Assembly: GCF_000196435.1 (NCBI RefSeq)
Contig: NC_010161.1
Coordinates: 2,499,001 to 2,563,000, forward strand
Direction of reading: 5' to 3'
Length of the DNA stretch: 64,000 nt
Origin: Bartonella tribocorum CIP 105476
GTDB lineage: Bacteria; Pseudomonadota; Alphaproteobacteria; Rhizobiales; Rhizobiaceae
The notes below the pieces were generated by a model. The model ran no database searches, was not told where the DNA came from, and was given only the letters and a program-made list of their open reading frames with translations. Of this stretch, positions 1 through 64,000 are shown one piece after another (the first letter of the stretch is position 1; every line of letters begins with the position of its first letter). The position numbers and the translations under genes were made by a program.

Positions 1-2
1 AT

Positions 3-3000
3 GAAGCCCTTGCTCTTTCCAAACGTGTACCACTGCTTGAAAATATGGGGTTTCGCGTTATTGCGGAACAAACGCTTGAATTACCAGATGGCAACGGACA
101 ATCCGTATATCTTCATGATATGCAACTAGAGAGTACTTTCCAACTCTGTATTGATTTTGAAAAAGACGGTCAAAAGCTTGCCGAAACCTTTGAAGCCATT
201 TGGGCACAAAATGCTGATAATGACGCCTTTAATGCCCTCACCCAAACTGCTGAGCTTGATTGGCATGAAATTGTTATTTTGCGCCATTACGGGCGTTATC
301 TCCAACAAGCTGGAATTCCTTATTCGCAAGACCGCGTCGCCCAAACTTTAAATGCTTATCCTGACATTACCAAAGAGCTTTATACTTTATTTCATTTCAA
401 ATTTCATCAAAGTCATCCAGAAAAAGAGCGGAAAAAAAACCAACAGGTTATTCAAAAGCGTATCGAAGAAAAATTACGGAAAGTATCTGGTTTAGATGAT
501 GATCTCATCTTACGCCGTTATTGTAACCTTATCGATGCGAGTTTACGAACAAATGCCTTTACACCCCTTAGCGATGGCAGTCCACGGCGTATTTTAGCCA
601 CCAAATTAAATCCGCGCCAAATTGAAGGTTTGCCTGAACCGCGTCCTTATCGAGAAATTTTTGTTTATGGACCAGAAGTTGAAGGGGTCCACTTGCGTTT
701 TGGACCTATCGCTCGTGGCGGAATTCGTTGGTCTGACCGCGCATTAGATTATCGCACCGAAGTGCTCAGCTTAGTCAAAGCCCAACAAGTTAAAAATGCC
801 GTTATTGTTCCTGCGGGTGCAAAAGGTGGATTCTATCCCCATCGCCTTCCTCAAACAAATGACCGTGCTCTCATCATAGAAGCAGCACGACAAGCTTATA
901 CGGACTTTATCACGGCTTTGCTCTCCATCACAGACAATCTGGTTAACGGCAAAATAAGTGCGCCCCACAATGTCATCTGTCATGATGATCCTGACCCCTA
1001 TTTTGTTGTCGCAGCAGACAAAGGGACAGCAACCTTTTCTGATACAGCCAACGCTATCAGCCAAGCAAACCATTTTTGGCTCGATGATGCTTTCGCCTCT
1101 GGTGGCTCAGCAGGCTACGACCATAAAGCCATTGGTATTACAGCCAAAGGTGCATGGGAAGCCGTCAAAAGACATTTTCGAGAATCATTTAATCACGATA
1201 TTCAAACAACGCCCTTCACCTGTGTGGGTGTTGGTGATATGTCTGGTGATGTCTTTGGCAATGGAATGCTCCTTTCCAAACAAACAAAATTAATTGCTGC
1301 TTTTGATCACCGCGATATCTTTATTGATCCAAATCCAAACATAGAAGAAAGCTATGCAGAGCGTATGCGTCTCTTCAAACTGCCTCGCTCAAGTTGGCAG
1401 GATTACGACCAAAGTAAATTATCAAAGGGCGGTGGTATCTTCTCACGAAAAGAAAAAACCATTACGCTCTCACCTGAAGCAGCACGCGCTATTGGTTTCG
1501 AAAAACAAACAGGAACCCCTTTTGAAATTATCTCTGCTCTTCTCAAAGCTCCTGTTGATCTTTTATGGTTTGGGGGCATTGGTACTTACATCCGCGCCAC
1601 AACAGAAAGTGATGCCCAAGTAGGCGATCGTGCCAATGATGCAATACGCATTACCGGAGAACAAGTGCGTGCAAAAATTATTGGCGAAGGCGCTAATCTT
1701 GGTGTTACACAACGTGGACGAATTGAATATGTCTCAAATGGTGGTCGCTGCAATACGGATGCCATTGACAATTCTGCCGGTGTGAATTGTTCTGATATTG
1801 AGGTCAATCTCAAAATTGTCCTTGCATCAGCCCTTCGGGCTAAAACACTCACCCGTGAAGAACGCAATAAACTCTTGAAAAAAATGACTCCTCAAGTCGA
1901 ACAACTCGTCTTGCGCAACAATTATCTACAACCCCTTGCTCTTTCTTTAGCAGAAAGTCAAAGTACTGCTGATTTACCCTATCAAATACGCTTTATGCAC
2001 GATTTGGAACAAAAAAAACTTCTAGATCGTAGAGTTGAAATACTCCCTGATGAGCAAGTTTTACGGCAAAGAATAACCCAAGGCAAAGGTCTTATCCGTC
2101 CAGAACTTGCTGTTATTTTTGCCTATGCTAAATTAACGCTCAAAGAAGAAATTGCCAATAGCCCCATTGTTGATGATCACTATTTCAATGCAGCCTTGCT
2201 GAATTATTTTCCAACCCAAATTCAAGAAAATTTTGAGAAGGAAGTCATTAACCATCAATTGCGTCGTAATATTATTGCAACGCTGATTGCTAATGATATT
2301 GTCAATCGTGGCGGTCCTACTTTTGTTAATCAACTACGCGATGCAACAGAACAAAAGGCTGAAAATATTATTCGCGTTTTCATTGCCATTCGTGATGGTT
2401 TTGAAATTCCTCAATTATCTGATCAAATTGATAAGCTTGATAACAAAATACCCGGTCTTGTCCAAAACAAATTCTACGCAGCAATGACCCCAATGCTCTT
2501 TGAAACAACCAATTGGGGTTTGCACAACATGGATCTCTCACGTCCATTAGAAGAAATTGTAAAAATAATAAAACAAGCCCGTAATATTATTGAAAAAGAG
2601 CTTATGCATTCTGACGATAACGATATTAAGAAAAAAATTGAAGAAAAAGCTCGATACTACAGTGAAGAAGGAACACCAAAAGCATTAGCGAAACAATTAG
2701 CTCTTTTGGAAGCTGCTCCAACCATCTGTGATATTTCTTTAATTGCAAAAAAAAGCAACAGCGATCTTATTAAAACCGCAGGAATCTATTTTTCACTTGC
2801 GCAGATCATTCGTATAAACCGAATTAACGAAGCGAGAAGAACAATTCCTATCCTCGATTACTATGATAGTATGGCTTTAAACCAAGCCAAAGAAAATGTT
2901 TCCGAAAGCTTACGGCAAATTGTTATAAAAATCCTCAAAAATTATGGGAAAAAAGAGAATCCTTTTGCCACTTGGAAAGAAACAAAAGAAGATCATATTC

Positions 3001-3113
3001 ACAATATCACAAACCGCATTAGCGCTCTTATTGAAAATGATCTCAATATTTCTCGTTTTACTTTTGCAGCAGGATTGATTTCTCAACTTCAAAATACTGG
3101 CTTTCAAACTTAA
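3..3113 (+). CDS. NAD-specific glutamate dehydrogenase, large type (5' end missing)
   Basis: Oxidatively deaminates glutamate to 2-oxoglutarate with NAD, feeding amino-acid carbon into the TCA cycle; cytosolic. The frame is already open at base 3, so the gene starts upstream and only the C-terminal ~1,036 residues are seen; the family is usually about 1,500-1,600 residues. Seen: the glutamate-dehydrogenase core with the PIARGGIRWSDR segment, the AGAKGGF glycine loop with its lysine, the VGDMSGDVFGNGML dinucleotide-binding stretch and the GEGANLG motif, followed by the long C-terminal domain typical of this class. The ATG at 45 is internal. Stop TAA at 3111-3113, followed by a hairpin. Confidence 0.95.
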   Translation, partial: EALALSKRVPLLENMGFRVIAEQTLELPDGNGQSVYLHDMQLESTFQLCIDFEKDGQKLAETFEAIWAQNADNDAFNALTQTAELDWHEIVILRHYGRYLQQAGIPYSQDRVAQTLNAYPDITKELYTLFHFKFHQSHPEKERKKNQQVIQKRIEEKLRKVSGLDDDLILRRYCNLIDASLRTNAFTPLSDGSPRRILATKLNPRQIEGLPEPRPYREIFVYGPEVEGVHLRFGPIARGGIRWSDRALDYRTEVLSLVKAQQVKNAVIVPAGAKGGFYPHRLPQTNDRALIIEAARQAYTDFITALLSITDNLVNGKISAPHNVICHDDPDPYFVVAADKGTATFSDTANAISQANHFWLDDAFASGGSAGYDHKAIGITAKGAWEAVKRHFRESFNHDIQTTPFTCVGVGDMSGDVFGNGMLLSKQTKLIAAFDHRDIFIDPNPNIEESYAERMRLFKLPRSSWQDYDQSKLSKGGGIFSRKEKTITLSPEAARAIGFEKQTGTPFEIISALLKAPVDLLWFGGIGTYIRATTESDAQVGDRANDAIRITGEQVRAKIIGEGANLGVTQRGRIEYVSNGGRCNTDAIDNSAGVNCSDIEVNLKIVLASALRAKTLTREERNKLLKKMTPQVEQLVLRNNYLQPLALSLAESQSTADLPYQIRFMHDLEQKKLLDRRVEILPDEQVLRQRITQGKGLIRPELAVIFAYAKLTLKEEIANSPIVDDHYFNAALLNYFPTQIQENFEKEVINHQLRRNIIATLIANDIVNRGGPTFVNQLRDATEQKAENIIRVFIAIRDGFEIPQLSDQIDKLDNKIPGLVQNKFYAAMTPMLFETTNWGLHNMDLSRPLEEIVKIIKQARNIIEKELMHSDDNDIKKKIEEKARYYSEEGTPKALAKQLALLEAAPTICDISLIAKKSNSDLIKTAGIYFSLAQIIRINRINEARRTIPILDYYDSMALNQAKENVSESLRQIVIKILKNYGKKENPFATWKETKEDHIHNITNRISALIENDLNISRFTFAAGLISQLQNTGFQT

Positions 3114-3136
3114 AATAAGTATAAAATGACTCAGTT

Positions 3137-3192
3137 AAAAACGCCTATTCTATCCTACCACAGCGAGCCAGCAAGGATAGAGTGGGAGTTTT
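3137..3192 (+). terminator. Candidate terminator of the glutamate dehydrogenase gene
   Basis: Inverted repeat CTATCCT ... AGGATAG with an outer AAAAC/GTTTT pairing and T-rich DNA after it, 24 bases past the stop codon. The stem is interrupted, so efficiency is uncertain. Confidence 0.4.
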
Positions 3193-3560
3193 CATTTTAA
3201 GGATAGAGCAGCACCAAAAATAAAACTCCTGCTCCTTATCACAATAGAATTGCTCGTAAACAATTTCAAAAAGACAACAGAATTGATTTCTCAACGTAAA
3301 AACATCAATTTTCAGATTTAAACGCAGAAAAAAAACGGCTAAGCTTTTATCCCTGTTTTATCCATCCATAACCAATATCAATGTAATCTGACAATAGGTT
3401 TTATACCAAATGAGATTAGGGAGTGATAGGTATCACCTGTTTTTGTGACCATTTTTTATCAGTCAATGTGCGTTTTGTAAAAATGGATTTTGACATCTGA
3501 ATATCGAAAAAATGTAAAAAATAGAAAAAACTGAAATTTTGTCACAAAAAGGATGACAGG

Positions 3561-3668
3561 CTTTGAAAGCTCTTTAAAGACCTTTTGAGACCCCCTTAAA
3601 AATCATTTAGAAATAAAATGAATTGGTACAAAACTTAAGTCAAAATATACAAAATCTGCTGGCAAACT
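3561..3668 (-). repeat. Dispersed ~108-bp repeat, copy 1
   Basis: The reverse complement reads GTTTTGTACCAATT... and aligns nearly end to end with 32139-32244 at the prophage/tRNA junction, including shared TTTGCCAGC, TTTTGTATATTTTGAC and CTTTCAAAG blocks. The function is not known; it could be a remnant of a prophage end or a chromosomal intergenic repeat. It abuts the DUF2125 fragment on its right. Confidence 0.7.
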
Positions 3669-3671
3669 ATA

Positions 3672-4583
3672 ATCAACAAGGAAAGAACGGAGATGCTATC
3701 CCGCATTTTTAAGCAAAGCAACCCCTAAAATAACGCTTAAAGATTATTAAGCTTGCGCAGACAATAAACGCTGCACAGTTTCAAGAATTCCTATGGATTG
3801 AACCAAAAAAATTAAAATTCTGCTATTCAATATCCTTCATCATAAAAATATAATGCCTTGATTTACAATCATAACTTTATCATTTTGCATATTGAAAGAG
3901 AATCACAGTATTCTAAGTTTCTCTCATTTCAAGTCTGTTTATATTGAATCAATTAAAATCCTCCCCCCTTGCATGTTGGAAATGGGAAAGCCATGTGGAT
4001 TACTTATCAAGGAAGAACTAAAAACAACTCTTATGAACTATTTCAATGGTTTAAGGGCTTATCACAATATTAGGGTTAGCAAAATGTTTGATGGTGCTGG
4101 CTTACTCCTTCAAGCGTAAAGATAATGGTGCTCAATGGACATTATACCATTCACACACAGGCGCTGGCACAAAATGGACTTGGGTGCACTTTAAGAGATG
4201 TCTCTTTAAAACAAGCCCGTGAATATGCAACGCAGTATATTTTGTGTGGGGTGCTTTGTTGTACGTGGAGGGCATGCCCCCATTAAAGAACAGAAAAAAC
4301 AAAAACGTATGTATCATCCATTATTTAAAATACATAGCTGTAAATAGTTTTAAAAACGTACAATTAAATTAAAAAATGACCATAAAAATGGGCGTTGATT
4401 TCCCCCTTTATGACTTCATATTCTCCTCCAATTAGGCTGTTTACCTATCAGAAGATTACCCACACAGATATAGGCAATATGCTCGCTCTATCATAAAAAA
4501 AGCCCACTAATACGCAACCCACCACCTATGTGAAACCAATCCATCTTTTTTTAAAAGTCGACTTTTTCCTAAGAGGGTGCGTG
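3672..4583 (-). pseudogene. Decayed partial copy of the DUF2125 gene, interrupted by an insertion
   Basis: 3672-3848 matches 5449-5620 of the DUF2125 gene (shared CAAGGAAAGAACGG, AATAACGCTT and TATCCTTCATCAT blocks). The match resumes at 4500-4583, corresponding to about 5630-5710 (shared CCCACCACCT and ACTTTTTCC blocks). The two halves are separated by ~640 bp carrying an integrase fragment, and the same 10 bases ATCATAAAAA flank the insert at 3839-3848 and 4490-4499, as expected for a target-site duplication. Many indels make it non-coding. Confidence 0.7.
3851..4310 (+). pseudogene. Tyrosine-integrase N-terminal fragment, copy 1
   Basis: Translating with frame changes gives FDGAGLLL, then KRKDNGAQW, then GLGCTLRDVSLKQAREYATQ, then RGGHAPIKEQ. 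This is the N-terminal arm-binding (DUF4102-type) region of phage integrases, with the typical DG.GL, MGLG..LRDVSLKQAR and GHDPI blocks. The catalytic domain is absent and frames are broken, so it is a remnant. It shares about 200 bp of upstream sequence with the other copies in this window, including a TTGAATCAATYAAAA block. Confidence 0.75.
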
Positions 4584-4904
4584 CTTTTCTATTGCTTGCA
4601 AATCAACATTCAATCCTTATGCAGAAGCATATTTGAGATAAATATTAAAAACGGTTCAGTGTTTTACGAGCTATCTCAACTTTTATACGCTAAATTGGAG
4701 GGGGAATATTACGTATCTCTGTTTGGCTAATCTCTGAAACAGCGAGACAACCTAATTTAGATAGAATGTGAAATTTTAAAGCTATAACCTATTCCCACTC
4801 TTACCCTCATTTTTTAATTCAACTTTACAGGTTTCAAAAGCCTCTAGAGCAATGTCTTTTAAAATAATGGGGATTTCTTATTCCCTCACGCTTTTGTTTA
4901 TCAC

Positions 4905-5335
4905 GTTTTTTTGAGAGGGTCACGACTTTCACGTAAAACAAATCGCCCCAAACAAAATATACTGCGTTGCATATTTACGGGCTTGTTTTAAAGAGACATC
5001 TCTTAAAGTGCACCCAAGTCCATTTTGTGCCAACGCCTGTGAATGGTATAATGTCCATTAAGCAACCACCATCTTTACGCTTATAAAGGAGTGCGCCGGC
5101 ACCATCACACCATTGTTATTTGCCAACCCCTAATGTTGCCGATAACCCTTGAACCATTGAGACGATTCATAAGAGGTATTTTTAGTTCTTTCTTGACGAA
5201 TAATCCGCATGGCTTTTCCATTTGTGACGCGCAAGGGAGTGGTTTTGGTTGATTCAAGATAAGCAGACTTGAAACGAGAAAATTTTATGATATTCAAGAT
5301 TCTCATTCAACATGCAAAACAGTGAACACTTTTTA
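4905..5335 (-). pseudogene. Tyrosine-integrase N-terminal fragment, copy 2
   Basis: This is the best preserved copy of the family, in inverted orientation to copy 1. The reverse complement contains DGAGALLYKRKDGG-type sequence, then LGALRDVSLKQAR, then a REGHDP-like tail at its left end (4905-4935). The arm starts near 5335 with TTGATAAAAAGTG and GTTTTGCATGTTGAATGAGAATC, also present in the other copies. Frames are interrupted and there is no catalytic domain. Confidence 0.75.
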
Positions 5336-5384
5336 TCAATCCATATCTTGCCATACAGACGCTCTTGCCAATTTCTTCTCAAAC

Positions 5385-6371
5385 CTAAAGTGGATCAAGA
5401 CGACCAAGCTCTAAAAATCCCAGTTTTACCCAGCCATGGCTAACAGTCAAGGAAAGAACGGGAGCGCCATCTGCATTTTTAGGAAGTGTACTCAAAATAA
5501 AAAATAACGCTTGAAAATTATCCGCTTCTTCAGGAAACAAGTGTTGCAAAGTCTCAAGAAATTTCATGTGCTGTATACAGACGAGTTCAAATTTTGCTGT
5601 CAAATATCCTTCATCATCAAAAGAAAAAGGTCCACTGACATGCATCCCACCACCTGTATGAAAAGCCAATTCACCATGTTTTAAAATGCCACTTTTTCCA
5701 TAGAGATGCTGTCTCCAATTTTTTCCTTCATTTTCAGATAAAAGAGAAACATCATTTAAAATCCATTTCAAATTGCCATCAATTTTTGGAACTTCAACAA
5801 AAGAAGATATAAAAATTGGAGAAACATCAAAACCGTCAAAAGTCATATTTCCTGAAAAATGATTCTTTTCACGTTTAAGATCAAGACGCAAAAATTCTGC
5901 CGTTATTTTTTGAGAGACATCTTTTGGCTCTAACTTCTGAACAGCCACATCAGGAGTATCTTGCAAAGATGTCTGATCTTCAACACTTTGTTGTGTTGTC
6001 TTTTTATCTGCCGTTTGTGATCCCACTGCTTCTTGAAGCTTTTGATCCTCAAACGAAGAGGAAAGAGGAGAAAATTCAAGCCCTTCAGCGATAAACTTCA
6101 ATGTCTGACCTGTTTTCCAATAAGGCTCTGTTTCAATCACCAAATTGCGCCAACGAGATACTATGGAAGTTTTATCAGAAAACATGATTGATGCAGGAGA
6201 ATCAATATTAAACTCGACTACATGAGGAGCATAAATTGGTGCACCAGCCGTCAAACGCCCCGTCGATAAAGAAACCCCATATAAAGGCCAGGAAAATTGA
6301 AACTTGTCACAAACAACACCGATACGTAAAGGATAACCATTCTTACGCACATTCTCACACACCGCCGCCAT
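5385..6371 (-). CDS. DUF2125 family protein, N-terminus frameshifted off
   Basis: Alphaproteobacterial protein of unknown function, normally membrane-anchored with a large periplasmic domain. The body is present (CENVRKNGYPLRIGVVC near the start, then a C-terminal beta-rich region), but the longest frame starts at an internal ATG and lacks the anchor. Upstream the frame stays open to a stop at about 6447, so residues such as RKIENYVSDI belong to the protein. The missing transmembrane segment is encoded at 6416-6544 in another frame, offset at a 9-base poly-T tract (on the coding strand). The gene may be newly inactivated or slippage-regulated. A decayed partial duplicate lies at 3672-4583. 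Confidence 0.75.
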   Translation of the reverse strand: MAAVCENVRKNGYPLRIGVVCDKFQFSWPLYGVSLSTGRLTAGAPIYAPHVVEFNIDSPASIMFSDKTSIVSRWRNLVIETEPYWKTGQTLKFIAEGLEFSPLSSSFEDQKLQEAVGSQTADKKTTQQSVEDQTSLQDTPDVAVQKLEPKDVSQKITAEFLRLDLKREKNHFSGNMTFDGFDVSPIFISSFVEVPKIDGNLKWILNDVSLLSENEGKNWRQHLYGKSGILKHGELAFHTGGGMHVSGPFSFDDEGYLTAKFELVCIQHMKFLETLQHLFPEEADNFQALFFILSTLPKNADGAPVLSLTVSHGWVKLGFLELGRLDPL

Positions 6372-6415
6372 ATTACCGGAAGATGCTTTTGCGGATATAT
6401 CAGAAACATAGTTCT

Positions 6416-6544
6416 CTATTTTACGTGAAAAAAAAACCAGAAAGCACTATAAATAAGGACCAAAGCAAGACAAAACAGCCCACAAAATAAATAGCGCAAA
6501 GAAAAACTTTTTTGTGATGATGGTACTTGAGAGGATGTAGACAA
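6416..6544 (-). pseudogene. DUF2125 N-terminal membrane-anchor fragment, out of frame
   Basis: From a possible TTG at 6544 this reads LSTSSQVPSSQ, then a hydrophobic stretch LFCGLFCLALVLIYSAFWFFF, then stops at 6416. The hydrophobic segment is the anchor expected before RKIENYVSD of the DUF2125 protein. Joining the two needs ten (or seven) T residues instead of nine in the tract at 6428-6436. No ATG start is visible, so the true start is uncertain. Confidence 0.6.
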
Positions 6545-7307
6545 CTTTAAAACTTTCTTTATCTTTTGATTTTCACCCCACCCTAAAAAGGATAAAGATT
6601 TTTAACATTCAACAATCTATGAACAATCTAGCTTCTTAATCTATAGGGTTTTATTTTCTGACCACTTCATGGTGTCCACAATTCACCACCCTAAAATACA
6701 ACATCTCATCAACTCAAGAAGCAAGATTTTCTTAAAGAAGGACCTTTAACAAAAAACACCTTATATGTAAAGGCTTACATGAGTATTCTCTCTTTAACTT
6801 TAAACAACACTATTTTACTGTACAACAAAATGACAATGGCAAAGTTTTGATTTATAATGATAAATCCCTGTTTTGCATATTAAATGGGAGTCTCAAATAT
6901 CGTAAGATTTTCTCATTTCAAACCCAGTTTATGTTGAATCAATCAAAACCATTTGCTTGCACGTCAAAAGCGGAGCGAACCATATGGATAAAATTGTACA
7001 AGAAAGGAAAAAATGCCTCTTATGAACCCCATCTCAATGGCTGAAGGAATGTCGCAATATTGGGGGCTAAATAGTAATAGTGTGTGATGGTGCCGGCTTA
7101 CTCCTTCACAAGCGTAAAGATGGCGATGCTCTATAGATTTTATATTATCCATGGGAGCTTTATCGTTATACTATTCATAGTCAGCGCCGTAAAATGTGCT
7201 TGGGTGCGCTTTGAGAGATGTCTCTTTAAAACAAGCCCGTAATGATACAATAAAATGACGTTCTGTTTTACGTGAAGGTCATGATCCATTTAAGAATAAG
7301 TGCACAC
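6545..7307. other. Gene-free region with an integrase fragment
   Basis: Apart from the integrase fragment at 6843-7290 nothing recognisable is seen. The left part presumably holds the promoter of the DUF2125 gene; no convincing -35/-10 pair stands out. Confidence 0.5.
6843..7290 (+). pseudogene. Tyrosine-integrase N-terminal fragment, copy 3
   Basis: Same family as copies 1 and 2: the leader with TTTTGCATATTAAATGGGAG and TTGAATCAATCAAAACCATT, then broken frames encoding DGAGLLLHKRKDGDAL, a YTIHSQRRKMCLGAL-like segment, RDVSLKQAR and an LREGHDPFK-like tail at 7265-7290. No catalytic domain; not functional. Confidence 0.75.
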
Positions 7308-8054
7308 TCACACAAGTGCGGTCGGCGTACAGAAGATCTGTCGTAATGCACCTTCAAACCATTGGCTTAAAGCTCGATCATAGATTAAACGCCCTTTTAA
7401 ATGTGCACAAGCAGGTTGAGCGCCTTTTTCGGTCAATTTATGTGCCGAACGCACCAACAAACGCCGCATCATAGCGCGTGTAAATTCAGCATGAAATTGC
7501 AAACCCCATGCATTGTTTCCATAACGGAACGCTTGCGTAGGATATGTATTCCCTGTTGCCAAAAGCATTGCCTCTTTTGGTAAATCATAAATACCCTCAT
7601 CATGAAAATGATAGACCATTTCTGGCCAATTCATCAATTCCTTCCCTTGTGGGGTTACTTCTAGCGGATACCAGCCCACTTCAACAGTCCCATCACTTCT
7701 TGTACCAACGCGTGCCCCTAAATTTCGCGCTAACATTTGTGCTCCCAGACAAATACCCAAAAAAGGCTTATTTTCCTTTAGCGATAAAGAAATCCAATCA
7801 ATTTCCTCAGCAATATAAGCTTCGCTGTCATTCACACTCATCGGTCCCCCTAAAATAACAACACCGGCATAATGCTCTAATGTATCAGGGAGTTTTTGTC
7901 CAAAAATGGGACGATAAACATCAAGAACAAAACCATTTTGTTGTAAAAATTTTCCCAGACGACCAGTATAGGTAGACCGCCGATGAATAACGACAGCAAT
8001 CCTTGCTTTGCTATTTTTTTGCTTTTTATCAAGACATCTCTGATTTAAAAACAT
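7308..8054 (-). CDS. Class I glutamine amidotransferase (GMP-synthase-like)
   Basis: 248 residues with the class I glutaminase fold: VVILGGPMSVND near residue 75, the nucleophile elbow GICLGAQ with catalytic Cys near residue 105, and the catalytic His in LQFHAEF near residue 190 with its Glu two residues on. Such stand-alone proteins remove the amide from glutamine or a related gamma-glutamyl substrate; the actual substrate cannot be told from sequence. Start ATG at 8054. The first ~17 residues are basic and poorly conserved, so translation could begin slightly downstream. It stands alone between repeat DNA and hemY. Confidence 0.85.
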   Translation of the reverse strand: MFLNQRCLDKKQKNSKARIAVVIHRRSTYTGRLGKFLQQNGFVLDVYRPIFGQKLPDTLEHYAGVVILGGPMSVNDSEAYIAEEIDWISLSLKENKPFLGICLGAQMLARNLGARVGTRSDGTVEVGWYPLEVTPQGKELMNWPEMVYHFHDEGIYDLPKEAMLLATGNTYPTQAFRYGNNAWGLQFHAEFTRAMMRRLLVRSAHKLTEKGAQPACAHLKGRLIYDRALSQWFEGALRQIFCTPTALV

Positions 8055-8213
8055 TTTCTAACCAATCACCTCTGCAACCAAGCAAAACTTCATTTTTTTA
8101 ATTATATCAAGCATAAGAGAATAATTTTATCGGACAAGATTAACAATAAGTTTTTTTCTTCTACATTCATTGTTTCTTCTGAGAAAACACTCAAATTATC
8201 CTATTGATGCAAT

Positions 8214-9776
8214 TTAAAATAAACGAAATTTTTTCCTTGATAAAGACGTTCCTTCTTCTTCTGTTTTAACCCCTGGATCATCAACGTTTAAATGAATTTG
8301 GCTGAATGTTTTCGCATCTTGTTCTTTTATATCTTGTTTCTCCACCTGCGCATTATGCAAAAAAGAATCGTCTATAGGCGTTAATTTTTCAAGCTTCTTA
8401 TCCTCAACACCCTCACTTTCTTCCACAACGTCCTCTTTATCTTGCTTTTTTGGCACAATATTGACTGCCTCTAATGTAAGAGAAGGTAGACGGGGAGGCG
8501 CTTTCCATTCAAAACAGCCCAAACGTCCACTGATTGGAGAAACAGCTGACCAAGAAGAAAAAATGGACCCCTCACACATCCATACAGGATCACGTTCAGC
8601 ACGAAGTGCTAAGGAAAGCCATTGACGTACAGCCCCTTGATTGTTTCCCTGTGCCTCTTCAATATCTGCCAATAATAAATAAACACTTTCCCGTGGATGA
8701 TACTGCAATGCTTTTTGTGCCTGCTCTCTTGCTAGTATCGTTTCACCAGCATCCAAAGCAGCTTTGGAAATAAGGAAAGCCGACTCAAATACATCTTTAT
8801 TATAAGAAGCAAGTGTCTTAGCCCTTTTCAATCGTCCAATAGCTCCTTCTTCTCTTTCAATATAAAGTGTCCCCAAATCAGGATGAGGTTCCTTCTGCCA
8901 AGCCGCTATAATCATTTTGTCCGCTTTACGCGTTTCATTTAATTTATAAAGAATATCAGCCGCTATAATTGTTATTGGAACAAAATCAGGCGCCAATTTA
9001 TGGGCTTTCAAAATGGCTTCACGTGCTTGTACAGGATGTGTCTCAAACAGGTGAAGTGCCTGCCCACTTAACAATAAAACCTGGATATGCTGCCGCTCTG
9101 GAGTCGAACGAACAGAACGCGGGAGAGCTTTTTGCGCTCTTTCAAAAACAGTAAGTGCCTTATCCCATTTACCCTCAGCACCCAACCGATCAAGCACCGC
9201 CTGATGCGCCCATAAAAGTGCCGGCGATAAAGTCAGTGCCTCTTCTGCATATTGTTGTGCTGCCTCATAAGCCTTACTCTTCATCGCTTCACGAAATAAA
9301 CCGTAAAGTCCCACTAGCTTTGTTGGATCTTCCTTTCTCATCTCCTCATAAAGGCTGATGGCACGAACAGAGTTATTTTGTAATGACAAAATTTGTGCTT
9401 TTAAGAATTTTACCAACGGTTCTTGTTTTCCTGCAAGATATTTAGCAACCCGTGCCTCCATTTTTTGTGCAACCATACTATCACCAGCAAAAGTTGCAAG
9501 AATCCCCTTTGAAAGAGCTTCATAACCGCGCTTTCGTTGGCGTTTATAAAAATAATTGGAAAGAGCACTCGGTATGGAAAAAAAGAAAGACAATAACCAC
9601 CATAAAAGCACCAGCGTTACAAAAAGCAACGTAAGCACACTTAACACTGTAAGCAATGAAGCAGAAAATCTGAAGTGCAAAAATGTAAGAACAAAAACAC
9701 CATTGTGATTAGCAACCCACACGAAAGCTAATCCAAGGATACAAACAACAAAAGTATAAATAAAAACACGTATCAT
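8214..9776 (-). CDS. hemY: HemY-like membrane TPR protein
   Basis: 520 residues. Two N-terminal membrane segments (about residues 4-24 and 40-65), then the HemY_N region (YFYKRQRKRGYEAL) and a TPR-like helical array, then a charged C-terminal tail rich in Glu/Lys. HemY proteins sit in the inner membrane and are historically linked to late protoporphyrin synthesis; this is not the protoporphyrinogen oxidase of Bacillus. The gene follows the Mic60-like gene by 11 bases and is probably co-transcribed. The usual companions hemC and hemD are missing, so a role outside haem synthesis, such as envelope organisation, seems likely here. Confidence 0.9.
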   Translation of the reverse strand: MIRVFIYTFVVCILGLAFVWVANHNGVFVLTFLHFRFSASLLTVLSVLTLLFVTLVLLWWLLSFFFSIPSALSNYFYKRQRKRGYEALSKGILATFAGDSMVAQKMEARVAKYLAGKQEPLVKFLKAQILSLQNNSVRAISLYEEMRKEDPTKLVGLYGLFREAMKSKAYEAAQQYAEEALTLSPALLWAHQAVLDRLGAEGKWDKALTVFERAQKALPRSVRSTPERQHIQVLLLSGQALHLFETHPVQAREAILKAHKLAPDFVPITIIAADILYKLNETRKADKMIIAAWQKEPHPDLGTLYIEREEGAIGRLKRAKTLASYNKDVFESAFLISKAALDAGETILAREQAQKALQYHPRESVYLLLADIEEAQGNNQGAVRQWLSLALRAERDPVWMCEGSIFSSWSAVSPISGRLGCFEWKAPPRLPSLTLEAVNIVPKKQDKEDVVEESEGVEDKKLEKLTPIDDSFLHNAQVEKQDIKEQDAKTFSQIHLNVDDPGVKTEEEGTSLSRKKFRLF

Positions 9777-9787
9777 CTGGAGCCTAT

Positions 9788-10981
9788 TTACATCTTTGTT
9801 GCCTTAAAAGACCCTTGTTGCACCGACAACAACAATTGCTGCAGCAACTGTTGAATAGCAATGTGTCTTTCAAGCTTCTGAACAAAATCCTTTGAAACAT
9901 CTTTTGCACTTTGGGGCAATGACTGCCATTCGCTCAAAGCCTTTTCATAATCACCAGCTTGAATAGCAACTTCCATGCGCGCTGCAATAGCCCCCAGCGT
10001 CATCCCTTCAACATTTCCAATCGGTCGTGAAACAACGAGCCCTTTTATCCACGCTAAAATTCGGTCAAAAAAACCAGCATCTGGCGCAGCAATATTTTGC
10101 GTACCAACAATTGCATCGGCAACATGAGAAAAATCAACTGAAAGTTGTACCGAACTTGGAAGACCTACAGTAGCTGTTTTTTGCAATACATCAAGTCCAT
10201 CAATCGAGGGGGATAATTGCTGTAACAGCTTTAATTCATTGTTATAAGATCCACCCCGCTCTACAGCATTTTTTAACGAACTGATCGCTGTAAAAAGTGC
10301 CGTATTTATTTCTTTTTTCTCACTATTTTTAACAATAATTTCTTCCTGGAATGCTTCCAACTGTTTTTTTAACGAAGCAAGATCATTTGCATTGCTCTGC
10401 CCGACGGACAAAGCCGCTTCTATCTCTTTTGACTCGCCAACAAGTGTTTGTACAGCCTCTTCAAGAGCTTTTACTTTTTCTTCTAAAATCGCAAAAGCTT
10501 TTCTGCTTTCTTCTTGCGATAGTTCATCATTTTTCATTGTTTTAAACTGTTGTGATGAAAAAGAAGAAAATTCTGTTTTTAATGCATCGATTTCTTGAAA
10601 CACTCGCTCCAATTGTTCTCTTATTTCGTCACCTTGGCTTTTTGCAGCTTCAGCGACTTGCAAAACCTTTTCCCCACCAACAGAATTTTCCACAAAAGGA
10701 GAAGAAAACAAACCCACCCATTGAAGCCCCACAAAAATTCCCAAAGCAATGAGTCCCCCTAAAATCCCTGAAAGGGACAACAAAAGCCAAGCCGTACGAG
10801 AAGTACTTTTATCCTGACCTTGCATATTCTGTTTTTCTCGTGCATGAGATTCTACAGAATTGTGTGTTTTTTCCTCTGAATCATGGGAAACAGCTTCATG
10901 TTCAATAGCTGGCTTCTTACGGCGCGTACCAGCATAATGTGATTTAACTTTTGGTTTTGAAGAATCGACCATCTCTGTCAC
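9788..10981 (-). CDS. Alphaproteobacterial Mic60/mitofilin-like protein (COG4223)
   Basis: 397 residues: a charged cytoplasmic N-terminus (SKPKVKSHYAGTRRKKP), one membrane segment about residues 66-90 (LLLSLSGILGGLIALGIF), a long coiled coil about 105-215, and a C-terminal domain with MTLGAIAARMEVAIQAGDY that resembles the mitofilin signature. Alphaproteobacterial homologues share ancestry with mitochondrial Mic60 and are typically found in hem clusters, as here beside hemY. Likely an inner-membrane shaping or contact-site protein. The start is GTG at 10981 or ATG at 10972. Confidence 0.8.
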   Translation of the reverse strand: MTEMVDSSKPKVKSHYAGTRRKKPAIEHEAVSHDSEEKTHNSVESHAREKQNMQGQDKSTSRTAWLLLSLSGILGGLIALGIFVGLQWVGLFSSPFVENSVGGEKVLQVAEAAKSQGDEIREQLERVFQEIDALKTEFSSFSSQQFKTMKNDELSQEESRKAFAILEEKVKALEEAVQTLVGESKEIEAALSVGQSNANDLASLKKQLEAFQEEIIVKNSEKKEINTALFTAISSLKNAVERGGSYNNELKLLQQLSPSIDGLDVLQKTATVGLPSSVQLSVDFSHVADAIVGTQNIAAPDAGFFDRILAWIKGLVVSRPIGNVEGMTLGAIAARMEVAIQAGDYEKALSEWQSLPQSAKDVSKDFVQKLERHIAIQQLLQQLLLSVQQGSFKATKM

Positions 10982-11348
10982 TTTTTGTGCACACTTTTTT
11001 TAATGATAAAATAATAAAATGAAAAAAGTTTTAAAAATGAGGCTTTTCTCAAATATCTTTGTTTGCTTTACACTCTTTTTACAAAGAGTATAACTTTATA
11101 GAAATTTTCTAAATCGCATTTTTCTCAGTAATATTTACAATGATAAACTTTAATAGACAAGTTTTTAAAAACACATCTTAATTTTATACTCAAGAATACA
11201 GCTTCATTTTTTAATCAACAATGCCATAAAATTCAAAGAAAATCATTCTCTCATAGAAAACTCAATTCTTAAAGAGAAATACTTTGCATCTTTTTCTGTT
11301 CATGGTACGCACGCAGGAAAGAAGCTTCAAAATAAGGTTTTGTTTAAA
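10982..11348. other. Divergent intergenic region between the mic60-like gene and tsaD
   Basis: A+T-rich spacer that must carry promoters for both directions. In free-living Rhizobiales hemC and hemD usually lie between tsaD and the Mic60-like gene; no trace of either can be read here. Confidence 0.5.
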
Positions 11349-12443
11349 ATGCGTCTGTTGGGAATAGAAACAAGTTGTGATGAAACAGCAGCGGCTGTCA
11401 TTGAATACAACAATGAATCAAGCAGCCGAATTCTTTCCAATATTGTTTGGAGTCAAATTGATCATCATGCACCTTACGGCGGTGTTGTTCCTGAAATTGC
11501 TGCTCGTGCCCATGTTGAAATTCTTGATCATTTAATTCTGCAAGCCCTCACAGAAGCAAACACAAAATTAAAAGATATTGATGGCATTGCAGCCACCAGT
11601 GGCCCCGGTTTGATAGGGGGGCTATTGGTAGGCGTTATGAGCGCAAAAGCACTCTCTCTTGCCACTGGAAAACCATTTATTGCCGTCAATCACTTAGAGG
11701 GACATGCTTTAACAGCTGTGTTAACACACAATGTCAAGTTTCCTTATTTGTTACTTTTAGTTTCAGGGGGGCATACACAAACAATCCTTGTTCATGGAGT
11801 AGGCAACTATCAGCGTTTAGGTACCACCATTGATGATGCATTAGGAGAAGCCTTTGATAAAACTGCCAAACTTTTAGGTCTTCCTTATCCTGGTGGACCA
11901 GCACTTGAAAAAGCAGCTTTATTGGGTGATAAAAATCGTATCCCTCTTCCACGACCTTTAAAAGGTGAAAAACGATTAGATTTTTCTTTTTCAGGACTCA
12001 AAACGGCCGTTCGACAAGCCGCAACAGCCATAGCGCCTCTTACAGAAAATGATGTTGCTGACATTGCAGCAAGTTTTCAAGCCGCCGTGACCGATACAGT
12101 GCGTGATCGTGTTCACTTGGCTCTACAACACTTTACCCACCAATATCCTCTCTCTCATGATCAAGAAAAGCATTCTCCTGCTTTAGTTGTTGCGGGCGGC
12201 GTTGCCGCAAACCAAGCACTTCGCTCTACATTGCAAGAACTTGCCCATCAACATGGTTTTGAATTTATAGCCCCTCCTCTTTCCTTGTGTACCGATAATG
12301 CAGCAATGATTGCTTTTGCCGGTGCACAAAAGCTCGCACAAGGAGAAACAAGCTCTCTTGATATTGCTCCTCGCTCACGCTGGCCATTAGATGAAAAAGC
12401 CATACCCTTGATTGGAATGGGACGCCGTGGAACAAAAGCATAA
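11349..12443 (+). CDS. tsaD: tRNA N6-threonylcarbamoyladenosine transferase TsaD
   Basis: Transfers the threonylcarbamoyl group to A37 of ANN-decoding tRNAs together with TsaB and TsaE; cytosolic and normally essential. 364 residues from ATG 11349, where the family start [11 protein letters not shown] fits (an in-frame TTG at 11340 would add three residues). Seen: HLEGHA metal-binding motif, [18 protein letters not shown] and the C-terminal CTDNAAMIA block. It faces away from the Mic60-like gene. Confidence 0.95.
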
Positions 12444-13121
12444 GAAAATTGATTTCCCTCACCTTTCAAAGAACGAAGATTTTCACTCAATCCTGTCTGT
12501 AAACAATCCAGATCATTATTGAATCAATTTCCCACCTGCAAACAATTTTATCTGCTTATCATTTCACACGATTCACTGAACAAAAATCGCGATACGCAAA
12601 CTTAAATATCGGCCACATATTCTAAAAGAACTTCATTTTTCAAGGGAAAACGACCTTATATCACCACACTTCAAATAACAGTATTTTATGGCATCATAAG
12701 ACGAACCCTACCCCATCAAAGCATAATATGAAACCATCTTTTGACATCTTCACTTTTGATCATCTATTTGTTTCACGGCCATTGTAGTAACTTTTCAGAA
12801 TTAATTTTCTTTCTAAGTTTTTTCCAATGTAATGCGCCTCTCATGACTGTGGTCCAAATTATAGCCGAAAAGATGATAAAGCCTCCATGGCTCAGCAAGT
12901 CTATGCTTCGATACATTGATGTATTTTTCTGCTAAAAGATAAGAAAAATACAATATTATCAATTGAATCATATTCCTCTATTATAAATTATTTTGAAACA
13001 AAAAATAGATAATGCCCGTTCTTTACGCCACTTTGAAAATCATCATTGATGATGTTACAAAGATGCTTATAAAAAAAATTGACATGATGAATACATAACA
13101 GTCTATGAAAAAGGTGAACGT
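12444..13121. other. Gene-free region after tsaD
   Basis: About 680 A+T-rich bases with no open frame of substance and no readable remnant. In related rhizobia gpsA follows tsaD; I could not recognise any of its motifs here. Confidence 0.5.
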
Positions 13122-13550
13122 ATGGCTTATTGGCTTTTTAAATCTGAACCTCATAAATGGTCATGGGAGATGCAAAAGAAAAAAGGAGCGGGTGGCGAAC
13201 AATGGGATGGTGTCCGCAATTATCAAGCCCGTAATAATATGCGCGCCATGAAATATGGCGATAAGGGTTTTTTTTATCACTCAAATAAAGGTTTAGAAAT
13301 TGTAGGCATTGTCGAAATATGTGCTGAAGCACACCCTGATTCTACAAGCTCTGATCCACGTTGGGAATGTGTGGATATCCGTGCACTTTGTGACATGCCA
13401 ACACCTGTTTCATTAAAACAAATTAAAGCTAATCCCAAACTGGCCAATATGGTGCTCGTCAATGCCAGCCGCTTATCAGTACAACCCGTGACAGAAGATG
13501 AATGGAAAGAAGTCTGTTTGATGGGTAACCTTAAGAAAGAAATGCTTTGA
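13122..13550 (+). CDS. EVE domain-containing protein
   Basis: 142 residues, almost entirely one EVE domain: YWLFKSEP at the start, WDGVRNYQARNNMRAMKYGD and GFFYHSN in the middle. EVE/PUA-like domains bind modified bases in DNA or RNA; the ligand here is unknown. A GAAAAAGGTG stretch lies close before the ATG. Small, single gene with decayed DNA on both sides; in relatives it sits near tsaD, so the neighbourhood is ancestral. Confidence 0.9.
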   Translation: MAYWLFKSEPHKWSWEMQKKKGAGGEQWDGVRNYQARNNMRAMKYGDKGFFYHSNKGLEIVGIVEICAEAHPDSTSSDPRWECVDIRALCDMPTPVSLKQIKANPKLANMVLVNASRLSVQPVTEDEWKEVCLMGNLKKEML

Positions 13551-14446
13551 TCTTAAAACAATAGTCTTTTATTCATTAACGCATAGGAAAAATCCCTCAT
13601 AACGCAGAAGAACAAGCACAACGCATCCCTCAGCGTGTTCTCACGCTAATATATTTTTCCTTGTTATTTTTTATTCTACACTCTTTTTCAATACAATTTC
13701 CCCCAAAAATTGCACAAACACTCTGTTCATGATACATCTTTTCAGCATGGCTCAAGGGAAGGCTTACTCAGCGATTATAATGAACAACACCACGAGCACG
13801 ACACCGATCATTTCGCATACAAATGCGATGAAAAAACAAACCTGAACGTAGATAAAAAAACAATAAAAATGACCGTGAGATTCTCCTCAACAGTGCCTAT
13901 ATGCTAAGTGTTGCACAGTTCTCTTCACACTAAAAAACGCATCATTTTGATTTATAAAGAGTGTTTATTGTTTTGCATGTTGTATGAGAGCGCCCTCATA
14001 CAGTAGATTTCTCTCATTCCAAATCTGTTCCATATTGCATCAATCAAAATCATGTCCTTTGCACGTTAAAAACAGAAAAGCCTGCGTGGATCAAAAACAT
14101 GCCTCTTATAAAAATTCTCAAATACAAGAGTATAGCAACATTTTAGAACAGACCCAAGTATATGATGGTATTGGCTTGTTGCTCTATAATATAAGCGTAA
14201 AGATGGTAATGGATAATGGAAAAAACACACCCCAGAGTATAAAACAACGCTTCCAATCAATGTATAAATATTCTGCGCACAACGTTCCATCTTCTTTTTA
14301 GCAAGCAACCACAAAAATCATAAAAGTTCAGTTTTTAGAGACTCTCTTTTTTAATTTTCCTCTTTTAATTTTTCTTGCATGAAAGCTCATTTTTCATGAA
14401 ACTACTCTTTACCAATCCGTGCATTAACATGCCTATAAGGAAAAAC
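13551..14446. other. Gene-free region with an integrase fragment
   Basis: 13551-13940 has a weak protein-like stretch (frames reading QRIPQRVLTLIYFSLLFF) that could be a decayed membrane-protein gene, but I cannot identify it. 13945-14225 is an integrase fragment. The final ~200 bases precede the response-regulator gene. Confidence 0.4.
13945..14225 (+). pseudogene. Tyrosine-integrase N-terminal fragment, copy 4
   Basis: Recognised by the shared leader (GTTTTGCATGTTGTATGAGAG, then TTGCATCAATCAAAATCATG), the block AAAACAGAAAAGCCTGCGTGG and a broken YDGIGLLLYN-KRKDGNG segment near 14160-14210. It lacks the MGLG..RDVSLKQAR part seen in copies 1-3. Confidence 0.65.
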
Positions 14447-15127
14447 ATGAACAACTATACTCTTTTAATTGTTGAAGATGATGATCTGCGCCCCATTTTG
14501 GTAGAACAATTGCAAATGCATCAAGAATTTGAAATTTTCCAAACAAAAACAGCTGAAGGGGGAATGAAAATAGTCCAAGAAGAAAATATTGATCTTGCTA
14601 TTTTGGGACTTGAACTTCCTGATCTTGATGGTCGCAAAGCCGTTAAACAATTACGCACCCAAGGATTTCGTGCTCCCATTATCATGATAACGAATAATGA
14701 TACAGACTGCGATACCATTTTAGATCTTGAAACAGGCGCCAATGATTATGTGACAAAACCCTTTCGCTTTGCGGTGTTATTAGCGCGAATTCGAGCACAG
14801 TTGCGCCAATATGAACAAAATGAAGATGCAACCTTGCATATTGGTCCCTATACTTTTACACTAAGACACAAACTCCTTCTTGATAAATGCAACAATAAAA
14901 TCTATCTCACAGAAAAAGAAGCAGCAATTCTCAAATGCCTCTATTATGCTAATGATAAAATTGTCAGCCGTGAAACATTGTTAGAACAAGTTTGGGGTTA
15001 TAATGAAAACGTTATCACCCATACTCTAGAAACCCATATCTATCGTTTACGACAAAAAATCGAAAATGATCCCTCCAATGCACAAATTCTTATGACAGAT
15101 CAAAATGGTTACCGTTTAAATCTCTAA
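14447..15127 (+). CDS. cenR: OmpR-type response regulator, CenR-like, without phospho-acceptor Asp
   Basis: 226 residues from ATG 14447, chosen because TAAGGA lies 5 bases before it. Receiver domain 1-115, winged-helix DNA-binding domain about 125-226 with TLETHIYRLRQKIENDPSNA. Closest known type is CenR/OtpR of Caulobacter and Brucella, which controls envelope integrity. The receiver keeps acidic pocket residues (VEDDD, positions 9-13), the Thr of MITNND and Lys of VTKPF. The expected phospho-acceptor in the D-x-x-L-P motif is Gly54 (AILGLELPDLDG). One residue is also missing in the usual VEDDxxLR segment. It may act independently of phosphorylation. No partner kinase is nearby. Confidence 0.85.
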   Translation: MNNYTLLIVEDDDLRPILVEQLQMHQEFEIFQTKTAEGGMKIVQEENIDLAILGLELPDLDGRKAVKQLRTQGFRAPIIMITNNDTDCDTILDLETGANDYVTKPFRFAVLLARIRAQLRQYEQNEDATLHIGPYTFTLRHKLLLDKCNNKIYLTEKEAAILKCLYYANDKIVSRETLLEQVWGYNENVITHTLETHIYRLRQKIENDPSNAQILMTDQNGYRLNL

Positions 15128-15614
15128 TTTGATATGGATCGTTTCAAAAATTTAATATCTTCAATCTTTCTTTGTATCAAAACAAAAACGAGATGAAAGG
15201 GACGCTGACATGCAATTTGGGTGCTCCCGTATAGAACTTTCCTTATCAGCACTCTTATGACACAATACAAAAAAATATCATGAAAATATTCCAACACGAA
15301 AACCCGCAACAGAACTGTTTTTTACGATATACTCGGCAACTGCTGCTTCATATTTTTTTGCTCTCGTTAAAATTTTAAATATATTTCGCATACAAATAAT
15401 TGTACTATTTTTTAGCAACATTCTTTATCGTAACCATCTTCTTTAGCACATTGATATTGATGATTATTTTTTAAAGATACCGCTTCACGCATTGCTTTAT
15501 TTCACATTTACTCGCCTAAATTGAGAGGTATTTTTATATTTTTCCTCCCTCCTTTACTTATCTCCTCTTAAAAGACAGGATAATGAATTATATGATATGT
15601 TTATCCCAACAATA

Positions 15615-15885
15615 AAGAAAACCATTGAGCCCCCACCATCTTTATGCTTAAGAAAAGAGTAAGCCAGCACCATCACACACTTGGGCCTGCTCTAAAATGT
15701 TGCGACAACCCTACAGCCCTTGGGAGAAGTCCATAAGAAGCATGTCCTTTCTTGTCCAATTTTTAACTACATGACACCCGCTTGTAATGTACAAGCAAAT
15801 GATTTTATTCGATTCAATATAAGAGAATCTTACGATATTCAGGAAGCTAATTCAAGTTGAACAATAAAAATTATCATTACAAATC
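15615..15885 (-). pseudogene. Tyrosine-integrase N-terminal fragment, copy 5
   Basis: The reverse complement carries the shared leader (TTGATTTGTAATGATAA, TTGAATCGAATAAAATCATTTG) and ends in GTGATGGTGCTGGCTTACTC followed by AAGCATAAAGATGG, i.e. the DGAGLL-KHKDG block. The downstream RDVSLKQAR part is missing. Confidence 0.65.
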
Positions 15886-16174
15886 AATATATTATCTTAT
15901 ACAACAAAACCCCATTAAAAAACATAGCGTATTTTCAAAAATAACCTTCTCATAAGTGAAAAATGATTTAATATTATAAACAGAACTTTTATCTTATCCA
16001 AAGTGCCTTAAAGTCCTATACACCGTAGAGATAAGGCAGCTATTTTTATAAAACCTTTTGACTTTTCATTATAAGGCTATAGAAAACCATTGAAAGAATA
16101 TTCTTTCCTTTAAAGAAACATTTCATCTTTCTGCAAAATCTATTTCACGGTATTTGTTCATAAACCATAATGCA

Positions 16175-16345
16175 AAAATCCCATCGGGCACCAACCATTT
16201 TTACACTTACGAAGAGCCCAGCATTTTTCTCACCTAGAATATTTGCTACAATTCATTAAAGATGATTCGCTATATTGACACTTAAGATTTTATATTCACT
16301 TAGCTAGTTCCACGTATAATGTGCAAATAAATATTTTTGATTGTA
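16175..16345 (-). pseudogene. Tyrosine-integrase N-terminal fragment, copy 6 (very degraded)
   Basis: The reverse complement keeps ATTTGCACATTATACGTGGA, a ~50-base match region, then GAGAAAAATGCTGGGCTCTTC and GTAAAAATGGTTGG, aligning with the leader and DGAGLL-KRKDGG parts of better copies. Identity is low and the call rests on order of blocks. Confidence 0.45.
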
Positions 16346-16404
16346 AATACGAAAGTTTGAAAGAAGCCTCATAAATTTGCGGTTCTTATGCCAAGGCAAA
16401 ATGA

Positions 16405-17175
16405 TTAATGATCTTTATAAATTAAAATATTTCTTGTCTGTGGAGATAAAGCAGGAATAAAAATACGTCGCGACTGACGACGCTGTACGAGCACCCCCTG
16501 ATAAACACGTTTTTGTGCCTGACAGATTAAGAGCCCACCAAAATAAGGAAAAAGATGGTGTGCAAACGGCTCATAAAAAAATGAGAACAATCGCGAAACA
16601 TAACCTGTAGAGGGCATATAATGGACAATTTCTTCTATTGGCTCAGAAACAAAATTTGTTTTTTCAAACAAACGAGCAATCTGTTGCCGAGTATAGGGTT
16701 CGCCATAACCAAAGGGCGTAGTCGTATTGCGCGCCCAAAAGCCAGAGCGATTAGGAACAATAACAATCAAGTGCCCATTGGGGGCTAAAACCCGCCATAT
16801 TTCATTCAACGTTTCAAATGAATTCTCTGTATATTCTAATGCATGGACCAATAAAATACAATCAACTGATGCATCAGGAAGCGGCAAATCTTCTTCAAAA
16901 ACAAGCGCTGTAGCAACTTGCTCAACGCAAGGCCAAGACGAAGCACCTTGTCTAGCTGGCATAAAAGCAAAACATTGTTGGGTACGTTCACGTAATGCAG
17001 AAAGATAAGGAAGGGTATACCCCAACCCCATAACCCGTTTATCCGTAAGATTAGGCCACCACAAATTCAATTGGTCACACAGTGTCTTTTGAACACGCAG
17101 TCCAAGTGCAGAAGCATAAAAATCTTTCAGTGTGACGATATCCAACTCAGCATACCACGTAGAAACAAATTTCAA
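16405..17175 (-). CDS. SAM-dependent methyltransferase (class I)
   Basis: 256 residues. N-terminal MKFVSTWYAELDIVTLKDFYASALG, motif I region RVMGLGYTLPYLSALRER (less glycine-rich than usual), an acidic-loop-like VFEEDLPLPDASVDCILLVHALEY as motifs II-III, and LNEIWRVLAPNGHLIVIVPNR after it, as in Methyltransf_11 proteins. Substrate unknown. The family is conserved beside other housekeeping genes in Rhizobiales. Start ATG at 17175. Confidence 0.85.
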   Translation of the reverse strand: MKFVSTWYAELDIVTLKDFYASALGLRVQKTLCDQLNLWWPNLTDKRVMGLGYTLPYLSALRERTQQCFAFMPARQGASSWPCVEQVATALVFEEDLPLPDASVDCILLVHALEYTENSFETLNEIWRVLAPNGHLIVIVPNRSGFWARNTTTPFGYGEPYTRQQIARLFEKTNFVSEPIEEIVHYMPSTGYVSRLFSFFYEPFAHHLFPYFGGLLICQAQKRVYQGVLVQRRQSRRIFIPALSPQTRNILIYKDH

Positions 17176-17400
17176 ATATTACAGGTTTTCATATACTAAA
17201 CCTATATGGACTTCTACTCTTTCTCCGCAATAGCGAACATTTTAATATTTCACATTTTAAACTTAAATGATCAAAAAAAGCAGCGCAACAGGATGATTAT
17301 TGCGTTACAAGCGCTTTAATTATTTTCTTTTGAGGTGAACTCCATAGAGGTTTCTCACATGCGGTTTCTGACATCAATTAAGAAAAAAACCAACAATTGG

Positions 17401-19818
17401 TTAATTAAAATGAAGCAACCTTTCGAGATAGTTTTTTTCTACTTCTGGAATATGTTCCTTACCAAGGCGTTTACGAATTTCATCCAAAATTTGTCGCGTA
17501 CGCATTTGATCACTTTCTTGTGGGAGTACCTCGCCTTCTTGTCCTTCATCTGTTTTTGAAGAAAGTGGACGTCCTAACGGATCTTTCGGACCAGAATCAG
17601 CATTTTGATCATTTCCTGTTTCTTTGAGAGCTTCACGCATTTTTTTCAAAACACTTTGGGCACCTTGCCGCAAAGCTTCCAAAGCATCAGACTGATTTTG
17701 TATCGATGCTCGATGATTTCCATGATCAAGAGCATTTTCTGCAGAATTCATTTTTTCTTCCGCCTTTTTCAAGGCATCACCTGTTTCAAATCCTTGTTCT
17801 GATAATTCTTTTTCTAATGTTGATAATTCAGACTGCAATTCAATTTGGCGTTTTTTTAAGGATTCTTTTTGTTTTTCCGGTATATGTTCCCCACGTTTTT
17901 GTCCCATCTCTAACTGATGTGTTTCATTGAGAATTTCTTGCTGACGACGCATTAAATCTCCAAGTTGGTCCATCTTTTCTTTCATTTGTGCAGATTGACT
18001 TTTTTCTCTCTCATTTTGATTGCCTTTTTGCACCTGCAAATGATCAAGCGTCTGTTCAATTTCTGCCAAGAGTTGTTCCGCTGCTAGAGAAGAGCCGGTT
18101 TTAGCCATTTCCTCAATGAGATTCAGCTTTTCTTGTAATGTATCTTCAGAAAGATTAGGACTTTTTAAGCTTTTAGAATTTTTAGAAACTTGACTATCTG
18201 GTGCTTTTTCAGCCAAAGCTTGAATATACGCATCCATAGCTTGACGTAAATCTGCCATAAGCCGTTCGATTTCTGCTGCTGGAGCACCATATCGTAGTGC
18301 ATCCCGTAAAGCAGCTTGTGCTTGTTTTAAATTTTTCTGCACAGATTCAAGCTGATTGCCTTCAATACCTAAAGCAATCTGCCATAAATAATCCACAACA
18401 TCGCGCAAATCTTCTTCTGTTTGTGCCAAAGAAAGCCTTGTCCACGCACTTTGTAAAACGAGAAAATGCGCTGTATTTTGAAGTCCCTTTTCTGGACGCA
18501 CCAGCAAAGCAGAAAGCATATCCAATACACGCTCTTTCGCAGACACATCAAGAGCAAGTAAACGACGCAATTCACTCACAGCACGCGCAACAGGATTTGA
18601 AAAAATACGCTGCGGTAATATCATAATAAAAGTTTTGCTACGCCCTTTCTGCCCTGCACCATCTTCTGCCACCAAAGTAATTTTAACCTGCGAACCCGCC
18701 CATGGATGCGCTGATACATCATATACCGTCCGCATTTTACCCTTTCCACCCCGTGGAAGAAGAAGCTTGATTTCTGGTGCCTTATAAAGAGAAGAAGCAT
18801 TTTTATTCTGAAAGAGAGGCTCTATTTCAACAAAAGCGTTCGTCACACCATAATCATCATCCAATTCATACCGCAGCTCTAACGACCCTGTTAAAATCCG
18901 CCCTGGTTTTTCCAGCCAATCAATTGTTGGAAAAGCGTCTTTAATCATCTGCAAATGCCACTGCTGTTTTTTACGACGTGATGATACAAACAAATCCATT
19001 GAACACTCTAAATGGGTTTCAAAATGAACGATTGAATTTTCATTTTTCTCTGAAAACGAAACTTTCTGCCCATCTTCTACAGTTTTTGCTTTGACTGTAA
19101 CACCAGCCCCATTAACAACACGCACCACCACATTACTCCCTTCAGGAATTTCTAGTTGTGTCTTCTCATCTTTTGTCAAATAAATCGGTGCAACACCGGT
19201 ATAAGCAGGGGGTGTAACCCAAGCATCAATCCGCATAAATTTTTCATCAACAACAGGACGAAAATCAAAAGCATCAGCTAAACGGCCCCCTCGTGAACCA
19301 AAAGAAAAGCTAAAAGCACACACAAAAAGGAGAACACACAAAGCTCTCAAAGCCAAAGGATCATAAGCCGCACTATTCAGCGAGATAAATCCAGTTTTTA
19401 AATGAACTAATTGCTTCGCCATTCGGCGTTGATGTTCACGCCAAATAACAGCACTAAAATCTTCCTCATTTTCAAAACATACATGATCTGTCTGAATATT
19501 CAAAGGCTGGTGTTTAAGACCATTAACCCGTTCAAGACGATGATCCACGTCCCGCATTGTAGGAAACCGAAAACCAATAAGAAAAAATAAACTCGCTCCA
19601 GCACAAACAAGCAACACCCCAAGTAAGAGCCAATGGGACCAATAGCCTAAAACGCCAAAAATCCCCAACCAGCTAAGCGAACAAAAGAGACTAAGAACAA
19701 GGAGAAGTGGCAACAACCGTATCCATACCCGTTCAAATAAAAGGATCCCCCACGTCAAAATGCGTACACACAAAAGCTTCATTGCAAAGCTCTTGATGTT
19801 TTTATTTTTTATAAACAA
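17401..19818 (-). CDS. TIGR02302/DUF4175 family membrane protein
   Basis: 805 residues. Two or three membrane segments in the first ~90 residues, another about 160-180 (LCVLLFVCAFSFSFG), a beta-rich periplasmic-type region, then a long low-complexity coiled-coil C-terminal half rich in Gln, Glu and Lys (RRQQEILNETHQLEMGQK). This is the architecture of the alphaproteobacterial TIGR02302 family, of unknown function. It is the last gene of the argH-lptM-lysA run, 110 bases after lysA. The N-terminal start (ATG 19818) is uncertain; ATG at residue 13 is an alternative. Confidence 0.85.
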   Translation of the reverse strand: MFIKNKNIKSFAMKLLCVRILTWGILLFERVWIRLLPLLLVLSLFCSLSWLGIFGVLGYWSHWLLLGVLLVCAGASLFFLIGFRFPTMRDVDHRLERVNGLKHQPLNIQTDHVCFENEEDFSAVIWREHQRRMAKQLVHLKTGFISLNSAAYDPLALRALCVLLFVCAFSFSFGSRGGRLADAFDFRPVVDEKFMRIDAWVTPPAYTGVAPIYLTKDEKTQLEIPEGSNVVVRVVNGAGVTVKAKTVEDGQKVSFSEKNENSIVHFETHLECSMDLFVSSRRKKQQWHLQMIKDAFPTIDWLEKPGRILTGSLELRYELDDDYGVTNAFVEIEPLFQNKNASSLYKAPEIKLLLPRGGKGKMRTVYDVSAHPWAGSQVKITLVAEDGAGQKGRSKTFIMILPQRIFSNPVARAVSELRRLLALDVSAKERVLDMLSALLVRPEKGLQNTAHFLVLQSAWTRLSLAQTEEDLRDVVDYLWQIALGIEGNQLESVQKNLKQAQAALRDALRYGAPAAEIERLMADLRQAMDAYIQALAEKAPDSQVSKNSKSLKSPNLSEDTLQEKLNLIEEMAKTGSSLAAEQLLAEIEQTLDHLQVQKGNQNEREKSQSAQMKEKMDQLGDLMRRQQEILNETHQLEMGQKRGEHIPEKQKESLKKRQIELQSELSTLEKELSEQGFETGDALKKAEEKMNSAENALDHGNHRASIQNQSDALEALRQGAQSVLKKMREALKETGNDQNADSGPKDPLGRPLSSKTDEGQEGEVLPQESDQMRTRQILDEIRKRLGKEHIPEVEKNYLERLLHFN

Positions 19819-19928
19819 GCATTTTTCCCCTTTTACCGTGATGTATTAAGATCATAAAACCCATACAAGACAATTTCCAGAAAATAAATTGTTTCATCAA
19901 AGTTTAGTAAAAATAAGACCAAACACAT

Positions 19929-21203
19929 TTAAGAATGCTCAACCCAATCAGGAATATGATCACATTCCATCAATTGCGCATAATCAAGACGTGGACGAAT
20001 AACCGCATAACGCGTATCTTGAACGAGAACTTCAGGGATCAAAAGTCGACTATTATAAGTACTCGCCATCACAGCACCATAAGCCCCCGCTTGCGTAATT
20101 GCCAAAAGATCACCAGGTGCCAAAATCGGTAAACAACGATCTAATGCTAAATAATCACCAGTCTCACAAACGGAACCCACAATATCAGCACGAATAAGGG
20201 GGGCGTCTTTTGCTGCTTGTTTCACAAGGACAACATTCTGCCAAGCATCATAAAGTGTTGGACGCATCAGATCATTCATCGCCGCATCTACAATAACAAA
20301 ATTCCGCCCTTGTCCCTTTTTTAAATAGAGAACAGAGGTTACCAACACACCAGCTTGCCCCACGATGCTCCGTCCCGGCTCCACAACAATATCAATCCCT
20401 AAAGGAGCAATATGTTTCTTTACCAGCGCGGCATAATCAAAAGGGGAAGGTAAAGTATGTTGTTCACAACCATAGGCAATACCAAGCCCGCCGCCAATAT
20501 CTATATGCGTTATTGCACAACCATCGCTCCACAATTGACGCACACAATCTGCAATAAGAAGAAAAGCCTCTTCAAACGGCTTTAAATCACAAATTTGACT
20601 GCCAATATGCATATCGATACCGCAAACCTGCAATCCAGGTAAAGAGGCAGCTTTTTTATAAGCCTCTCTTGCCAAAAACAATGGAATACCAAACTTATTT
20701 TCAGATTTTCCTGTTGTAATTTTCTTATGAGTCTTTGCATCAACATCTGGATTAATGCGCAATGAAACACGTGCTGTTTTTGATAATGCAACAGCACGTT
20801 GCGACAACTGTTCAAGCTCCGGTTCTGATTCAACATTAAAACAATAAATATTCTGAGAAAGAGCAAAATCTATCTCTCTCACAGTTTTACCAACACCAGA
20901 ATAAACAATACGATGCGCCGGAATACCAACAGCAAGGGCTCGCCGTAATTCTCCTTCTGAAACCACATCAGCTCCCGCCCCATTTGCCGCTAAAAGCCGT
21001 AAAATTGCTTGATTAGAATTAGCTTTAACCGCATAAGCAATCAGAGTAGGCATTCCTTGAAATGCCTTTTGATAATCCTTAAAACGTGTGACTAATGCAT
21101 TAGCTGAATAACAATAAAAAGGAGTTCCCACCTCCTGCGCAAGATCAGTAAGTGAACAACCTTCAGCATGAAGCATGCCTTGATGGTAGGGAAAAAAATT
21201 CAC
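19929..21203 (-). CDS. lysA: Diaminopimelate decarboxylase
   Basis: Last step of lysine synthesis: meso-diaminopimelate to L-lysine and CO2, PLP-dependent, cytosolic. 424 residues. PLP lysine in IAYAVKANSNQAIL near residue 60, HIGSQICD, the glycine-rich IDIGGGLGI phosphate-binding loop, EPGRSIVG, and the second active-site segment GSVCETGDYLA. Full family length. It begins 9 bases after lptM, consistent with one operon with argH. Confidence 0.97.
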   Translation of the reverse strand: MNFFPYHQGMLHAEGCSLTDLAQEVGTPFYCYSANALVTRFKDYQKAFQGMPTLIAYAVKANSNQAILRLLAANGAGADVVSEGELRRALAVGIPAHRIVYSGVGKTVREIDFALSQNIYCFNVESEPELEQLSQRAVALSKTARVSLRINPDVDAKTHKKITTGKSENKFGIPLFLAREAYKKAASLPGLQVCGIDMHIGSQICDLKPFEEAFLLIADCVRQLWSDGCAITHIDIGGGLGIAYGCEQHTLPSPFDYAALVKKHIAPLGIDIVVEPGRSIVGQAGVLVTSVLYLKKGQGRNFVIVDAAMNDLMRPTLYDAWQNVVLVKQAAKDAPLIRADIVGSVCETGDYLALDRCLPILAPGDLLAITQAGAYGAVMASTYNSRLLIPEVLVQDTRYAVIRPRLDYAQLMECDHIPDWVEHS

Positions 21204-21212
21204 ACTTTCCTC

Positions 21213-21395
21213 CTACTTTATCAAACGATCAAGAATAAAAGGTTGATCATCTTCACTTTTAGCAGCAGATGTTCCCTGCATAGACTTTTCCACACTTGTA
21301 AGAGGAGGTGCCTCCAATGACCCTTTACGCCCACAGCCAACGACACCTAAGCCCCCCAAAAGGACAATCATCAACCCTTTTATTATAATTTTCAT
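21213..21395 (-). CDS. lptM: LptM-like small lipoprotein
   Basis: 60 residues: a signal peptide with lipobox LGVVGCGRKGSLEAPP, so the mature protein starts at the Cys near residue 21. The CG.KG.LE.PP start is the LptM (YifL) signature; in E. coli LptM helps mature the LPS translocon LptD. Placement between argH and lysA is typical in Proteobacteria. Confidence 0.85.
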   Translation of the reverse strand: MKIIIKGLMIVLLGGLGVVGCGRKGSLEAPPLTSVEKSMQGTSAAKSEDDQPFILDRLIK

Positions 21396-21446
21396 CTGTC
21401 CTCTTTCTTCATCTTGATTTCTTTTTTACCTTTAAAATACAATCAC

Positions 21447-22847
21447 TCAAGCGCTCACAAGACGCTTTTTCCAATATGCGATTTGCCGAAGAACTTCTGA
21501 AGAGGCTGTTCCCCCAAAGCTTTTACGACTTTCAACAGATTTTTCAACGGTCAAAACATCAAAAAGTGTCGCATTGATATCAGGACAAATTGCTTGAAGT
21601 TCATCTAATGATAAATCCTGAAGGCGACACTGTTTTTTTTCTGCCAATGCCATAGCTTGCCCTGTCATATGATGCGCTTCACGAAAAGGAATTCCTAGTT
21701 CGCGAACAAGCCAATCGGCAAAATCCGTCGCTGTTGCATACCCTAAATCCGCTGCTTGTTTCATGGCTTTTTTATTCACTTCCAAATCAGCAATCATCCC
21801 TGTCATGGCTGCTAATGATAACTCCAAACTCAAAGCCCCATCAAACACATATTCTTTATCTTCTTGCATATCCTTTGAATAAGCAAGCGGTAATCCTTTC
21901 ATCACCGTTAACAATCCCATAAGTGCCCCATTCAATCGACCTGTTTTCGCTCGTACTAACTCTGCCGCATCAGGATTTCTCTTTTGGGGCATAATAGATG
22001 AACCTGTTGAAAAAGCATCGGATAAATAAATAAAACGAAACTGCTCACTTGACCAAAGAATGATTTCTTCTGCTAAACGCGAAAGATGCATGGCACAAAG
22101 AGCACCAGCGCTTAAAAACTCCAATGCAAAATCACGATCAGAAACACTATCAATTGAATTGCGCGTAGGTTCCCGAAAACCTAGCGCTTGTGCTGTCATA
22201 AAGCGATCAATCGGAAAACTTGTTCCTGCCAAAGCCGCAGCACCTAAAGGCGACTCATTCATTCGCTCACTAGCATCACGCATCCGCGATAAATCTCGAC
22301 CAAACATTTCAACATAAGCCATCATATAATGGCCCAATGTTACGGGTTGCGCTAATTGTAAATGTGTAAAACCTGGCATATAGGTCTTGACATGTTGTTC
22401 TGCAAGAATAAGCAGTTGCTTTATCAATTGTTTTAAAGCTTGTGCTATTTTCTGCAATGTCTCACGCACCCACAACCGAAAATCAACAGCCACTTGATCA
22501 TTGCGTGAACGCGCCGTATGCAAACGCCCAGCAACAGGACCAATCAACGCACTCAATCGCGCTTCAATATTCATATGAATATCTTCAAGATTTCGTGAAA
22601 AAACAAAGTCTCCCTCTTCAATTTCTTGTAAAATAATTTTTAAACCATGAGAAATTTTTTCATAATCAGACTGTAAAATAATCTTTGTTTGCGCTAACAT
22701 CGCAGCGTGAGAGAGCGAACCTTCAATATCTTGCCGATAGAGTTTTTGATCAACATCAATTGAGGCGTTAATTTCTTCCATAACTGCAGCAGGTCCTGCG
22801 ATAAACCGCCCACCCCACATTTGGTTCTTTAACGTCTCATCTGTCAT
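21447..22847 (-). CDS. argH: Argininosuccinate lyase
   Basis: Splits argininosuccinate into arginine and fumarate, the last step of arginine synthesis. 466 residues, full length. Seen: MWGGRF near the start, [33 protein letters not shown], and the signature loop [15 protein letters not shown] with the catalytic Ser. First gene of the argH-lptM-lysA run; 51 bases to lptM. Divergent to the tlpA-like gene. Confidence 0.97.
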
Positions 22848-22880
22848 AGTTTAAAAGCACCGATAAAAAGGATAAAAGCC

Positions 22881-23579
22881 ATGATTCCTCAAAGTTTTAA
22901 TAACTCAAAGAAAAAAAACAAAAAGTGGAAGATTTTCATAACATCCTTTTTTGTTGCCATTATCTTAGTTGGTATCAGTTTATACGCAATAAAAAATCAT
23001 CATGACAAGAGTGCCTATTTTTCTACTAACTTTATTTCAAAAGAAAATACCGAAAAAATACAAGACAAAAAAATGATGACGCTCCAAAAAGCCGCAACAG
23101 GCTTTTTTGCTCACATGCGATTTATTGATACACCCTTAGATATGAACTCTCTCTCTTTTAAGGATATTCAAGGAAAAGACCATACACTCGCGGAATTTAA
23201 CGGAAAGTCGATACTACTCAATCTATGGGCTATCTGGTGCGTACCCTGCCGCACAGAAATGCCTGAACTGGCACAATTAAAACGCGAACTAGGTGGAAAA
23301 AACTTCGATGTCATAGCGATTAATATCGATAAAGCCGCCTCTCCTGAAAAAATTCAACAATTTTTGCAAAATATTCATGCTGATAATTTAATCTACTATC
23401 GCGATGAAACCATGAATATCTTCAACGACATGAGAAAACAAGGACTTGCTTTAGGACTCCCCGTCACACTTCTCATTGATAAAAATGGTTATCTCATTGC
23501 TTCCTATAATGGGGCAGCACCATGGGCCAATAACGATGCCAAAGCACTTATAAAAGCTGTCATAAAAGAAGCGCAATAA
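22881..23579 (+). CDS. tlpA: TlpA-like membrane-anchored thiol:disulfide oxidoreductase
   Basis: 232 residues. Membrane anchor about residues 17-38 after a Lys-rich N-terminus, then a periplasmic thioredoxin fold with WAIWCVPCRTEMPEL (active-site CxxC as CVPC) near residue 120 and cis-Pro in LGLPVTLLI. TlpA proteins reduce periplasmic partners such as cytochrome oxidase assembly factors. Located opposite argH as in other Rhizobiales. It ends one base before the convergent YaiI-family gene. Confidence 0.9.
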   Translation: MIPQSFNNSKKKNKKWKIFITSFFVAIILVGISLYAIKNHHDKSAYFSTNFISKENTEKIQDKKMMTLQKAATGFFAHMRFIDTPLDMNSLSFKDIQGKDHTLAEFNGKSILLNLWAIWCVPCRTEMPELAQLKRELGGKNFDVIAINIDKAASPEKIQQFLQNIHADNLIYYRDETMNIFNDMRKQGLALGLPVTLLIDKNGYLIASYNGAAPWANNDAKALIKAVIKEAQ

Positions 23580-23580
23580 C

Positions 23581-24096
23581 CTAATAACCGCGCCTTTTTA
23601 AACGTTGGATTGTCAAATCCAATGCTGACAAAAAAGCAGAACGATCTTTACCACAAAAAGGGCGTGGTCCTCCTGTGACATGCCCTTGCTCTCGCAAATC
23701 TTCCATCAAATTGCGCATGACTAAAGCTTGACCAATTGAATTAGCATCAAAAATACGCCCCGTTGGCGAAAGACAAAGCCCCCCAGACCTTACAACCCGT
23801 GCTGCTAAAGGGATATCACTGGTAATAACGATACTCGCCTCATGGACATGTTCTACAATCCAATCATCAGCACTATCAAACCCACCAGAAACAACGATTC
23901 TTTCAATGAGTTCTTCGTGGGGAACAGAAAGAAAACGGTTCGCGACAATAAATGTCTTAAGCTGATAACGATTCATAACACGATAAATCTCAGCTTTGAC
24001 AGGGCAGGCATCTGCATCAACCAATAAAGTAATAGCTGGTCTTATTCCTTGCCCCATCTTTTGGTTTTCATACGATCTAAAGGCTTTTGCATTCAT
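23581..24096 (-). CDS. YaiI/YqxD family protein (DUF188, UPF0178)
   Basis: 171 residues: LLVDADACPVKAEIYR near residue 25, ASIVITSDIPLAAR, and RPFCGKDRSAFLSALD near the end, the family signatures. PIN-like fold expected; function not established. The start ATG at 24096 overlaps the stop of the YihY-type gene as ATGA, so translation is probably coupled. Confidence 0.93.
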   Translation of the reverse strand: MNAKAFRSYENQKMGQGIRPAITLLVDADACPVKAEIYRVMNRYQLKTFIVANRFLSVPHEELIERIVVSGGFDSADDWIVEHVHEASIVITSDIPLAARVVRSGGLCLSPTGRIFDANSIGQALVMRNLMEDLREQGHVTGGPRPFCGKDRSAFLSALDLTIQRLKRRGY

Positions 24097-24944
24097 CGAG
24101 GAGATTGCCCATAATTGCGATAAAACATTATTGCAGCGTTTATTTCACCTCCCAAAATAAAAATTGCGCTTAATATGTAAAGAAAAATAATGGCAACCAT
24201 AATAGATGCTAACCCTGCATAGGTCGAAATATAGTCAAACATTGTTAAATATTGTGCAAAAGCAAGAGAAGCCATAAACCATACAAACATTGTCACCACG
24301 ATTCCTGGTAAAATATCTATAAATTTCCGCTGCCCTGCTGGAAGCCATTTATGAACAATCAAAAGACTGATAAACAAAATAACGACTGCAATTGTATAAC
24401 GCCATAAACGAATGACCCCAATATATTCAGTCATAAAAAAAGGATGATTTTGCATAATTTTAATCAGCAAAGGTGCTAAAATCAATAAAAAGCTCATCAC
24501 CACAAGACCAAAAGCTCCAAGGATCACAAAAAACAAACTTTGAAAACGACAAAAAAACCAACTCCGTCGATCAGTCACACGGTAAGCTTTATTCAAGGCC
24601 GTACGCAAAGCTTCTATTCCATTAGAAGCAAAATAAGCCGTTCCAATGATAGAAAGCGTCAACACACCTCCTTGATGAAGAGTTAAAACATTGACAATTT
24701 CCTGAGATAAAGGTTCTGCAATGACATCAGGCAATAACTGCACCAGCGCTTTAATTTTTTGCGGTGTATAAGTAAAAGCCCCAAGAAAACGAGCAAAAAA
24801 TGTTCCAAAAATAAAAAAAGGAAAAAATGCCAAAAGACCAGATAGTGCAACATGGCTTGCAAAAGCACTTCCACTATCACGCCAATAATGACTTATTGCA
24901 TCACCAAAAATACGATAGCTATACCAAAAGATATTTTTCAACAA
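24093..24944 (-). CDS. YihY/UPF0761 family inner-membrane protein
   Basis: 283 residues with about six membrane segments; family signatures are ALSGLLAFFPFFIFGT near residue 35, TAYFASNGIEALRTALNKAY near 110, and LGGEINAAIMFY at the end. Formerly annotated as ribonuclease BN, now regarded as a membrane protein of unknown role. The start appears to be TTG (24944 or the next codon) with GAGG before it; no ATG is available nearby. Confidence 0.9.
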   Translation of the reverse strand: MLKNIFWYSYRIFGDAISHYWRDSGSAFASHVALSGLLAFFPFFIFGTFFARFLGAFTYTPQKIKALVQLLPDVIAEPLSQEIVNVLTLHQGGVLTLSIIGTAYFASNGIEALRTALNKAYRVTDRRSWFFCRFQSLFFVILGAFGLVVMSFLLILAPLLIKIMQNHPFFMTEYIGVIRLWRYTIAVVILFISLLIVHKWLPAGQRKFIDILPGIVVTMFVWFMASLAFAQYLTMFDYISTYAGLASIMVAIIFLYILSAIFILGGEINAAIMFYRNYGQSPR

Positions 24945-25129
24945 ACCTCAATACTTTCTGGTAATATCCTTTTTTCAGTTATCTCACGTTTTATAAAAAC
25001 CATCGAGACTTAAAAAACAAACCCTTCTTAGTATAAAGGGCAGCAATTCATGTGGTCAAGCCTCCTCCTATCCAAAAACTGAAAAGCCAACAAATTTTAC
25101 CAACCAAATGTATTCTGTTTGAAGCGTTT

Positions 25130-25172
25130 CACATGAGAGCCACCCTCCATTAAAGAACGCAAAAGAATAAAA
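25130..25172 (+). pseudogene. Scrap of the integrase-fragment tail
   Basis: CCATTAAAGAACGCAAAAGAATAAAA matches the end of copy 1 (4280-4310), the part encoding PIKERKKQ. Too short to be certain. Confidence 0.35.
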
Positions 25173-25621
25173 TCGTGAAGCAAAGATATTTCCATGAATG
25201 TTTTATCACATTTTAACGCTTAAACTAAAAGAAAATAGACAGAAATGAGCTCTACCTTTACGTCTTTTACATTTACATTGTTCTCAGATAGATTTGTTTT
25301 CCCGCTTCAAAAGATCAATCAAACAGAGAAAATATTCCCACCCCAAACTGGCATACAAAAGCTAAAAAATAAACACACTGAATTATCTTAATATTTTTCT
25401 CAAACATGTTGCTGCATGTGGTTTGAATATTCATTTACAATTGACAGCAATCGTAGAAACTTTATGAAGAAAACCATATCATAAAATGAAAAATGTACCA
25501 GCTACCGATTGGAGAATACCCCCCTGCTTTTATAAAACACTTTGCAAAACAACACCCATAATAGACTCAGATTTGCATTGATTTACAGGCACTCATACAA
25601 ACCTTTCTCCCTGAAAAACCC

Positions 25622-25679
25622 TTCGCAAATCCCTTAGGTTATATTTGCGAAAATCGAATTGACGAGAATATAATTCTCG
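25622..25679. repeat. Two adjacent palindromes
   Basis: TTCGCAAAT and ATTTGCGAA form perfect 9-base arms (25622-25630 and 25643-25651); 11 bases later CGAGAAT-ATA-ATTCTCG forms 7-base arms (25663-25679). Neither is followed by a clear T-run, so a terminator is not evident. Confidence 0.5.
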
Positions 25680-26103
25680 GCTCAATAATGTAAAGAGTAA
25701 TACTATAGAGGAGTTTTATAGATCTTTACCATTAGCAGTACGAAAGATTATTGAACAAAGCCTTTATCTTTCAAAAAAATGCTTTCATTCTTTTTACAGT
25801 CGTGATCCATTTAATAAAGAATTGCATCTCCATTGATATGAAATAAATTGAACTTGAAGCACATTTCTTTTCGCTCTCATTTATGCGTATTTTTTAACCA
25901 AAACAACGAGGTCCCCTCGTGAGGGTACAAAAACTATTTTATAGCACAGGATGGGAGATAAAGGTAAGCAGGCACCACTTATCGTCGTGCAAACGATTAA
26001 GAACAGCGCCGTACCTTTACCATAACGCACAATTTAAAAGAACAGATATCTGAAGGGGCATGATAAGAATAAGTAAAACAACAGCGAAAAATTCAAAAAT
26101 CTT

Positions 26104-27042
26104 TTATTTTACATCCCCTCTTTGAGAAACGCTATGACGCCCAAAATCAGGAGCATCAATTTCCTGTCCCGCCGCAATGATATTACGGCGCACAGCACGC
26201 GTACGCGTAAAAAAATTAAACAGTGTTTCACCATCACCCAAACGAATTGCCTGTTCTAAAAAAGCAAGCCCTTCACTAAAACGACCCAACATTTCTAAAA
26301 TAGCCTCTTTATTATGCAAACAAATATCGCGCCACATAACAGGATCAGAAGATGCCAAACGTGTAAAATCACGAAAACCAGAAGCGGAATAAGCAATCAC
26401 TTCTGAATTTGTTACTTTTTCTAAATCACTCGCTGTCCCAACAATATTATAGGCAATCAAATGCGGCAAATGCGAAACAATTGCCAAAACAAGATCATGA
26501 TGCTTAGGCTCCATTTTTTCGACACGTGCCCCACAAGCTTCCCAAAATGCTGTCAATCGTGCTACAGCCGTCGCATCACTCTCCGCAAAAGGCGTTAAAA
26601 TACACCAGCGATTGATAAACAAATCAGCAAAACCAGCATCCGGACCTGAATATTCCGTTCCAGCAATAGGATGCCCCGGAATAAAATGAACCGTTTTGGG
26701 CAATAAAGGCGCCATTTCTGTAATAACCAATTCCTTTGTAGAACCAACATCACTCACAATCGCCCCTGGCTTTAAATGATCATGAATGTTTTTCGCCACC
26801 TCTGCACTCGCTCCAACAGGAACAGAGATAATAACGAGATCAGCACCTTCAACAGCCTCTGCATTATCCGTTGTATAAAAATCTCCAAGTTCCAATTCAC
26901 GCGCTCTTTCCAGTGTTTCTTGACGACGCGTTGCAATAGAAATCTGAGCGGAAAGATTTTTCTTCTTTATCACTCTTGCCAAAGAAGATCCAATCAGACC
27001 GATTCCAATGAGTGCTATTCTTTCAAATTGAATATGGGACAT
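26104..27042 (-). CDS. tyrC: Prephenate/arogenate dehydrogenase
   Basis: NAD(P)-dependent oxidative decarboxylation in tyrosine synthesis. 312 residues. Rossmann loop IALIGIGLIGSSLARV near residue 10, SVPVGASAEV, DVGSTKELV, the catalytic-His stretch FIPGHPIAGTEYSG near residue 120, and SHLPHLIAY with the second conserved His. In many rhizobia hisC precedes it; here the ~1 kb before it is gene-free. Start ATG at 27042. Confidence 0.93.
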   Translation of the reverse strand: MSHIQFERIALIGIGLIGSSLARVIKKKNLSAQISIATRRQETLERARELELGDFYTTDNAEAVEGADLVIISVPVGASAEVAKNIHDHLKPGAIVSDVGSTKELVITEMAPLLPKTVHFIPGHPIAGTEYSGPDAGFADLFINRWCILTPFAESDATAVARLTAFWEACGARVEKMEPKHHDLVLAIVSHLPHLIAYNIVGTASDLEKVTNSEVIAYSASGFRDFTRLASSDPVMWRDICLHNKEAILEMLGRFSEGLAFLEQAIRLGDGETLFNFFTRTRAVRRNIIAAGQEIDAPDFGRHSVSQRGDVK

Positions 27043-27339
27043 CTCTTACCTTTAAAGATTTTTTGCAAATGGCAACAAAAACAATTTTAAAAATCATCAT
27101 TTTCCTGTTTGTTCGTTCAAGAGTTATGCGCAAAATATTAAAAAACGACAACTTGGTAATAAAGAATAACGCAGTTTATCAATCCTCACCTGTACAAACA
27201 AACAACAGATCATTTTTACCTAGAAAATGCAAAAAATACATGACAAAAAATGTAACACCAAGCTTCTAAATTCTCACTTCATTGCTTAATCGCATACAAC
27301 ACATTGATCCATAAAGATAATTACAATATTTTATATTGA

Positions 27340-27660
27340 AAGAAATCCCTTAAATACTGAAGAATTATTTCATTTTAAGCCTTCTTATGTTGTTATGTCT
27401 TTTGCACCTCACACAAAGGGATAGCATATAGATAAAAACACTTAAAAGAAGAAATAAAAAGCCTCATGCTCTCTTAATGCCAAAGATTATCGTAACATTA
27501 GAGGCTAGAAAAGGATGTAATGAATACCGATTTACACTTTTGTTAAGCGTAGAAGCGGGAATGTTCAATGAATTGTACTTACGAAAAGCTTTACCGTTGT
27601 ACCATTCATAAGAACCGTCACGAAATAGGTATAACCGCATTGAAAAATGTTTTTAAGAAA
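27340..27660 (+). pseudogene. Tyrosine-integrase N-terminal fragment, copy 7
   Basis: Very degraded: leader traces (TATTGAAAGAAATC), a KRRSGNVQ-like stretch, then YTIHKNRHEIGITALKNVFKKAHEF by frame-adjusted reading at about 27595-27660, aligning with YTIHGRRHKMGLGALRDVSLKQAREY of the family. Confidence 0.6.
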
Positions 27661-27876
27661 GCGCATGAATTTTTAAAACAAATGTATCTTGTAACATTAT
27701 GCTTTGCATAAAGAACACCCCCATAGAATTCTATGAGAAAGCCTCATATTCATCACATATTCTCATAAAAAATACCGAATGCGTAAAATTTTATTTGACC
27801 CCTTATATCACTAACCACTCATGTGATTTACTTCACTAAAGGTTCTATGAACAAGACTTGCTCTAAATATGAGTAT

Positions 27877-27982
27877 GCACTTGAGAAATCACCGTAAAAG
27901 GTGATTTTCCTTCAACTTCTACCTGATAATGCAAGAGCTGTAACTGCTGAAAATGCCTTTGTGCTGTACTGAAAATAAAAAA
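27877..27982 (-). pseudogene. Partial duplicate of holA
   Basis: 106 bases match 28203-28308 inside holA with about seven differences, e.g. identical GCAAGAGCTGTAACTGCTGAAAATGCC. It lies just past the holA stop codon in the same orientation, 326 bases from its source, and cannot encode anything by itself. Confidence 0.85.
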
Positions 27983-28002
27983 TCATTATATTTTAAAATA
28001 TG

Positions 28003-29043
28003 TTAAGCTGCTATTTGGCGTCGTGCAATAATTGTGAGTCCTAACAAAGCTTGACGAATGATAGCTTCACCCAAAAGCGGATTTTTACGGCTTTCTAAAA
28101 CAGCACTCTGAATTCTTTCCATTGCGTAAGAAATCTGTTCTAACTTCCAATATTTTACAGCTTGTTCAACGTTTTTTTTCCGTTGAAAAAAAATAGGAGG
28201 ACGCGCTTGAGAAACCACCGTAACAGGTGTTTTTCCTTCAACCTCTACCTGATAACGCAAGAGCTGTAACTGCTGAAAATGCCTTTGTGCTGTACTTAAA
28301 ATAAAAAAAAGCGCCCCCTGCAATGCTGCATGTCGGTTAAAATGCGCTTCAAAGCCTGATATATCGCCCAATAAAAGAGCATCAATAATTTCATCTTGAG
28401 AAAGAGCACTTACATCACTTACAATAGCTTTCACATCTTCAAGAGTAATATGAACATTTAAAGCGTAAAGACAAAGCTTCTCTAATTCACCGCGTGATAC
28501 AAGACGATCTACCCCTAAACTTTCATGCAACCATCTACGTGCATCCAAAGAAAGAGTCTTCTTAAACTGCCCTAAAACCTCATCAATCAAACCGTCAAGA
28601 GAACGCATATCATCGGCAAAACAGGGCAGAGCCATTGCATTTGCTGCCGTTTCAATAACATTGCGCAACCCTGTTCCTTTTTTTAAATCCCCTGCCTCAA
28701 TGAGAATAAAACTTTTTTCTGGTGGTTTCTCAATTAAAAGCTTCAAGGCTGCAAGAAAACCTTTTTGGTTAGCAGCATGAGAAATCCATATCAAACGATC
28801 TCCCCCAAAAAGCGAAAAAGTACGCGCTTCATTTTCCAAACATGCGGGATCTTTATCAATGTCAGCAGCATCCAAACGAATTGTCGAAAATGGATCTTCT
28901 ATTGCGACTTTTGTGAGCTTCGCAAAACGTTGGGCACGTTCACAAATAAGACCACGATCTGGCCCATAAATGAGAACAATAGGAAAAGCACGTGAGAAAC
29001 GCGTTAGAAACTGATCAACCTCATGTGCTTTTTTCTGAGCCAC
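28003..29043 (-). CDS. holA: DNA polymerase III subunit delta
   Basis: Clamp-loader subunit that opens the beta sliding clamp. 346 residues, usual length. VLIYGPDRGLICERAQRF near residue 25, FSLFGGDRLIWI near 75, then the three-domain delta layout with GDISGFEAHFNRHA. Starts with GTG 4 bases after the ABC ATPase stop, so it may be read from the transporter transcript. 106 bases of it are duplicated just downstream. Confidence 0.93.
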   Translation of the reverse strand: MAQKKAHEVDQFLTRFSRAFPIVLIYGPDRGLICERAQRFAKLTKVAIEDPFSTIRLDAADIDKDPACLENEARTFSLFGGDRLIWISHAANQKGFLAALKLLIEKPPEKSFILIEAGDLKKGTGLRNVIETAANAMALPCFADDMRSLDGLIDEVLGQFKKTLSLDARRWLHESLGVDRLVSRGELEKLCLYALNVHITLEDVKAIVSDVSALSQDEIIDALLLGDISGFEAHFNRHAALQGALFFILSTAQRHFQQLQLLRYQVEVEGKTPVTVVSQARPPIFFQRKKNVEQAVKYWKLEQISYAMERIQSAVLESRKNPLLGEAIIRQALLGLTIIARRQIAA

Positions 29044-29047
29044 ACTA

Positions 29048-29842
29048 TTAATCCATTAACAGTTCATCATCATCAAGAACTTCCCCGCGCACTTTCTGAA
29101 ACATACCAATTAAATCATTGACATCCAAGCCCTTACGCTCTTCATGACAGACATCTAAAATCACTTTTCCACCATGCAACATCAATGTGCGATCGCCATA
29201 ATCAAGAGCCTGACGCATAGAATGGGTTACCATAATAGTCGTTAATTTTTTCTCTTCAACGATTTTTTCAGTCAACCGCATTACAAAATCAGCCATTCTA
29301 GGATCAAGTGCTGAGGTATGTTCATCAAGTAATAAAACATCCGCATGAGCTAATGTTGCCATCACAAGACAAACGGCTTGGCGTTGTCCACCGGATAAAC
29401 TGTCCATAGGATTGTGAATATATGCTTCAAGACCAATGCCTAATTGAGCAATTTTCTCTCGAAAAAATTGCCTTTTTTCATGGTTTAAAGCTGAACGCAA
29501 ACTACGACGATTTCCCCGAAGAGCAGCAAGAGCCAAATTTTCTTCAATTGTTAAAGAACCACAACTTCCCTTTAACGAATCTTGAAAAACACAAGCAACC
29601 CTTCCAGCACGTTCGCTAACGGATTGCCTGGAAACATTTTGTCCATTGATAACCACTTTCCCCGTCGAGGGAAGCGTTGCCCCCGCCAAAACACTAAGCA
29701 ACGTTGACTTACCCGCACCATTTGAACCGATAACCGTAACAAAGCTACCCTGATCAATTTTGAGGTTAATATCAATTAAAGCCTGTTTTTCCAAAGGCGT
29801 TTGCGGTTTAAATGTAACCCCCACATGAAAAAACTCAATCAC
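29048..29842 (-). CDS. ABC transporter ATP-binding protein
   Basis: 264 residues from GTG 29842, chosen because GGAGG lies 7 bases before it; the longer open frame from 29872 lacks support. Walker A GSNGAGKST, Q-loop FQDSLKGS, signature LSGGQRQAV, Walker B VLLLDEHTSALD, H-loop VTHS. Energises the permease next door. Its start overlaps the permease stop by 8 bases. With the substrate-binding gene this forms the COG2984/COG4120/COG1101-type set (TrpXYZ-like); the substrate, possibly an aromatic amino acid, is inferred only. Confidence 0.92.
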   Translation of the reverse strand: MIEFFHVGVTFKPQTPLEKQALIDINLKIDQGSFVTVIGSNGAGKSTLLSVLAGATLPSTGKVVINGQNVSRQSVSERAGRVACVFQDSLKGSCGSLTIEENLALAALRGNRRSLRSALNHEKRQFFREKIAQLGIGLEAYIHNPMDSLSGGQRQAVCLVMATLAHADVLLLDEHTSALDPRMADFVMRLTEKIVEEKKLTTIMVTHSMRQALDYGDRTLMLHGGKVILDVCHEERKGLDVNDLIGMFQKVRGEVLDDDELLMD

Positions 29843-30731
29843 GTTTACGCCTCCTCCAATAGCGTGGCACAATAAGAGTTAACACAACCAACAGTGAAGT
29901 AATCAACTGAAGATCTGTCGACGTATCAATACCAATTCCATTGGCTTCAAATGCAAATTGCACCGCCACACGATAAAGCACAGACCCCACAATACAACTG
30001 ATTATAATCCAAAAAATATTGCGCGTCCGAAAGAGCGTTTCACCAATAATCACGGCAGCCAACCCGAAAACAATTGTACCAATTCCACCAGTAATATCCG
30101 TTGCGATAGCAGTTTGAATATAAAGAGAACCACCAAGTGCAACGCAGGCATTGGAAAGCCCCATACCAAAATAAATCAATGCTGATGTATGAACACCTTG
30201 AGCGGTCGCCATGCGTGGATTAGCTCCCATTGCGCGCATAGCAAGACCAATTTCACTTTCCAAAAAGCGCCAGATAAAAAATGCCACAACCAGCAATACA
30301 GTACCAACAAAAAGAGGGCGCACAAAGATATCGGACAACCCAAACAGATTATAAAAGGGCGTTAACGCCGTATCAGCAAGCGCTAAATTAACATTAGACC
30401 CTCCCATAATTCCCATAATACGAAGGTTAACCGTATAAAGCGCTGACATTGTCAAAATAGAAGCCAAAAGATTCAAAATACCAAAACGCAAATTCAATAG
30501 AGCTGTTAATAAACCAGCAGCCATACCAGCACAAAAAGCGCATGCCATAGCTGTCCATGGGTTAAAACCTAAAATAATCAAAACGCCACAGACACAGGAC
30601 CCAAGAAGAAACGAGCCATCAACTGTTAAATCAGGAAAGTCTAAAACGCGAAATGAGAGATAAACCCCTATAGCAACAAACGCGTAAATAAGGCCTAATT
30701 CCACAGCACCAGAAAACGCAAATATATTCAT
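29835..30731 (-). CDS. ABC transporter permease
   Basis: 298 residues, about eight membrane segments of the branched-chain/simple-sugar permease fold: FPDLTVDGSFLLGS near residue 35, RAMGANPRMATAQG near 165 as the ATPase-coupling loop, GIGTIVFGLAAVIIGETLF near 215. Middle gene of the three-gene transporter, 62 bases after the substrate-binding gene. Confidence 0.92.
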   Translation of the reverse strand: MNIFAFSGAVELGLIYAFVAIGVYLSFRVLDFPDLTVDGSFLLGSCVCGVLIILGFNPWTAMACAFCAGMAAGLLTALLNLRFGILNLLASILTMSALYTVNLRIMGIMGGSNVNLALADTALTPFYNLFGLSDIFVRPLFVGTVLLVVAFFIWRFLESEIGLAMRAMGANPRMATAQGVHTSALIYFGMGLSNACVALGGSLYIQTAIATDITGGIGTIVFGLAAVIIGETLFRTRNIFWIIISCIVGSVLYRVAVQFAFEANGIGIDTSTDLQLITSLLVVLTLIVPRYWRRRKRD

Positions 30732-30793
30732 GTAAAGACAATCTCCATGAAAACTTAACGGTTTTTATTGTATCAACACCCTATCAACAAAAG

Positions 30794-31771
30794 TTATTGA
30801 ATCACTTTTGTCGCACGATCAATAACCGCCTGCGGAATAACAATCCCTGCTTTTTTGGCTGCTTTCATATCAATTCGAATGTCATTATTAGCCGCCTGCA
30901 CAACATCAATATCACCAGGCTTTTCACCTTTTAGAATACGCACAACCAACTTCCCAGCATCAACCCCTACATCATAGAAATTCACACCTTGCGTCATAAA
31001 AGGACCGCGTCCAATAGAATTAGCATCAACAGTAAACACAGGCACATTTGCTTCCTGCGTGACCTTTACAGCACCCTCTAAAACAGAAAGAACTGTATTA
31101 TCAGCGGGAATAAAAATGATATCTACCTTACCGATTAAAGCCCGTGTTGCCGCCTGAACATCTGAAGGCTTTGGTGCCGATGAAGGAATGATTTCAATTC
31201 CAGCTTTTTTTGCCGCATCCTTTAACACTTTAAGTGTTGAAACAGAATTAGCTTCAGAAGCATTATAAAGATAACCAATTTTTTTCAAATCTGGTTTTAC
31301 TTCGTGCAAAAGTTTAACACTTTCTGCAACATCTATACGATCAGAACTCCCCGTCATATTACCACCAGGCTTGGTAAGCGAAGAAACGATTTTAGCTCCG
31401 ATAGGATCAGAAATCGCTGCAAAGACGATAGGAATTGTTTTGGTTGCCGCAAGCATTGTTTGTGCTGAAGGCGTGGTAATCGCCACAATAACATCAGGTT
31501 TATCACCAACAAATTTACGTGCAATTTGCGTTGCTGTTGAAATATTGCCCTGCGCTGATAAAAAGGTCAGTTGAAAGTTTTCACCTTGCTTATAACCATT
31601 TTCTGCAAGAACATCTTCCACACCTTTACGAACAGTATCCGCAGCAGGATGGACCATAATTTGTGTTAAAGCAACTTTAACGCGTTTAACTTGATCATCC
31701 GCTTTTGCAACACTGTTCACCATAAAAACAGCAGCAATGATAACCCCTAATATATTTATTCTCTTCAACAT
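30794..31771 (-). CDS. ABC transporter substrate-binding protein
   Basis: 325 residues with a cleavable signal peptide (hydrophobic 7-20, AKADD near residue 24), then two alpha/beta lobes of the ABC_sub_bind family: DVIVAITTPSAQTML, IPIVFAAISDPIGAKIV, TGSSDRIDV. First gene of the transporter operon; periplasmic receptor. Homologues in other bacteria bind tryptophan or tyrosine, but ligand here is not shown. Confidence 0.92.
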   Translation of the reverse strand: MLKRINILGVIIAAVFMVNSVAKADDQVKRVKVALTQIMVHPAADTVRKGVEDVLAENGYKQGENFQLTFLSAQGNISTATQIARKFVGDKPDVIVAITTPSAQTMLAATKTIPIVFAAISDPIGAKIVSSLTKPGGNMTGSSDRIDVAESVKLLHEVKPDLKKIGYLYNASEANSVSTLKVLKDAAKKAGIEIIPSSAPKPSDVQAATRALIGKVDIIFIPADNTVLSVLEGAVKVTQEANVPVFTVDANSIGRGPFMTQGVNFYDVGVDAGKLVVRILKGEKPGDIDVVQAANNDIRIDMKAAKKAGIVIPQAVIDRATKVIQ

Positions 31772-31957
31772 GATACTCTACCCCTCTGCATGCAAAAATT
31801 AAAAAAGGAACAGTTTATTACTGAAGAATCTTCTAAAATCAATCTTTATTTCATTTTATCGAAACATAGACAAAATAAATCAAAGTGAAATGATATTTTT
31901 TTGTTGCAATTCGCAGAAGCCTACGCCATACAAGCAAAGTATATATCGAATCGGTGA

Positions 31958-32032
31958 GCGGGTGTAGCTCAGGGGTAGAGCACAACCTTGCCAAGGTTGG
32001 GGTCGTGGGTTCGAATCCCATCGCCCGCTCCA
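31958..32032 (+). tRNA. tRNA-Gly (GCC)
   Basis: 75 bases including encoded CCA. Acceptor GCGGGTG/CGCCCGC, D-arm with AGCTCAGGGGTAGAGC, anticodon loop CTTGCCAAG giving GCC, T-loop GGTTCGAATCC. The prophage begins within ~250 bases downstream. Confidence 0.97.
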
Positions 32033-32088
32033 TTGAATTTTGATTGATTCGTTCTTGTGTGGATGTAGTTTGCGGGGCGGTCTTTGTG

Positions 32089-32188
32089 GCTTGTCAGCAA
32101 GTTTTACACAATTTGACAGCAGGTTTTGCGTCAATGTAGCTTGCCAGCGTGTTTTGTATATTTTGACACTATGTTTTGTACCAATTTA
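32089..32188 (+). repeat. Tandem 50-bp repeats next to the prophage end
   Basis: 32089-32138 and 32139-32188 are two head-to-tail 50-bp units, 36 of 50 positions alike (shared GCTTG-CAGC, GTTTT, TTTGACA, GTTTTG, CAAT blocks). The second unit is also the start of the dispersed repeat found at 3561-3668. They may be transposase-binding repeats of the prophage end or chromosomal repeats. Confidence 0.55.
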
Positions 32189-32244
32189 TTTTCTTTTAGA
32201 TGATTTTAAGAGGTTCTCAAAGGGTCTTCAAAGACCTTTCAAAG
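32139..32244 (+). repeat. Dispersed ~108-bp repeat, copy 2
   Basis: Inverted relative to 3561-3668; shares TTTTGTATATTTTGAC, GTTTTGTACCAATT and the CTCAAA-GGTCTT-AAAG segments. Sits between tRNA-Gly and the prophage methylase gene. Confidence 0.7.
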
Positions 32245-32282
32245 ATTGTTTAAATCCCTTTAATAGATCTTTTTCTCTTCTC

Positions 32283-33104
32283 CTAAATATCACAATTGGT
32301 AATGATGAGTTCCTTTGCCGGAATCGCATTATTTGACAAATTACAGGAATAAATTGTTCTTACCTCTTTTATATGGAATTGACTGAAGGTTTTTCGAATC
32401 TCTGGCACATCATTGAGAGAGAGAAGAAACTTCCCCTTTAATTGTGCAAGCAGCATAGACATCGTCTGGTAATCCTCCCGCTTAAACAAGTCCTTGCCAT
32501 AATAATCCTCAACACCAAAATAAGGTGGATCAAGATAAAACAAGGTATTTGGCCGGTCATAACGCACAATAAAATCAGACCAATCTAAATGTTCAATGAT
32601 AACTCTCGCTAAACGGCGGTAAATAAGCTTTAATATACCTTCAAGTTTGAAGGGATTAAACCGTGCACACCGGTCTGTCTCAACTCTAAACGTACGCTCT
32701 GCTACTTTCCCACTAAAACTTAAACGCTGCAAATATAAAAACCGCAAAGCCCGTTCTAAATCCGTAAGCGTTTCTGGATTTTGTGTCTGTAAGCGTTCAA
32801 ACGTCTCACGGCTGCTTATTTGAAACGCTAACAGTTCTATAAAAGGGTGATAATGGCGTTGTAACACCCGAAAAAAATTCACCACATCTCCTGAAAAATC
32901 ATTGATAATTTCAGTTGATGGTATCAGTTTCCGTCTAAAGAATATTCCACCCATACCAACGAAAGGCTCGGCATAAATGCTATGTGGAATATCTTCAATG
33001 ATTTTGACAATGGTTTTGGCTAATCTTCTTTTGCCCCCAATATAAGCAGCAGCTGGTGAAATAGGTTCAACAGATTTTAATTTTTCCTTATGAAGTATAT
33101 CCAT
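32283..33104 (-). CDS. DNA adenine N6-methyltransferase (D12 class, Dam-like)
   Basis: 273 residues. AAYIGGKRRLAKTI near residue 20 (SAM-binding motif I, F/Y-x-G-G-K), AEPFVGMGGIFF, and catalytic motif DPPYFG near residue 193. Methylates adenine, target unknown. It is the last gene of the prophage, the position of the mom modification gene in Mu, and could protect phage DNA from host restriction. No late element of the kind seen before the other blocks precedes it; 142 bases separate it from gene D. Confidence 0.92.
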   Translation of the reverse strand: MDILHKEKLKSVEPISPAAAYIGGKRRLAKTIVKIIEDIPHSIYAEPFVGMGGIFFRRKLIPSTEIINDFSGDVVNFFRVLQRHYHPFIELLAFQISSRETFERLQTQNPETLTDLERALRFLYLQRLSFSGKVAERTFRVETDRCARFNPFKLEGILKLIYRRLARVIIEHLDWSDFIVRYDRPNTLFYLDPPYFGVEDYYGKDLFKREDYQTMSMLLAQLKGKFLLSLNDVPEIRKTFSQFHIKEVRTIYSCNLSNNAIPAKELIITNCDI

Positions 33105-33246
33105 TATTTTTTAACACTCTTTCATCTATGTTAACCGTCTTCTCATTGCTTTAAGTGATAAGAAGTAGCTGTGATGTTAAGTTAAGTTGCATCGGACGGG
33201 GTTGTCGCAAAACTTTCTCCCGTTGCCTGGGTGACCAGCCCAGCCT

Positions 33247-34239
33247 CTATTTTTGTTCCTTTCCTTGATTTGGTGCCTCAAAGGTAATTTCTGTTGTGTA
33301 ACCGCTTTGTTTTTCATAGCGGTGGGTGACGGTAGCGGCTTTCCATGACCCATTAATTTCTTTACGGAACCCTTGAAGCAGCAGCGGTTGATCCGCCATG
33401 ATTTCAGGGCGTCCCGCAAGAGTTAAGGAGCCACTGCCTACAGCACGGCATAAGCGATCCGACTCGGAGGCAGCCGCCGCTTGTGCTTCTTCTTGACTTG
33501 GATAACAACTGCGCAGACGACGTACGGGACCAGTAAACCCTGTTTGATGCTTGACTTGGCATTGTTGCCCTTTTGCGCGATCAAAATAAGAAGTTTCGAT
33601 GGTGCCGTATTGGGTGCGCGGCTCTAGGGTGAATTCCCAGCTGGAACAGTCATGCTTATGGATGTCGAGTGCTGGTAAATTATCCCCGCTTAAAAATAAA
33701 AACTTATGGTCTTTGATTAAAAAACGCGCCCGCATGCGGTCCGCAAGGCGGGTTAAAAAGTCAACCGCCGATTGATCGGTGCGCACCACATAAGGCAAGG
33801 TTTGTTTGGTAAATTGTGGACTGACCTTTGCTTGATAACCATGGCGTTTGGCAAGGGCCTCAACAATCTCAGCAATGGTTTTGTGGTCAAAATGTTCACT
33901 CGCCTGTTCTTTAAGTTCTTTGCGCATCGAGGCACTTTTGCCACAAAGGCGTAAAATCTCTCCATCACTGCCCCCAATACTCACCACCGACTCAACAACA
34001 AAACGCCCCATAAAGGCACGGATGCTGTTTTGATAGCCAAAGGTGACATGGAGTGCGCTGTTACTGGAGGGAATCTCTAAATCATTGCCACTATCATCAA
34101 ACTCCGCTTCAAATGTATCGGCTTCATTGCCCACATGATCGGTAATGGTTGCCGTTAAAAGACGCTGGTAAAAAACCTCATGGACAAGATTCTCCCCCAC
34201 CCTCACCTCAATAAAAGGATGTGTGCGCATTAATCCCAT
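33247..34239 (-). CDS. Phage late control protein D (baseplate hub)
   Basis: 330 residues, P2 gpD family: FIEVRVGENLVHE start, DTFEAEFDDSG, YVVRTDQSAVDFLTRLADRMRARFLI in the middle. gpD forms the hub at the end of the tail tube, structurally related to T4 gp27/VgrG. Its start overlaps the gene X stop by 10 bases, so it belongs to the sheath-to-D operon. Confidence 0.9.
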   Translation of the reverse strand: MGLMRTHPFIEVRVGENLVHEVFYQRLLTATITDHVGNEADTFEAEFDDSGNDLEIPSSNSALHVTFGYQNSIRAFMGRFVVESVVSIGGSDGEILRLCGKSASMRKELKEQASEHFDHKTIAEIVEALAKRHGYQAKVSPQFTKQTLPYVVRTDQSAVDFLTRLADRMRARFLIKDHKFLFLSGDNLPALDIHKHDCSSWEFTLEPRTQYGTIETSYFDRAKGQQCQVKHQTGFTGPVRRLRSCYPSQEEAQAAAASESDRLCRAVGSGSLTLAGRPEIMADQPLLLQGFRKEINGSWKAATVTHRYEKQSGYTTEITFEAPNQGKEQK

Positions 34240-34484
34240 AGCCTTTTGACCACGCTGTTCTTTTCACATGATAAAAATTCAGGCAGAATGACCTTTAAGC
34301 CCCGCGGCAACAGAGCACCATACCCTGCAATACCTGGATTGGCTTGCAAAGTAGCTTCACAATAACCTTTGATCGCTCCAACTTGAGAACGGTCTCCTAA
34401 TACAGCCATAGCATGTTGAAAGCAGATTAGATCAAGACTCATATCCTCTAGCTCTACCACGAGATGCTTTTCTGGTATCTTCAT
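34230..34484 (-). CDS. Phage tail protein X (LysM-like)
   Basis: 84 residues, P2 gpX family: short, DLICFQHAM near residue 20, ANPGIAGYGALLPRGLKVILPE toward the end. Thought to help the tail tip or assembly bind the tail structure. ATGA overlap with gene U. Confidence 0.85.
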   Translation of the reverse strand: MKIPEKHLVVELEDMSLDLICFQHAMAVLGDRSQVGAIKGYCEATLQANPGIAGYGALLPRGLKVILPEFLSCEKNSVVKRLWD

Positions 34485-34951
34485 GGCGTTTCTCCTCCTT
34501 GGGAATATTGATCATATCCCTCTTGGTATTGTCCTTGCGGTTTTCCACCATCGAAAAACGGTAACAAGCTAATGGCATAGCGAATACGCCCCGATTGACC
34601 AGAGCGACTGATGTAATCATGGTCTTTCGTGACACTGGTGATCACTACAGATCCATGGAGAATGGCACTATAGCCGTTGTCACTCATCCAACGAATCATC
34701 TGAACGGGCTTGGCTGCACGAATGGTTCTGGTGATGGCATCTATCGCTACCCGGTCCCCAAACTCTTCTGGAAACAACACCCCGTGGATGGTTTTGGGAT
34801 CATTGCCATAGCCGGTAAATTGCAAACCAGGAGCCTCACCAAAACGCTCTAAGCAAACCCAGGAGGCAGAGAACTCTTCCTCAAACGATTGGAAATTAAG
34901 CCAGTCTACATAAAAGAGATGTGGACCTAACATCAGCAAAGGATCTCTCAT
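34481..34951 (-). CDS. Phage tail protein U
   Basis: 156 residues, P2 gpU family: LMLGPHLFYVDWLNFQSFEEE, RFGEAPGLQFTGYGNDP, HGVLFPEEFGD. gpU is the tail terminator/tube-end protein. Starts with ATGA overlap to the small frame before it. Confidence 0.88.
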   Translation of the reverse strand: MRDPLLMLGPHLFYVDWLNFQSFEEEFSASWVCLERFGEAPGLQFTGYGNDPKTIHGVLFPEEFGDRVAIDAITRTIRAAKPVQMIRWMSDNGYSAILHGSVVITSVTKDHDYISRSGQSGRIRYAISLLPFFDGGKPQGQYQEGYDQYSQGGETP

Positions 34952-35124
34952 AGACGCCCTCCCATTGATTGTATCCCTTCCAGCACGTCATTTCTTTCGA
35001 AACGTATCATTGCATCTCTCCTACCATTGCGCCATCCTAGCACTTCATCCCTCCCCTCATTGTGTTCTTTCCAGCACGTCGTCTCTTCCCTTATTCTGTC
35101 GTCCTTATCATTCTGTGCCACCAT
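34948..35124 (-). CDS. Candidate 58-residue protein between tape measure and gene U
   Basis: Opens at an ATG overlapping the last 17 bases of the tape measure gene and closes in an ATGA overlap with gene U, as expected of a translationally coupled gene. The product is very charged with loose repeats of RDDVLE/RDEVLGW/RNDVLEG type, mirrored in DNA by repeated CCAGCACGTC. No P2 counterpart exists between T and U; I do not recognise it. Could be chance. Confidence 0.4.
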   Translation of the reverse strand: MVAQNDKDDRIREETTCWKEHNEGRDEVLGWRNGRRDAMIRFERNDVLEGIQSMGGRL

Positions 35125-37444
35125 GCAGCGCATTGGCGCGTGCCCGTTGCAAAGCATGAGCAACCGCACGACCGGTGGCCATGGGGTCACGCGCCCCATT
35201 AACATGCACTGTGACATTTTGATTGTGGGTGATGGGGGAACGGTCTTTGTCTCTTGGTTCTCTGGCAGATGAATTTACAGGAGAAGCCCCCGCAAATTGT
35301 ACTATGGGTTGGATGGACGTTTTGCCTCCTAAAAAACTTGGCAAAAAATCTCTTACATCAATCGACCCAATCCACCCCTTTATGCGGTGAGGTAAAGATT
35401 TACAATAATCCATCAATTGTGAGATGGACGACATAAAACCATCAACAATCCAACTCGCTAAATCTTCACCGGCTTGTTCCATACCAACCTTGGCACTCTC
35501 TGTGAGCTTTTCGCGGACAAAAAAGCTTCCCAACCATTGCCAAAAGTTGGAAAAGCTTTGTTTAACACCCTCCCACAAACCAGCAAAGCTTTGAGAAACA
35601 GAGGAAAGTCCTTGTTTAAACTTTTGCCAATGGGAAGAGAGATCAAAAGCAGCAGCAATGATATTTTTCCATTTGGTGATGGTTGCCGTATCGGCACCAA
35701 AAAAACGCATAACGGCTTCAAAGGCTTGGCCCCAAGCCCGTGTTATCCCCCGTGCAAAACCTTTGACAAAAGAAGAAAAACGATCCCAATATTTCCACAA
35801 AGCAAAACCAGCAGCAAGGATGACAGCCACAACAGCAGCAATGAGAGCCCCTATTGGGGTAAAAATCCCCCCCACAACAGAGGCAATAGCTGCCCCAACC
35901 ACTTCGATGACTGTCCCAATAAAGCCAAAAGAGGCAGAAAATGCCGCACCTGAAACGGCTATCCCCCGTAAAGCCCCCACAAGTAAAGTCATGGGGCGAA
36001 GAAGACGCAGCGCACTCCCACCAAGCCCTGCTGCCATTAAACCCAATGAGCGCCCTGAAGCGACTAATCCGCGCCAACTTGCCTTCAGCGTGCGGCTCAC
36101 AACCCTCATCTTGATAAAAGAGCCCATCAATTGAAGAAGCCCAAGGCGGGTTCCCGCCATGGTAAAACGTACAACCCGCAAAGCAATATTAAAAGCCATC
36201 AGGGCGGCAATGGTTTTGATGATCACACCGGTTAAAACAGGGTGTTCATTAGCCCACGCCATCAAACCATTGACAAATCCCCCAACACTTTCCATGAGAC
36301 TGTTGAGAGGAGGCAGGAGCACTTCACCAATGGTGATCCCTAAAGCCACAATACGGTTTTGCAACAGTTCAAATTGCCGCATGGCACCGGTTGCTTGTTT
36401 ATCGGCTTCTTGTTCTACAGAGCCTTTAAAGACTTGTGGATCTTTCACATAATCTAAAGCTTGCCCTAACAATTGGGGGTTCCCCACCAATTTGGCAAAA
36501 TCACCGGTAAACTCCCGCCCTGCAATGGCAATCAGAGAGCGCATCCCTTGTTCAGATTTGCCCAACACATTAAAAAAGCGCACCAAGGTACCGGTGGCAT
36601 CTTTCTCCAAATCTTCCATGAATTTCTGGCGTGAGAGCCCAATATTGCTAAAGGCATCTTCAATATGTTTGCCTCCTGCTTGAATGCGCGCACTCATCGT
36701 ATTAAAACCACGCGCCGCACTCTCTGGAACAATCCCAGCAGAAATCATCGCTGTACCAAATGCCGCGGTTTCGCGCGCTGTCAACTTAAACATAGTGGCT
36801 GCACCGGTGGCACGATTGGTAAAATCAGACACCTCACTGGCCTTTGCTGCCATGTGGTTAGAGAGATGGTTGATGGCATCCCCTAGATCTTCAATACCTT
36901 CCTGATTAAGCTTAAAGACATTGCGCAATTTGGCAAAGCGTTCCCCAATCTGATCCCCTGTCATATCAAAAGCAACAGCCGCTTTGGCCGCATAAATGCT
37001 AAAAGCCTCGAGATCTTGTTCACCAATGCCTGCTTGGCTAGCACTGGTCATCAATTCTAAGACTTCACGGGCAGCCAAAGGGATCTTTGTAGAGGTTTCC
37101 AAAGCAAAACGGCGCAATTCTTTTAAACGATCAAGGGGAGCATCCAGAACCTTTTCCAAGCCCTTCATTGATTGATCAAATTGCATGGCTTTATAAAGAG
37201 GGGCAATCAAGGTTGCGGTTTGCGCAATCGCCCCCACCATGCGCCCACGCGCATGGATAAAAGCATTTTCTGCATGGGCTGTGGCTTCCTTAAGATGCTC
37301 AGGGTCAAACCACCCTTTAAAATGTTTTCGTGTCTGGTTTTGGAAATGCGCAACATCTAAACTAAAGGCTCTTAAGTCTCGCTTGGCAGAAGCGATCCCC
37401 TCTTGCAGATGATTAACAAAACGCACAACAAGGGAAACATCCAT
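35108..37444 (-). CDS. Tail tape measure protein
   Basis: 778 residues. N-terminal TMP core (ALETSTKIPLAAREVLELMTSASQAG; ETAAFGTAMISAGIVPESAARGFNTM), several long hydrophobic stretches between about residues 380 and 550, and a C-terminal region ending in VNGARDPMATGRAVAHALQRA. It sets tail length and may enter the membrane at infection. Begins 9 bases after the stop of the frameshifted E' frame, the P2 order E/E'-T. Confidence 0.92.
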   Translation of the reverse strand: MDVSLVVRFVNHLQEGIASAKRDLRAFSLDVAHFQNQTRKHFKGWFDPEHLKEATAHAENAFIHARGRMVGAIAQTATLIAPLYKAMQFDQSMKGLEKVLDAPLDRLKELRRFALETSTKIPLAAREVLELMTSASQAGIGEQDLEAFSIYAAKAAVAFDMTGDQIGERFAKLRNVFKLNQEGIEDLGDAINHLSNHMAAKASEVSDFTNRATGAATMFKLTARETAAFGTAMISAGIVPESAARGFNTMSARIQAGGKHIEDAFSNIGLSRQKFMEDLEKDATGTLVRFFNVLGKSEQGMRSLIAIAGREFTGDFAKLVGNPQLLGQALDYVKDPQVFKGSVEQEADKQATGAMRQFELLQNRIVALGITIGEVLLPPLNSLMESVGGFVNGLMAWANEHPVLTGVIIKTIAALMAFNIALRVVRFTMAGTRLGLLQLMGSFIKMRVVSRTLKASWRGLVASGRSLGLMAAGLGGSALRLLRPMTLLVGALRGIAVSGAAFSASFGFIGTVIEVVGAAIASVVGGIFTPIGALIAAVVAVILAAGFALWKYWDRFSSFVKGFARGITRAWGQAFEAVMRFFGADTATITKWKNIIAAAFDLSSHWQKFKQGLSSVSQSFAGLWEGVKQSFSNFWQWLGSFFVREKLTESAKVGMEQAGEDLASWIVDGFMSSISQLMDYCKSLPHRIKGWIGSIDVRDFLPSFLGGKTSIQPIVQFAGASPVNSSAREPRDKDRSPITHNQNVTVHVNGARDPMATGRAVAHALQRARANALHGGTE

Positions 37445-37453
37445 GATTGCATC

Positions 37454-37989
37454 TTATCCTAACATTTGGCTTTCATATTCTTGTTGTTTAAGGCGCGCGA
37501 GTTCTTCTCGATAAGCAATCACATCAAGCCAATCCATCTGGTTAATCTCTGAAGGCGCCCAGTGATAATAAAGGGCTAGTTCTGCTCCAAATTGTCTGGC
37601 AGAGAGGATTGGCGTGTGGGAAAAAAAGCAAAAAATGCCTTCAACACTGCCATAATATCGATAACATCAAGACGATTAATGAGTTCAACAGATTCATGAG
37701 ACATATCGGCTAAAAGCACGGCTATTCCTTCCATCGCCTCATGGGTAAGCAATGCCTCACAAACTTTAAGAATGAGCACATCATTGCTCAATGTTGTTTT
37801 ATCCTCTTCTAAGCCAAGCAGAACAAGCTTTGCCAACTGCGGTCCAATCAACACGGCTAATTGGCGTGCTTGCTTGAAGTTTGGGCGATAAAAGGTCAAT
37901 TTGTGCCGTGTCAATTCTTTGCCATCACTCTCCTTATAAACAAGGGGAACTTGGAGCTCTACATCAAGGCTGGTTTGTAAACTTGTCAT
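37454..37989 (-). CDS. Tail assembly chaperone E+E' by -1 frameshift
   Basis: Predicted ~178-residue fusion: 123 codons of gene E, then a slip at T_TTT_TTT (codons gcT TTT TTT, 37621-37627) into the -1 frame, which reads SHTPILSARQFGAELAL, then YYHWAPSEINQMDWLDVIAYREE and stops at 37454. The tail of this frame is a GpE (P2 E') type segment. It has no good start of its own, so expression through the slip is the natural reading. P2-like phages use the same arrangement. Confidence 0.8.
37576..37989 (-). CDS. Tail assembly chaperone gene E (unshifted product)
   Basis: 137 residues from ATG 37989 (AGGAA before it; the TTG at 37995 is less likely). Matches short phage tail-assembly chaperone proteins: HKLTFYRPNFKQARQLAV, then a helical region ending KAFFAFFPTRQSSLPDNL. 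The slippery heptamer lies at codons 122-123. Needed in trans with the E+E' form to fold the tape measure. Confidence 0.85.
   Translation of the reverse strand: MTSLQTSLDVELQVPLVYKESDGKELTRHKLTFYRPNFKQARQLAVLIGPQLAKLVLLGLEEDKTTLSNDVLILKVCEALLTHEAMEGIAVLLADMSHESVELINRLDVIDIMAVLKAFFAFFPTRQSSLPDNLEQN
37621..37627 (-). promoter_or_regulatory. Programmed -1 ribosomal frameshift site (T_TTT_TTT)
   Basis: Seven consecutive T on the coding strand in phase X_XXY_YYZ with the E frame, directly followed by CCC. The -1 frame runs open for 55 codons and encodes the E'-type tail. Confidence 0.75.
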
Positions 37990-37998
37990 GATCAATTC

Positions 37999-38517
37999 CT
38001 ATAAATTGAGAATAGAGCGGCGCCGTTCACCAATCTCTTGTCCATTGCGCACAAGCCAACCGCCCCGTTTAAAAGAAAAGCGGTGTAAAACAGAACCATC
38101 CCAAAATTCCGTATAGTCCCAAATATTTTTGATCTCGCAATCATAGCCTGTGGCTTTTCCTGCCGTTAAGCCTTCGCTATCCACCTTGACCAACCGCCCT
38201 GTCACATCAATGGAATGTTCATGCTCGCGTCCATCTTCTTCAGACACCACATGTTTTTTGCCGGTAAATTTATGACGAAGACCAGGAGGACCACCAAAGA
38301 TACCAATCACTTCAGGGGTGTGGCTGCGGATTTTCATTTGCAAATTTAATGCTTTGACACCAAGACCGCTCACATCAATTTGCATATCAGAGCCCCCTGG
38401 TTGATAGGTTTCTGTGATTTCTTCTAACGTAGGCAATTTGAGGGTTTCAAGATCAAGATGGAGATTGACATCATCATCAACAATCAGGGTAAAACCACGA
38501 ACAATTCTTAAAGTCAT
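37999..38517 (-). CDS. Phage major tail tube protein
   Basis: 172 residues, P2 FII family: LPTLEEITETYQPGGSDM, GLGVKALNLQMKIRSHTPEVIGIFG, and a C-terminal SILNL. It polymerises into the inner tube. ATGA-type overlap with the sheath gene; FI-FII-E-T order as in P2. Confidence 0.92.
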   Translation of the reverse strand: MTLRIVRGFTLIVDDDVNLHLDLETLKLPTLEEITETYQPGGSDMQIDVSGLGVKALNLQMKIRSHTPEVIGIFGGPPGLRHKFTGKKHVVSEEDGREHEHSIDVTGRLVKVDSEGLTAGKATGYDCEIKNIWDYTEFWDGSVLHRFSFKRGGWLVRNGQEIGERRRSILNL

Positions 38518-39803
38518 ATGTCACTCCTTGCTGCTTTGCGATACCCCTCTAGCGTATCACCAAAAGCATATGTCATTTTCTTTTGGATATCTTGCGCCAG
38601 CCGATTAAAGTAAGCACCATTGCGCCGGCTGCCAAAGCTTAAATCTTCGAGAGGGGGCACTTCTTCTGCATCAAATTCCACCCGCAATTTGCCAAGTTGT
38701 AAATTGCTGTTTGAATTTAAATCCCGATCAAACCAAACCCGCCCACCAAGCAGTGCACCGCGTGCAATCATATCATCAAGAAAGCTGGTCAAAGAGCGGG
38801 TAATGGCAATAACATGTTGACCGGTGAGATTCTCATCATTAGCCCAAGGGCGTAAATTGTTCATGATGGTTTTTTCCAGTGCCGCACGGGTGCGCACCAC
38901 ATTGACAAAACGCCAAAGCGGATCACTGGAGGTGGTATGATTGCCCCATAAAATGCGCCCATTGGAAGCTACTTCTCCCTGCCCATTTTGACTAAGGCGC
39001 GCGGGAATAAAGGTCGCAATATCGGCTTTATTGAGACGGTTTGCCTCATGATCAATTTCCCCATCAAAATAGCTAATGGGGCGTGCTGTCCCTAAAATAC
39101 CATGCACATCTTGATTGGAGGGAGACCAGAAAACACCGCCCCTTTGCTTGTCACGTTTGATAAACATGGCGGCGGCAAAAGGACTTGCGGGTTTTATACT
39201 CACACCTCCCTCACGATTTGCCACCCGTACAAAGGGATCAATCAGATAACAAAAGCGTGAGGAAAAATCTGCACGATAGGCAAGGCTTTCTTGCGTATTT
39301 TTACCCCCCGTATCAAACACAGCAATGGCTTGTAGCTTTTCTGCCACCTGTTCCAAAGCATCTGCCACAGGGTTTTTGCCATTATCAAGGCGCCCTGCAC
39401 TATAAGCTGGTGCAAGTAAAATTCCAGGTTCCACCCCCAAATGCCCCCGCGCATGAGCCAAGGCATGCACACCGGTCAAGTGAGTATTTGATCCCACCAT
39501 TTCAGCTTGTGTCTCAGCAATGGTTGACTTTTCTTCCACCCGCACAAGGATCACTTGTGCCTCAATCCCTTGCGCGCGCACGGCATTGATAACATCAAGA
39601 GCTGTGCCCCGTGTCCCAAGCTTTTGGATTTTGTCTGTCTCATGGGTGAAGACCAACACGGGCTCGTTAAGGGGAAAAACTTGGTTGTCAGCATCAGGGG
39701 CTGTAACAACCGCCCCAAGGGCGGTTTGGCTAAACATCTCTAAGGGCCGAGAAGCTTGACCATCCTCAATGAGGCGGATACCATGATTAAATTCTATTGC
39801 CAT
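38514..39803 (-). CDS. Phage tail sheath protein
   Basis: 429 residues from ATG 39803, preferred because GGAGAG lies 7 bases before MAIEFNHGIRL; a longer frame to 39875 runs through the promoter element and is unlikely. P2 FI family: AVVTAPDADNQVFPLNEP, VEPGILLAPAYSAG, RFVNVVRTRAALEKTI, contractile-sheath core. First gene of the third late block; the dyad element ends 48 bases before it. Confidence 0.93.
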   Translation of the reverse strand: MAIEFNHGIRLIEDGQASRPLEMFSQTALGAVVTAPDADNQVFPLNEPVLVFTHETDKIQKLGTRGTALDVINAVRAQGIEAQVILVRVEEKSTIAETQAEMVGSNTHLTGVHALAHARGHLGVEPGILLAPAYSAGRLDNGKNPVADALEQVAEKLQAIAVFDTGGKNTQESLAYRADFSSRFCYLIDPFVRVANREGGVSIKPASPFAAAMFIKRDKQRGGVFWSPSNQDVHGILGTARPISYFDGEIDHEANRLNKADIATFIPARLSQNGQGEVASNGRILWGNHTTSSDPLWRFVNVVRTRAALEKTIMNNLRPWANDENLTGQHVIAITRSLTSFLDDMIARGALLGGRVWFDRDLNSNSNLQLGKLRVEFDAEEVPPLEDLSFGSRRNGAYFNRLAQDIQKKMTYAFGDTLEGYRKAARSDI

Positions 39804-39851
39804 TTTGCTCTCCAAATCAATGGAGAGACCATAACAACAAGAGCTCCCTTT

Positions 39852-39877
39852 CATAAGTCTGACACTGTCAGTCAAAA
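39852..39877 (-). promoter_or_regulatory. Late promoter element 3 (before the tail sheath operon)
   Basis: On the minus strand: TTTTGACTGACAGTGTCAG followed by ACTTATGA. Contains the dyad CTGACA-G-TGTCAG. One of three near-identical copies, each 48-58 bases before the first gene of a late block. Confidence 0.75.
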
Positions 39878-39897
39878 AAGCCCTTTAAAAGGGCTTT
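39874..39897 (-). terminator. Rho-independent terminator of the capsid/baseplate/fibre operon
   Basis: Minus strand: AAAGCCC-TTTTAAA-GGGCTTTTTT, a strong GC stem with a T-run. It ends exactly where the late promoter element of the sheath operon begins, so one block is closed and the next opened. Confidence 0.85.
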
Positions 39898-39948
39898 GAA
39901 AGAGATTTTAAAAACATATCAAGCATCATTACACTATTGTTTGAGTGT

Positions 39949-40161
39949 CTAAGCTTCTTCACCTTTTTCTTGTGATTTATGCCTAGGCTCTGCCATTGTG
40001 TCTTTATCCACCACGGGAGGAGAGAACACTCCGTCTTTGTAAGTCCAGCCGATTTGTGCTTCACTTGAGCGGATAGCTTCACCATCAAAGGCATGGACAT
40101 AATTCTCAGATGCGACAATAATATTCGTTACTACACCATTTTCAACAACTGCATATTTCAT
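39949..40161 (-). CDS. Small tail-fibre-associated protein
   Basis: 70 residues: MKYAVVENGVVTNIIVASE start, GWTYKDGVFSPP, Lys/Glu-rich end. Short proteins with this N..VVTNI...G..Y.DG.F..P pattern follow tail fibre genes in several phages; precise role unknown. Last gene of the capsid/baseplate/fibre operon. Confidence 0.65.
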   Translation of the reverse strand: MKYAVVENGVVTNIIVASENYVHAFDGEAIRSSEAQIGWTYKDGVFSPPVVDKDTMAEPRHKSQEKGEEA

Positions 40162-40170
40162 GAAAAACTC

Positions 40171-41487
40171 CTATATAAAAAATCTCAACAATATTGCGCC
40201 ATTTCCACCGTCACCACTGTTGTAATTTGCTGCATCCTTTCCAGGAAAATAACCGCCACCACCACCACCTGCATCAGCTTGGTTATGGCCACCTTTACCA
40301 CCTTTACCACCTTTGTCACTTTCACCACCACAGCCACCATTACCATTATTAGATCCCCCGCCGCCGCCTCCACCTCCAAAAAGAGAACTTCCACCCGAGT
40401 AGCTTCCGCCATCTCCACCATCACCGCCAGAAAAAATAAAGTTTTTAATGCTTGTGTAACCTCCTCTTCCTCCTTTTCCTACTGTTTCGGTAACTCCACT
40501 ACCATTAGAGCCTATACTCCCACCATTGGCGATGAGAACCCCTTCAATAATCGTGGCACCACCATTACCATTTTTACCACCACCACCAATTTGAATATTT
40601 TTTGCTTTTCTAAGCTGAGATCCTTTGATTTTAACGCGTACACATTGCCCTCCACCGCCTCCACCTCCACCATAATAGGTGTATGTGATACGACCGTTAT
40701 AAGTAGTTTTTAACCGGACTCCAGTCCCTCCACTGCCTCCACCTCCCCATGCCCATATTTCTACCTCTGTGTCATCAGTGACATCTGCGGGAAATGGAAG
40801 TGTACCACTTTCTGTAATGAGAATTTCAACCGGTTTTTTGACTAATGAAGCTATTAATTTATCTATTTCTGATTTCGTATAAACAACATCACCATCCACT
40901 TTAAGCGGTCCTTTCAACGTGCTTCCCGTTGTGCTTAAACTTGTCACCGTTTCACCATTATGAATAAGGCTAAACGGCGAATTATCCAAAAGTTCTAAGC
41001 CACCACTCATGGTGACTTTGCTGGTAAATTTATTGTAATTTTTCCATTCATTTGGGCTTGTGAGGCGCCCATAACTTGTTAGATCTTGATTAATCTTAGC
41101 TCTAAAATCATCAAGCCCCACGATATCTTCGGTTTTATGCTGGTGCGCGCCTAACAGGGAGACAGCACTACCAAAGGTAAAATTGTTGTTGCTTGATTTA
41201 TAGAGAACATAATTATTTGCTGCATCTTTTGCCCCCTCGATATCGCTTAAATCAGCAAATGAGAAAGTTTTATCGGCTGCCATCTTGCCATTGAGAGTGC
41301 TTTCTAGATCTGTGATTTCACTTATGGTATGCGTGTGTTGTAAAGGCGCTTTTTCGTCTATTTTTTCCTCAACAGCCACAAGCGCTTGATCAAGTTTATT
41401 GAGGTTTTCACGCAAAATAGGGAATTCAGAACTGATAAAACGCCCTTCTTGTGGCAATTCCATGTCGAGTTTTTTGGTTTTTGTCAT
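40171..41487 (-). CDS. Tail fibre protein with polyglycine tip domain
   Basis: 438 residues. N-terminal attachment region, HTHTISEITDL and HQHKTEDIVGLDDF motifs usual in phage fibres, then from about residue 245 a domain with runs of glycine (GGGGSGG, YYGGGGGGGG, GGGGGGGSNNG, DAGGGGGGYFPG). Such glycine-rich tips resemble the polyglycine sandwich of phage receptor-binding adhesins, so this is likely the host-recognition tip. Confidence 0.8.
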   Translation of the reverse strand: MTKTKKLDMELPQEGRFISSEFPILRENLNKLDQALVAVEEKIDEKAPLQHTHTISEITDLESTLNGKMAADKTFSFADLSDIEGAKDAANNYVLYKSSNNNFTFGSAVSLLGAHQHKTEDIVGLDDFRAKINQDLTSYGRLTSPNEWKNYNKFTSKVTMSGGLELLDNSPFSLIHNGETVTSLSTTGSTLKGPLKVDGDVVYTKSEIDKLIASLVKKPVEILITESGTLPFPADVTDDTEVEIWAWGGGGSGGTGVRLKTTYNGRITYTYYGGGGGGGGQCVRVKIKGSQLRKAKNIQIGGGGKNGNGGATIIEGVLIANGGSIGSNGSGVTETVGKGGRGGYTSIKNFIFSGGDGGDGGSYSGGSSLFGGGGGGGGSNNGNGGCGGESDKGGKGGKGGHNQADAGGGGGGYFPGKDAANYNSGDGGNGAILLRFFI

Positions 41488-41501
41488 CTCTTATTCTCCC
41501 A

Positions 41502-44500
41502 TCATATGATGCCGGCGCCAAAATCACACACCATGGAACGCGCCGCCGGTCCACCGGTAAGGGTGAGTTTAAGGCGTGCTTGTTTGGCTGTTTTGTCACC
41601 ACTAATAAATTTGCGCTCTGTCCAGAGAGGCTCCGATAACTGTTCTGTTTCATCGAGTTTCAAAGGGACAAACGCCCCATCATCCAGTTGCATCTCGAGG
41701 GTGAAAGAGGAACCGCCCGGCAAGAAGGTTTTGATATAGCTGGTCAATCTTGCCTTTTCCCCAAAGGCAAAAGCCCGCGTGATATAAGTTGCTGTTTTAT
41801 GAATCTTTCCTGCAATCAACTGAACCGGGGCAAATAACACCGGAGAGAGTTTCTCTGTGCCTTTAAGAATGGCGCGAAGCTTGACCTTTTCACTGATATA
41901 TTCGCTAAGGCTTAGCAATTGAAAGGGTAGCAGTTGGTAAACCGTGCCGTTGTTGCGTTCAATTTCAAAGATGACAGAGCAATCGCTTGAAGGCAATTCT
42001 ACCGCTGCACGCACTTGCAAATCAGAACAATCCACAAGATCAAAGGTGCCTAAATCAACCATCTTTTCTGTTTGCCTGTAGCGTGCAGCCAACACCCGAA
42101 AGGCTAATGCTTCATCTTGATGGGCGCTCCAGCTTTGTGCATTGACAGAAGAAAAGCGCGGACCCGTCACATAGGGGTGGCTTGAGACATATCTTTGGCT
42201 GTCTTTATCAAAATCCCCAAGTTTAGCCAGTGATACGGAATGATCCGCATCATCGGTTTTAATGACAAAGGCGGTCAGACGGTCATCAGGGACGGTTAAG
42301 GGTACATCATAGCGTGCGCTAGCCCAGCCGGTTTTGGCACCCTTCATGGAATAAGATGTTTGGGCTTGAATATCAGCGGTCGGATAACCGTTTTCGGTGG
42401 TGACCAAATCAATCACCAGATCATGGGCTTGATTGCCTATTTTACAAAGATGGAAATCAATCCCCGTGATTTGCCGTGTTTCATCAGGGGTAAAGACTTG
42501 GGCTTGCGGGTCTACTTGTGTCCATATTTTCACCGTGGTGGTACGTCGCATCACCTTTACATCAATCACCCCTTGACCGGTAAAAAGCCCTGTTGCAACG
42601 GTGCCCCCTCTGCCTCGTGCAATCACATTCTTTGTACCAGCCGTAATATTCGCAGGAATGCTAAAGATGCCTTCAAGGGTGCCTTTGCTATCGGCAACAA
42701 GGCGGCTGTTGGGTAAGACATCCACACCATCAAAGGTAAGGCTTTCCAAGATTTCACCACGACCAAAGCCTTCAATCTTAAAATTCAGCTTAATTTGTCT
42801 TAAAAAATCGATTTGCTCTCGAGTCTCATTGATGAGGTCATCACGTACTTCCGTGTTACGGATAGTTCTCCCGCGATTCCATCCCATATTGAGTTGATTG
42901 GTGACACTTGAGAGCCAATCGGTGCGCTGTTCATGCCAAAAATCTGTTGCGGGGGTAAGGGAGACAGTCCCGGGGAGAGGTGCAAAATTTTGATAGGGGT
43001 TGATCTTTTCGCAAGCCGTAGTCAATTCTTGCGCAATGATCACTTCATTGGTCCAGTCAAGTGTGACAGGGGCGTTCAGGGGGGCAGTATAAAAGGTTGG
43101 ATCAATGGCAAGCTGTAAAATGCCATGACCAATAGCCCCTGTTTGGGGAAACCCTTCATCGCGATAACTGTCATCGAGAAAAGGGTCTGCAAACATGCCT
43201 TTTTTGGCAACAGGCTCTTTAGAGTCAACATTGCTTTTAATGCGCTCTAATTGCATGAGGCGGTCAAGAGAGAGCACCCGTTGAAAATAACGCCACATCT
43301 CATCATAAGGGGCAACACGCGTGCCATCATTAGCCACTTGGGGGGTGCTAAGCCAATTGTTGGTAATGGTAGCAAGGGAGAGCACATCATCCGGGACACT
43401 GGGAGCCATGGGTTGGTCTGCCGAGACGCCTTTGATATAGACAACATTGCCTCCTGTGTTGAGACCAATACGGTCAATGCGGGGGAGTTTATAAGTGTAG
43501 CTTACAATGATATCACCTCCCTCAGCCCCTCCTGAGACGGTGATTTCCTGCGCTGTTACTTTATCCGCTTTTATGCTCGCGCGGTATCGATAGGTCACTT
43601 TATAACTACTGCCGGGGAGTGGTTCATCGCCCATGGGCGCCCAATCAATGGTGTCTCCGGTTTTTTTGAAATCCTTGCCTTCTTTAAATTCCTTGGTTCC
43701 TTGAACAATTTTGATAAAAGCGGTGATACTTTTGTCCGCCACCCCATCACGCCCGGAGGCAACTGCACCGCGAGTGATTGTCACGGTTTTTTCTTTCGTC
43801 AACAAAAGGGAATGAACAGCGGCAATGGGGGTATAATAGGTTTTAAAGGTAAAGCTTGTCTTGCCCTTTGGAGGTGCAAAAATATGGGTTTCACTAGGAA
43901 CGGCACTTGTCGAAAAGTCCTCGAGTTCTTCATAGCGCAAAGCAGCCAAGCGCTTGCGTTTGAAACCATTGATATTGGCTTCTCCCTCTTGAATACTGAA
44001 CACTTGCTTTTGTCCCTCTTGCCCCAAAGCTGTGACACGGCATCCCCCCACGATATAGTGTCCATGGGAGCGATCATACGTCGCAATGGCTTGCATAGCG
44101 GGTTCAAGTAATGAGGGGGATTTTTGATCAATCAAAACACCATCTTGCAAGATATAGACCGGAAAAAAAGTCCCTTTCTGGTCATCATCTTTGAGAGCCC
44201 AGACAAGTTTTGCGACCTCGCGTGCCGCACCTCCTTCTCCTTCTGCCAAGGACCCTGTAACTTGTCCTAACAGTTCTGGATCATCCTCATAGGTCACCCA
44301 TTTCTTTTGCAACTTTACACCGATTTCCACGCGCCCCATCATGGAAATATTCGTGAGAACAGCATTTGAGACGGGAAAGATATCGCCTGCAATATAAATC
44401 TTACCCTCCGTTAAGGTAACGGTCTTTGTGTCTTTGTTGACAAAGGCATCTGCTCGTTCAACGCGGTCTCCTTCTTGTGCCACAAGGCGCCCCAAACGGT

Positions 44501-44645
44501 CATGACGCCCCCTGATGATGGTTTGCATTTCATTGAGTTCACCACCTTGAAGAAAAGAGCGCCTGCCATAAAACACCACGCTTTGTTGTTCATCTTTGCC
44601 GACCGATCTATCAATTGCAAAGGGTAGTCCGCTTTCATGTTTCAT
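41502..44645 (-). CDS. Large DUF4815-type tail/fibre protein
   Basis: 1047 residues. N-terminal FYGRRSFLQGGELNEMQTIIRGRHDRLG and SEGKIYIAGD-like segment (TLTEGKIYIAGDIFPV) match the DUF4815 start; the rest is beta-rich. Lies between gene I and the fibre gene, so probably a baseplate-to-fibre connector or side fibre. Starts 2 bases after gene I ends. Confidence 0.75.
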   Translation of the reverse strand: MKHESGLPFAIDRSVGKDEQQSVVFYGRRSFLQGGELNEMQTIIRGRHDRLGRLVAQEGDRVERADAFVNKDTKTVTLTEGKIYIAGDIFPVSNAVLTNISMMGRVEIGVKLQKKWVTYEDDPELLGQVTGSLAEGEGGAAREVAKLVWALKDDDQKGTFFPVYILQDGVLIDQKSPSLLEPAMQAIATYDRSHGHYIVGGCRVTALGQEGQKQVFSIQEGEANINGFKRKRLAALRYEELEDFSTSAVPSETHIFAPPKGKTSFTFKTYYTPIAAVHSLLLTKEKTVTITRGAVASGRDGVADKSITAFIKIVQGTKEFKEGKDFKKTGDTIDWAPMGDEPLPGSSYKVTYRYRASIKADKVTAQEITVSGGAEGGDIIVSYTYKLPRIDRIGLNTGGNVVYIKGVSADQPMAPSVPDDVLSLATITNNWLSTPQVANDGTRVAPYDEMWRYFQRVLSLDRLMQLERIKSNVDSKEPVAKKGMFADPFLDDSYRDEGFPQTGAIGHGILQLAIDPTFYTAPLNAPVTLDWTNEVIIAQELTTACEKINPYQNFAPLPGTVSLTPATDFWHEQRTDWLSSVTNQLNMGWNRGRTIRNTEVRDDLINETREQIDFLRQIKLNFKIEGFGRGEILESLTFDGVDVLPNSRLVADSKGTLEGIFSIPANITAGTKNVIARGRGGTVATGLFTGQGVIDVKVMRRTTTVKIWTQVDPQAQVFTPDETRQITGIDFHLCKIGNQAHDLVIDLVTTENGYPTADIQAQTSYSMKGAKTGWASARYDVPLTVPDDRLTAFVIKTDDADHSVSLAKLGDFDKDSQRYVSSHPYVTGPRFSSVNAQSWSAHQDEALAFRVLAARYRQTEKMVDLGTFDLVDCSDLQVRAAVELPSSDCSVIFEIERNNGTVYQLLPFQLLSLSEYISEKVKLRAILKGTEKLSPVLFAPVQLIAGKIHKTATYITRAFAFGEKARLTSYIKTFLPGGSSFTLEMQLDDGAFVPLKLDETEQLSEPLWTERKFISGDKTAKQARLKLTLTGGPAARSMVCDFGAGII

Positions 44646-44646
44646 G

Positions 44647-45753
44647 TTAAAACCTCAATAAAATCTTGAATTGTTCGCGAACATCGGCACGCAAAGGAAT
44701 ATTAATGGGCGTTTTGAGTATCTCGACACCGCCATTGAGTTCATCAGGCTCCAACCAAAGCTTGCCAACCGCTATGTTTTCTGCGGGGGTAGCGTGAACG
44801 AGAATGGAAACAAAAGCTGCTTGTTTCCCGTCAACATCGTGAAAGTCTGTACGGGCAGCAAGAAACAACAGAGTGCCTGTTGGGGAGGGATTAAATCTGT
44901 TTCCGCAATGGTTGTAAACACCCTCTAAAACCTGTTCGACAGGCGCTACAGCATAGCATCTGCGATACCCAATCACACCATCTTGGCTGTCTCTTAACAC
45001 GAGATAAAGCGTGCGACCATGAAACCACTCTGCCATAAGGATATCGCGTTCATGTTTTTTAACCGAACACCAAGGAAAATTTGCCAAATCCCAAGGGTAA
45101 TCGATTTGGTTCCAGCTTAATTCCTCGTCAAAGTCATCAATCCAGTTGCCAATAAGCTTGCCTTCTTGTTTTGTGAGCGTGTGATTAATTTCTGTGGTGC
45201 GTCCAAAGGAAAACAGAGTGTCACGAGCTGTTAAGCGCACGCCACTTTCAAAATCCAGCATGCTGTCATCAAGGCGTGACATATCGCCTTCTATAGCTCC
45301 CACATCATAACCATAGGTCCCACGGCGAAAATCAGAGCGAAAGCTTTTGGAAAGGTCGACAATGGCTTCAATGGCTTCAAGGCTGCTTTGTTCAGGCAAT
45401 TGATCAAAATCAAGTTGAAAGGAATTCCACCATGCACGCCCTGACCATGCGGGTGTAAAGTGTGCAGAAAGCTCTAACCATTGAAGTCCCAACTCAATGG
45501 CTGCAACAGAACCACGCAAGCGCTGCCATGCAAGCCCTTGGTCAATCAGATCATAAGAATTCGAGAAATAAGGCGTGAGTTCTTGTAAACCATATTCATC
45601 AATGAGAGAGGGCAACCAAGATGGAGGGCGCGTGATTAATTTGGCACGAGAAATATCTTCGAGTGCCCTTTTTACTTGAACATCAACAGCCATTGCATCA
45701 GCAAGGCAGCGTTCAAACAAGCTTGAATTTGGCGGCAATAACAACGAGACCAT
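44647..45753 (-). CDS. Phage tail protein I
   Basis: 368 residues. The first ~150 match P2 gpI (LPPNSSLFERCLADAM; SWLPSLIDEYGLQEL; LRGSVAAIELGLQWLEL); the remaining ~200 are an extension not present in P2 gpI. Baseplate wedge component. ATG at 45753 shares its A with the gene J stop; a TTG one codon earlier is less likely. Confidence 0.85.
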   Translation of the reverse strand: MVSLLLPPNSSLFERCLADAMAVDVQVKRALEDISRAKLITRPPSWLPSLIDEYGLQELTPYFSNSYDLIDQGLAWQRLRGSVAAIELGLQWLELSAHFTPAWSGRAWWNSFQLDFDQLPEQSSLEAIEAIVDLSKSFRSDFRRGTYGYDVGAIEGDMSRLDDSMLDFESGVRLTARDTLFSFGRTTEINHTLTKQEGKLIGNWIDDFDEELSWNQIDYPWDLANFPWCSVKKHERDILMAEWFHGRTLYLVLRDSQDGVIGYRRCYAVAPVEQVLEGVYNHCGNRFNPSPTGTLLFLAARTDFHDVDGKQAAFVSILVHATPAENIAVGKLWLEPDELNGGVEILKTPINIPLRADVREQFKILLRF

Positions 45754-46619
45754 CAATAAGCGTGCCCCCGTAATGATAAGGCAATTTCCCCTAGTGCTAT
45801 CGCCTCATGAGGGGCGACCAGAATATCCTTGCACGGTTGCGTTATCTCCACATGATGCACACCCTCAACCATCAGGCGACTGAGTATCCAACTTAAAGAG
45901 AGATCACGCCCTAGTCTCCATGTACGCGCCCACTCTTCTCTCAAATTCTGCTCTGCCTTTTCTAAAACAAGAAAACCTTCATGAGGCAACAACCAAAGAT
46001 CAGCCGAAATATCGATCACCCGCTGCACGGCACTTTTGACCAAGAGAGTATCATTGGTCATTTTTACCTGTTCTTCATCAAGGGCTGCTTGCACCTTGGC
46101 AATCAAAGCCTCATCAGCCACCCCTGATGGGCTGTCACTAAAAAGCGCCACATGAATGAGCGGGCTTTTACCCTCACGATAAACAAAAGCATCTTTGACA
46201 TGGATATCGCTGGAGAGGGCAAAATATTGGTAGCGGGGCACTGTGCCCCCTGTGGAATGCCCTTGCCTATTTAAGCGAATGCGGCGGCGAAACCGCGCAT
46301 CATCTTCATCTAAAAGGCGCGTAACCCCATGAAAATCTCCCAAATGGTCTAAACTTGTCCCACGCGCAAATTCCAGTAAATTGTCTCGCGCTACTTCATT
46401 AATCCGTTGGCGCAACAGCAACTCTTCATAAGCAGCCGCTTGTAATTGTATGACCACGGGGTCATAAGCGGTCTTTTCCACATTATAGGGAATATGATGA
46501 GCTGCAAAAACATCCACCAAACGCGCAATCTTTTGCTCTAAAATTACTTCAACACAAAGCTCTTCAATAATTTGTGGCAGAGGGAGTTGTGAAAAGGGTA
46601 AATGTTCAAGCTCTGCCAT
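45753..46619 (-). CDS. Baseplate assembly protein J
   Basis: 288 residues, P2 gpJ family: YDPVVIQLQAAAYEELLLRQRINE, ARGTSLDHLGDFHGV, RFRRRIRLNRQGHSTGGT. Forms the wedge with W and I. Start overlaps the end of gene W. Confidence 0.92.
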   Translation of the reverse strand: MAELEHLPFSQLPLPQIIEELCVEVILEQKIARLVDVFAAHHIPYNVEKTAYDPVVIQLQAAAYEELLLRQRINEVARDNLLEFARGTSLDHLGDFHGVTRLLDEDDARFRRRIRLNRQGHSTGGTVPRYQYFALSSDIHVKDAFVYREGKSPLIHVALFSDSPSGVADEALIAKVQAALDEEQVKMTNDTLLVKSAVQRVIDISADLWLLPHEGFLVLEKAEQNLREEWARTWRLGRDLSLSWILSRLMVEGVHHVEITQPCKDILVAPHEAIALGEIALSLRGHAY

Positions 46620-46992
46620 AAAAAACCTCTAAAGGAAATTGCCTCTCTTGCCCATGGGACCAATCCCCCAAATGTCCATCGGGATAAAAAACACCCCTTA
46701 AAACAAAGTGGAATGTCCCCTCGCGCGTTGCTTTGGTCAGATCAATCCTTTGCAATGAGAACCCAGGCTCTCCGCATTCTGGATTATCGAGCGCGCAGGC
46801 AATGGCTTGATAAAGACGTAAGATTGTTGCAGGATCAGCATTGGCATCTTGGAATTCTCTGACATCACACCCATAATGGCGACGCAAAACCCGTGTTCCT
46901 ATCCTTGTCATTAAACATTTATGGAGTGATTGTTGGCAATGATCCCAACCATATAAGAGAGAGCCATCCTTTTCGCTCACCCCACAACGCAT
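46606..46992 (-). CDS. Baseplate protein W (gp25-like)
   Basis: 128 residues, GPW/gp25 family: CLMTRIGTRVLRRHYGCDV near the start, TILRLYQAIACALDNPECGEPGF. gp25-like lysozyme-fold wedge protein initiating sheath assembly. Confidence 0.9.
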   Translation of the reverse strand: MRCGVSEKDGSLLYGWDHCQQSLHKCLMTRIGTRVLRRHYGCDVREFQDANADPATILRLYQAIACALDNPECGEPGFSLQRIDLTKATREGTFHFVLRGVFYPDGHLGDWSHGQERQFPLEVFYGRA

Positions 46993-46995
46993 GGT

Positions 46996-47196
46996 TTAAG
47001 CCCCTTTGCTTGTCTTTGTGGTAGAAACGGTTGGGGCCGCAGCAACAACGGGGGCTGTTTTTTCAGCAATCTGACCAAGAAGCAAAGGGTATTTTGCTGC
47101 CTCACCGCTTAAACGGATTTCTTCACCCTTGCCTGGTGAACGGTTGCCTGCAACAAAATCGGCATTGGTTAAAACAACATAAGTGTTCTCATGCAT
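46996..47196 (-). CDS. Small phage protein of unknown function
   Basis: 66 residues: TYVVLTNADFVAGNRSPGKGEEIRL, then an Ala/Thr/Val-rich tail. Tightly packed between genes V and W, 3 bases before W. I do not recognise a family; the first half could be a small beta domain. Confidence 0.65.
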   Translation of the reverse strand: MHENTYVVLTNADFVAGNRSPGKGEEIRLSGEAAKYPLLLGQIAEKTAPVVAAAPTVSTTKTSKGA

Positions 47197-47208
47197 GATA
47201 AAACTCCT

Positions 47209-47802
47209 TTAAAGGGGGGAAGAGGTTGTGGAAGGACCGATTTTGACCCCGCCGTGTTTATGGCTTGCGCCAACAGAAATTTGATTGTGCTGCAAATCTT
47301 CTGCTTCAATCTGTACACTGCCCGTTAATGCAACACGGGTTGCTTGATGAGAAAGCACCAGACCTTGTGCACTCAAATGGATTTGGTTTTCTCCATGGGA
47401 GAGAATAAGTTCATCTTTTGTCATCCGCAAAGCGCCCCCCGCATAACAGAGCGCAAGCTCTTGCGGCGAGCGTGCGGGGTTAGGCATATCCTCACTATAG
47501 CTATCGCGTACAACCAGAGAGGCGGAGCCAATTTCACCATGGGGGTTCAACAACCGCACCGGATCACCAACATTGAAAGGCATATTGCTGGAAACAGCCC
47601 CCGCCGCTTCTTGTGCTTGCAGCCAAGGCGATAAAACCGCTTGTCCATTGGCACTCTCAGAGAAAAGTTTCACCCGCACCCTATGACCATCAACTTCTGC
47701 AACCCGCCCGATCATGTGTTGGTTGGCAAGACAGCGTTCAAGCGCATCAAGACGCTTCATAATTTGTCGAAAGGTATCGCTTAAGAGATGTGCATCATTC
47801 AT
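47209..47802 (-). CDS. Baseplate assembly protein V (spike)
   Basis: 197 residues, P2 gpV family: RVAEVDGHRVRVKLFSE (OB-fold start), NVGDPVRLLNPHGEIGSASLV, LILSHGENQIHLSAQGL, and a C-terminal HKHGGVKIGPSTTSS, where the histidines may bind the tip ion. Membrane-piercing spike. Confidence 0.9.
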   Translation of the reverse strand: MNDAHLLSDTFRQIMKRLDALERCLANQHMIGRVAEVDGHRVRVKLFSESANGQAVLSPWLQAQEAAGAVSSNMPFNVGDPVRLLNPHGEIGSASLVVRDSYSEDMPNPARSPQELALCYAGGALRMTKDELILSHGENQIHLSAQGLVLSHQATRVALTGSVQIEAEDLQHNQISVGASHKHGGVKIGPSTTSSPL

Positions 47803-48311
47803 GCCCCCACCTCATTGTCTAAATAAATCAACCCAGCTTTGAGTTGTCCCGCATCAGCAAAAATATCCTGTCCCAAATGATATAAATCTTGGTGCCATTC
47901 CACCACACTGATCGATACACCACGCTGCTTAATCGCCGCAGAGATAATGGGATCAATTGACACATCCCGCGGGGCACTTAAATGTGTCAATCCCCACAAT
48001 TGTCCGCTATGGCATAAAACCGCGATAGCTTCTGCCAAAAGCCAACTTTGGATATCACGCTCTTTACCCGTGGTAATAATAAAAGCCCCTAAATGGAGAT
48101 CCGCACTCTGCTGTCCAGACGCCACAGAAGTTAAGCGACTTTCTAAAACCGCAACACGCACAGCTGGTGCCACAAGCATTTGTGTTTCAAGCTCTTCTAA
48201 ATTAAAGCGTCCAAATTGACAGGCACAATCGCGCACATCTGGCAAAGCGCGTTTAAGGCTCTTTATCACCGCCTCACGAAACGCATTAATACGCCCTGCT
48301 TGCTTGATCAT
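47799..48311 (-). CDS. DUF1834 protein (Mu gp37-like)
   Basis: 170 residues from ATG 48311; a TTG at 48341 would add ten and overlap the previous gene by 25 bases. LPDVRDCACQFGRFNLEELE, AVRVAVLES, then VSIDPIISAAIKQRGVSISVVEWHQ match the gp37 family, a tail-related protein of unknown exact role. Confidence 0.75.
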   Translation of the reverse strand: MIKQAGRINAFREAVIKSLKRALPDVRDCACQFGRFNLEELETQMLVAPAVRVAVLESRLTSVASGQQSADLHLGAFIITTGKERDIQSWLLAEAIAVLCHSGQLWGLTHLSAPRDVSIDPIISAAIKQRGVSISVVEWHQDLYHLGQDIFADAGQLKAGLIYLDNEVGA

Positions 48312-48316
48312 TTGAC

Positions 48317-48811
48317 TCACGAAAAGATCCTTCCCAACCAATCCTCTGCTGCTTTGACAATTTCCACTTTATTTTGCTCTGAAAGCCCCAAATAAGGGCG
48401 CGCCGGCATGGTCACTTGCGGCACACACACAAAACGCTGTGCTTTGCTGCTTTTCAGAAAAAAGCGAAGGGTTTTGCCATTTTTGGGGCGAATAACCCCA
48501 CCCAATTGATGAATCCGCGCATAAACCAACCCACTCCCCACCATCACCTTTTCTGGTGAAGCTTTCATATCAATGGAGCGTGAGAGCGCCCCACTGGCAA
48601 AAAGAATGGAGGTACGGGCATGATTGTTTTTCCACTTTTCTCCTTGGGGAGAGGTTTTTTCACTTTGAATCCGCCGCCTTGTGCTCTCTTGAATGAGGCG
48701 TCCAACCCCTTGTGCTAAAGTCCCCATCGAGCTATCAGCTCCCTTTTGTAAAAAGGATAAGGCCGCTTCAAGCCCTGTCTCTTTAATCTCAATATGGGTT
48801 GAAACAGACAT
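48317..48811 (-). CDS. Virion morphogenesis protein (Mu gpG / P2 gpS-like)
   Basis: 164 residues: RLIQESTRRRIQSEKTSPQGEKW, ILFASGALSRSI, VYARIHQLGG, all typical of the phage virion morphogenesis family, which completes the head-tail joint. Confidence 0.9.
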   Translation of the reverse strand: MSVSTHIEIKETGLEAALSFLQKGADSSMGTLAQGVGRLIQESTRRRIQSEKTSPQGEKWKNNHARTSILFASGALSRSIDMKASPEKVMVGSGLVYARIHQLGGVIRPKNGKTLRFFLKSSKAQRFVCVPQVTMPARPYLGLSEQNKVEIVKAAEDWLGRIFS

Positions 48812-48812
48812 G

Positions 48813-49238
48813 TTACCTTCCCATCAAACGCGGTTTAGCAGTAAAAAAAGCCCCATCACGCACGGGACCATCTTCGCTCATAATTTTAGGCTCATCGCCC
48901 CCCAAACCCGCCTTGCCTTCCGCAATGCGTTTCAGCAAATCAACCGCCTGTTTGTAACGATCTTCAATGGTGGTGGTCAGTGCCGTATGGCGTATGGCTA
49001 AATTATAAACAGCAATATTGACACAAATCATGCTGAGAGCCGCCGGCTGTCCAACAATGGGGACACAGTAGCGATGAGACAAATGCACATCAATCTCACC
49101 ACTTGCTTGGTTTAGAGCAAGGGCAATAGCTTGATCTAAAAGCACTGGATCAGAATTCTCATCATCAAAAGCACATAAGTCTTTTAAGAAATCATCACCC
49201 CAGAGCTCTTCAATCAATGTTTTGCTTGCATACGCCAT
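48813..49238 (-). CDS. DUF1320 protein (Mu gp36-like)
   Basis: 141 residues: Y...LIEELWGDDFL, ALALNQASGEIDVHLSHRYCVPI, NIAVYNLA, YKQAVDLLKRIAEGKAGLG. Matches DUF1320/gp36, thought to lie at the head-tail interface. 1 base from gene G. Confidence 0.9.
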   Translation of the reverse strand: MAYASKTLIEELWGDDFLKDLCAFDDENSDPVLLDQAIALALNQASGEIDVHLSHRYCVPIVGQPAALSMICVNIAVYNLAIRHTALTTTIEDRYKQAVDLLKRIAEGKAGLGGDEPKIMSEDGPVRDGAFFTAKPRLMGR

Positions 49239-49253
49239 CTTTTAAAGATTCCC

Positions 49254-50219
49254 TTAAACAACATCTTGCAGCAACACACCGGCATCTTTTGCAGCGACCA
49301 ATTCACACACCCGTTCACCCACACGCACCCGTTTACCACCCGATAAACCAATATCTGGATCAGAGATCACCCCAGAGATACGCTCACCCAATTGAGCACT
49401 AAAGCCCCAGCTAATCACCGAACCATCCGCCTGTTGCTTGGTAGGATCAATATAAAGCAGAGCAATCTTATTGCCCCAAACGCGCGCCAATTGCGCCGTA
49501 CGCCCTTTGCGAGCTAAATTCACTTGCGATTCACCAATGAGTAAACGATCGGGGTGTATTTCCATCAGATCAGCAAATTGCGCTTTGGTGACAAAACCAT
49601 CAGCAGTACCACCCCCTTTAACGGCTTTGATGATTTTAGGGTGGCGTTTGAGTTTTGACCAAACAACTTTGCCCATCACAAGGGTGTTGGGCGTATAGAT
49701 GAGACTTTTATCCATGGCCTCATCTAAAACAGCATAAGGGTCTGATTTCTCATAATCACTAAACTTATCCTCGCCTTTAAGCGTCATCACCCGCTCTGGC
49801 GCATAATTTTTATTGTCTTGCACAAGCGCTGCCACCCGCACTTCACGCCCCAATTCCAGCAAATTGGCAAGTCCTTCCACAGCTGTCTTTTCGGGGTTAT
49901 AACGAGAGCGCTTTTCTGCCCGTGCGCGAGCTGCTGCCTCAATATCGGAATTGGGAATGAGATCATCAAGCCCGTAATCTTTGACACTGGCTTCCCGTTC
50001 AAAGGCAGAAAATTCTACCACATTCGGGCGTCCTTTTCGCCCAACCTCAAGTTCAGGAACGGTAAAATTTTCCGCTAGAGGAAACTCACTATATTTAAAC
50101 ACCTCACTTAAAACAGAAACGCGGGGCAAAACTTTATCGCCAATAAGAGAACCTGCTGGATTGCGATACCCAATAGCAATGGCGGTAAGTGTTGGATCAA
50201 TGGGAAAAGGTCTATTCAT
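49254..50219 (-). CDS. Major capsid protein
   Basis: 321 residues. FPIDPTLTAIAIGYRNPAG, GDKVLPRVSV, SVKDYGLDDLIPNSDIEAA, NTLVMGKVVWSKLKRHPKI and a C-terminal KDAGVLLQDVV. Fits the HK97-fold capsid proteins of Mu-like and related phages. Follows the protease/scaffold and cement genes, the usual order. Confidence 0.88.
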   Translation of the reverse strand: MNRPFPIDPTLTAIAIGYRNPAGSLIGDKVLPRVSVLSEVFKYSEFPLAENFTVPELEVGRKGRPNVVEFSAFEREASVKDYGLDDLIPNSDIEAAARARAEKRSRYNPEKTAVEGLANLLELGREVRVAALVQDNKNYAPERVMTLKGEDKFSDYEKSDPYAVLDEAMDKSLIYTPNTLVMGKVVWSKLKRHPKIIKAVKGGGTADGFVTKAQFADLMEIHPDRLLIGESQVNLARKGRTAQLARVWGNKIALLYIDPTKQQADGSVISWGFSAQLGERISGVISDPDIGLSGGKRVRVGERVCELVAAKDAGVLLQDVV

Positions 50220-50231
50220 TTTTAGCCTCGA

Positions 50232-50573
50232 TTAATTAATTTTAAAAGAAATAACATCACCAGCAGAGCCATCACTCATGGCAATACCAATGGTGCGGTC
50301 TGCTGCTTCTGCCTTTATGGCGTGCCCTTTGGGGTCAGAGGTCAAAAAATCACCAAAGGAAACATTGCCCCCACAGATCACTTCGCCCCAGCCACATTGA
50401 CCAACATCAAGCATCTCACCAGCCTTTGCACTCAAAGAGCCGGCAGTGCCTAATAATTTATCACCCTTTCCAGAAGCCGTTGCCACCATTCCCTCAGTTC
50501 GTGCTGCAACAATGCAATAAGGTGAAATTTCCCCAGCAGCGCGAAAAGATTTAATCAAAATCATCGTACTCAT
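50232..50573 (-). CDS. Capsid decoration-like protein (DUF2190 type)
   Basis: 113 residues, rich in Gly/Ala/Ser: YCIVAARTEGMVATASGKGDKLLGTAG, CGWGEVICGGNVSFGDFL, GIAMSDGSAGD. Position between protease and capsid and the small beta-rich composition suggest a capsid cement protein. ATGA overlap with the protease gene. Confidence 0.75.
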   Translation of the reverse strand: MSTMILIKSFRAAGEISPYCIVAARTEGMVATASGKGDKLLGTAGSLSAKAGEMLDVGQCGWGEVICGGNVSFGDFLTSDPKGHAIKAEAADRTIGIAMSDGSAGDVISFKIN

Positions 50574-51619
50574 AATGGGCGCTCCTTTTGTTCACAAATA
50601 TGATCGACCGCTTGGCTAATAGTGATGTCGAAGCCTTTTTTCTTCTGCTCTTCCTGATAATGACGTGCCGCAACAGCAACCTCTTCTGGCGCAAGCTTTG
50701 GTTCTTGTGCTAAGGCACACACTTCTAGAGGGCTTGTTGAGGCAAGCGCCGGCAATTTTTCTATCAAACTTTTAAAATGCTCCATCCCCCCTTCAAGGCT
50801 ACAGAGCGCACGATATTCTGCGCGGGCTGCCGGCAAAATCTTGCCCTCTTCAATGGTCTTGTCTAAAAGACTCTCAATGGCACTGTTTTTTTGCTCTTCT
50901 TGCAAAAGCGCTAAATCTTCTCGCGCTTTTTTTAATTGGGTGCAAAGTTCCACGCGTTCCTTTTCGCGCGCTTTAAGCGTTGCTAAAACCTCATCCGCTT
51001 TAGCATCTTCTGCCAACGATAGTGCACTGGCAATGGCTGTCAAATCCATCATTTTCTCCGTCAAAGTTATAGGGGGTATTTTGGGCTGTTCACGGCTTAA
51101 AGCCGTCATCACAAGGGCTGGACGATTGACCAGTCCAGCACCGGCTAAATTTAAAATTTCACCTTTCTTGGAATGGCGAAACTCAGGCGAAAGATAGCGA
51201 TATTCTCGAGCAATAATTTTTTTGGTAGCCATATCTGTCCATTTAACCCGTCCCCAAATCGCACCATCCCGCTCTGCTAATTCTTCAATCCAGCCGCTTG
51301 CCGGCGCTTCCAAGCCATTTCTCGCACGGTGATGTTGTCCATGCTCATAATCAATCACAAGCGGTCCTTTATTGGCTGCAAAGGCTTTTAAAATAGTTTG
51401 CGGATTATAATGCCATTGTCGTCCATCACGTGCCTTCACATGGGGCGCTTTGGGCAACAACTCTACCCACTCAGGCGCTTGGCTAATGGTGGCGTCTTCA
51501 AATGAAATGTCTTGGCATAAAACGTCTGGACAGAGATCTATTAACGCAGCATGAAATGTCTCATCATAAAATGTCTGGGCATCCCCATCTTTTTGATCTT
51601 CGTGAAATTCCTGTTCCAT
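50570..51619 (-). CDS. Phage capsid maturation protease and scaffold (Mu I-like)
   Basis: 349 residues. N-terminal protease half with LVIDYEHGQHHRARNGLEAPASGWIEEL (catalytic His) and LSPEFRHSKKGEILNLAGAGLVNRPAL (catalytic Ser region of the Mu I family), then from about residue 195 an acidic, Ala-rich coiled coil serving as scaffold. First gene of the second late block, 58 bases after dyad element 2. Confidence 0.9.
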   Translation of the reverse strand: MEQEFHEDQKDGDAQTFYDETFHAALIDLCPDVLCQDISFEDATISQAPEWVELLPKAPHVKARDGRQWHYNPQTILKAFAANKGPLVIDYEHGQHHRARNGLEAPASGWIEELAERDGAIWGRVKWTDMATKKIIAREYRYLSPEFRHSKKGEILNLAGAGLVNRPALVMTALSREQPKIPPITLTEKMMDLTAIASALSLAEDAKADEVLATLKAREKERVELCTQLKKAREDLALLQEEQKNSAIESLLDKTIEEGKILPAARAEYRALCSLEGGMEHFKSLIEKLPALASTSPLEVCALAQEPKLAPEEVAVAARHYQEEQKKKGFDITISQAVDHICEQKERPL

Positions 51620-51677
51620 ACATTGCCTATTGCTTTACAATTGTCATTGGCAATACAATGCATGAAACCGCTTCACC

Positions 51678-51704
51678 TTATAAGTCTGACAGTGTCAGTC
51701 AAAA
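51678..51704 (-). promoter_or_regulatory. Late promoter element 2 (before the protease/capsid operon)
   Basis: Minus strand: TTTTGACTGACACTGTCAG then ACTTATAAG, with dyad CTGACA-C-TGTCAG and a TTATAAG that could serve as -10. An AAAAGAG/CTCTTTT inverted repeat lies just before it. Confidence 0.75.
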
Positions 51705-51879
51705 GAGCATTTCTCAAAAAAGCACTCTTTTCCCTATTATTCTCCTTGTGAGAGAAACCCCCGTGCTAAACCATCCCATAAAATCGTTTTCAAAGGCACT
51801 TCAAAGGCGATAGAGCGCCGTTGTGAAGTGAGAGGTACAAATTATCACTCCACACAACAAAGCCTCTCTCAAGCCGTTT

Positions 51880-52034
51880 TTTTTTAAAGATTGCTTTTGA
51901 ACGTTGAAACTGTTAGATTACCCACGAGGCGTGAGCCAGTTTTGCCAGGACGGTTTTACCGGATCTGCGAGGAGTTGACCGCCCTCCACGCCTTCCCGTT
52001 TTCCCCATCTCGACCCTTCTCCGCAAAGCCAACA
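51880..52034 (-). repeat. Structured tandem repeat, unit A
   Basis: About 155 bp, aligned with unit B at an offset of 175-179. The core GGCGTGGAGGGCGG ... CTCACGCC can fold: GGCGTG/CACGCC closing stem, GGAG/CTCC hairpin and CGGT-AAA-ACCG hairpin. The last hairpin differs from unit B by a compensated base pair. Confidence 0.7.
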
Positions 52035-52054
52035 TGGTTTTTCTCAAAGTGCGT

Positions 52055-52213
52055 TTTTTTAAAGATTGCTTTTAAACTTTTAAACTGTTAGATTACCCGC
52101 GAGGCGTGAGCCAGTTATACCAGGACGGCTTTGCCGGATCTGCGAGGAGTTGACCGCCCTCCACGCCTTCTCATTTTTCCTCACACACCAGTTCCTTCTT
52201 TGCAAAGCCAACA
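52055..52213 (-). repeat. Structured tandem repeat, unit B
   Basis: Second unit, 20 bases from unit A. Same closing stem; hairpin CGGC-AAA-GCCG replaces CGGT-AAA-ACCG. Flanked by T-runs (7 and 9 T on the plus strand) at the left of each unit. Confidence 0.7.
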
Positions 52214-52230
52214 GAGCTTTACGGTGTTCT

Positions 52231-53436
52231 TTACAACAACCGTTCATCCTTCTTTTCAGCCGCATCCAATAAGCGTCCAATTTCTCTAGAGCTCTTTTTA
52301 TGCATGGAGGTCAACCACCATTCTTGTTTGCTTGCTACCCATTTGACCACAAAGCGCCACCATGCCCCACCACTTTCACCAAAAAACATAACACCCTGCG
52401 TATCTTTGCGTCTGATAACGCCATGGGGGCGAATGAGTGTTTGAATGGCACCACGAAAATCCTCCAAGTGAAGAGCTCGTGCTTGATGCTCTAACAAAAT
52501 ATGTTTTACGCTGTCTGAAGATAAGCGAATAAGAGAGTCCTCCGCTGCAAAAACATCACGCACCTTTTGGATCATGGGGGCAATGGGAATAAATCCACGT
52601 GGCATATGTCCTTCAAACATGGCTTCCAAAAGGGGTGAGCCCACAATATCTTCAATGGCAATGCGTTTCTGATTGTCCCCCATGGCGTCAATTTTATCAC
52701 TCAAAAAATTGCTTAAATTTTGCGCACGATGTTTTCCAGGATTCAAATGCCAACCAGGATCAATCCCCTTTGGTATCTTTTCAACGCGCCCCGTCCGCTT
52801 ATTGCGCCAAACCCGCGTCTCCACATGGGGTGGCGCTGCCCCCTCTTCATAGCCTAAATTGTCTGCTTCATAACGGCTTACCTGTCGCACACTGCATTTA
52901 CACCGCCAGCCATTGGGTGGATAAAGCCAATCCCAAATGGGATCATCAACAGGTGCCGTAAACCCCACCCAACTTTCATGTTCCAAACGCTTATGTTCTG
53001 AACTCGACAACGCATAGGTGAGATAAGGCAAAAATTCTTTATTATTTTGTGTGCGCTCCCACTCACCTGCCGCATGCGCACTCATGGTATTGGCCCAATA
53101 AACCGTTTCTAAGCGCCGCGGGCTGCCCAATTGCACCACACTCTTTTCACCCGTTTTCGGATCACGCGCTAATTTTTTCCCCCACCACCCTTTTTCCTGC
53201 AAAATCGGCATTAAATTTTTTTGAAACTCTTGAAAAGGAACTTGATGCTTTATCGCTTCTCCAACCGCTTGCTTAAAATCCTCTAAAATATCATAGCCTA
53301 CCGATTTTGCCACCGTAAAGGAAAAGGCATGTTCTTCTGGTGCTATATCCCGCCAATCAAAACTTGGAACAAGCGCTTTGGCTTCAAAATAACGGGTCAC
53401 CTCTTTAGGGGCCGTTTTAAAAAGTTCCTCATCCAT
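52231..53436 (-). CDS. MuF-type head morphogenesis protein with C-terminal nuclease-like domain
   Basis: 401 residues from ATG 53436, which overlaps the portal stop as ATGGATGA. MuF domain about 60-210: ETVYWANTMSAHAAGEWER, HESWVGFTAPVDDPIWDWLYPPNGWRC with the Cys-x-Cys end (CKCSVRQVS). From about 310, LSSDSVKHILLEHQA, then IRPHGVIRRKDTQGVMF, then KQEWWLTSMHKKSS, resembling the barnase/EndoU/ColicinE5-like (BECR) domains fused to MuF in other phages. The nuclease role is inferred. MuF is carried in the capsid, so the domain may be delivered to the host. Confidence 0.85.
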   Translation of the reverse strand: MDEELFKTAPKEVTRYFEAKALVPSFDWRDIAPEEHAFSFTVAKSVGYDILEDFKQAVGEAIKHQVPFQEFQKNLMPILQEKGWWGKKLARDPKTGEKSVVQLGSPRRLETVYWANTMSAHAAGEWERTQNNKEFLPYLTYALSSSEHKRLEHESWVGFTAPVDDPIWDWLYPPNGWRCKCSVRQVSRYEADNLGYEEGAAPPHVETRVWRNKRTGRVEKIPKGIDPGWHLNPGKHRAQNLSNFLSDKIDAMGDNQKRIAIEDIVGSPLLEAMFEGHMPRGFIPIAPMIQKVRDVFAAEDSLIRLSSDSVKHILLEHQARALHLEDFRGAIQTLIRPHGVIRRKDTQGVMFFGESGGAWWRFVVKWVASKQEWWLTSMHKKSSREIGRLLDAAEKKDERLL

Positions 53437-55006
53437 GATACCCCAACCCACGTGCAATCATCTGCACCTTTGCCAAGCGTGCTGCCAAGGCATGATGATC
53501 CATCTCACCCAACAATTCATCTAAGCCTTTAAGGATATCCTCATAACTTTTAGCCTCTCTCACAAGCTTTTTAAAAGGTTCTAAAAGGGGTTCTAAATCC
53601 TCTTCCCAGTCGCTTAAAGCTTCTTCAGAAAGCCGATCCAATTCGTCGTGATGTTTCACGCCCTGCTCTCTTTCGCCCTGCTTTCTTGTCACAGAAATAT
53701 CAACAACACCCCCACAATCAGCACAAACATCTGCCTTTTGTTGCCCGGCATCATCAGCTGTAAGGGAAGGAGCCTTTAAAACATCCTCTCCCTTTTTGGG
53801 TTGCGAAAAGCCAATCTTATTGCGCACTTCTTGCGCCCCCACACACAATCCTAAAGGAACAAGTTTTTCCAAAGCATCACTGATGGCTTTAATATCTTCA
53901 TTTTCCGAAATCGGCCAATAGACAAGCGGAGTGCGCTCTTGGGGTCCAAAATTAATCTCAACAAAGGGAACGATTAAATCACGATTAGTGGTCAAGGCTA
54001 ATTGGCGTGCATCAGCTCTAGCAATATCATGGCGTACATTTTCATGAATGCGGGCTTGCGAAAAAGACGAACCATCGTCTGTCGTCATGGTTTGCCCCAA
54101 TACCCCTTTAGAAATCTGCCGATCTAAATATTCAGCCTTCGCGGCAAAAACCGCATTGCCACTGCCCCCTGCTGCTTCAATAAACTCAATCTCCATCTCT
54201 TTGGGAATAATCGCCGCCGCATCACTGGATAAATCACGTACCGCTTGAATCAGAACCCGCCGCTCCTCATGAGAAGAGCTTGCCCCATATTTACCAACAC
54301 GCAAAGGCATGCCATAAACTTCTAAAAATGCCATCCAATCTTTCAGCGTATAAGACTTGAAGAGAAAAGCCCAAGCCGCAAGACGTGCAAGTCCAGAACG
54401 AATAGGCAAACCGCTTTTAAGCTTGGGTCTGTGAATAGAAAATTTATAAGCAGGCAATTCACTTCCATACAAAGACCCCTCTTCTTTTAAACGCAAATGA
54501 AAGCCATCCCGCCGATCCAATTGAAAAAACCGCTGGTCACGCCATTTCCAAGCAACCGGCCACCATTCCTTAGCACTCTTGTCCCACAAAGTTTCAACAA
54601 CCGCATAGCCTTTTCCCAAAGCATCTAACAAATCCGCCACATAATCATCAACAAAAGTCGGTGCACTGATCACTTCCCGCACCGCATCCGCTATCTTTTT
54701 ATCCAATGCACTGTTGCTTGCGGCAATCACCCCAGGCTCCACCCCTGTGAGAGCATTTTTACGCATGCCAAGCACAGCACGATAATGCAAATCGCGCTCT
54801 TCCATATCATCAGCAAGTTGAAAAAACTGTTCTGGAGCCCCCCTTGCTGCCTGCTGCAAAATATCAGCAAGTTGCGCAGGCGTCAAACCACTCACAACAG
54901 TTTGTGACCACACATCACGAACACCCCCAATGGTAGGGCTTGCAACTTCCCGTTCCAATCCCTTTATCTTAAGAGCCCTGCCCCATTGGTCTAAAAGTTG
55001 TACCAT
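53429..55006 (-). CDS. Phage portal protein (DUF935, Mu gp29-like)
   Basis: 525 residues: GLTPAQLADILQQAARG, ERDLHYRAVLGMRKNALTGVEPGV, DYVADLLDALGKGYAVVETLWDKS, WAFLFKSYTLKDWMAFLEVYGMP, all DUF935 signatures. Dodecameric portal for DNA entry. C-terminus rich in Glu/Lys with a CADCGG segment near residue 425. Confidence 0.93.
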   Translation of the reverse strand: MVQLLDQWGRALKIKGLEREVASPTIGGVRDVWSQTVVSGLTPAQLADILQQAARGAPEQFFQLADDMEERDLHYRAVLGMRKNALTGVEPGVIAASNSALDKKIADAVREVISAPTFVDDYVADLLDALGKGYAVVETLWDKSAKEWWPVAWKWRDQRFFQLDRRDGFHLRLKEEGSLYGSELPAYKFSIHRPKLKSGLPIRSGLARLAAWAFLFKSYTLKDWMAFLEVYGMPLRVGKYGASSSHEERRVLIQAVRDLSSDAAAIIPKEMEIEFIEAAGGSGNAVFAAKAEYLDRQISKGVLGQTMTTDDGSSFSQARIHENVRHDIARADARQLALTTNRDLIVPFVEINFGPQERTPLVYWPISENEDIKAISDALEKLVPLGLCVGAQEVRNKIGFSQPKKGEDVLKAPSLTADDAGQQKADVCADCGGVVDISVTRKQGEREQGVKHHDELDRLSEEALSDWEEDLEPLLEPFKKLVREAKSYEDILKGLDELLGEMDHHALAARLAKVQMIARGLGYHG

Positions 55007-55018
55007 TTCATCATCCCA

Positions 55019-56641
55019 TCAATAAATCTTTGATCGCATCGTTGAAACAAAAGCGGGTGAAAAGAGCGGACTTTCATCAAAACCATAAACCTCTCTCACA
55101 GGCGTATATTCGTAAATTTCCGGCGTCTGCCGGCTGGCAAAATAAGCCAAAGCGCAAGCAATCGCGCTATCACCATGACGCATAAAACCATCACTGCCTT
55201 TAAAACGATGATTGTCTGGAATTTTCACAATGCCATTGACATAAGCAAGCGCTTGATGATCCGCAACAATATCGCTATCGCGCGGCAAAACAATGGACCC
55301 ATCCCCAAAAGCTTCCAAATAAGCCGGCATTTCCTTGCCATACCAACTTTGTGACAAGGACACTTCCTTGACAAGACCCCCATAACGCTGTGCCGCTTTT
55401 TCCGCTAAATAAGCCCCATTGCCCCGCGCATCTAACGCACCACCCAACAAACGTGGCAAACCACCCACAACATAAAATAAAATCTCTCTTTGTTGATCAA
55501 ACGGCATATTGCGCAATTCCACCATAAACCGCACACGGCGCACCAAATCTTGTCCCACTTCCATCACCACAATGGAGGTGGCATCACCAGACCTAGCAAA
55601 ATCAACACCAAAAACATGTTGACGCCGCCGATCAAGCCTAGAATGCAAAGGCTTGATATGCTTCTCACACCAAGAAAAAGCAACAATACTTCGTTGTTGT
55701 TCCGATTGATTTTTAAAATCATCCACACAAGCAAAACGCAACACCGCAATATCTTTCGCACAACAATTTTCAATCTGCAAACGCGTTAAAGCCGCCCCTT
55801 CTTGATCCGCCGGTATGGCATCTAACTCTTGGCGCATCGCACTCAAACGCACCCCATAAGAGGCACGAATTTGCTCTTCCCATTGTTGTTCTGCTCCCCT
55901 ACTCCACACCGCCCCCTTCATGGCACAAACCCGTTTAAACAAACCATTTTTAACAGCCTCACCAAAAGGGTAACGATGCAGAGAAAAAGGAACCTTGCCT
56001 GCTTTTGCCTCACGGATCAGTTCATTGAAAGGATTAAGCACACCATTATGGGTGGAGATCACACGGATTTTACCCCCCCAAATAAGCAAAGCATTCACCG
56101 CATCTAAAACAGCGCGCACATCTTGATGAAACGCCGCCTCATCAATCACCACAATGCCCTGTAACCCCCGAATATTTTCAGGGCGGCTTGAGAGCGCTTC
56201 AATACGAAACCCAGAAGCAAAGCGCACCCGATAAGCAGAGATATATTTCGTGGAACCATCCGCCCTTTGATCTGGAAATAAAAATTCCTCTACATCACCA
56301 CTGTGGCTTGTGATTGCCGAAGCAAAATTGCTCACATAGCCAATAAATTCACGCCCCTTATCTTTGGTGTCACCAATATAAAAAACATTATCGCCCCCAG
56401 CCTTAACGCTCGCTGCCGCAATCAGTGTATCATCCAAAGCTTCTGCAAAAGTAATGCCGGTCCGCCGCCCCTTTTCCACCAATTTTAACACAGACTTATC
56501 CTCAATCCATGCCCGTTGATGCGCCATCAAAACACCTTCCGCTAAGGGATCACTCTCTTTGGGAAAAGTGCTCCTCTGCCAAATGTCAAAGTGTGCCTGA
56601 TCTTCAACAGCAGGGCTTCCACCCATCTGCCCTTCAGCCAT
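55019..56641 (-). CDS. Terminase large subunit (Mu gp28-like)
   Basis: 540 residues. ATPase: KLVEKGRRTGITFAEAL (divergent Walker A), GIVVIDEAAFHQDVR (Walker B), ISTHNG coupling motif. Nuclease: VFGVDFARSGDATSIVVMEVG with the first catalytic Asp. Packages DNA headful into the prohead. Its ATG overlaps the gp27 stop by 8 bases. Confidence 0.93.
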   Translation of the reverse strand: MAEGQMGGSPAVEDQAHFDIWQRSTFPKESDPLAEGVLMAHQRAWIEDKSVLKLVEKGRRTGITFAEALDDTLIAAASVKAGGDNVFYIGDTKDKGREFIGYVSNFASAITSHSGDVEEFLFPDQRADGSTKYISAYRVRFASGFRIEALSSRPENIRGLQGIVVIDEAAFHQDVRAVLDAVNALLIWGGKIRVISTHNGVLNPFNELIREAKAGKVPFSLHRYPFGEAVKNGLFKRVCAMKGAVWSRGAEQQWEEQIRASYGVRLSAMRQELDAIPADQEGAALTRLQIENCCAKDIAVLRFACVDDFKNQSEQQRSIVAFSWCEKHIKPLHSRLDRRRQHVFGVDFARSGDATSIVVMEVGQDLVRRVRFMVELRNMPFDQQREILFYVVGGLPRLLGGALDARGNGAYLAEKAAQRYGGLVKEVSLSQSWYGKEMPAYLEAFGDGSIVLPRDSDIVADHQALAYVNGIVKIPDNHRFKGSDGFMRHGDSAIACALAYFASRQTPEIYEYTPVREVYGFDESPLFSPAFVSTMRSKIY

Positions 56642-57215
56642 GTTTTACCCCCAACACCTGCGCACGAATAGCCCGCGCACGCTCTTCTGAAAGCCCCGCC
56701 GCTGCCGCTGCAGCGTCAACCGCTTTGCTTGCTTTTTGGGTAAAATCCTTTTCTAATCTTTGCCGTCTGGTGGTCGACAAATGTTCAGCCGCCAAAACCC
56801 CTTTAAGCGCATTGGCCAATTCTTGGGCTGCCTTTGGTGAAAGGCTTTTTCCACTGCTCAACGTGGAAAAAATCAGCTCTTTAATCGCGGCGGCCGTCAA
56901 CAGAGTAATATTATCAGAAGCCTTGGCATCAAAGCGTTGCGAAAGGCTTGCGGCAATTTCACGGGTTTGCTCCAAGCGCCTTGACATCACAGCCAAACGC
57001 AAAGAATAACGATTAAAACTGGAAAAGGAGGGAATAGAAAAATTGAGACCCGTTTCTTTTTTTAAAGCCTTCAAAGCCGCTTTAAATTCATCATAAATGG
57101 CTTTTTGCGTCTTTTCACGCCCATTTAAAGCCTCAGCCGCCTCTGCAATAATTTGATCACAAGCTTGCGGCAATAAATCAATCGCTGTTAAGCGTCCACG
57201 CCCGACCTTGCGCAT
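56634..57215 (-). CDS. Small terminase-like protein (DUF3486, Mu gp27)
   Basis: 193 residues, mostly helical: GRLTAIDLLPQACDQIIAEAAEAL, FSIPSFSSFNRYSLRLAVMSRRLEQ, matching DUF3486 proteins located before the Mu terminase. Ala/Lys-rich C-terminus. Overlaps the gp26-like gene by 38 bases. Confidence 0.88.
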   Translation of the reverse strand: MRKVGRGRLTAIDLLPQACDQIIAEAAEALNGREKTQKAIYDEFKAALKALKKETGLNFSIPSFSSFNRYSLRLAVMSRRLEQTREIAASLSQRFDAKASDNITLLTAAAIKELIFSTLSSGKSLSPKAAQELANALKGVLAAEHLSTTRRQRLEKDFTQKASKAVDAAAAAAGLSEERARAIRAQVLGVKHG

Positions 57216-57534
57216 CCCTCACCTCGTCTTTTATCGATGAACGTTTGGGGCGTTTAATCCCCTCAATGAAAAAGCTCCGGTCTAAATGACGTGCCCCCCG
57301 TTCCGTTAAAGCCGCAAGCAAAACAGAACCCACACATTTTAACGTAACAGCCCCTTGCTCTTCCATAAAAGCCAATTCATTCCGGACAAAATCACCATCC
57401 CGCCGGATACCGTAACTGTATAAAAGCCGCTCAATCATCGCACTCGATAAGGTTTCGCTCCGCTCACAAGCAAGCCCTTTTAAAATAATCAACCGCGCTT
57501 CTTCACGGATGATTTTATCCATATCTGCTTTCAT
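57178..57534 (-). CDS. Mu gp26-like protein
   Basis: 118 residues: IREEARLIILKGLACERSETLSSAMIERLL, a winged-helix-like region GDFVRNELAFMEEQGAV, TERGARHLDRSFFIEGIKRP. Conserved between gp25 and gp27 in Mu-like phages; likely DNA-binding role in packaging, not proven. ATGA overlap with the gp25-like gene. Confidence 0.8.
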   Translation of the reverse strand: MKADMDKIIREEARLIILKGLACERSETLSSAMIERLLYSYGIRRDGDFVRNELAFMEEQGAVTLKCVGSVLLAALTERGARHLDRSFFIEGIKRPKRSSIKDEVRDAQGRAWTLNSD

Positions 57535-57845
57535 TTCTTGGCATTCTCCAGTAAAAATTCTTGCAAGCGCTCACCAATGGCTGCCACCGGTTGTAATTGC
57601 GCAGAAAGCGTATTGAGGCGACCATTCAATTTCTCCATATTCACTTCCAACCTCTGCAGCGCATCACGATCAGGCAAAAAATCTATCTCCGTCTCTAACT
57701 TTTGCACACGCTCTTTAAGCGCCGTGATGTCTTTCAACATTTCCCGCGCACCAGAAGAAAAATAAGCTTTCAAAACCCCACAAATGGCAACAATGGATAA
57801 CAACAAAGACAGCCAACCATTAGCCACACTAATATCTAAATTCAC
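57531..57845 (-). CDS. DUF2730 protein (Mu gp25-like)
   Basis: 104 residues: one membrane segment about 10-30 (WLSLLLSIVAICGVLKAYF), then a coiled coil (ITALKERVQKLETEIDFLPDRDALQRLEV). Function unknown; consistent with DUF2730 in the lysis/packaging junction. Confidence 0.85.
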   Translation of the reverse strand: MNLDISVANGWLSLLLSIVAICGVLKAYFSSGAREMLKDITALKERVQKLETEIDFLPDRDALQRLEVNMEKLNGRLNTLSAQLQPVAAIGERLQEFLLENAKK

Positions 57846-58125
57846 GCCCCCTCCTTGACCTCATTAAAACTGCTTTAACCGCAGCTTTTCTACGCTGTTC
57901 ACAAATCAATAAAGCAGCACGATCACGGCTCCAATAATGCACCACTTCGCGCGTGTTCAAAGCATGTTCCGGCAACAAAGAAGGCTGGTGACACGCCATG
58001 CGAACAACAGGTGGCAATTCAGCCGATAAAAACGAATAAGAAAAGCTATCTCTTAGCTTGGGTGTTGAGCAAGCGCACACGCTCAAGCCCAAGACAACCG
58101 CTAGGAACAGTTGGCAAAACTGCAT
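57829..58125 (-). CDS. Rz1-like outer-membrane spanin (lipoprotein)
   Basis: 98 residues. Signal with lipobox LSVCAC near residue 18, then STPKLRDSFSYSF and Pro-containing LPPVVRM. It starts inside the end of the Rz-like gene (80-base overlap), the usual nested Rz/Rz1 layout. Longer and more basic at the end than E. coli Rz1. Confidence 0.7.
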   Translation of the reverse strand: MQFCQLFLAVVLGLSVCACSTPKLRDSFSYSFLSAELPPVVRMACHQPSLLPEHALNTREVVHYWSRDRAALLICEQRRKAAVKAVLMRSRRGREFRY

Positions 58126-58387
58126 TGATCTCCTCCATTTTTGTAAGCTTTTGTTCCAAACTAGAAATCACCGCTTGTGCTTGAAGCCCTGCTTTTTGCG
58201 CAGCCTCTCTTTGCCTCTCTTGTTCAAGCCGTGCTTGTAAAGAAATCTTGGCAATCTCCAAGCGCCAATACACATCACGCGCTTTTTCCGCCTTTAAAAC
58301 TTGCGCTTTCATAAAGCCAAAAGCCGCCAACATCACACCGCCCCAAAAAAGCAAACCCAAAGACAGTTTCAAAACAGGGCTAAACAT
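58046..58387 (-). CDS. Rz-like inner-membrane spanin
   Basis: 113 residues from ATG 58387, which overlaps the holin-like stop by 8 bases (GTG 58399 is an alternative). One membrane segment about 7-25 (LSLGLLFWGGVMLAAFGF), then a long coiled coil (RLEQERQREAAQKAGLQAQ; SLEQKLTKMEEIN). Pairs with the Rz1-like protein to fuse membranes at lysis. Confidence 0.75.
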   Translation of the reverse strand: MFSPVLKLSLGLLFWGGVMLAAFGFMKAQVLKAEKARDVYWRLEIAKISLQARLEQERQREAAQKAGLQAQAVISSLEQKLTKMEEINAVLPTVPSGCLGLERVRLLNTQAKR

Positions 58388-58667
58388 GGCGCTTATCACT
58401 CCACCCCGTTATCTCCACCCCATCATAGACGCTGCTATGCTGCTTATGAGAATGTTTCCTATTGGAAAAATCCAACGAACCAAAACCACGATGCACCCCC
58501 AAATTCCCAACGATAATCGCCACCATGGAAGGAATAGAAATCGCTGCCATATCAACAATACGTGGTGCTCCCCACAAACCACCAGCAATCAGCAAAAAAA
58601 TAACCCCCCAAGCAAACCAAAAGGACCACCATAAATAACGTTTCGAACCACGATAAGAGGGTTTCAT
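58380..58667 (-). CDS. Putative holin
   Basis: 95 residues with two membrane segments (YLWWSFWFAWGVIFLLIAGG, about 12-33, and AAISIPSMVAIIVGNLGV, about 41-60), a basic N-terminus and a charged His-rich C-terminus. Directly follows the endolysin by ATGA overlap. Assigned from size, topology and position only. Confidence 0.65.
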   Translation of the reverse strand: MKPSYRGSKRYLWWSFWFAWGVIFLLIAGGLWGAPRIVDMAAISIPSMVAIIVGNLGVHRGFGSLDFSNRKHSHKQHSSVYDGVEITGWSDKRHV

Positions 58668-59245
58668 GCTTCCACCTCGCCTCCAATCCCCAAAAGCTTT
58701 TTGGCGCGGTTCAAATAGGTCAAGCGGTGCACAAGTCCATTTCTTCCCCCATTAATTGCCTTGGTAATCCCCACGACATCATCTCGATCAGCAAGCTTAT
58801 TTAAGCCTTTCATCTGCCAAAACCAAACAGCCGACCAAAGGGCTGCAGGAAACTTTTCCAGCACTTGCGGAAATGCCTCACAATCAACCGCTTGTTCATC
58901 GATTAAGCGCCAAAACTTCGTAAAACGACGGTAATTATTGCGCCCCGTCAACTGGATCAAACCACGTCCCTTAAAATGCACCCCATCACCAGGGTTGACA
59001 TTACCTAAATCACGCCGCCCCTCATAAGCGCGCCCTGAGGCATATTCACGCAGGGTAAAAAAGCCATCACTCTCATGCGCACATTGGCTTAAAAAATGTG
59101 CAATACGCAAATGCGTCGTGAGTTCCCCATAAGATAAAGCTTTAGGCAACACGCGTGCCATTTCAACAATAATAAAATCTTGGCGCGCATGATGCGTCAG
59201 TTTAGGCGCAAGGCAATGAAGAAAAGAGGCATCTATTGAAATCAT
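58664..59245 (-). CDS. Endolysin, glycoside hydrolase family 19
   Basis: 193 residues, chitinase-class GH19 lysozyme: AHFLSQCAHESDGFFTLREYASG with catalytic Glu near residue 57, RDLGN, KGRGLIQLTGRNNYRRF, and ITKAINGG. Cleaves peptidoglycan for host lysis. First gene of the first late block; dyad element 1 ends 57 bases before it. Confidence 0.9.
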   Translation of the reverse strand: MISIDASFLHCLAPKLTHHARQDFIIVEMARVLPKALSYGELTTHLRIAHFLSQCAHESDGFFTLREYASGRAYEGRRDLGNVNPGDGVHFKGRGLIQLTGRNNYRRFTKFWRLIDEQAVDCEAFPQVLEKFPAALWSAVWFWQMKGLNKLADRDDVVGITKAINGGRNGLVHRLTYLNRAKKLLGIGGEVEA

Positions 59246-59302
59246 AACAAACCACTCAATGAATAAAATTCATTCGCAGTTTACGAAATCTCACGCCCCC
59301 CA

Positions 59303-59328
59303 TATAAGCCTGACACTGTCAGTCAAAA
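59303..59328 (-). promoter_or_regulatory. Late promoter element 1 (before the lysis/packaging operon)
   Basis: Minus strand: TTTTGACTGACAGTGTCAG then GCTTATA, dyad CTGACA-G-TGTCAG. Lies in the 86-base gap between the Mor/C-like activator stop and the endolysin start, like Plys downstream of C in Mu. Confidence 0.75.
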
Positions 59329-59331
59329 CCC

Positions 59332-59739
59332 TCAATACTCATAAAACTCTGGAAATAATAAACCTTGGGGCTCTTTTGAAGAAATTCTCTTCTTTAAGCG
59401 ATAGGCTGTACGCACATGCATACCAGAAACTGCTGCTGCAGCATCTACCGACCAGCCTTTTTGCAGCGCTTGCATCATTTTTTGCCGCCGTTCAGCATCT
59501 CTACCAAGGGGGATAAGAAGGCGCACACCCGAACCATTAAAACAAAAATGGTTGATCAATTGCTCCGCCTCTTCAAACCCAACAATTTCAATCAACCAAT
59601 CCGCATTCTCAAGACGCCCAGGGATATAAACTTCTCGTCCGCCAAAAGCACGCATCATATTCCATGCCGCCTCACTGCCCGCAACAGCGGCTATTTCACG
59701 CAATAAGGCAGGAAAATCGCTATAGATTTCCTCGTGCAT
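59332..59739 (-). CDS. Mor/C-family late transcription activator
   Basis: 135 residues. FPALLREIAAVAGSEAAWNMM and AFGGREVYIPG are the Mor dimerisation-domain signatures; LGRDAERRQKMMQALQKGWS and DAAAAVSGMHVRTAYRLKKR form the C-terminal helix-turn-helix. Mor and C in Mu are dimers that activate phage promoters with poor -35 elements. Position right before the endolysin matches C. Likely binds the three CTGACA-N-TGTCAG elements. Confidence 0.92.
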   Translation of the reverse strand: MHEEIYSDFPALLREIAAVAGSEAAWNMMRAFGGREVYIPGRLENADWLIEIVGFEEAEQLINHFCFNGSGVRLLIPLGRDAERRQKMMQALQKGWSVDAAAAVSGMHVRTAYRLKKRISSKEPQGLLFPEFYEY

Positions 59740-59745
59740 GCACGC

Positions 59746-60363
59746 TTACCCCTCGCTTTGAACACCTTTTCGGATTTTCCGCCCCCAAACATTCATAACA
59801 CGCATAAAATCGCCCCCACTCATCTCACAAAAAGCTTTACCACTCACCGCCATCACACTTTGTTGAAAAGCTGTCTCATCAAACAAGCAACCCTGATGCA
59901 AACGCTTCCATTGGGCACACAAAATGGCAATGCTTGGGTGTATTCCCCTTGAATCTTGGCGGACTTTTCCTCTCCAGTCAACCCCACCCTCACGCTGCAA
60001 CCAGCTTTTCAACGCCTCAATGGCTTTTGCAGCATCATCGCTATCGCGTAAAAAGCGAATATGATCAATCCCTGTCTGTCTTTTGACAAAGGCAAGCAAT
60101 GCCTTATCACAACGCTCGCGGATAATGCCAAGATTCCACCCTGCAATCCATAAGGCTTGAAGCTTTTTGGCATATTTGCCTCTCAAAAGCTTGCCATTGA
60201 CCCCACCCCCATAGGCGCGCATTTCTTGCATCACCAAGCGCTGTTCTGAAACATTCAAATCTTTTGCCGATTGCTTGCCCGTCAATCGAAAAAGCAGGGC
60301 GCGATAGGTCTCATCATCAAGACCTAACGCGCGTTTGCCCATATGAATAGCCGCTAAAGACAT
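59746..60363 (-). CDS. Mu gp16-like regulatory protein (DUF1018)
   Basis: 205 residues: AIHMGKRALGLDDETYRALLFRLTGKQSAKDL near the start, then a helical region (IAGWNLGIIRERCDKALLAFVKRQTG; HIRFLRDSDDAAKAIEALKSWL). Matches DUF1018 of Mu-like phages, middle-region gene before the activator. Mechanism unknown. Confidence 0.88.
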   Translation of the reverse strand: MSLAAIHMGKRALGLDDETYRALLFRLTGKQSAKDLNVSEQRLVMQEMRAYGGGVNGKLLRGKYAKKLQALWIAGWNLGIIRERCDKALLAFVKRQTGIDHIRFLRDSDDAAKAIEALKSWLQREGGVDWRGKVRQDSRGIHPSIAILCAQWKRLHQGCLFDETAFQQSVMAVSGKAFCEMSGGDFMRVMNVWGRKIRKGVQSEG

Positions 60364-60385
60364 GGTATCCCCTTACTAACTCCCT

Positions 60386-61009
60386 TTATGTCTTCGCCAA
60401 ATCAAGCGTTACAGCCCGCCAAGGGCTTTCTAGGCTATCACGCTCATAAAAACGCACATATTCTTTAGATGTTGTCACACGAATAGCTTCACGGATCGCC
60501 CGCATCGCCTCATTCCAGCGAGGATCATCAATATCCAAACGCAACAGCATAAAGATTTCGCCGCGATTCACCTTGCCTTCCTTATCCGTATTGAAAGCAC
60601 GCGTAATAATCGCACGGATTTCAGGGCGCGCATCCGCAGACCATTCATTCAAACACTCATCAAGAAGGCTTTTGGCAATTTGCAATTGCGGTCCAAAATC
60701 AAAGCTTTCTTGTACCTGCACCTTAATACGCTGCAAACCATCAAAACTGGTGTACGTACAATTGCCCTTTTTACCACGCCGCTCCACACCATATTCCTGC
60801 GCAAGCAAGCCATCAAAAGCACTCAAATCCGCAAGCGTATGGCTGTTAAAACGCGCAATCCTTGCCGATAATTCCTTCGCATATCCCATAACCTTACGCA
60901 CCGTTTCATCCTCAAGCAAATCCGCAGGGCGGATCAGACTTACCGGCACCAAAGCCCCTTTTGCATCTCTCATATAATGCACACCTTCAAGCTCAATTTG
61001 TTTATTCAT
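60386..61009 (-). CDS. DUF3164 protein
   Basis: 207 residues from ATG 61009, supported by AGGAGGAG 6-7 bases before it. YMRDAKGALVPVSLIRPADLLEDETV, SFDGLQRIKVQVQESFDFGPQLQIAKSLLDECL, FMLLRLDIDDPRW are DUF3164 signatures, a conserved early-region gene in transposable phages, thought to aid transposition or DNA management. Confidence 0.88.
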   Translation of the reverse strand: MNKQIELEGVHYMRDAKGALVPVSLIRPADLLEDETVRKVMGYAKELSARIARFNSHTLADLSAFDGLLAQEYGVERRGKKGNCTYTSFDGLQRIKVQVQESFDFGPQLQIAKSLLDECLNEWSADARPEIRAIITRAFNTDKEGKVNRGEIFMLLRLDIDDPRWNEAMRAIREAIRVTTSKEYVRFYERDSLESPWRAVTLDLAKT

Positions 61010-61274
61010 CGCAAAACTCCTCCTGTGTTTCTTGAAACCGGCGAAACGGCACAACTTCACCTCGATGAGGCACACATCCCGCTTTCAATTGCCAACGACA
61101 CCGCAAAAGCTCATGACCTAAAATGTGGTTATAGCCCGCAAGGCGACGCAAATACTCAGTCAATTCTCGAACATCTTGTGCATGCAAAAAAATACCATTC
61201 ATCTCATACTTCAAAAAGCCAGAGCGCAAAGCAATCAAGCAATCTCTTACCATATAAGGGTTACGTTCCATCAT
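61002..61274 (-). CDS. Early-region phage protein of unknown function
   Basis: 90 residues, MMERNPYMVRDCLIALRSGFLKYE, then REL..YLRRLAGYNHILGHELLR. Overlaps both neighbours by a few bases (ATGA-like), which supports translation. No family recognised. Confidence 0.65.
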   Translation of the reverse strand: MMERNPYMVRDCLIALRSGFLKYEMNGIFLHAQDVRELTEYLRRLAGYNHILGHELLRCRWQLKAGCVPHRGEVVPFRRFQETQEEFCDE

Positions 61275-61540
61275 TTGCTTCCTCCAAAATCCATATAAAT
61301 CACACGATTGCTCTTATCTTCATCTCGATCAGAGCTGTCACACTCAGCCAAAACTTCTGCAACTTGGCCTTCCAAAACCGCATCCGCTTCCCCCAAACGG
61401 TGAACACTCAACTCCAATTCAAGCAATAACGCCAAATCAACACACAATTTAAGCTTTTCTCCAATATCAAAACCGCATTGATAATCGTCATAAAGACCAA
61501 CAAGCGTATCGGATAATTCTTTGTCGCATAAAGAGATCAT
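61271..61540 (-). CDS. Early-region phage protein of unknown function
   Basis: 89 residues from ATG 61540, with GGAGG before it and ATGA overlap with the MuB-like stop. Very acidic (ELSDTLVGLYDDYQC; LAECDSSDRDEDKSN). No family recognised; acidic small early proteins can mimic DNA or bind regulators, which is speculation. Confidence 0.65.
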   Translation of the reverse strand: MISLCDKELSDTLVGLYDDYQCGFDIGEKLKLCVDLALLLELELSVHRLGEADAVLEGQVAEVLAECDSSDRDEDKSNRVIYMDFGGSK

Positions 61541-62568
61541 GCCAATTCCTCCACATCGCGGTTTTTCCATGCCGCTTTGACATGTTTCAAAGTCACCTCA
61601 CACCCATCTCCAAGCGCTGCCATGCGTGCTAACATCATCGTCTTATCAATCTGCCGTAAAGCCCCAGCTTTCAAACCAATCCCTGTCAAAAACTTTATTG
61701 CACCAGCATCTTCAATTCCCCAATCGTGAATGCGCGCCGCAATATCTTCGCTATAAGGCTTGCGACGCTTTAGATGCATTGCCAAGCGGCTTTTAATTTG
61801 TGCATAAGAAGGACCATTTTGACGATGAACAAGGCGCCCTGAAATCTCATCATTCCCCACCAAAGCGAGCCCTGTGCCATTGATATCAACAAAATGACGC
61901 AACTGATTAATCGCCTCATCTGTTAAATTTTGCGCTTCATCCACAATCAGCAGTGTCCCCCCACCAACACGCTCTAATCTCTTGCCAATCGCACGCGTTA
62001 AGCGGGTGGGGTTATATTCCACCACTTCCAATTCCGCTGCCATATCATTCAAAATACCATGAACACTGCGCGTATGCGGGCTTGCTGTCACAAGGTAAAC
62101 ATGCGGGCGGGTTGCGCGGTAATGCCGGCAGGTTTCTGTCTTACCATTGCCCGCATCAAGCGTAATCATCACCATATCACCCGTACTTTGCGCCAGTGTT
62201 AGCGTGTCAATGATTTCACAAGCTATACGGTTCTTTTGAAACGCAGGCTTTTCGGGGATCTTCTCCAAAAATCCCGCTGTTTCTTTTAAAGCCTCAACCC
62301 ATTGGTGAACCTTCGCATTCTGTTTACCCAATTGCCCCGCATAACTGCCCGCATACCACTGCGAAAACGTCCCATCCGGCATGCCGATGCGCCGCGCCAC
62401 TTCTGCTTTCGTCCAATCATTCATTTGTGCCAGAGCTCTTACCGAATCCACAAGCGTGTTCCATAAAGCAATATCATCACTATTGCGGTTTTGCGCTGCC
62501 CCATCGGGCTGCTTTTTTGGGCGCGCCCAAGGATTTTTTTCAACCGTTGCATTTATCGCGTACTTCAT
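61537..62568 (-). CDS. Mu B-like transposition ATPase
   Basis: 343 residues. N-terminal helix-turn-helix about 50-75 (WTKAEVARRIGMPDGTFSQWY), AAA domain with Walker A DAGNGKTET, Walker B TLLIVDEAQNL, sensor LVGNDEISG. In Mu, MuB is an ATP-dependent target-DNA binder that stimulates the transposase and gives target immunity. Directly downstream of the transposase gene. Confidence 0.92.
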   Translation of the reverse strand: MKYAINATVEKNPWARPKKQPDGAAQNRNSDDIALWNTLVDSVRALAQMNDWTKAEVARRIGMPDGTFSQWYAGSYAGQLGKQNAKVHQWVEALKETAGFLEKIPEKPAFQKNRIACEIIDTLTLAQSTGDMVMITLDAGNGKTETCRHYRATRPHVYLVTASPHTRSVHGILNDMAAELEVVEYNPTRLTRAIGKRLERVGGGTLLIVDEAQNLTDEAINQLRHFVDINGTGLALVGNDEISGRLVHRQNGPSYAQIKSRLAMHLKRRKPYSEDIAARIHDWGIEDAGAIKFLTGIGLKAGALRQIDKTMMLARMAALGDGCEVTLKHVKAAWKNRDVEELA

Positions 62569-62640
62569 GTATATTCCCCTTTCGTATTGATTTAGATATC
62601 GAATGGGTAGGGCTCCAACCTACCCATTCATTTTGCTCCT

Positions 62641-62673
62641 CAAGCCGTACGCGATACAAAATCGGCTTCCTTG
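62641..62673. repeat. 33-bp hairpin repeat, copy 1
   Basis: CAAGCCGTACGCGATACAAA... with AAGCCG and CGGCTT arms 15 bases apart; differs from copy 2 at one of 33 positions. Confidence 0.75.
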
Positions 62674-62825
62674 AAAATCCCCCTCTCCTTTTGGGAAAGT
62701 TGAATCACTCCATGTTCCTCACCTGGTCAGGCAAAGGCATCTGAAGATTTGCCTAAAAATTTGATCGTATTGATTGAAAGATTGAAAGGATTAAGACTCC
62801 TCCCCCCTTTCTTTAATAAACGCTT

Positions 62826-62858
62826 CAAGCCGTACGCCATACAAAATCGGCTTCCTTG
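62826..62858. repeat. 33-bp hairpin repeat, copy 2
   Basis: Same sequence with C instead of G at position 13; direct orientation, 185 bases after copy 1. Confidence 0.75.
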
Positions 62859-62925
62859 TCCCCCCTTTCCTTCCTTCTCCCCTTTTCTTGTGAGAATTCT
62901 TGGCAAATCCCCCCCCTTTCCTTTC

Positions 62926-64000
62926 CTATCGTTTAGGAAACTTTATCACTTCACGCCCCTCATCAGAGGCGGAAAACCGTCTTAAAGCTTTGTGCAAATG
63001 TTGACTAAATTCTTGGGGTTCCAAAGCCTCATCATCCTGCACTTTCACGGCTAAATTCCCCGCATGGTTTGGCATCAAGCGGCTAACCTTTGGCTTAACA
63101 ACAAGCTTGGATTTTGAACCATCATCCTTTTTCTCAAGGCGCCCATAAACATCAGCCAAGTGATCAGGTGCAAGCTTTGCTGCCAATTGTTTTTCTGCTT
63201 TAACAGCTCTCACATATTCTTTACGCAAACGCCCATTCAAACGCGCTGCCTGCTGGTCATAAAAGCCCACATCTGCAAGACATTCTGCCATGCAAAGCAA
63301 CCGATTGTTCAAATCATAAACCCGCAAATCTTGGTGCAAATAATCCGGATCAAAGCGTACAATAACCTTCTTCCCCGCATACTCATTCAATGCCCGCGCC
63401 CAATAACGATTGCCATAAAAATGAATCTCCCCCGTCCCCTTTTGTGTACGCAATGCCTCTGAGGTCAAAAGCCATAAAGCACGCTGTGCTGCCGTTGCCT
63501 GCCGAATAATCGTCCCCTCTGCTGTCAAACTTTCTGCAAAAGTCTCATCAAAACTGCGCCCCGCACATGTCAGCGCCTTGCGCCCTGCTTGTGCATTATG
63601 CGCCACAATCTGCGCACCAACATGGGCTTTAAACGCTTCAAATTCTATCGCACGTTTGCCATAATCTTCAGGCTTGGCATCCGGCTTATTGCCCGTATAA
63701 GCCCCCGCACAAAAAGGATGCTTCGAAATCGCCTCTGCCAAATCACGCCATGCCCGCTCAATCGGTTTCGACTGCCCGCTATAAGGAGTCGTCCATTGCA
63801 ATTGAATGCCCAAACTGGTCAAAAGACCCTGCGGTTCATCCGCCTTAATCTTAAAACGAAAGCGGTTTTGCACACCCCCAGAAATCCACTTGCTGGTAAA
63901 AGCACGCCCATTATCTAAGGTCATACGCTCCGGTATCCCATAAGCCTCCACCATATCACCAATCACCAAACGCACGATTTCCCAAGTCTCCGCATCCGAT
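62926..64000 (-). CDS. Mu A-like transposase (N-terminal part beyond window)
   Basis: The frame is open to the window edge; at least 357 residues seen, from the catalytic core to the C-terminus. MTLDNGRAFTSKWISGG supplies the second catalytic Asp, and TPYSGQSKPIERAWRDLAEAIS the catalytic Glu of the DDE motif; the first Asp is beyond the edge. MuA-type C-terminal beta-barrel follows (DLRVYDLNNRLLC) and a basic tail. The GTG at 63975 is internal. Confidence 0.93.
   Translation of the reverse strand, partial: SDAETWEIVRLVIGDMVEAYGIPERMTLDNGRAFTSKWISGGVQNRFRFKIKADEPQGLLTSLGIQLQWTTPYSGQSKPIERAWRDLAEAISKHPFCAGAYTGNKPDAKPEDYGKRAIEFEAFKAHVGAQIVAHNAQAGRKALTCAGRSFDETFAESLTAEGTIIRQATAAQRALWLLTSEALRTQKGTGEIHFYGNRYWARALNEYAGKKVIVRFDPDYLHQDLRVYDLNNRLLCMAECLADVGFYDQQAARLNGRLRKEYVRAVKAEKQLAAKLAPDHLADVYGRLEKKDDGSKSKLVVKPKVSRLMPNHAGNLAVKVQDDEALEPQEFSQHLHKALRRFSASDEGREVIKFPKR

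Follow-up and report, generated by a model that had tools for sequence, protein, structure and literature searches.

Genetic and biochemical work on bacteriophage Mu has established the late activator and the four promoters that it controls (Plys, PI, PP, and Pmom). The Mu genes run in the order gemA, mor, three open reading frames, C, and lys. The C sites, including those of lys and protease gene I, are dyad symmetric and located upstream of the -35 region (PMC4461284, PMC4287176), and the Mor element is 16 bp long and centered at -43.5 (PMC4390567). Our search of earlier literature, which covered a minority of the subscription journals, found this promoter mechanism for Mu alone. We analyzed a 64-kb stretch of DNA (the window) in which a 135-aa protein very likely activates the late genes of a Mu-like prophage via three dyad promoters. 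Judged by sequence comparison, the window has a real late regulon, a new version of the one that Mu C controls. The genes concerned are the following.

59746..60363, minus strand: GemA, the gene directly before the activator (PF06252, E 9.6e-28)
59332..59739, minus strand: Mor/C-like late activator, 135 aa (phrog_836 late transcriptional activator, E 2e-29)
58664..59245, minus strand: endolysin, first gene of the lysis/head late block (phrog_181 endolysin, E 4e-53)
50570..51619, minus strand: Mu I-like head maturation protease (PF10123, E 2.5e-50)
38514..39803, minus strand: tail sheath, first gene of the tail block (phrog_23, E 2e-89), its start taken as ATG 39803 where the ORF list has an upstream TTG instead
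32283..33104, minus strand: D12-class DNA adenine methylase, last gene of the tail block (PF02086, E 4.2e-29)

The activator matched the phrog_836 profile over its full length (E 2.1e-29, residues 1 to 129 on positions 4 to 132 of 133), and its recognition helix residues are V109, R110, Y113, and R114. Against Pfam Mor (PF08765), it scored 21.6 bits, which is under the cutoff of 24.9, and it is therefore named Mor/C-like and not a Pfam Mor member. Mor matches at an E value of ≤0.001 were obtained for 24 of the 38 alignment members (window protein included). The C-terminal half aligned with Mu Mor and C by hhalign (probability, 95.7; E 9e-9), and a match to 1rr7 was obtained at an E value of 3e-5. 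Mu Mor and Mu C matched phrog_836 at 1e-10 and 2e-11, respectively, but phrog_532 was far better for both. By these profile comparisons, the activator is a member of phrog_836, a relative of the Mu Mor/C family phrog_532.

The earlier note described three CTGACA-N-TGTCAG dyads on one strand, ahead of the endolysin, protease, and sheath genes, and an exact scan of the 64 kb agrees with it: CTGACANTGTCAG occurs with 0 mismatches three times, at 39859-39871, 51686-51698, and 59310-59322. When ≤3 mismatches were allowed, 23 matches were found versus a mean of 18.85 in shuffles, indicating that the looser copies are background and that the three exact copies are exceptional. On the minus strand, the whole 25-base element, TTTTGA-dyad-RCTTAT, occurs three times.

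59304..59328, minus strand: putative lys late-promoter activator element, TTTTGA-CTGACAGTGTCAG-GCTTAT (dyad 59310-59322, found at the same place in phage POA1180 and most Bartonella relatives)
51680..51704, minus strand: putative protease late-promoter activator element (dyad 51686-51698)
39853..39877, minus strand: putative sheath late-promoter activator element (dyad 39859-39871)

The ranges first proposed for these copies were 1 to 2 bases too long, and the distances of 48 to 58 bases to the first late genes stemmed from them. The proximity itself holds, at 49 bases for the sheath gene (ATG 39803), 60 for the protease gene (ATG 51619), and 58 for the endolysin gene (ATG 59245). The claim that a Mor/C-family gene ends next to a motif copy was also borne out, with the end of the activator stop codon (59332) 3 bases from the lys element. 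That the window has no other copy is correct for exact copies, but a single copy with 1 mismatch is present at 30443, inside an ABC-permease gene and outside the prophage; the -10 pair described below is absent there on both strands.

In 24 of the 31 discovery sites, a -10-like A...T pair was present at positions +27/+31 counted from the dyad. Among 26 held-out sites selected by rule, 19 had both A27 and T31 (24 within one base), compared to a shuffle maximum of 8 over all offsets. The strict pair is missing in 7/31 discovery and 7/26 later sites. The use of TTTTGACT as a -35 with TTAT as the -10 (14-base spacer) was abandoned after this pair was seen. In the window, the inferred -10 sequences are as follows.

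59278..59283, minus strand: -10 of the lys promoter, TAAACT, at +27 to +32 from the dyad edge, one base beyond the usual +26 to +31
51655..51660, minus strand: -10 of the protease promoter, CATTGT, at +26 to +31
39828..39833, minus strand: -10 of the sheath promoter, TATGGT, at +26 to +31

Among distinct Bartonella promoters, A28/T32 was found in 23 and A27/T31 in 2 of the 25 lys promoters, while A27/T31 was found in 11 of the 13 protease and 20 of the 27 sheath promoters, the others (2 and 7, respectively) having A28/T32. With the promoters numbered on the assumption that A is -11 and T is -7, the dyad center would lie at about -44, a geometry that agrees with the -43.5 of Mu Mor. The sequence has the composition of a Mor/C-type regulon, namely, a dyad near -44 and a -10 that lacks a good -35. 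Inverted repeats lying between the promoters and the start codons were considered as RNA elements and dropped, as the 5' arms of two of the three lie, by eye, upstream of the inferred start.

Many copies of the motif elsewhere in the host would argue against this reading, and the whole genome was therefore checked. The exact dyad occurs at 16 places in 2.64 Mb, with 0 exact matches for a reversed-pattern control. All 15 loci compared with the window by BLAST align to the Mu-like prophage, two of them (L001 and L002) being partial prophage copies of 87 to 90% identity, and the 16th is the window itself, so that 16/16 exact dyads lie in prophage copies or remnants. Control of host genes by the dyad was dropped, since this genome has no exact copy outside prophage DNA. 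Across Bartonella genomes, the dyad was present in 26 of 26 with an activator match versus 8 of 45 without one (Fisher p = 1e-12), with one of the 26 (G009) included only through a 35-residue activator match. A prophage-type promoter was seen at the loci read in 7 of the 8 dyad genomes without an activator match.

Outside Bartonella, gp51 of Ochrobactrum phage POA1180 is 48.8% identical to the window activator over residues 7 to 129. As in the window prophage, the exact dyad occurs exactly three times in POA1180, once each at lys, protease, and sheath, but the TTTTGA or RCTTAT flanks are lacking. A promoter, activator, or palindrome was not found in the POA1180 phage paper (PMC5492332). Some distant prophages have other dyads, likewise after the activator gene and recurring at later blocks. 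The natural dyads of other classes include CCGACA, in G133. A dyad of its own was found at equivalent places in 9 of the first 20 distant prophages, and later scans gave one for 4 of the 11 first-round prophages without it (G087, G328, G406, and G439). By a rule-based approach, a recurring dyad was found in 12 of 41 phages (26 sites) and at 22 of 61 activator-end anchors versus 15 of 488 random anchors. Altogether, 39 of the 61 distant prophages, partly of other helix subtypes, gave no recurring dyad by the rule, so the architecture may not be general across phrog_836.

Dyads in such positions might instead be intrinsic terminators (or antitermination sites) ending the upstream transcript. The dyads of G456 and of the POA1180 sheath site are indeed also terminator-like, with a GC-rich stem and then a T run, and many distant dyads directly follow the activator stop codon. 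However, no T run follows any of the window dyads, the sheath dyad has a separate terminator-like hairpin directly upstream (by eye), and the protease dyad is >500 bases from the preceding gene. In Bartonella, the distance from activator stop to dyad varies from 0 to ~90 bases, whereas the dyad-to--10 distance is constant within one base; the covariation of helix residues with dyad bases, described next, also argues against termination. We rejected termination both for the window and for its relatives in Bartonella, and we consider it scarcely credible as an explanation overall.

Across 30 phages and 124 alignment columns, residues 109, 113, 110, and 114 were the best predictors of dyad bases 1, 2, 3, and 5, respectively, their top scores being reached by 1, 0, 0, and 10 of 400 permutations. 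Base-2 predictions made in advance were correct in 8 of the 10 accepted cases. The dyads in this table came from activator-end recurrence or from scans also requiring the -10 pair (the basis for G328, G406, G439, and G128), and the helix was not used. The choice of accepted top clusters was partly by judgment. G395 and G722 scored >2.0 and above their own shuffles but were left out as imperfect repeats rich in GC; G288b, G144, G504, and G355, which surpassed their own shuffles with lower scores, were likewise left out, and for G144, with GC as the prediction, the search turned up no convincing dyad. G668, accepted though it only equaled its highest shuffle, counts against the code; Arg113 is paired with G in 6 phages and with T in two (G668 and G598). 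We excluded G155b and G536 (weak) as well as L055, which has Phe113, an ambiguous spacer, and a half-site read as GTGAAC, and we collapsed G087, L072, and G606 (>60% identical). Because dyad selection was partly judgment, with failures, a stricter automatic set (22) was added. Residues 113 and 110 still ranked first in it (0 and 6 of 300 permutations), while residue 109 was second for base 1 and residue 114 was second, and not significant, for base 5. This set includes one probably chance dyad (G155) and one probably misregistered dyad (G598).

The comparison of relatives points to a pairing between amino acids and the DNA letters that they may read. In alphaproteobacterial Mu-like phages, a Mor/C-like helix-to-base code would link residue 113 to base 2 (Glu to C, aromatic or Leu to T, Arg mostly to G), residue 110 to base 3 (Arg to G), and, less certainly, residue 109 to base 1 (Arg to G, Glu to C) and residue 114 to base 5 (Arg to C, otherwise A), with the -10 fixed to the proximal half-site and a spacer length that may follow the linker. 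The automatic set weakened bases 1 and 5 and slightly lowered our confidence in both the code, which we regard as fairly probable, and the late-activator explanation, which we regard as highly probable. A symmetric site ahead of late genes might bind a repressor as well, and a different regulator of the phage, either a repressor or a second activator, might use the dyad as its operator, with the Mor/C-like gene nearby by coincidence. Bases 2 and 3, however, follow residues 113 and 110 above all other columns in both sets, the dyad and the activator gene co-occur, and a position at -44 suits an activator, which makes such a coincidence very unlikely.

One activator very probably turns on the three late promoters via a short mirror-image DNA site, a reading supported by the POA1180 regulon, the genus-wide association, the distant dyads, the -10 spacing, and the helix-base covariation. 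What the compared sequences show directly is the dyads with their positions and conservation, the constant -10 distance, and the covariation. Binding, dimerization, polymerase contact, and timing would, we infer, proceed as follows. The activator, encoded immediately behind gemA, would be produced from the last part of the early operon, and its dimer would bind CTGACA-N-TGTCAG, centered at about -44, in the three late promoters, a step on which the helix-base covariation bears indirectly. The bound activator would take the place of the -35 element, and host sigma70 RNA polymerase would be recruited to a weak -10, 25 bases downstream. The blocks turned on would be lysis/terminase/portal, protease/head/tail-fiber, and sheath/tail-core, perhaps with the methylase.

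The earlier note had the methylase escape this control. It does lack a dyad of its own, none being found before 32283-33104 in the exact scan of the window, but escape does not follow. The gene shares the strand of the sheath block and lies downstream of it, and no minus-strand terminator-like site is present in the 33104-33247 gap before it, so transcription from the sheath promoter may extend to it. Nine terminator-like places were found by the same scan inside the upstream tail genes, however, so read-through is no more than a possibility.

The protein may also replace the middle regulator, so that one activator equals Mu Mor plus C in a two-stage cascade; this would elaborate on the late-activator reading and not contradict it. 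We lean modestly toward this possibility, as the genome has four phrog_836 matches for four three-site prophage copies and the activator gene directly follows gemA, where Mu has mor, although a middle regulator of a different family could escape detection.

The operator, the promoter geometry, and a partial residue-to-base map were obtained together from a comparison of many phages, and the late operons of uncharacterized Mu-like prophages become predictable and testable. If the code is true, operators would be predictable from protein sequence and related prophages would have insulated late regulons, suggesting how they could share one host with separate late switches. The arrangement also suggests a one-activator cascade (gemA-activator-lys) alongside Mu-like two-activator arrangements.

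Like Mu C, the window activator is a single activator with its gene just before lys and with dyad-symmetric sites at lys and the protease gene. The best family is phrog_836 for the window activator and phrog_532 for Mu C. In contrast to the Mu C system, the operator is CTGACA-N-TGTCAG, the third promoter precedes sheath and not P, no fourth exact dyad precedes the DNA-modification gene (here the methylase), and the activator comes directly after gemA. With Mu Mor, the activator shares a homologous C-terminal half and a dyad center near -44 in place of a -35, as at Pm. Mor, however, uses two 5-bp repeats with a 6-bp spacer at one middle promoter, whereas the window has 13-bp dyads at three late promoters.

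The Mu-like prophage in the window lies on the minus strand from the transposase gene onward, with its genes in this order:

transposase
MuB-like ATPase
DUF3164
GemA
59332-59739, minus strand, Mor/C-like activator
endolysin
terminase
portal
protease
capsid
tail fibre
sheath
tail genes
D12 methylase

Judged by gene content, and with approximate boundaries, the prophage stops short of a host-type ABC-transporter gene (30794-31771). Passages of PMC2697382 report a 35-kb Mu-similar prophage in B. tribocorum and place many of the genes found only in this species in one prophage present in four genomic islands.

The earlier note had counted three late-promoter dyads, and this count was confirmed: exact CTGACANTGTCAG occurs three times in the 64 kb, ahead of the endolysin, protease, and sheath genes. 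The exact dyad was found at 16 places in the whole genome and a one-mismatch form at 2. The scan of the host chromosome also agreed with a prophage-bound site, as 15 of 15 compared loci align to the window's prophage and the 16th place lies in the window. Two of these loci, L001 and L002, are prophage remnants with 87 to 90% identity to the window. In each late leader, the stretch from the -10 to the start codon contains an inverted repeat (59259-59273, ATGAAT/ATTCAT; 51622-51654, ATTGCC/GGCAAT; 39808-39827, CTCTCC/GGAGAG), by eye largely conserved in the Bartonella loci read. The protease promoter is immediately preceded by an imperfect repeat of about 160 bases (51879-52034 and 52054-52213; 87%).

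The sheath-type late promoter also occurs in isolation, at L001 and L002 (own-genome positions 388886 and 537805) and at locus L108, and probably at L087, L088, L093, L101, L106, L107, and L109, judged by leader and first codons. At L108 the promoter is preceded by a phage-tail-repeat/glycine-rich tail gene and followed by a short open reading frame, a HigB-like toxin gene (PF05015, E = 8e-13), and a helix-turn-helix (HTH) gene that is antitoxin-like by eye; at L001, pieces of tail genes precede it, and a short open reading frame and an HTH gene follow. These promoters possibly belong to a tail-fibre cassette that is dispersed and would remain responsive to the activator.

Activator and dyad are conserved together. 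The complete Ochrobactrum phage POA1180 encodes an activator 48.8% identical to that of the window, and its 41,655 bases contain the exact dyad three times and no more, ahead of the genes for gp52 (endolysin), gp05 (protease), and gp22 (sheath). Among 71 Bartonella genomes, 26 have an activator match (G009 on a 35-residue match alone, near a contig end) and 34 have the exact dyad, which occurs in 26 of 26 genomes with the activator versus 8 of 45 without it (Fisher p = 1e-12). The reversed pattern, used as a control, occurs once in each of 7 Bartonella genomes, indicating the chance level of the exact dyad. With one locus read per genome (two additional for G040), seven of the eight genomes with the dyad and no activator match have a prophage promoter by its flanks, and the eighth, G003, has a terminator-like palindrome. 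On an IMG/VR contig (L016:3935-4033), an activator relative matches over its first 33 codons only (91%) before unrelated sequence.

Some of the more distant prophages carry dyads of their own, such as CCGACA-NN-TGTCGG, CTGAAC-NN-GTTCAG, GCGACG-CG-CGTCGC, and GTAACA-NN-TGTTAC. Among 20 such prophages, seven had three copies (including one arm change in G196 and G307) and two had two copies, positioned after the activator stop and then about 8 to 10 and 18 to 24 kb downstream. No own dyad was found in 11 of the 20 at the first test, and 4 of these yielded one later. Under a fixed rule applied to 61 prophages, a recurring dyad was found at 22 activator-end anchors, one of which (G155) is probably due to chance, versus 15 of 488 random anchors. 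In G784 (L239-L240), CGGAAN-type dyads with a -10-like pair occur at at least five places versus the usual three, reflecting either a larger regulon or relaxed matching.

An A at +27 with a T at +31 from the dyad edge was spotted by eye in 31 sites (25 distant, 3 from POA1180, and 3 from the window) and is present in 24 of these same sites, compared to at most 10 at any offset in 5,000 shuffles. Because the pattern came from the discovery data, the analysis was repeated on 41 prophages that had no part in it, using a dyad-only site rule drawn up after their listings were seen. Twelve of the 41 gave 26 sites, with the pair in 19 and within one base in 24 (shuffle maximum over offsets, 8). In Bartonella, 65 different promoter sequences were compared (25 for lys, 13 for the protease, and 27 for the sheath), close relatives selected with TTAT required after the dyad; all of them have the pair at 27/31 or 28/32, and none was unclassified. 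With the -10s and starts as predicted here (A at -11, T at -7), the centre of a 13-bp dyad would fall at -44 and that of a 14-bp dyad at -44.5. These -10s are poor, which is what activator-dependent promoters would be expected to have. The spacer measures 1 bp in POA1180 as well as in the window and its Bartonella relatives, and the activators of all these lack three residues of the linker before the HTH; most others have a 2-bp spacer. This association of the shorter linker with the 1-bp spacer is suggestive and comes from two lineages only.

We then related activator residues to dyad bases in 33 phages to which a dyad had been assigned (merging those >60% identical left 30; mean identity, 33%; dyad known at lys alone in 3 of the 30), ranking 124 protein columns as predictors of each half-site base with permuted labels. 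The best columns were V109 for base 1 (Arg-G 5/5, Glu-C 13/13; score reached in 1/400 permutations), Y113 for base 2 (0/400), R110 for base 3 (Arg-G 26/26, Gln or Leu-A 2, Ser-C 2; 0/400), and R114 for base 5 (Arg-C 21/21, A in 8/9 with other residues; 10/400). At residue 113, Glu went with C (7/7), Tyr, Trp, or Phe with T (10/10), Leu with T (3/3), Gln with C (1), and Lys with T (1); Arg went with G in 6 phages and T in 2. The signal was weaker for base 6 (43/400), and none of the 124 columns predicted base 4 (81/400). Residues 109, 110, 113, and 114 would form a single helix face (i, i+1, i+4, i+5). Phylogeny is common to all columns, so descent alone does not explain their lead.

Since judgement had entered the acceptance of dyads, an automatic set was added, made up of the anchor-rule dyads together with those of POA1180 and the window (24 phages, or 22 once close relatives were merged). 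Y113 again ranked first for base 2 (0/300 permutations) and R110 for base 3 (6/300). L115 led for base 1 (4/300), with V109 second, and E51 led for base 5 without significance (165/300), with R114 second. The assignments of bases 2 and 3 are thus robust, holding in both sets, and those of bases 1 and 5 depend on the larger set, which was partly hand-picked. The proposed code, drawn from 22 to 30 phages, has exceptions. Base-2 predictions written ahead of the scans, and scored where a prediction existed and a recurring dyad was later accepted, were right in 8 of 10 cases (G328, G406, G128, G584, G638a, G784, and the close relatives G473 and G606) and wrong for G668 and G598; G439 was left out, its palindrome having already been seen. 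A code-led search, which was not blind, found three CCGAC dyads in G196b and no convincing dyad in G144. In G434 and G355 (L114, L124), each with two tandem phrog_836-type activators, it placed a single CTGAC-type dyad, with a -10-like hexamer, in front of the second activator; in G355 the dyad lies within that activator's open frame and ahead of the conserved domain.

The methylase gene had been proposed to lack a dyad and hence to escape this control. The dyad is indeed absent ahead of it, but escape does not follow, as the gene may be transcribed from the sheath promoter, despite nine terminator-like places inside the intervening tail genes (16 observed on both strands of the scanned region versus 9.3 expected).

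The activator fits its family, phrog_836 (E = 2e-29), and falls below the Pfam Mor cut-off (21.6 versus 24.9). Mu Mor and C have phrog_532 as best family and phrog_836 as second, and profile comparison of the activator family with Mu Mor/C gave a probability of 95.7 over the C-terminal half. The Mor structure 1rr7 matched at 3e-5, behind 8vd6 ('CAP REPEAT'), whose repeated matches cover just one HTH-like stretch. Hits to the Mu C entries 9l0x and 9vw8 were weak (E about 0.2). We therefore call the activator Mor/C-like and place it in a related family; it would work like Mu C. The Mor site of Mu, as described in passages of PMC4390567 and PMC4287176, is a 16-bp element with two 5-bp repeats; it has its centre at -43.5 and takes the place of the -35. 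The Mu order is gemA, mor, three open reading frames, C, and lys, whereas in the window's prophage the activator directly follows gemA. This order, together with four phrog_836 matches for four three-site prophage copies in the genome, suggests a two-stage cascade in this prophage. The tandem activators and dyad of G434 and G355 resemble the Mor-Pm-C step of Mu.
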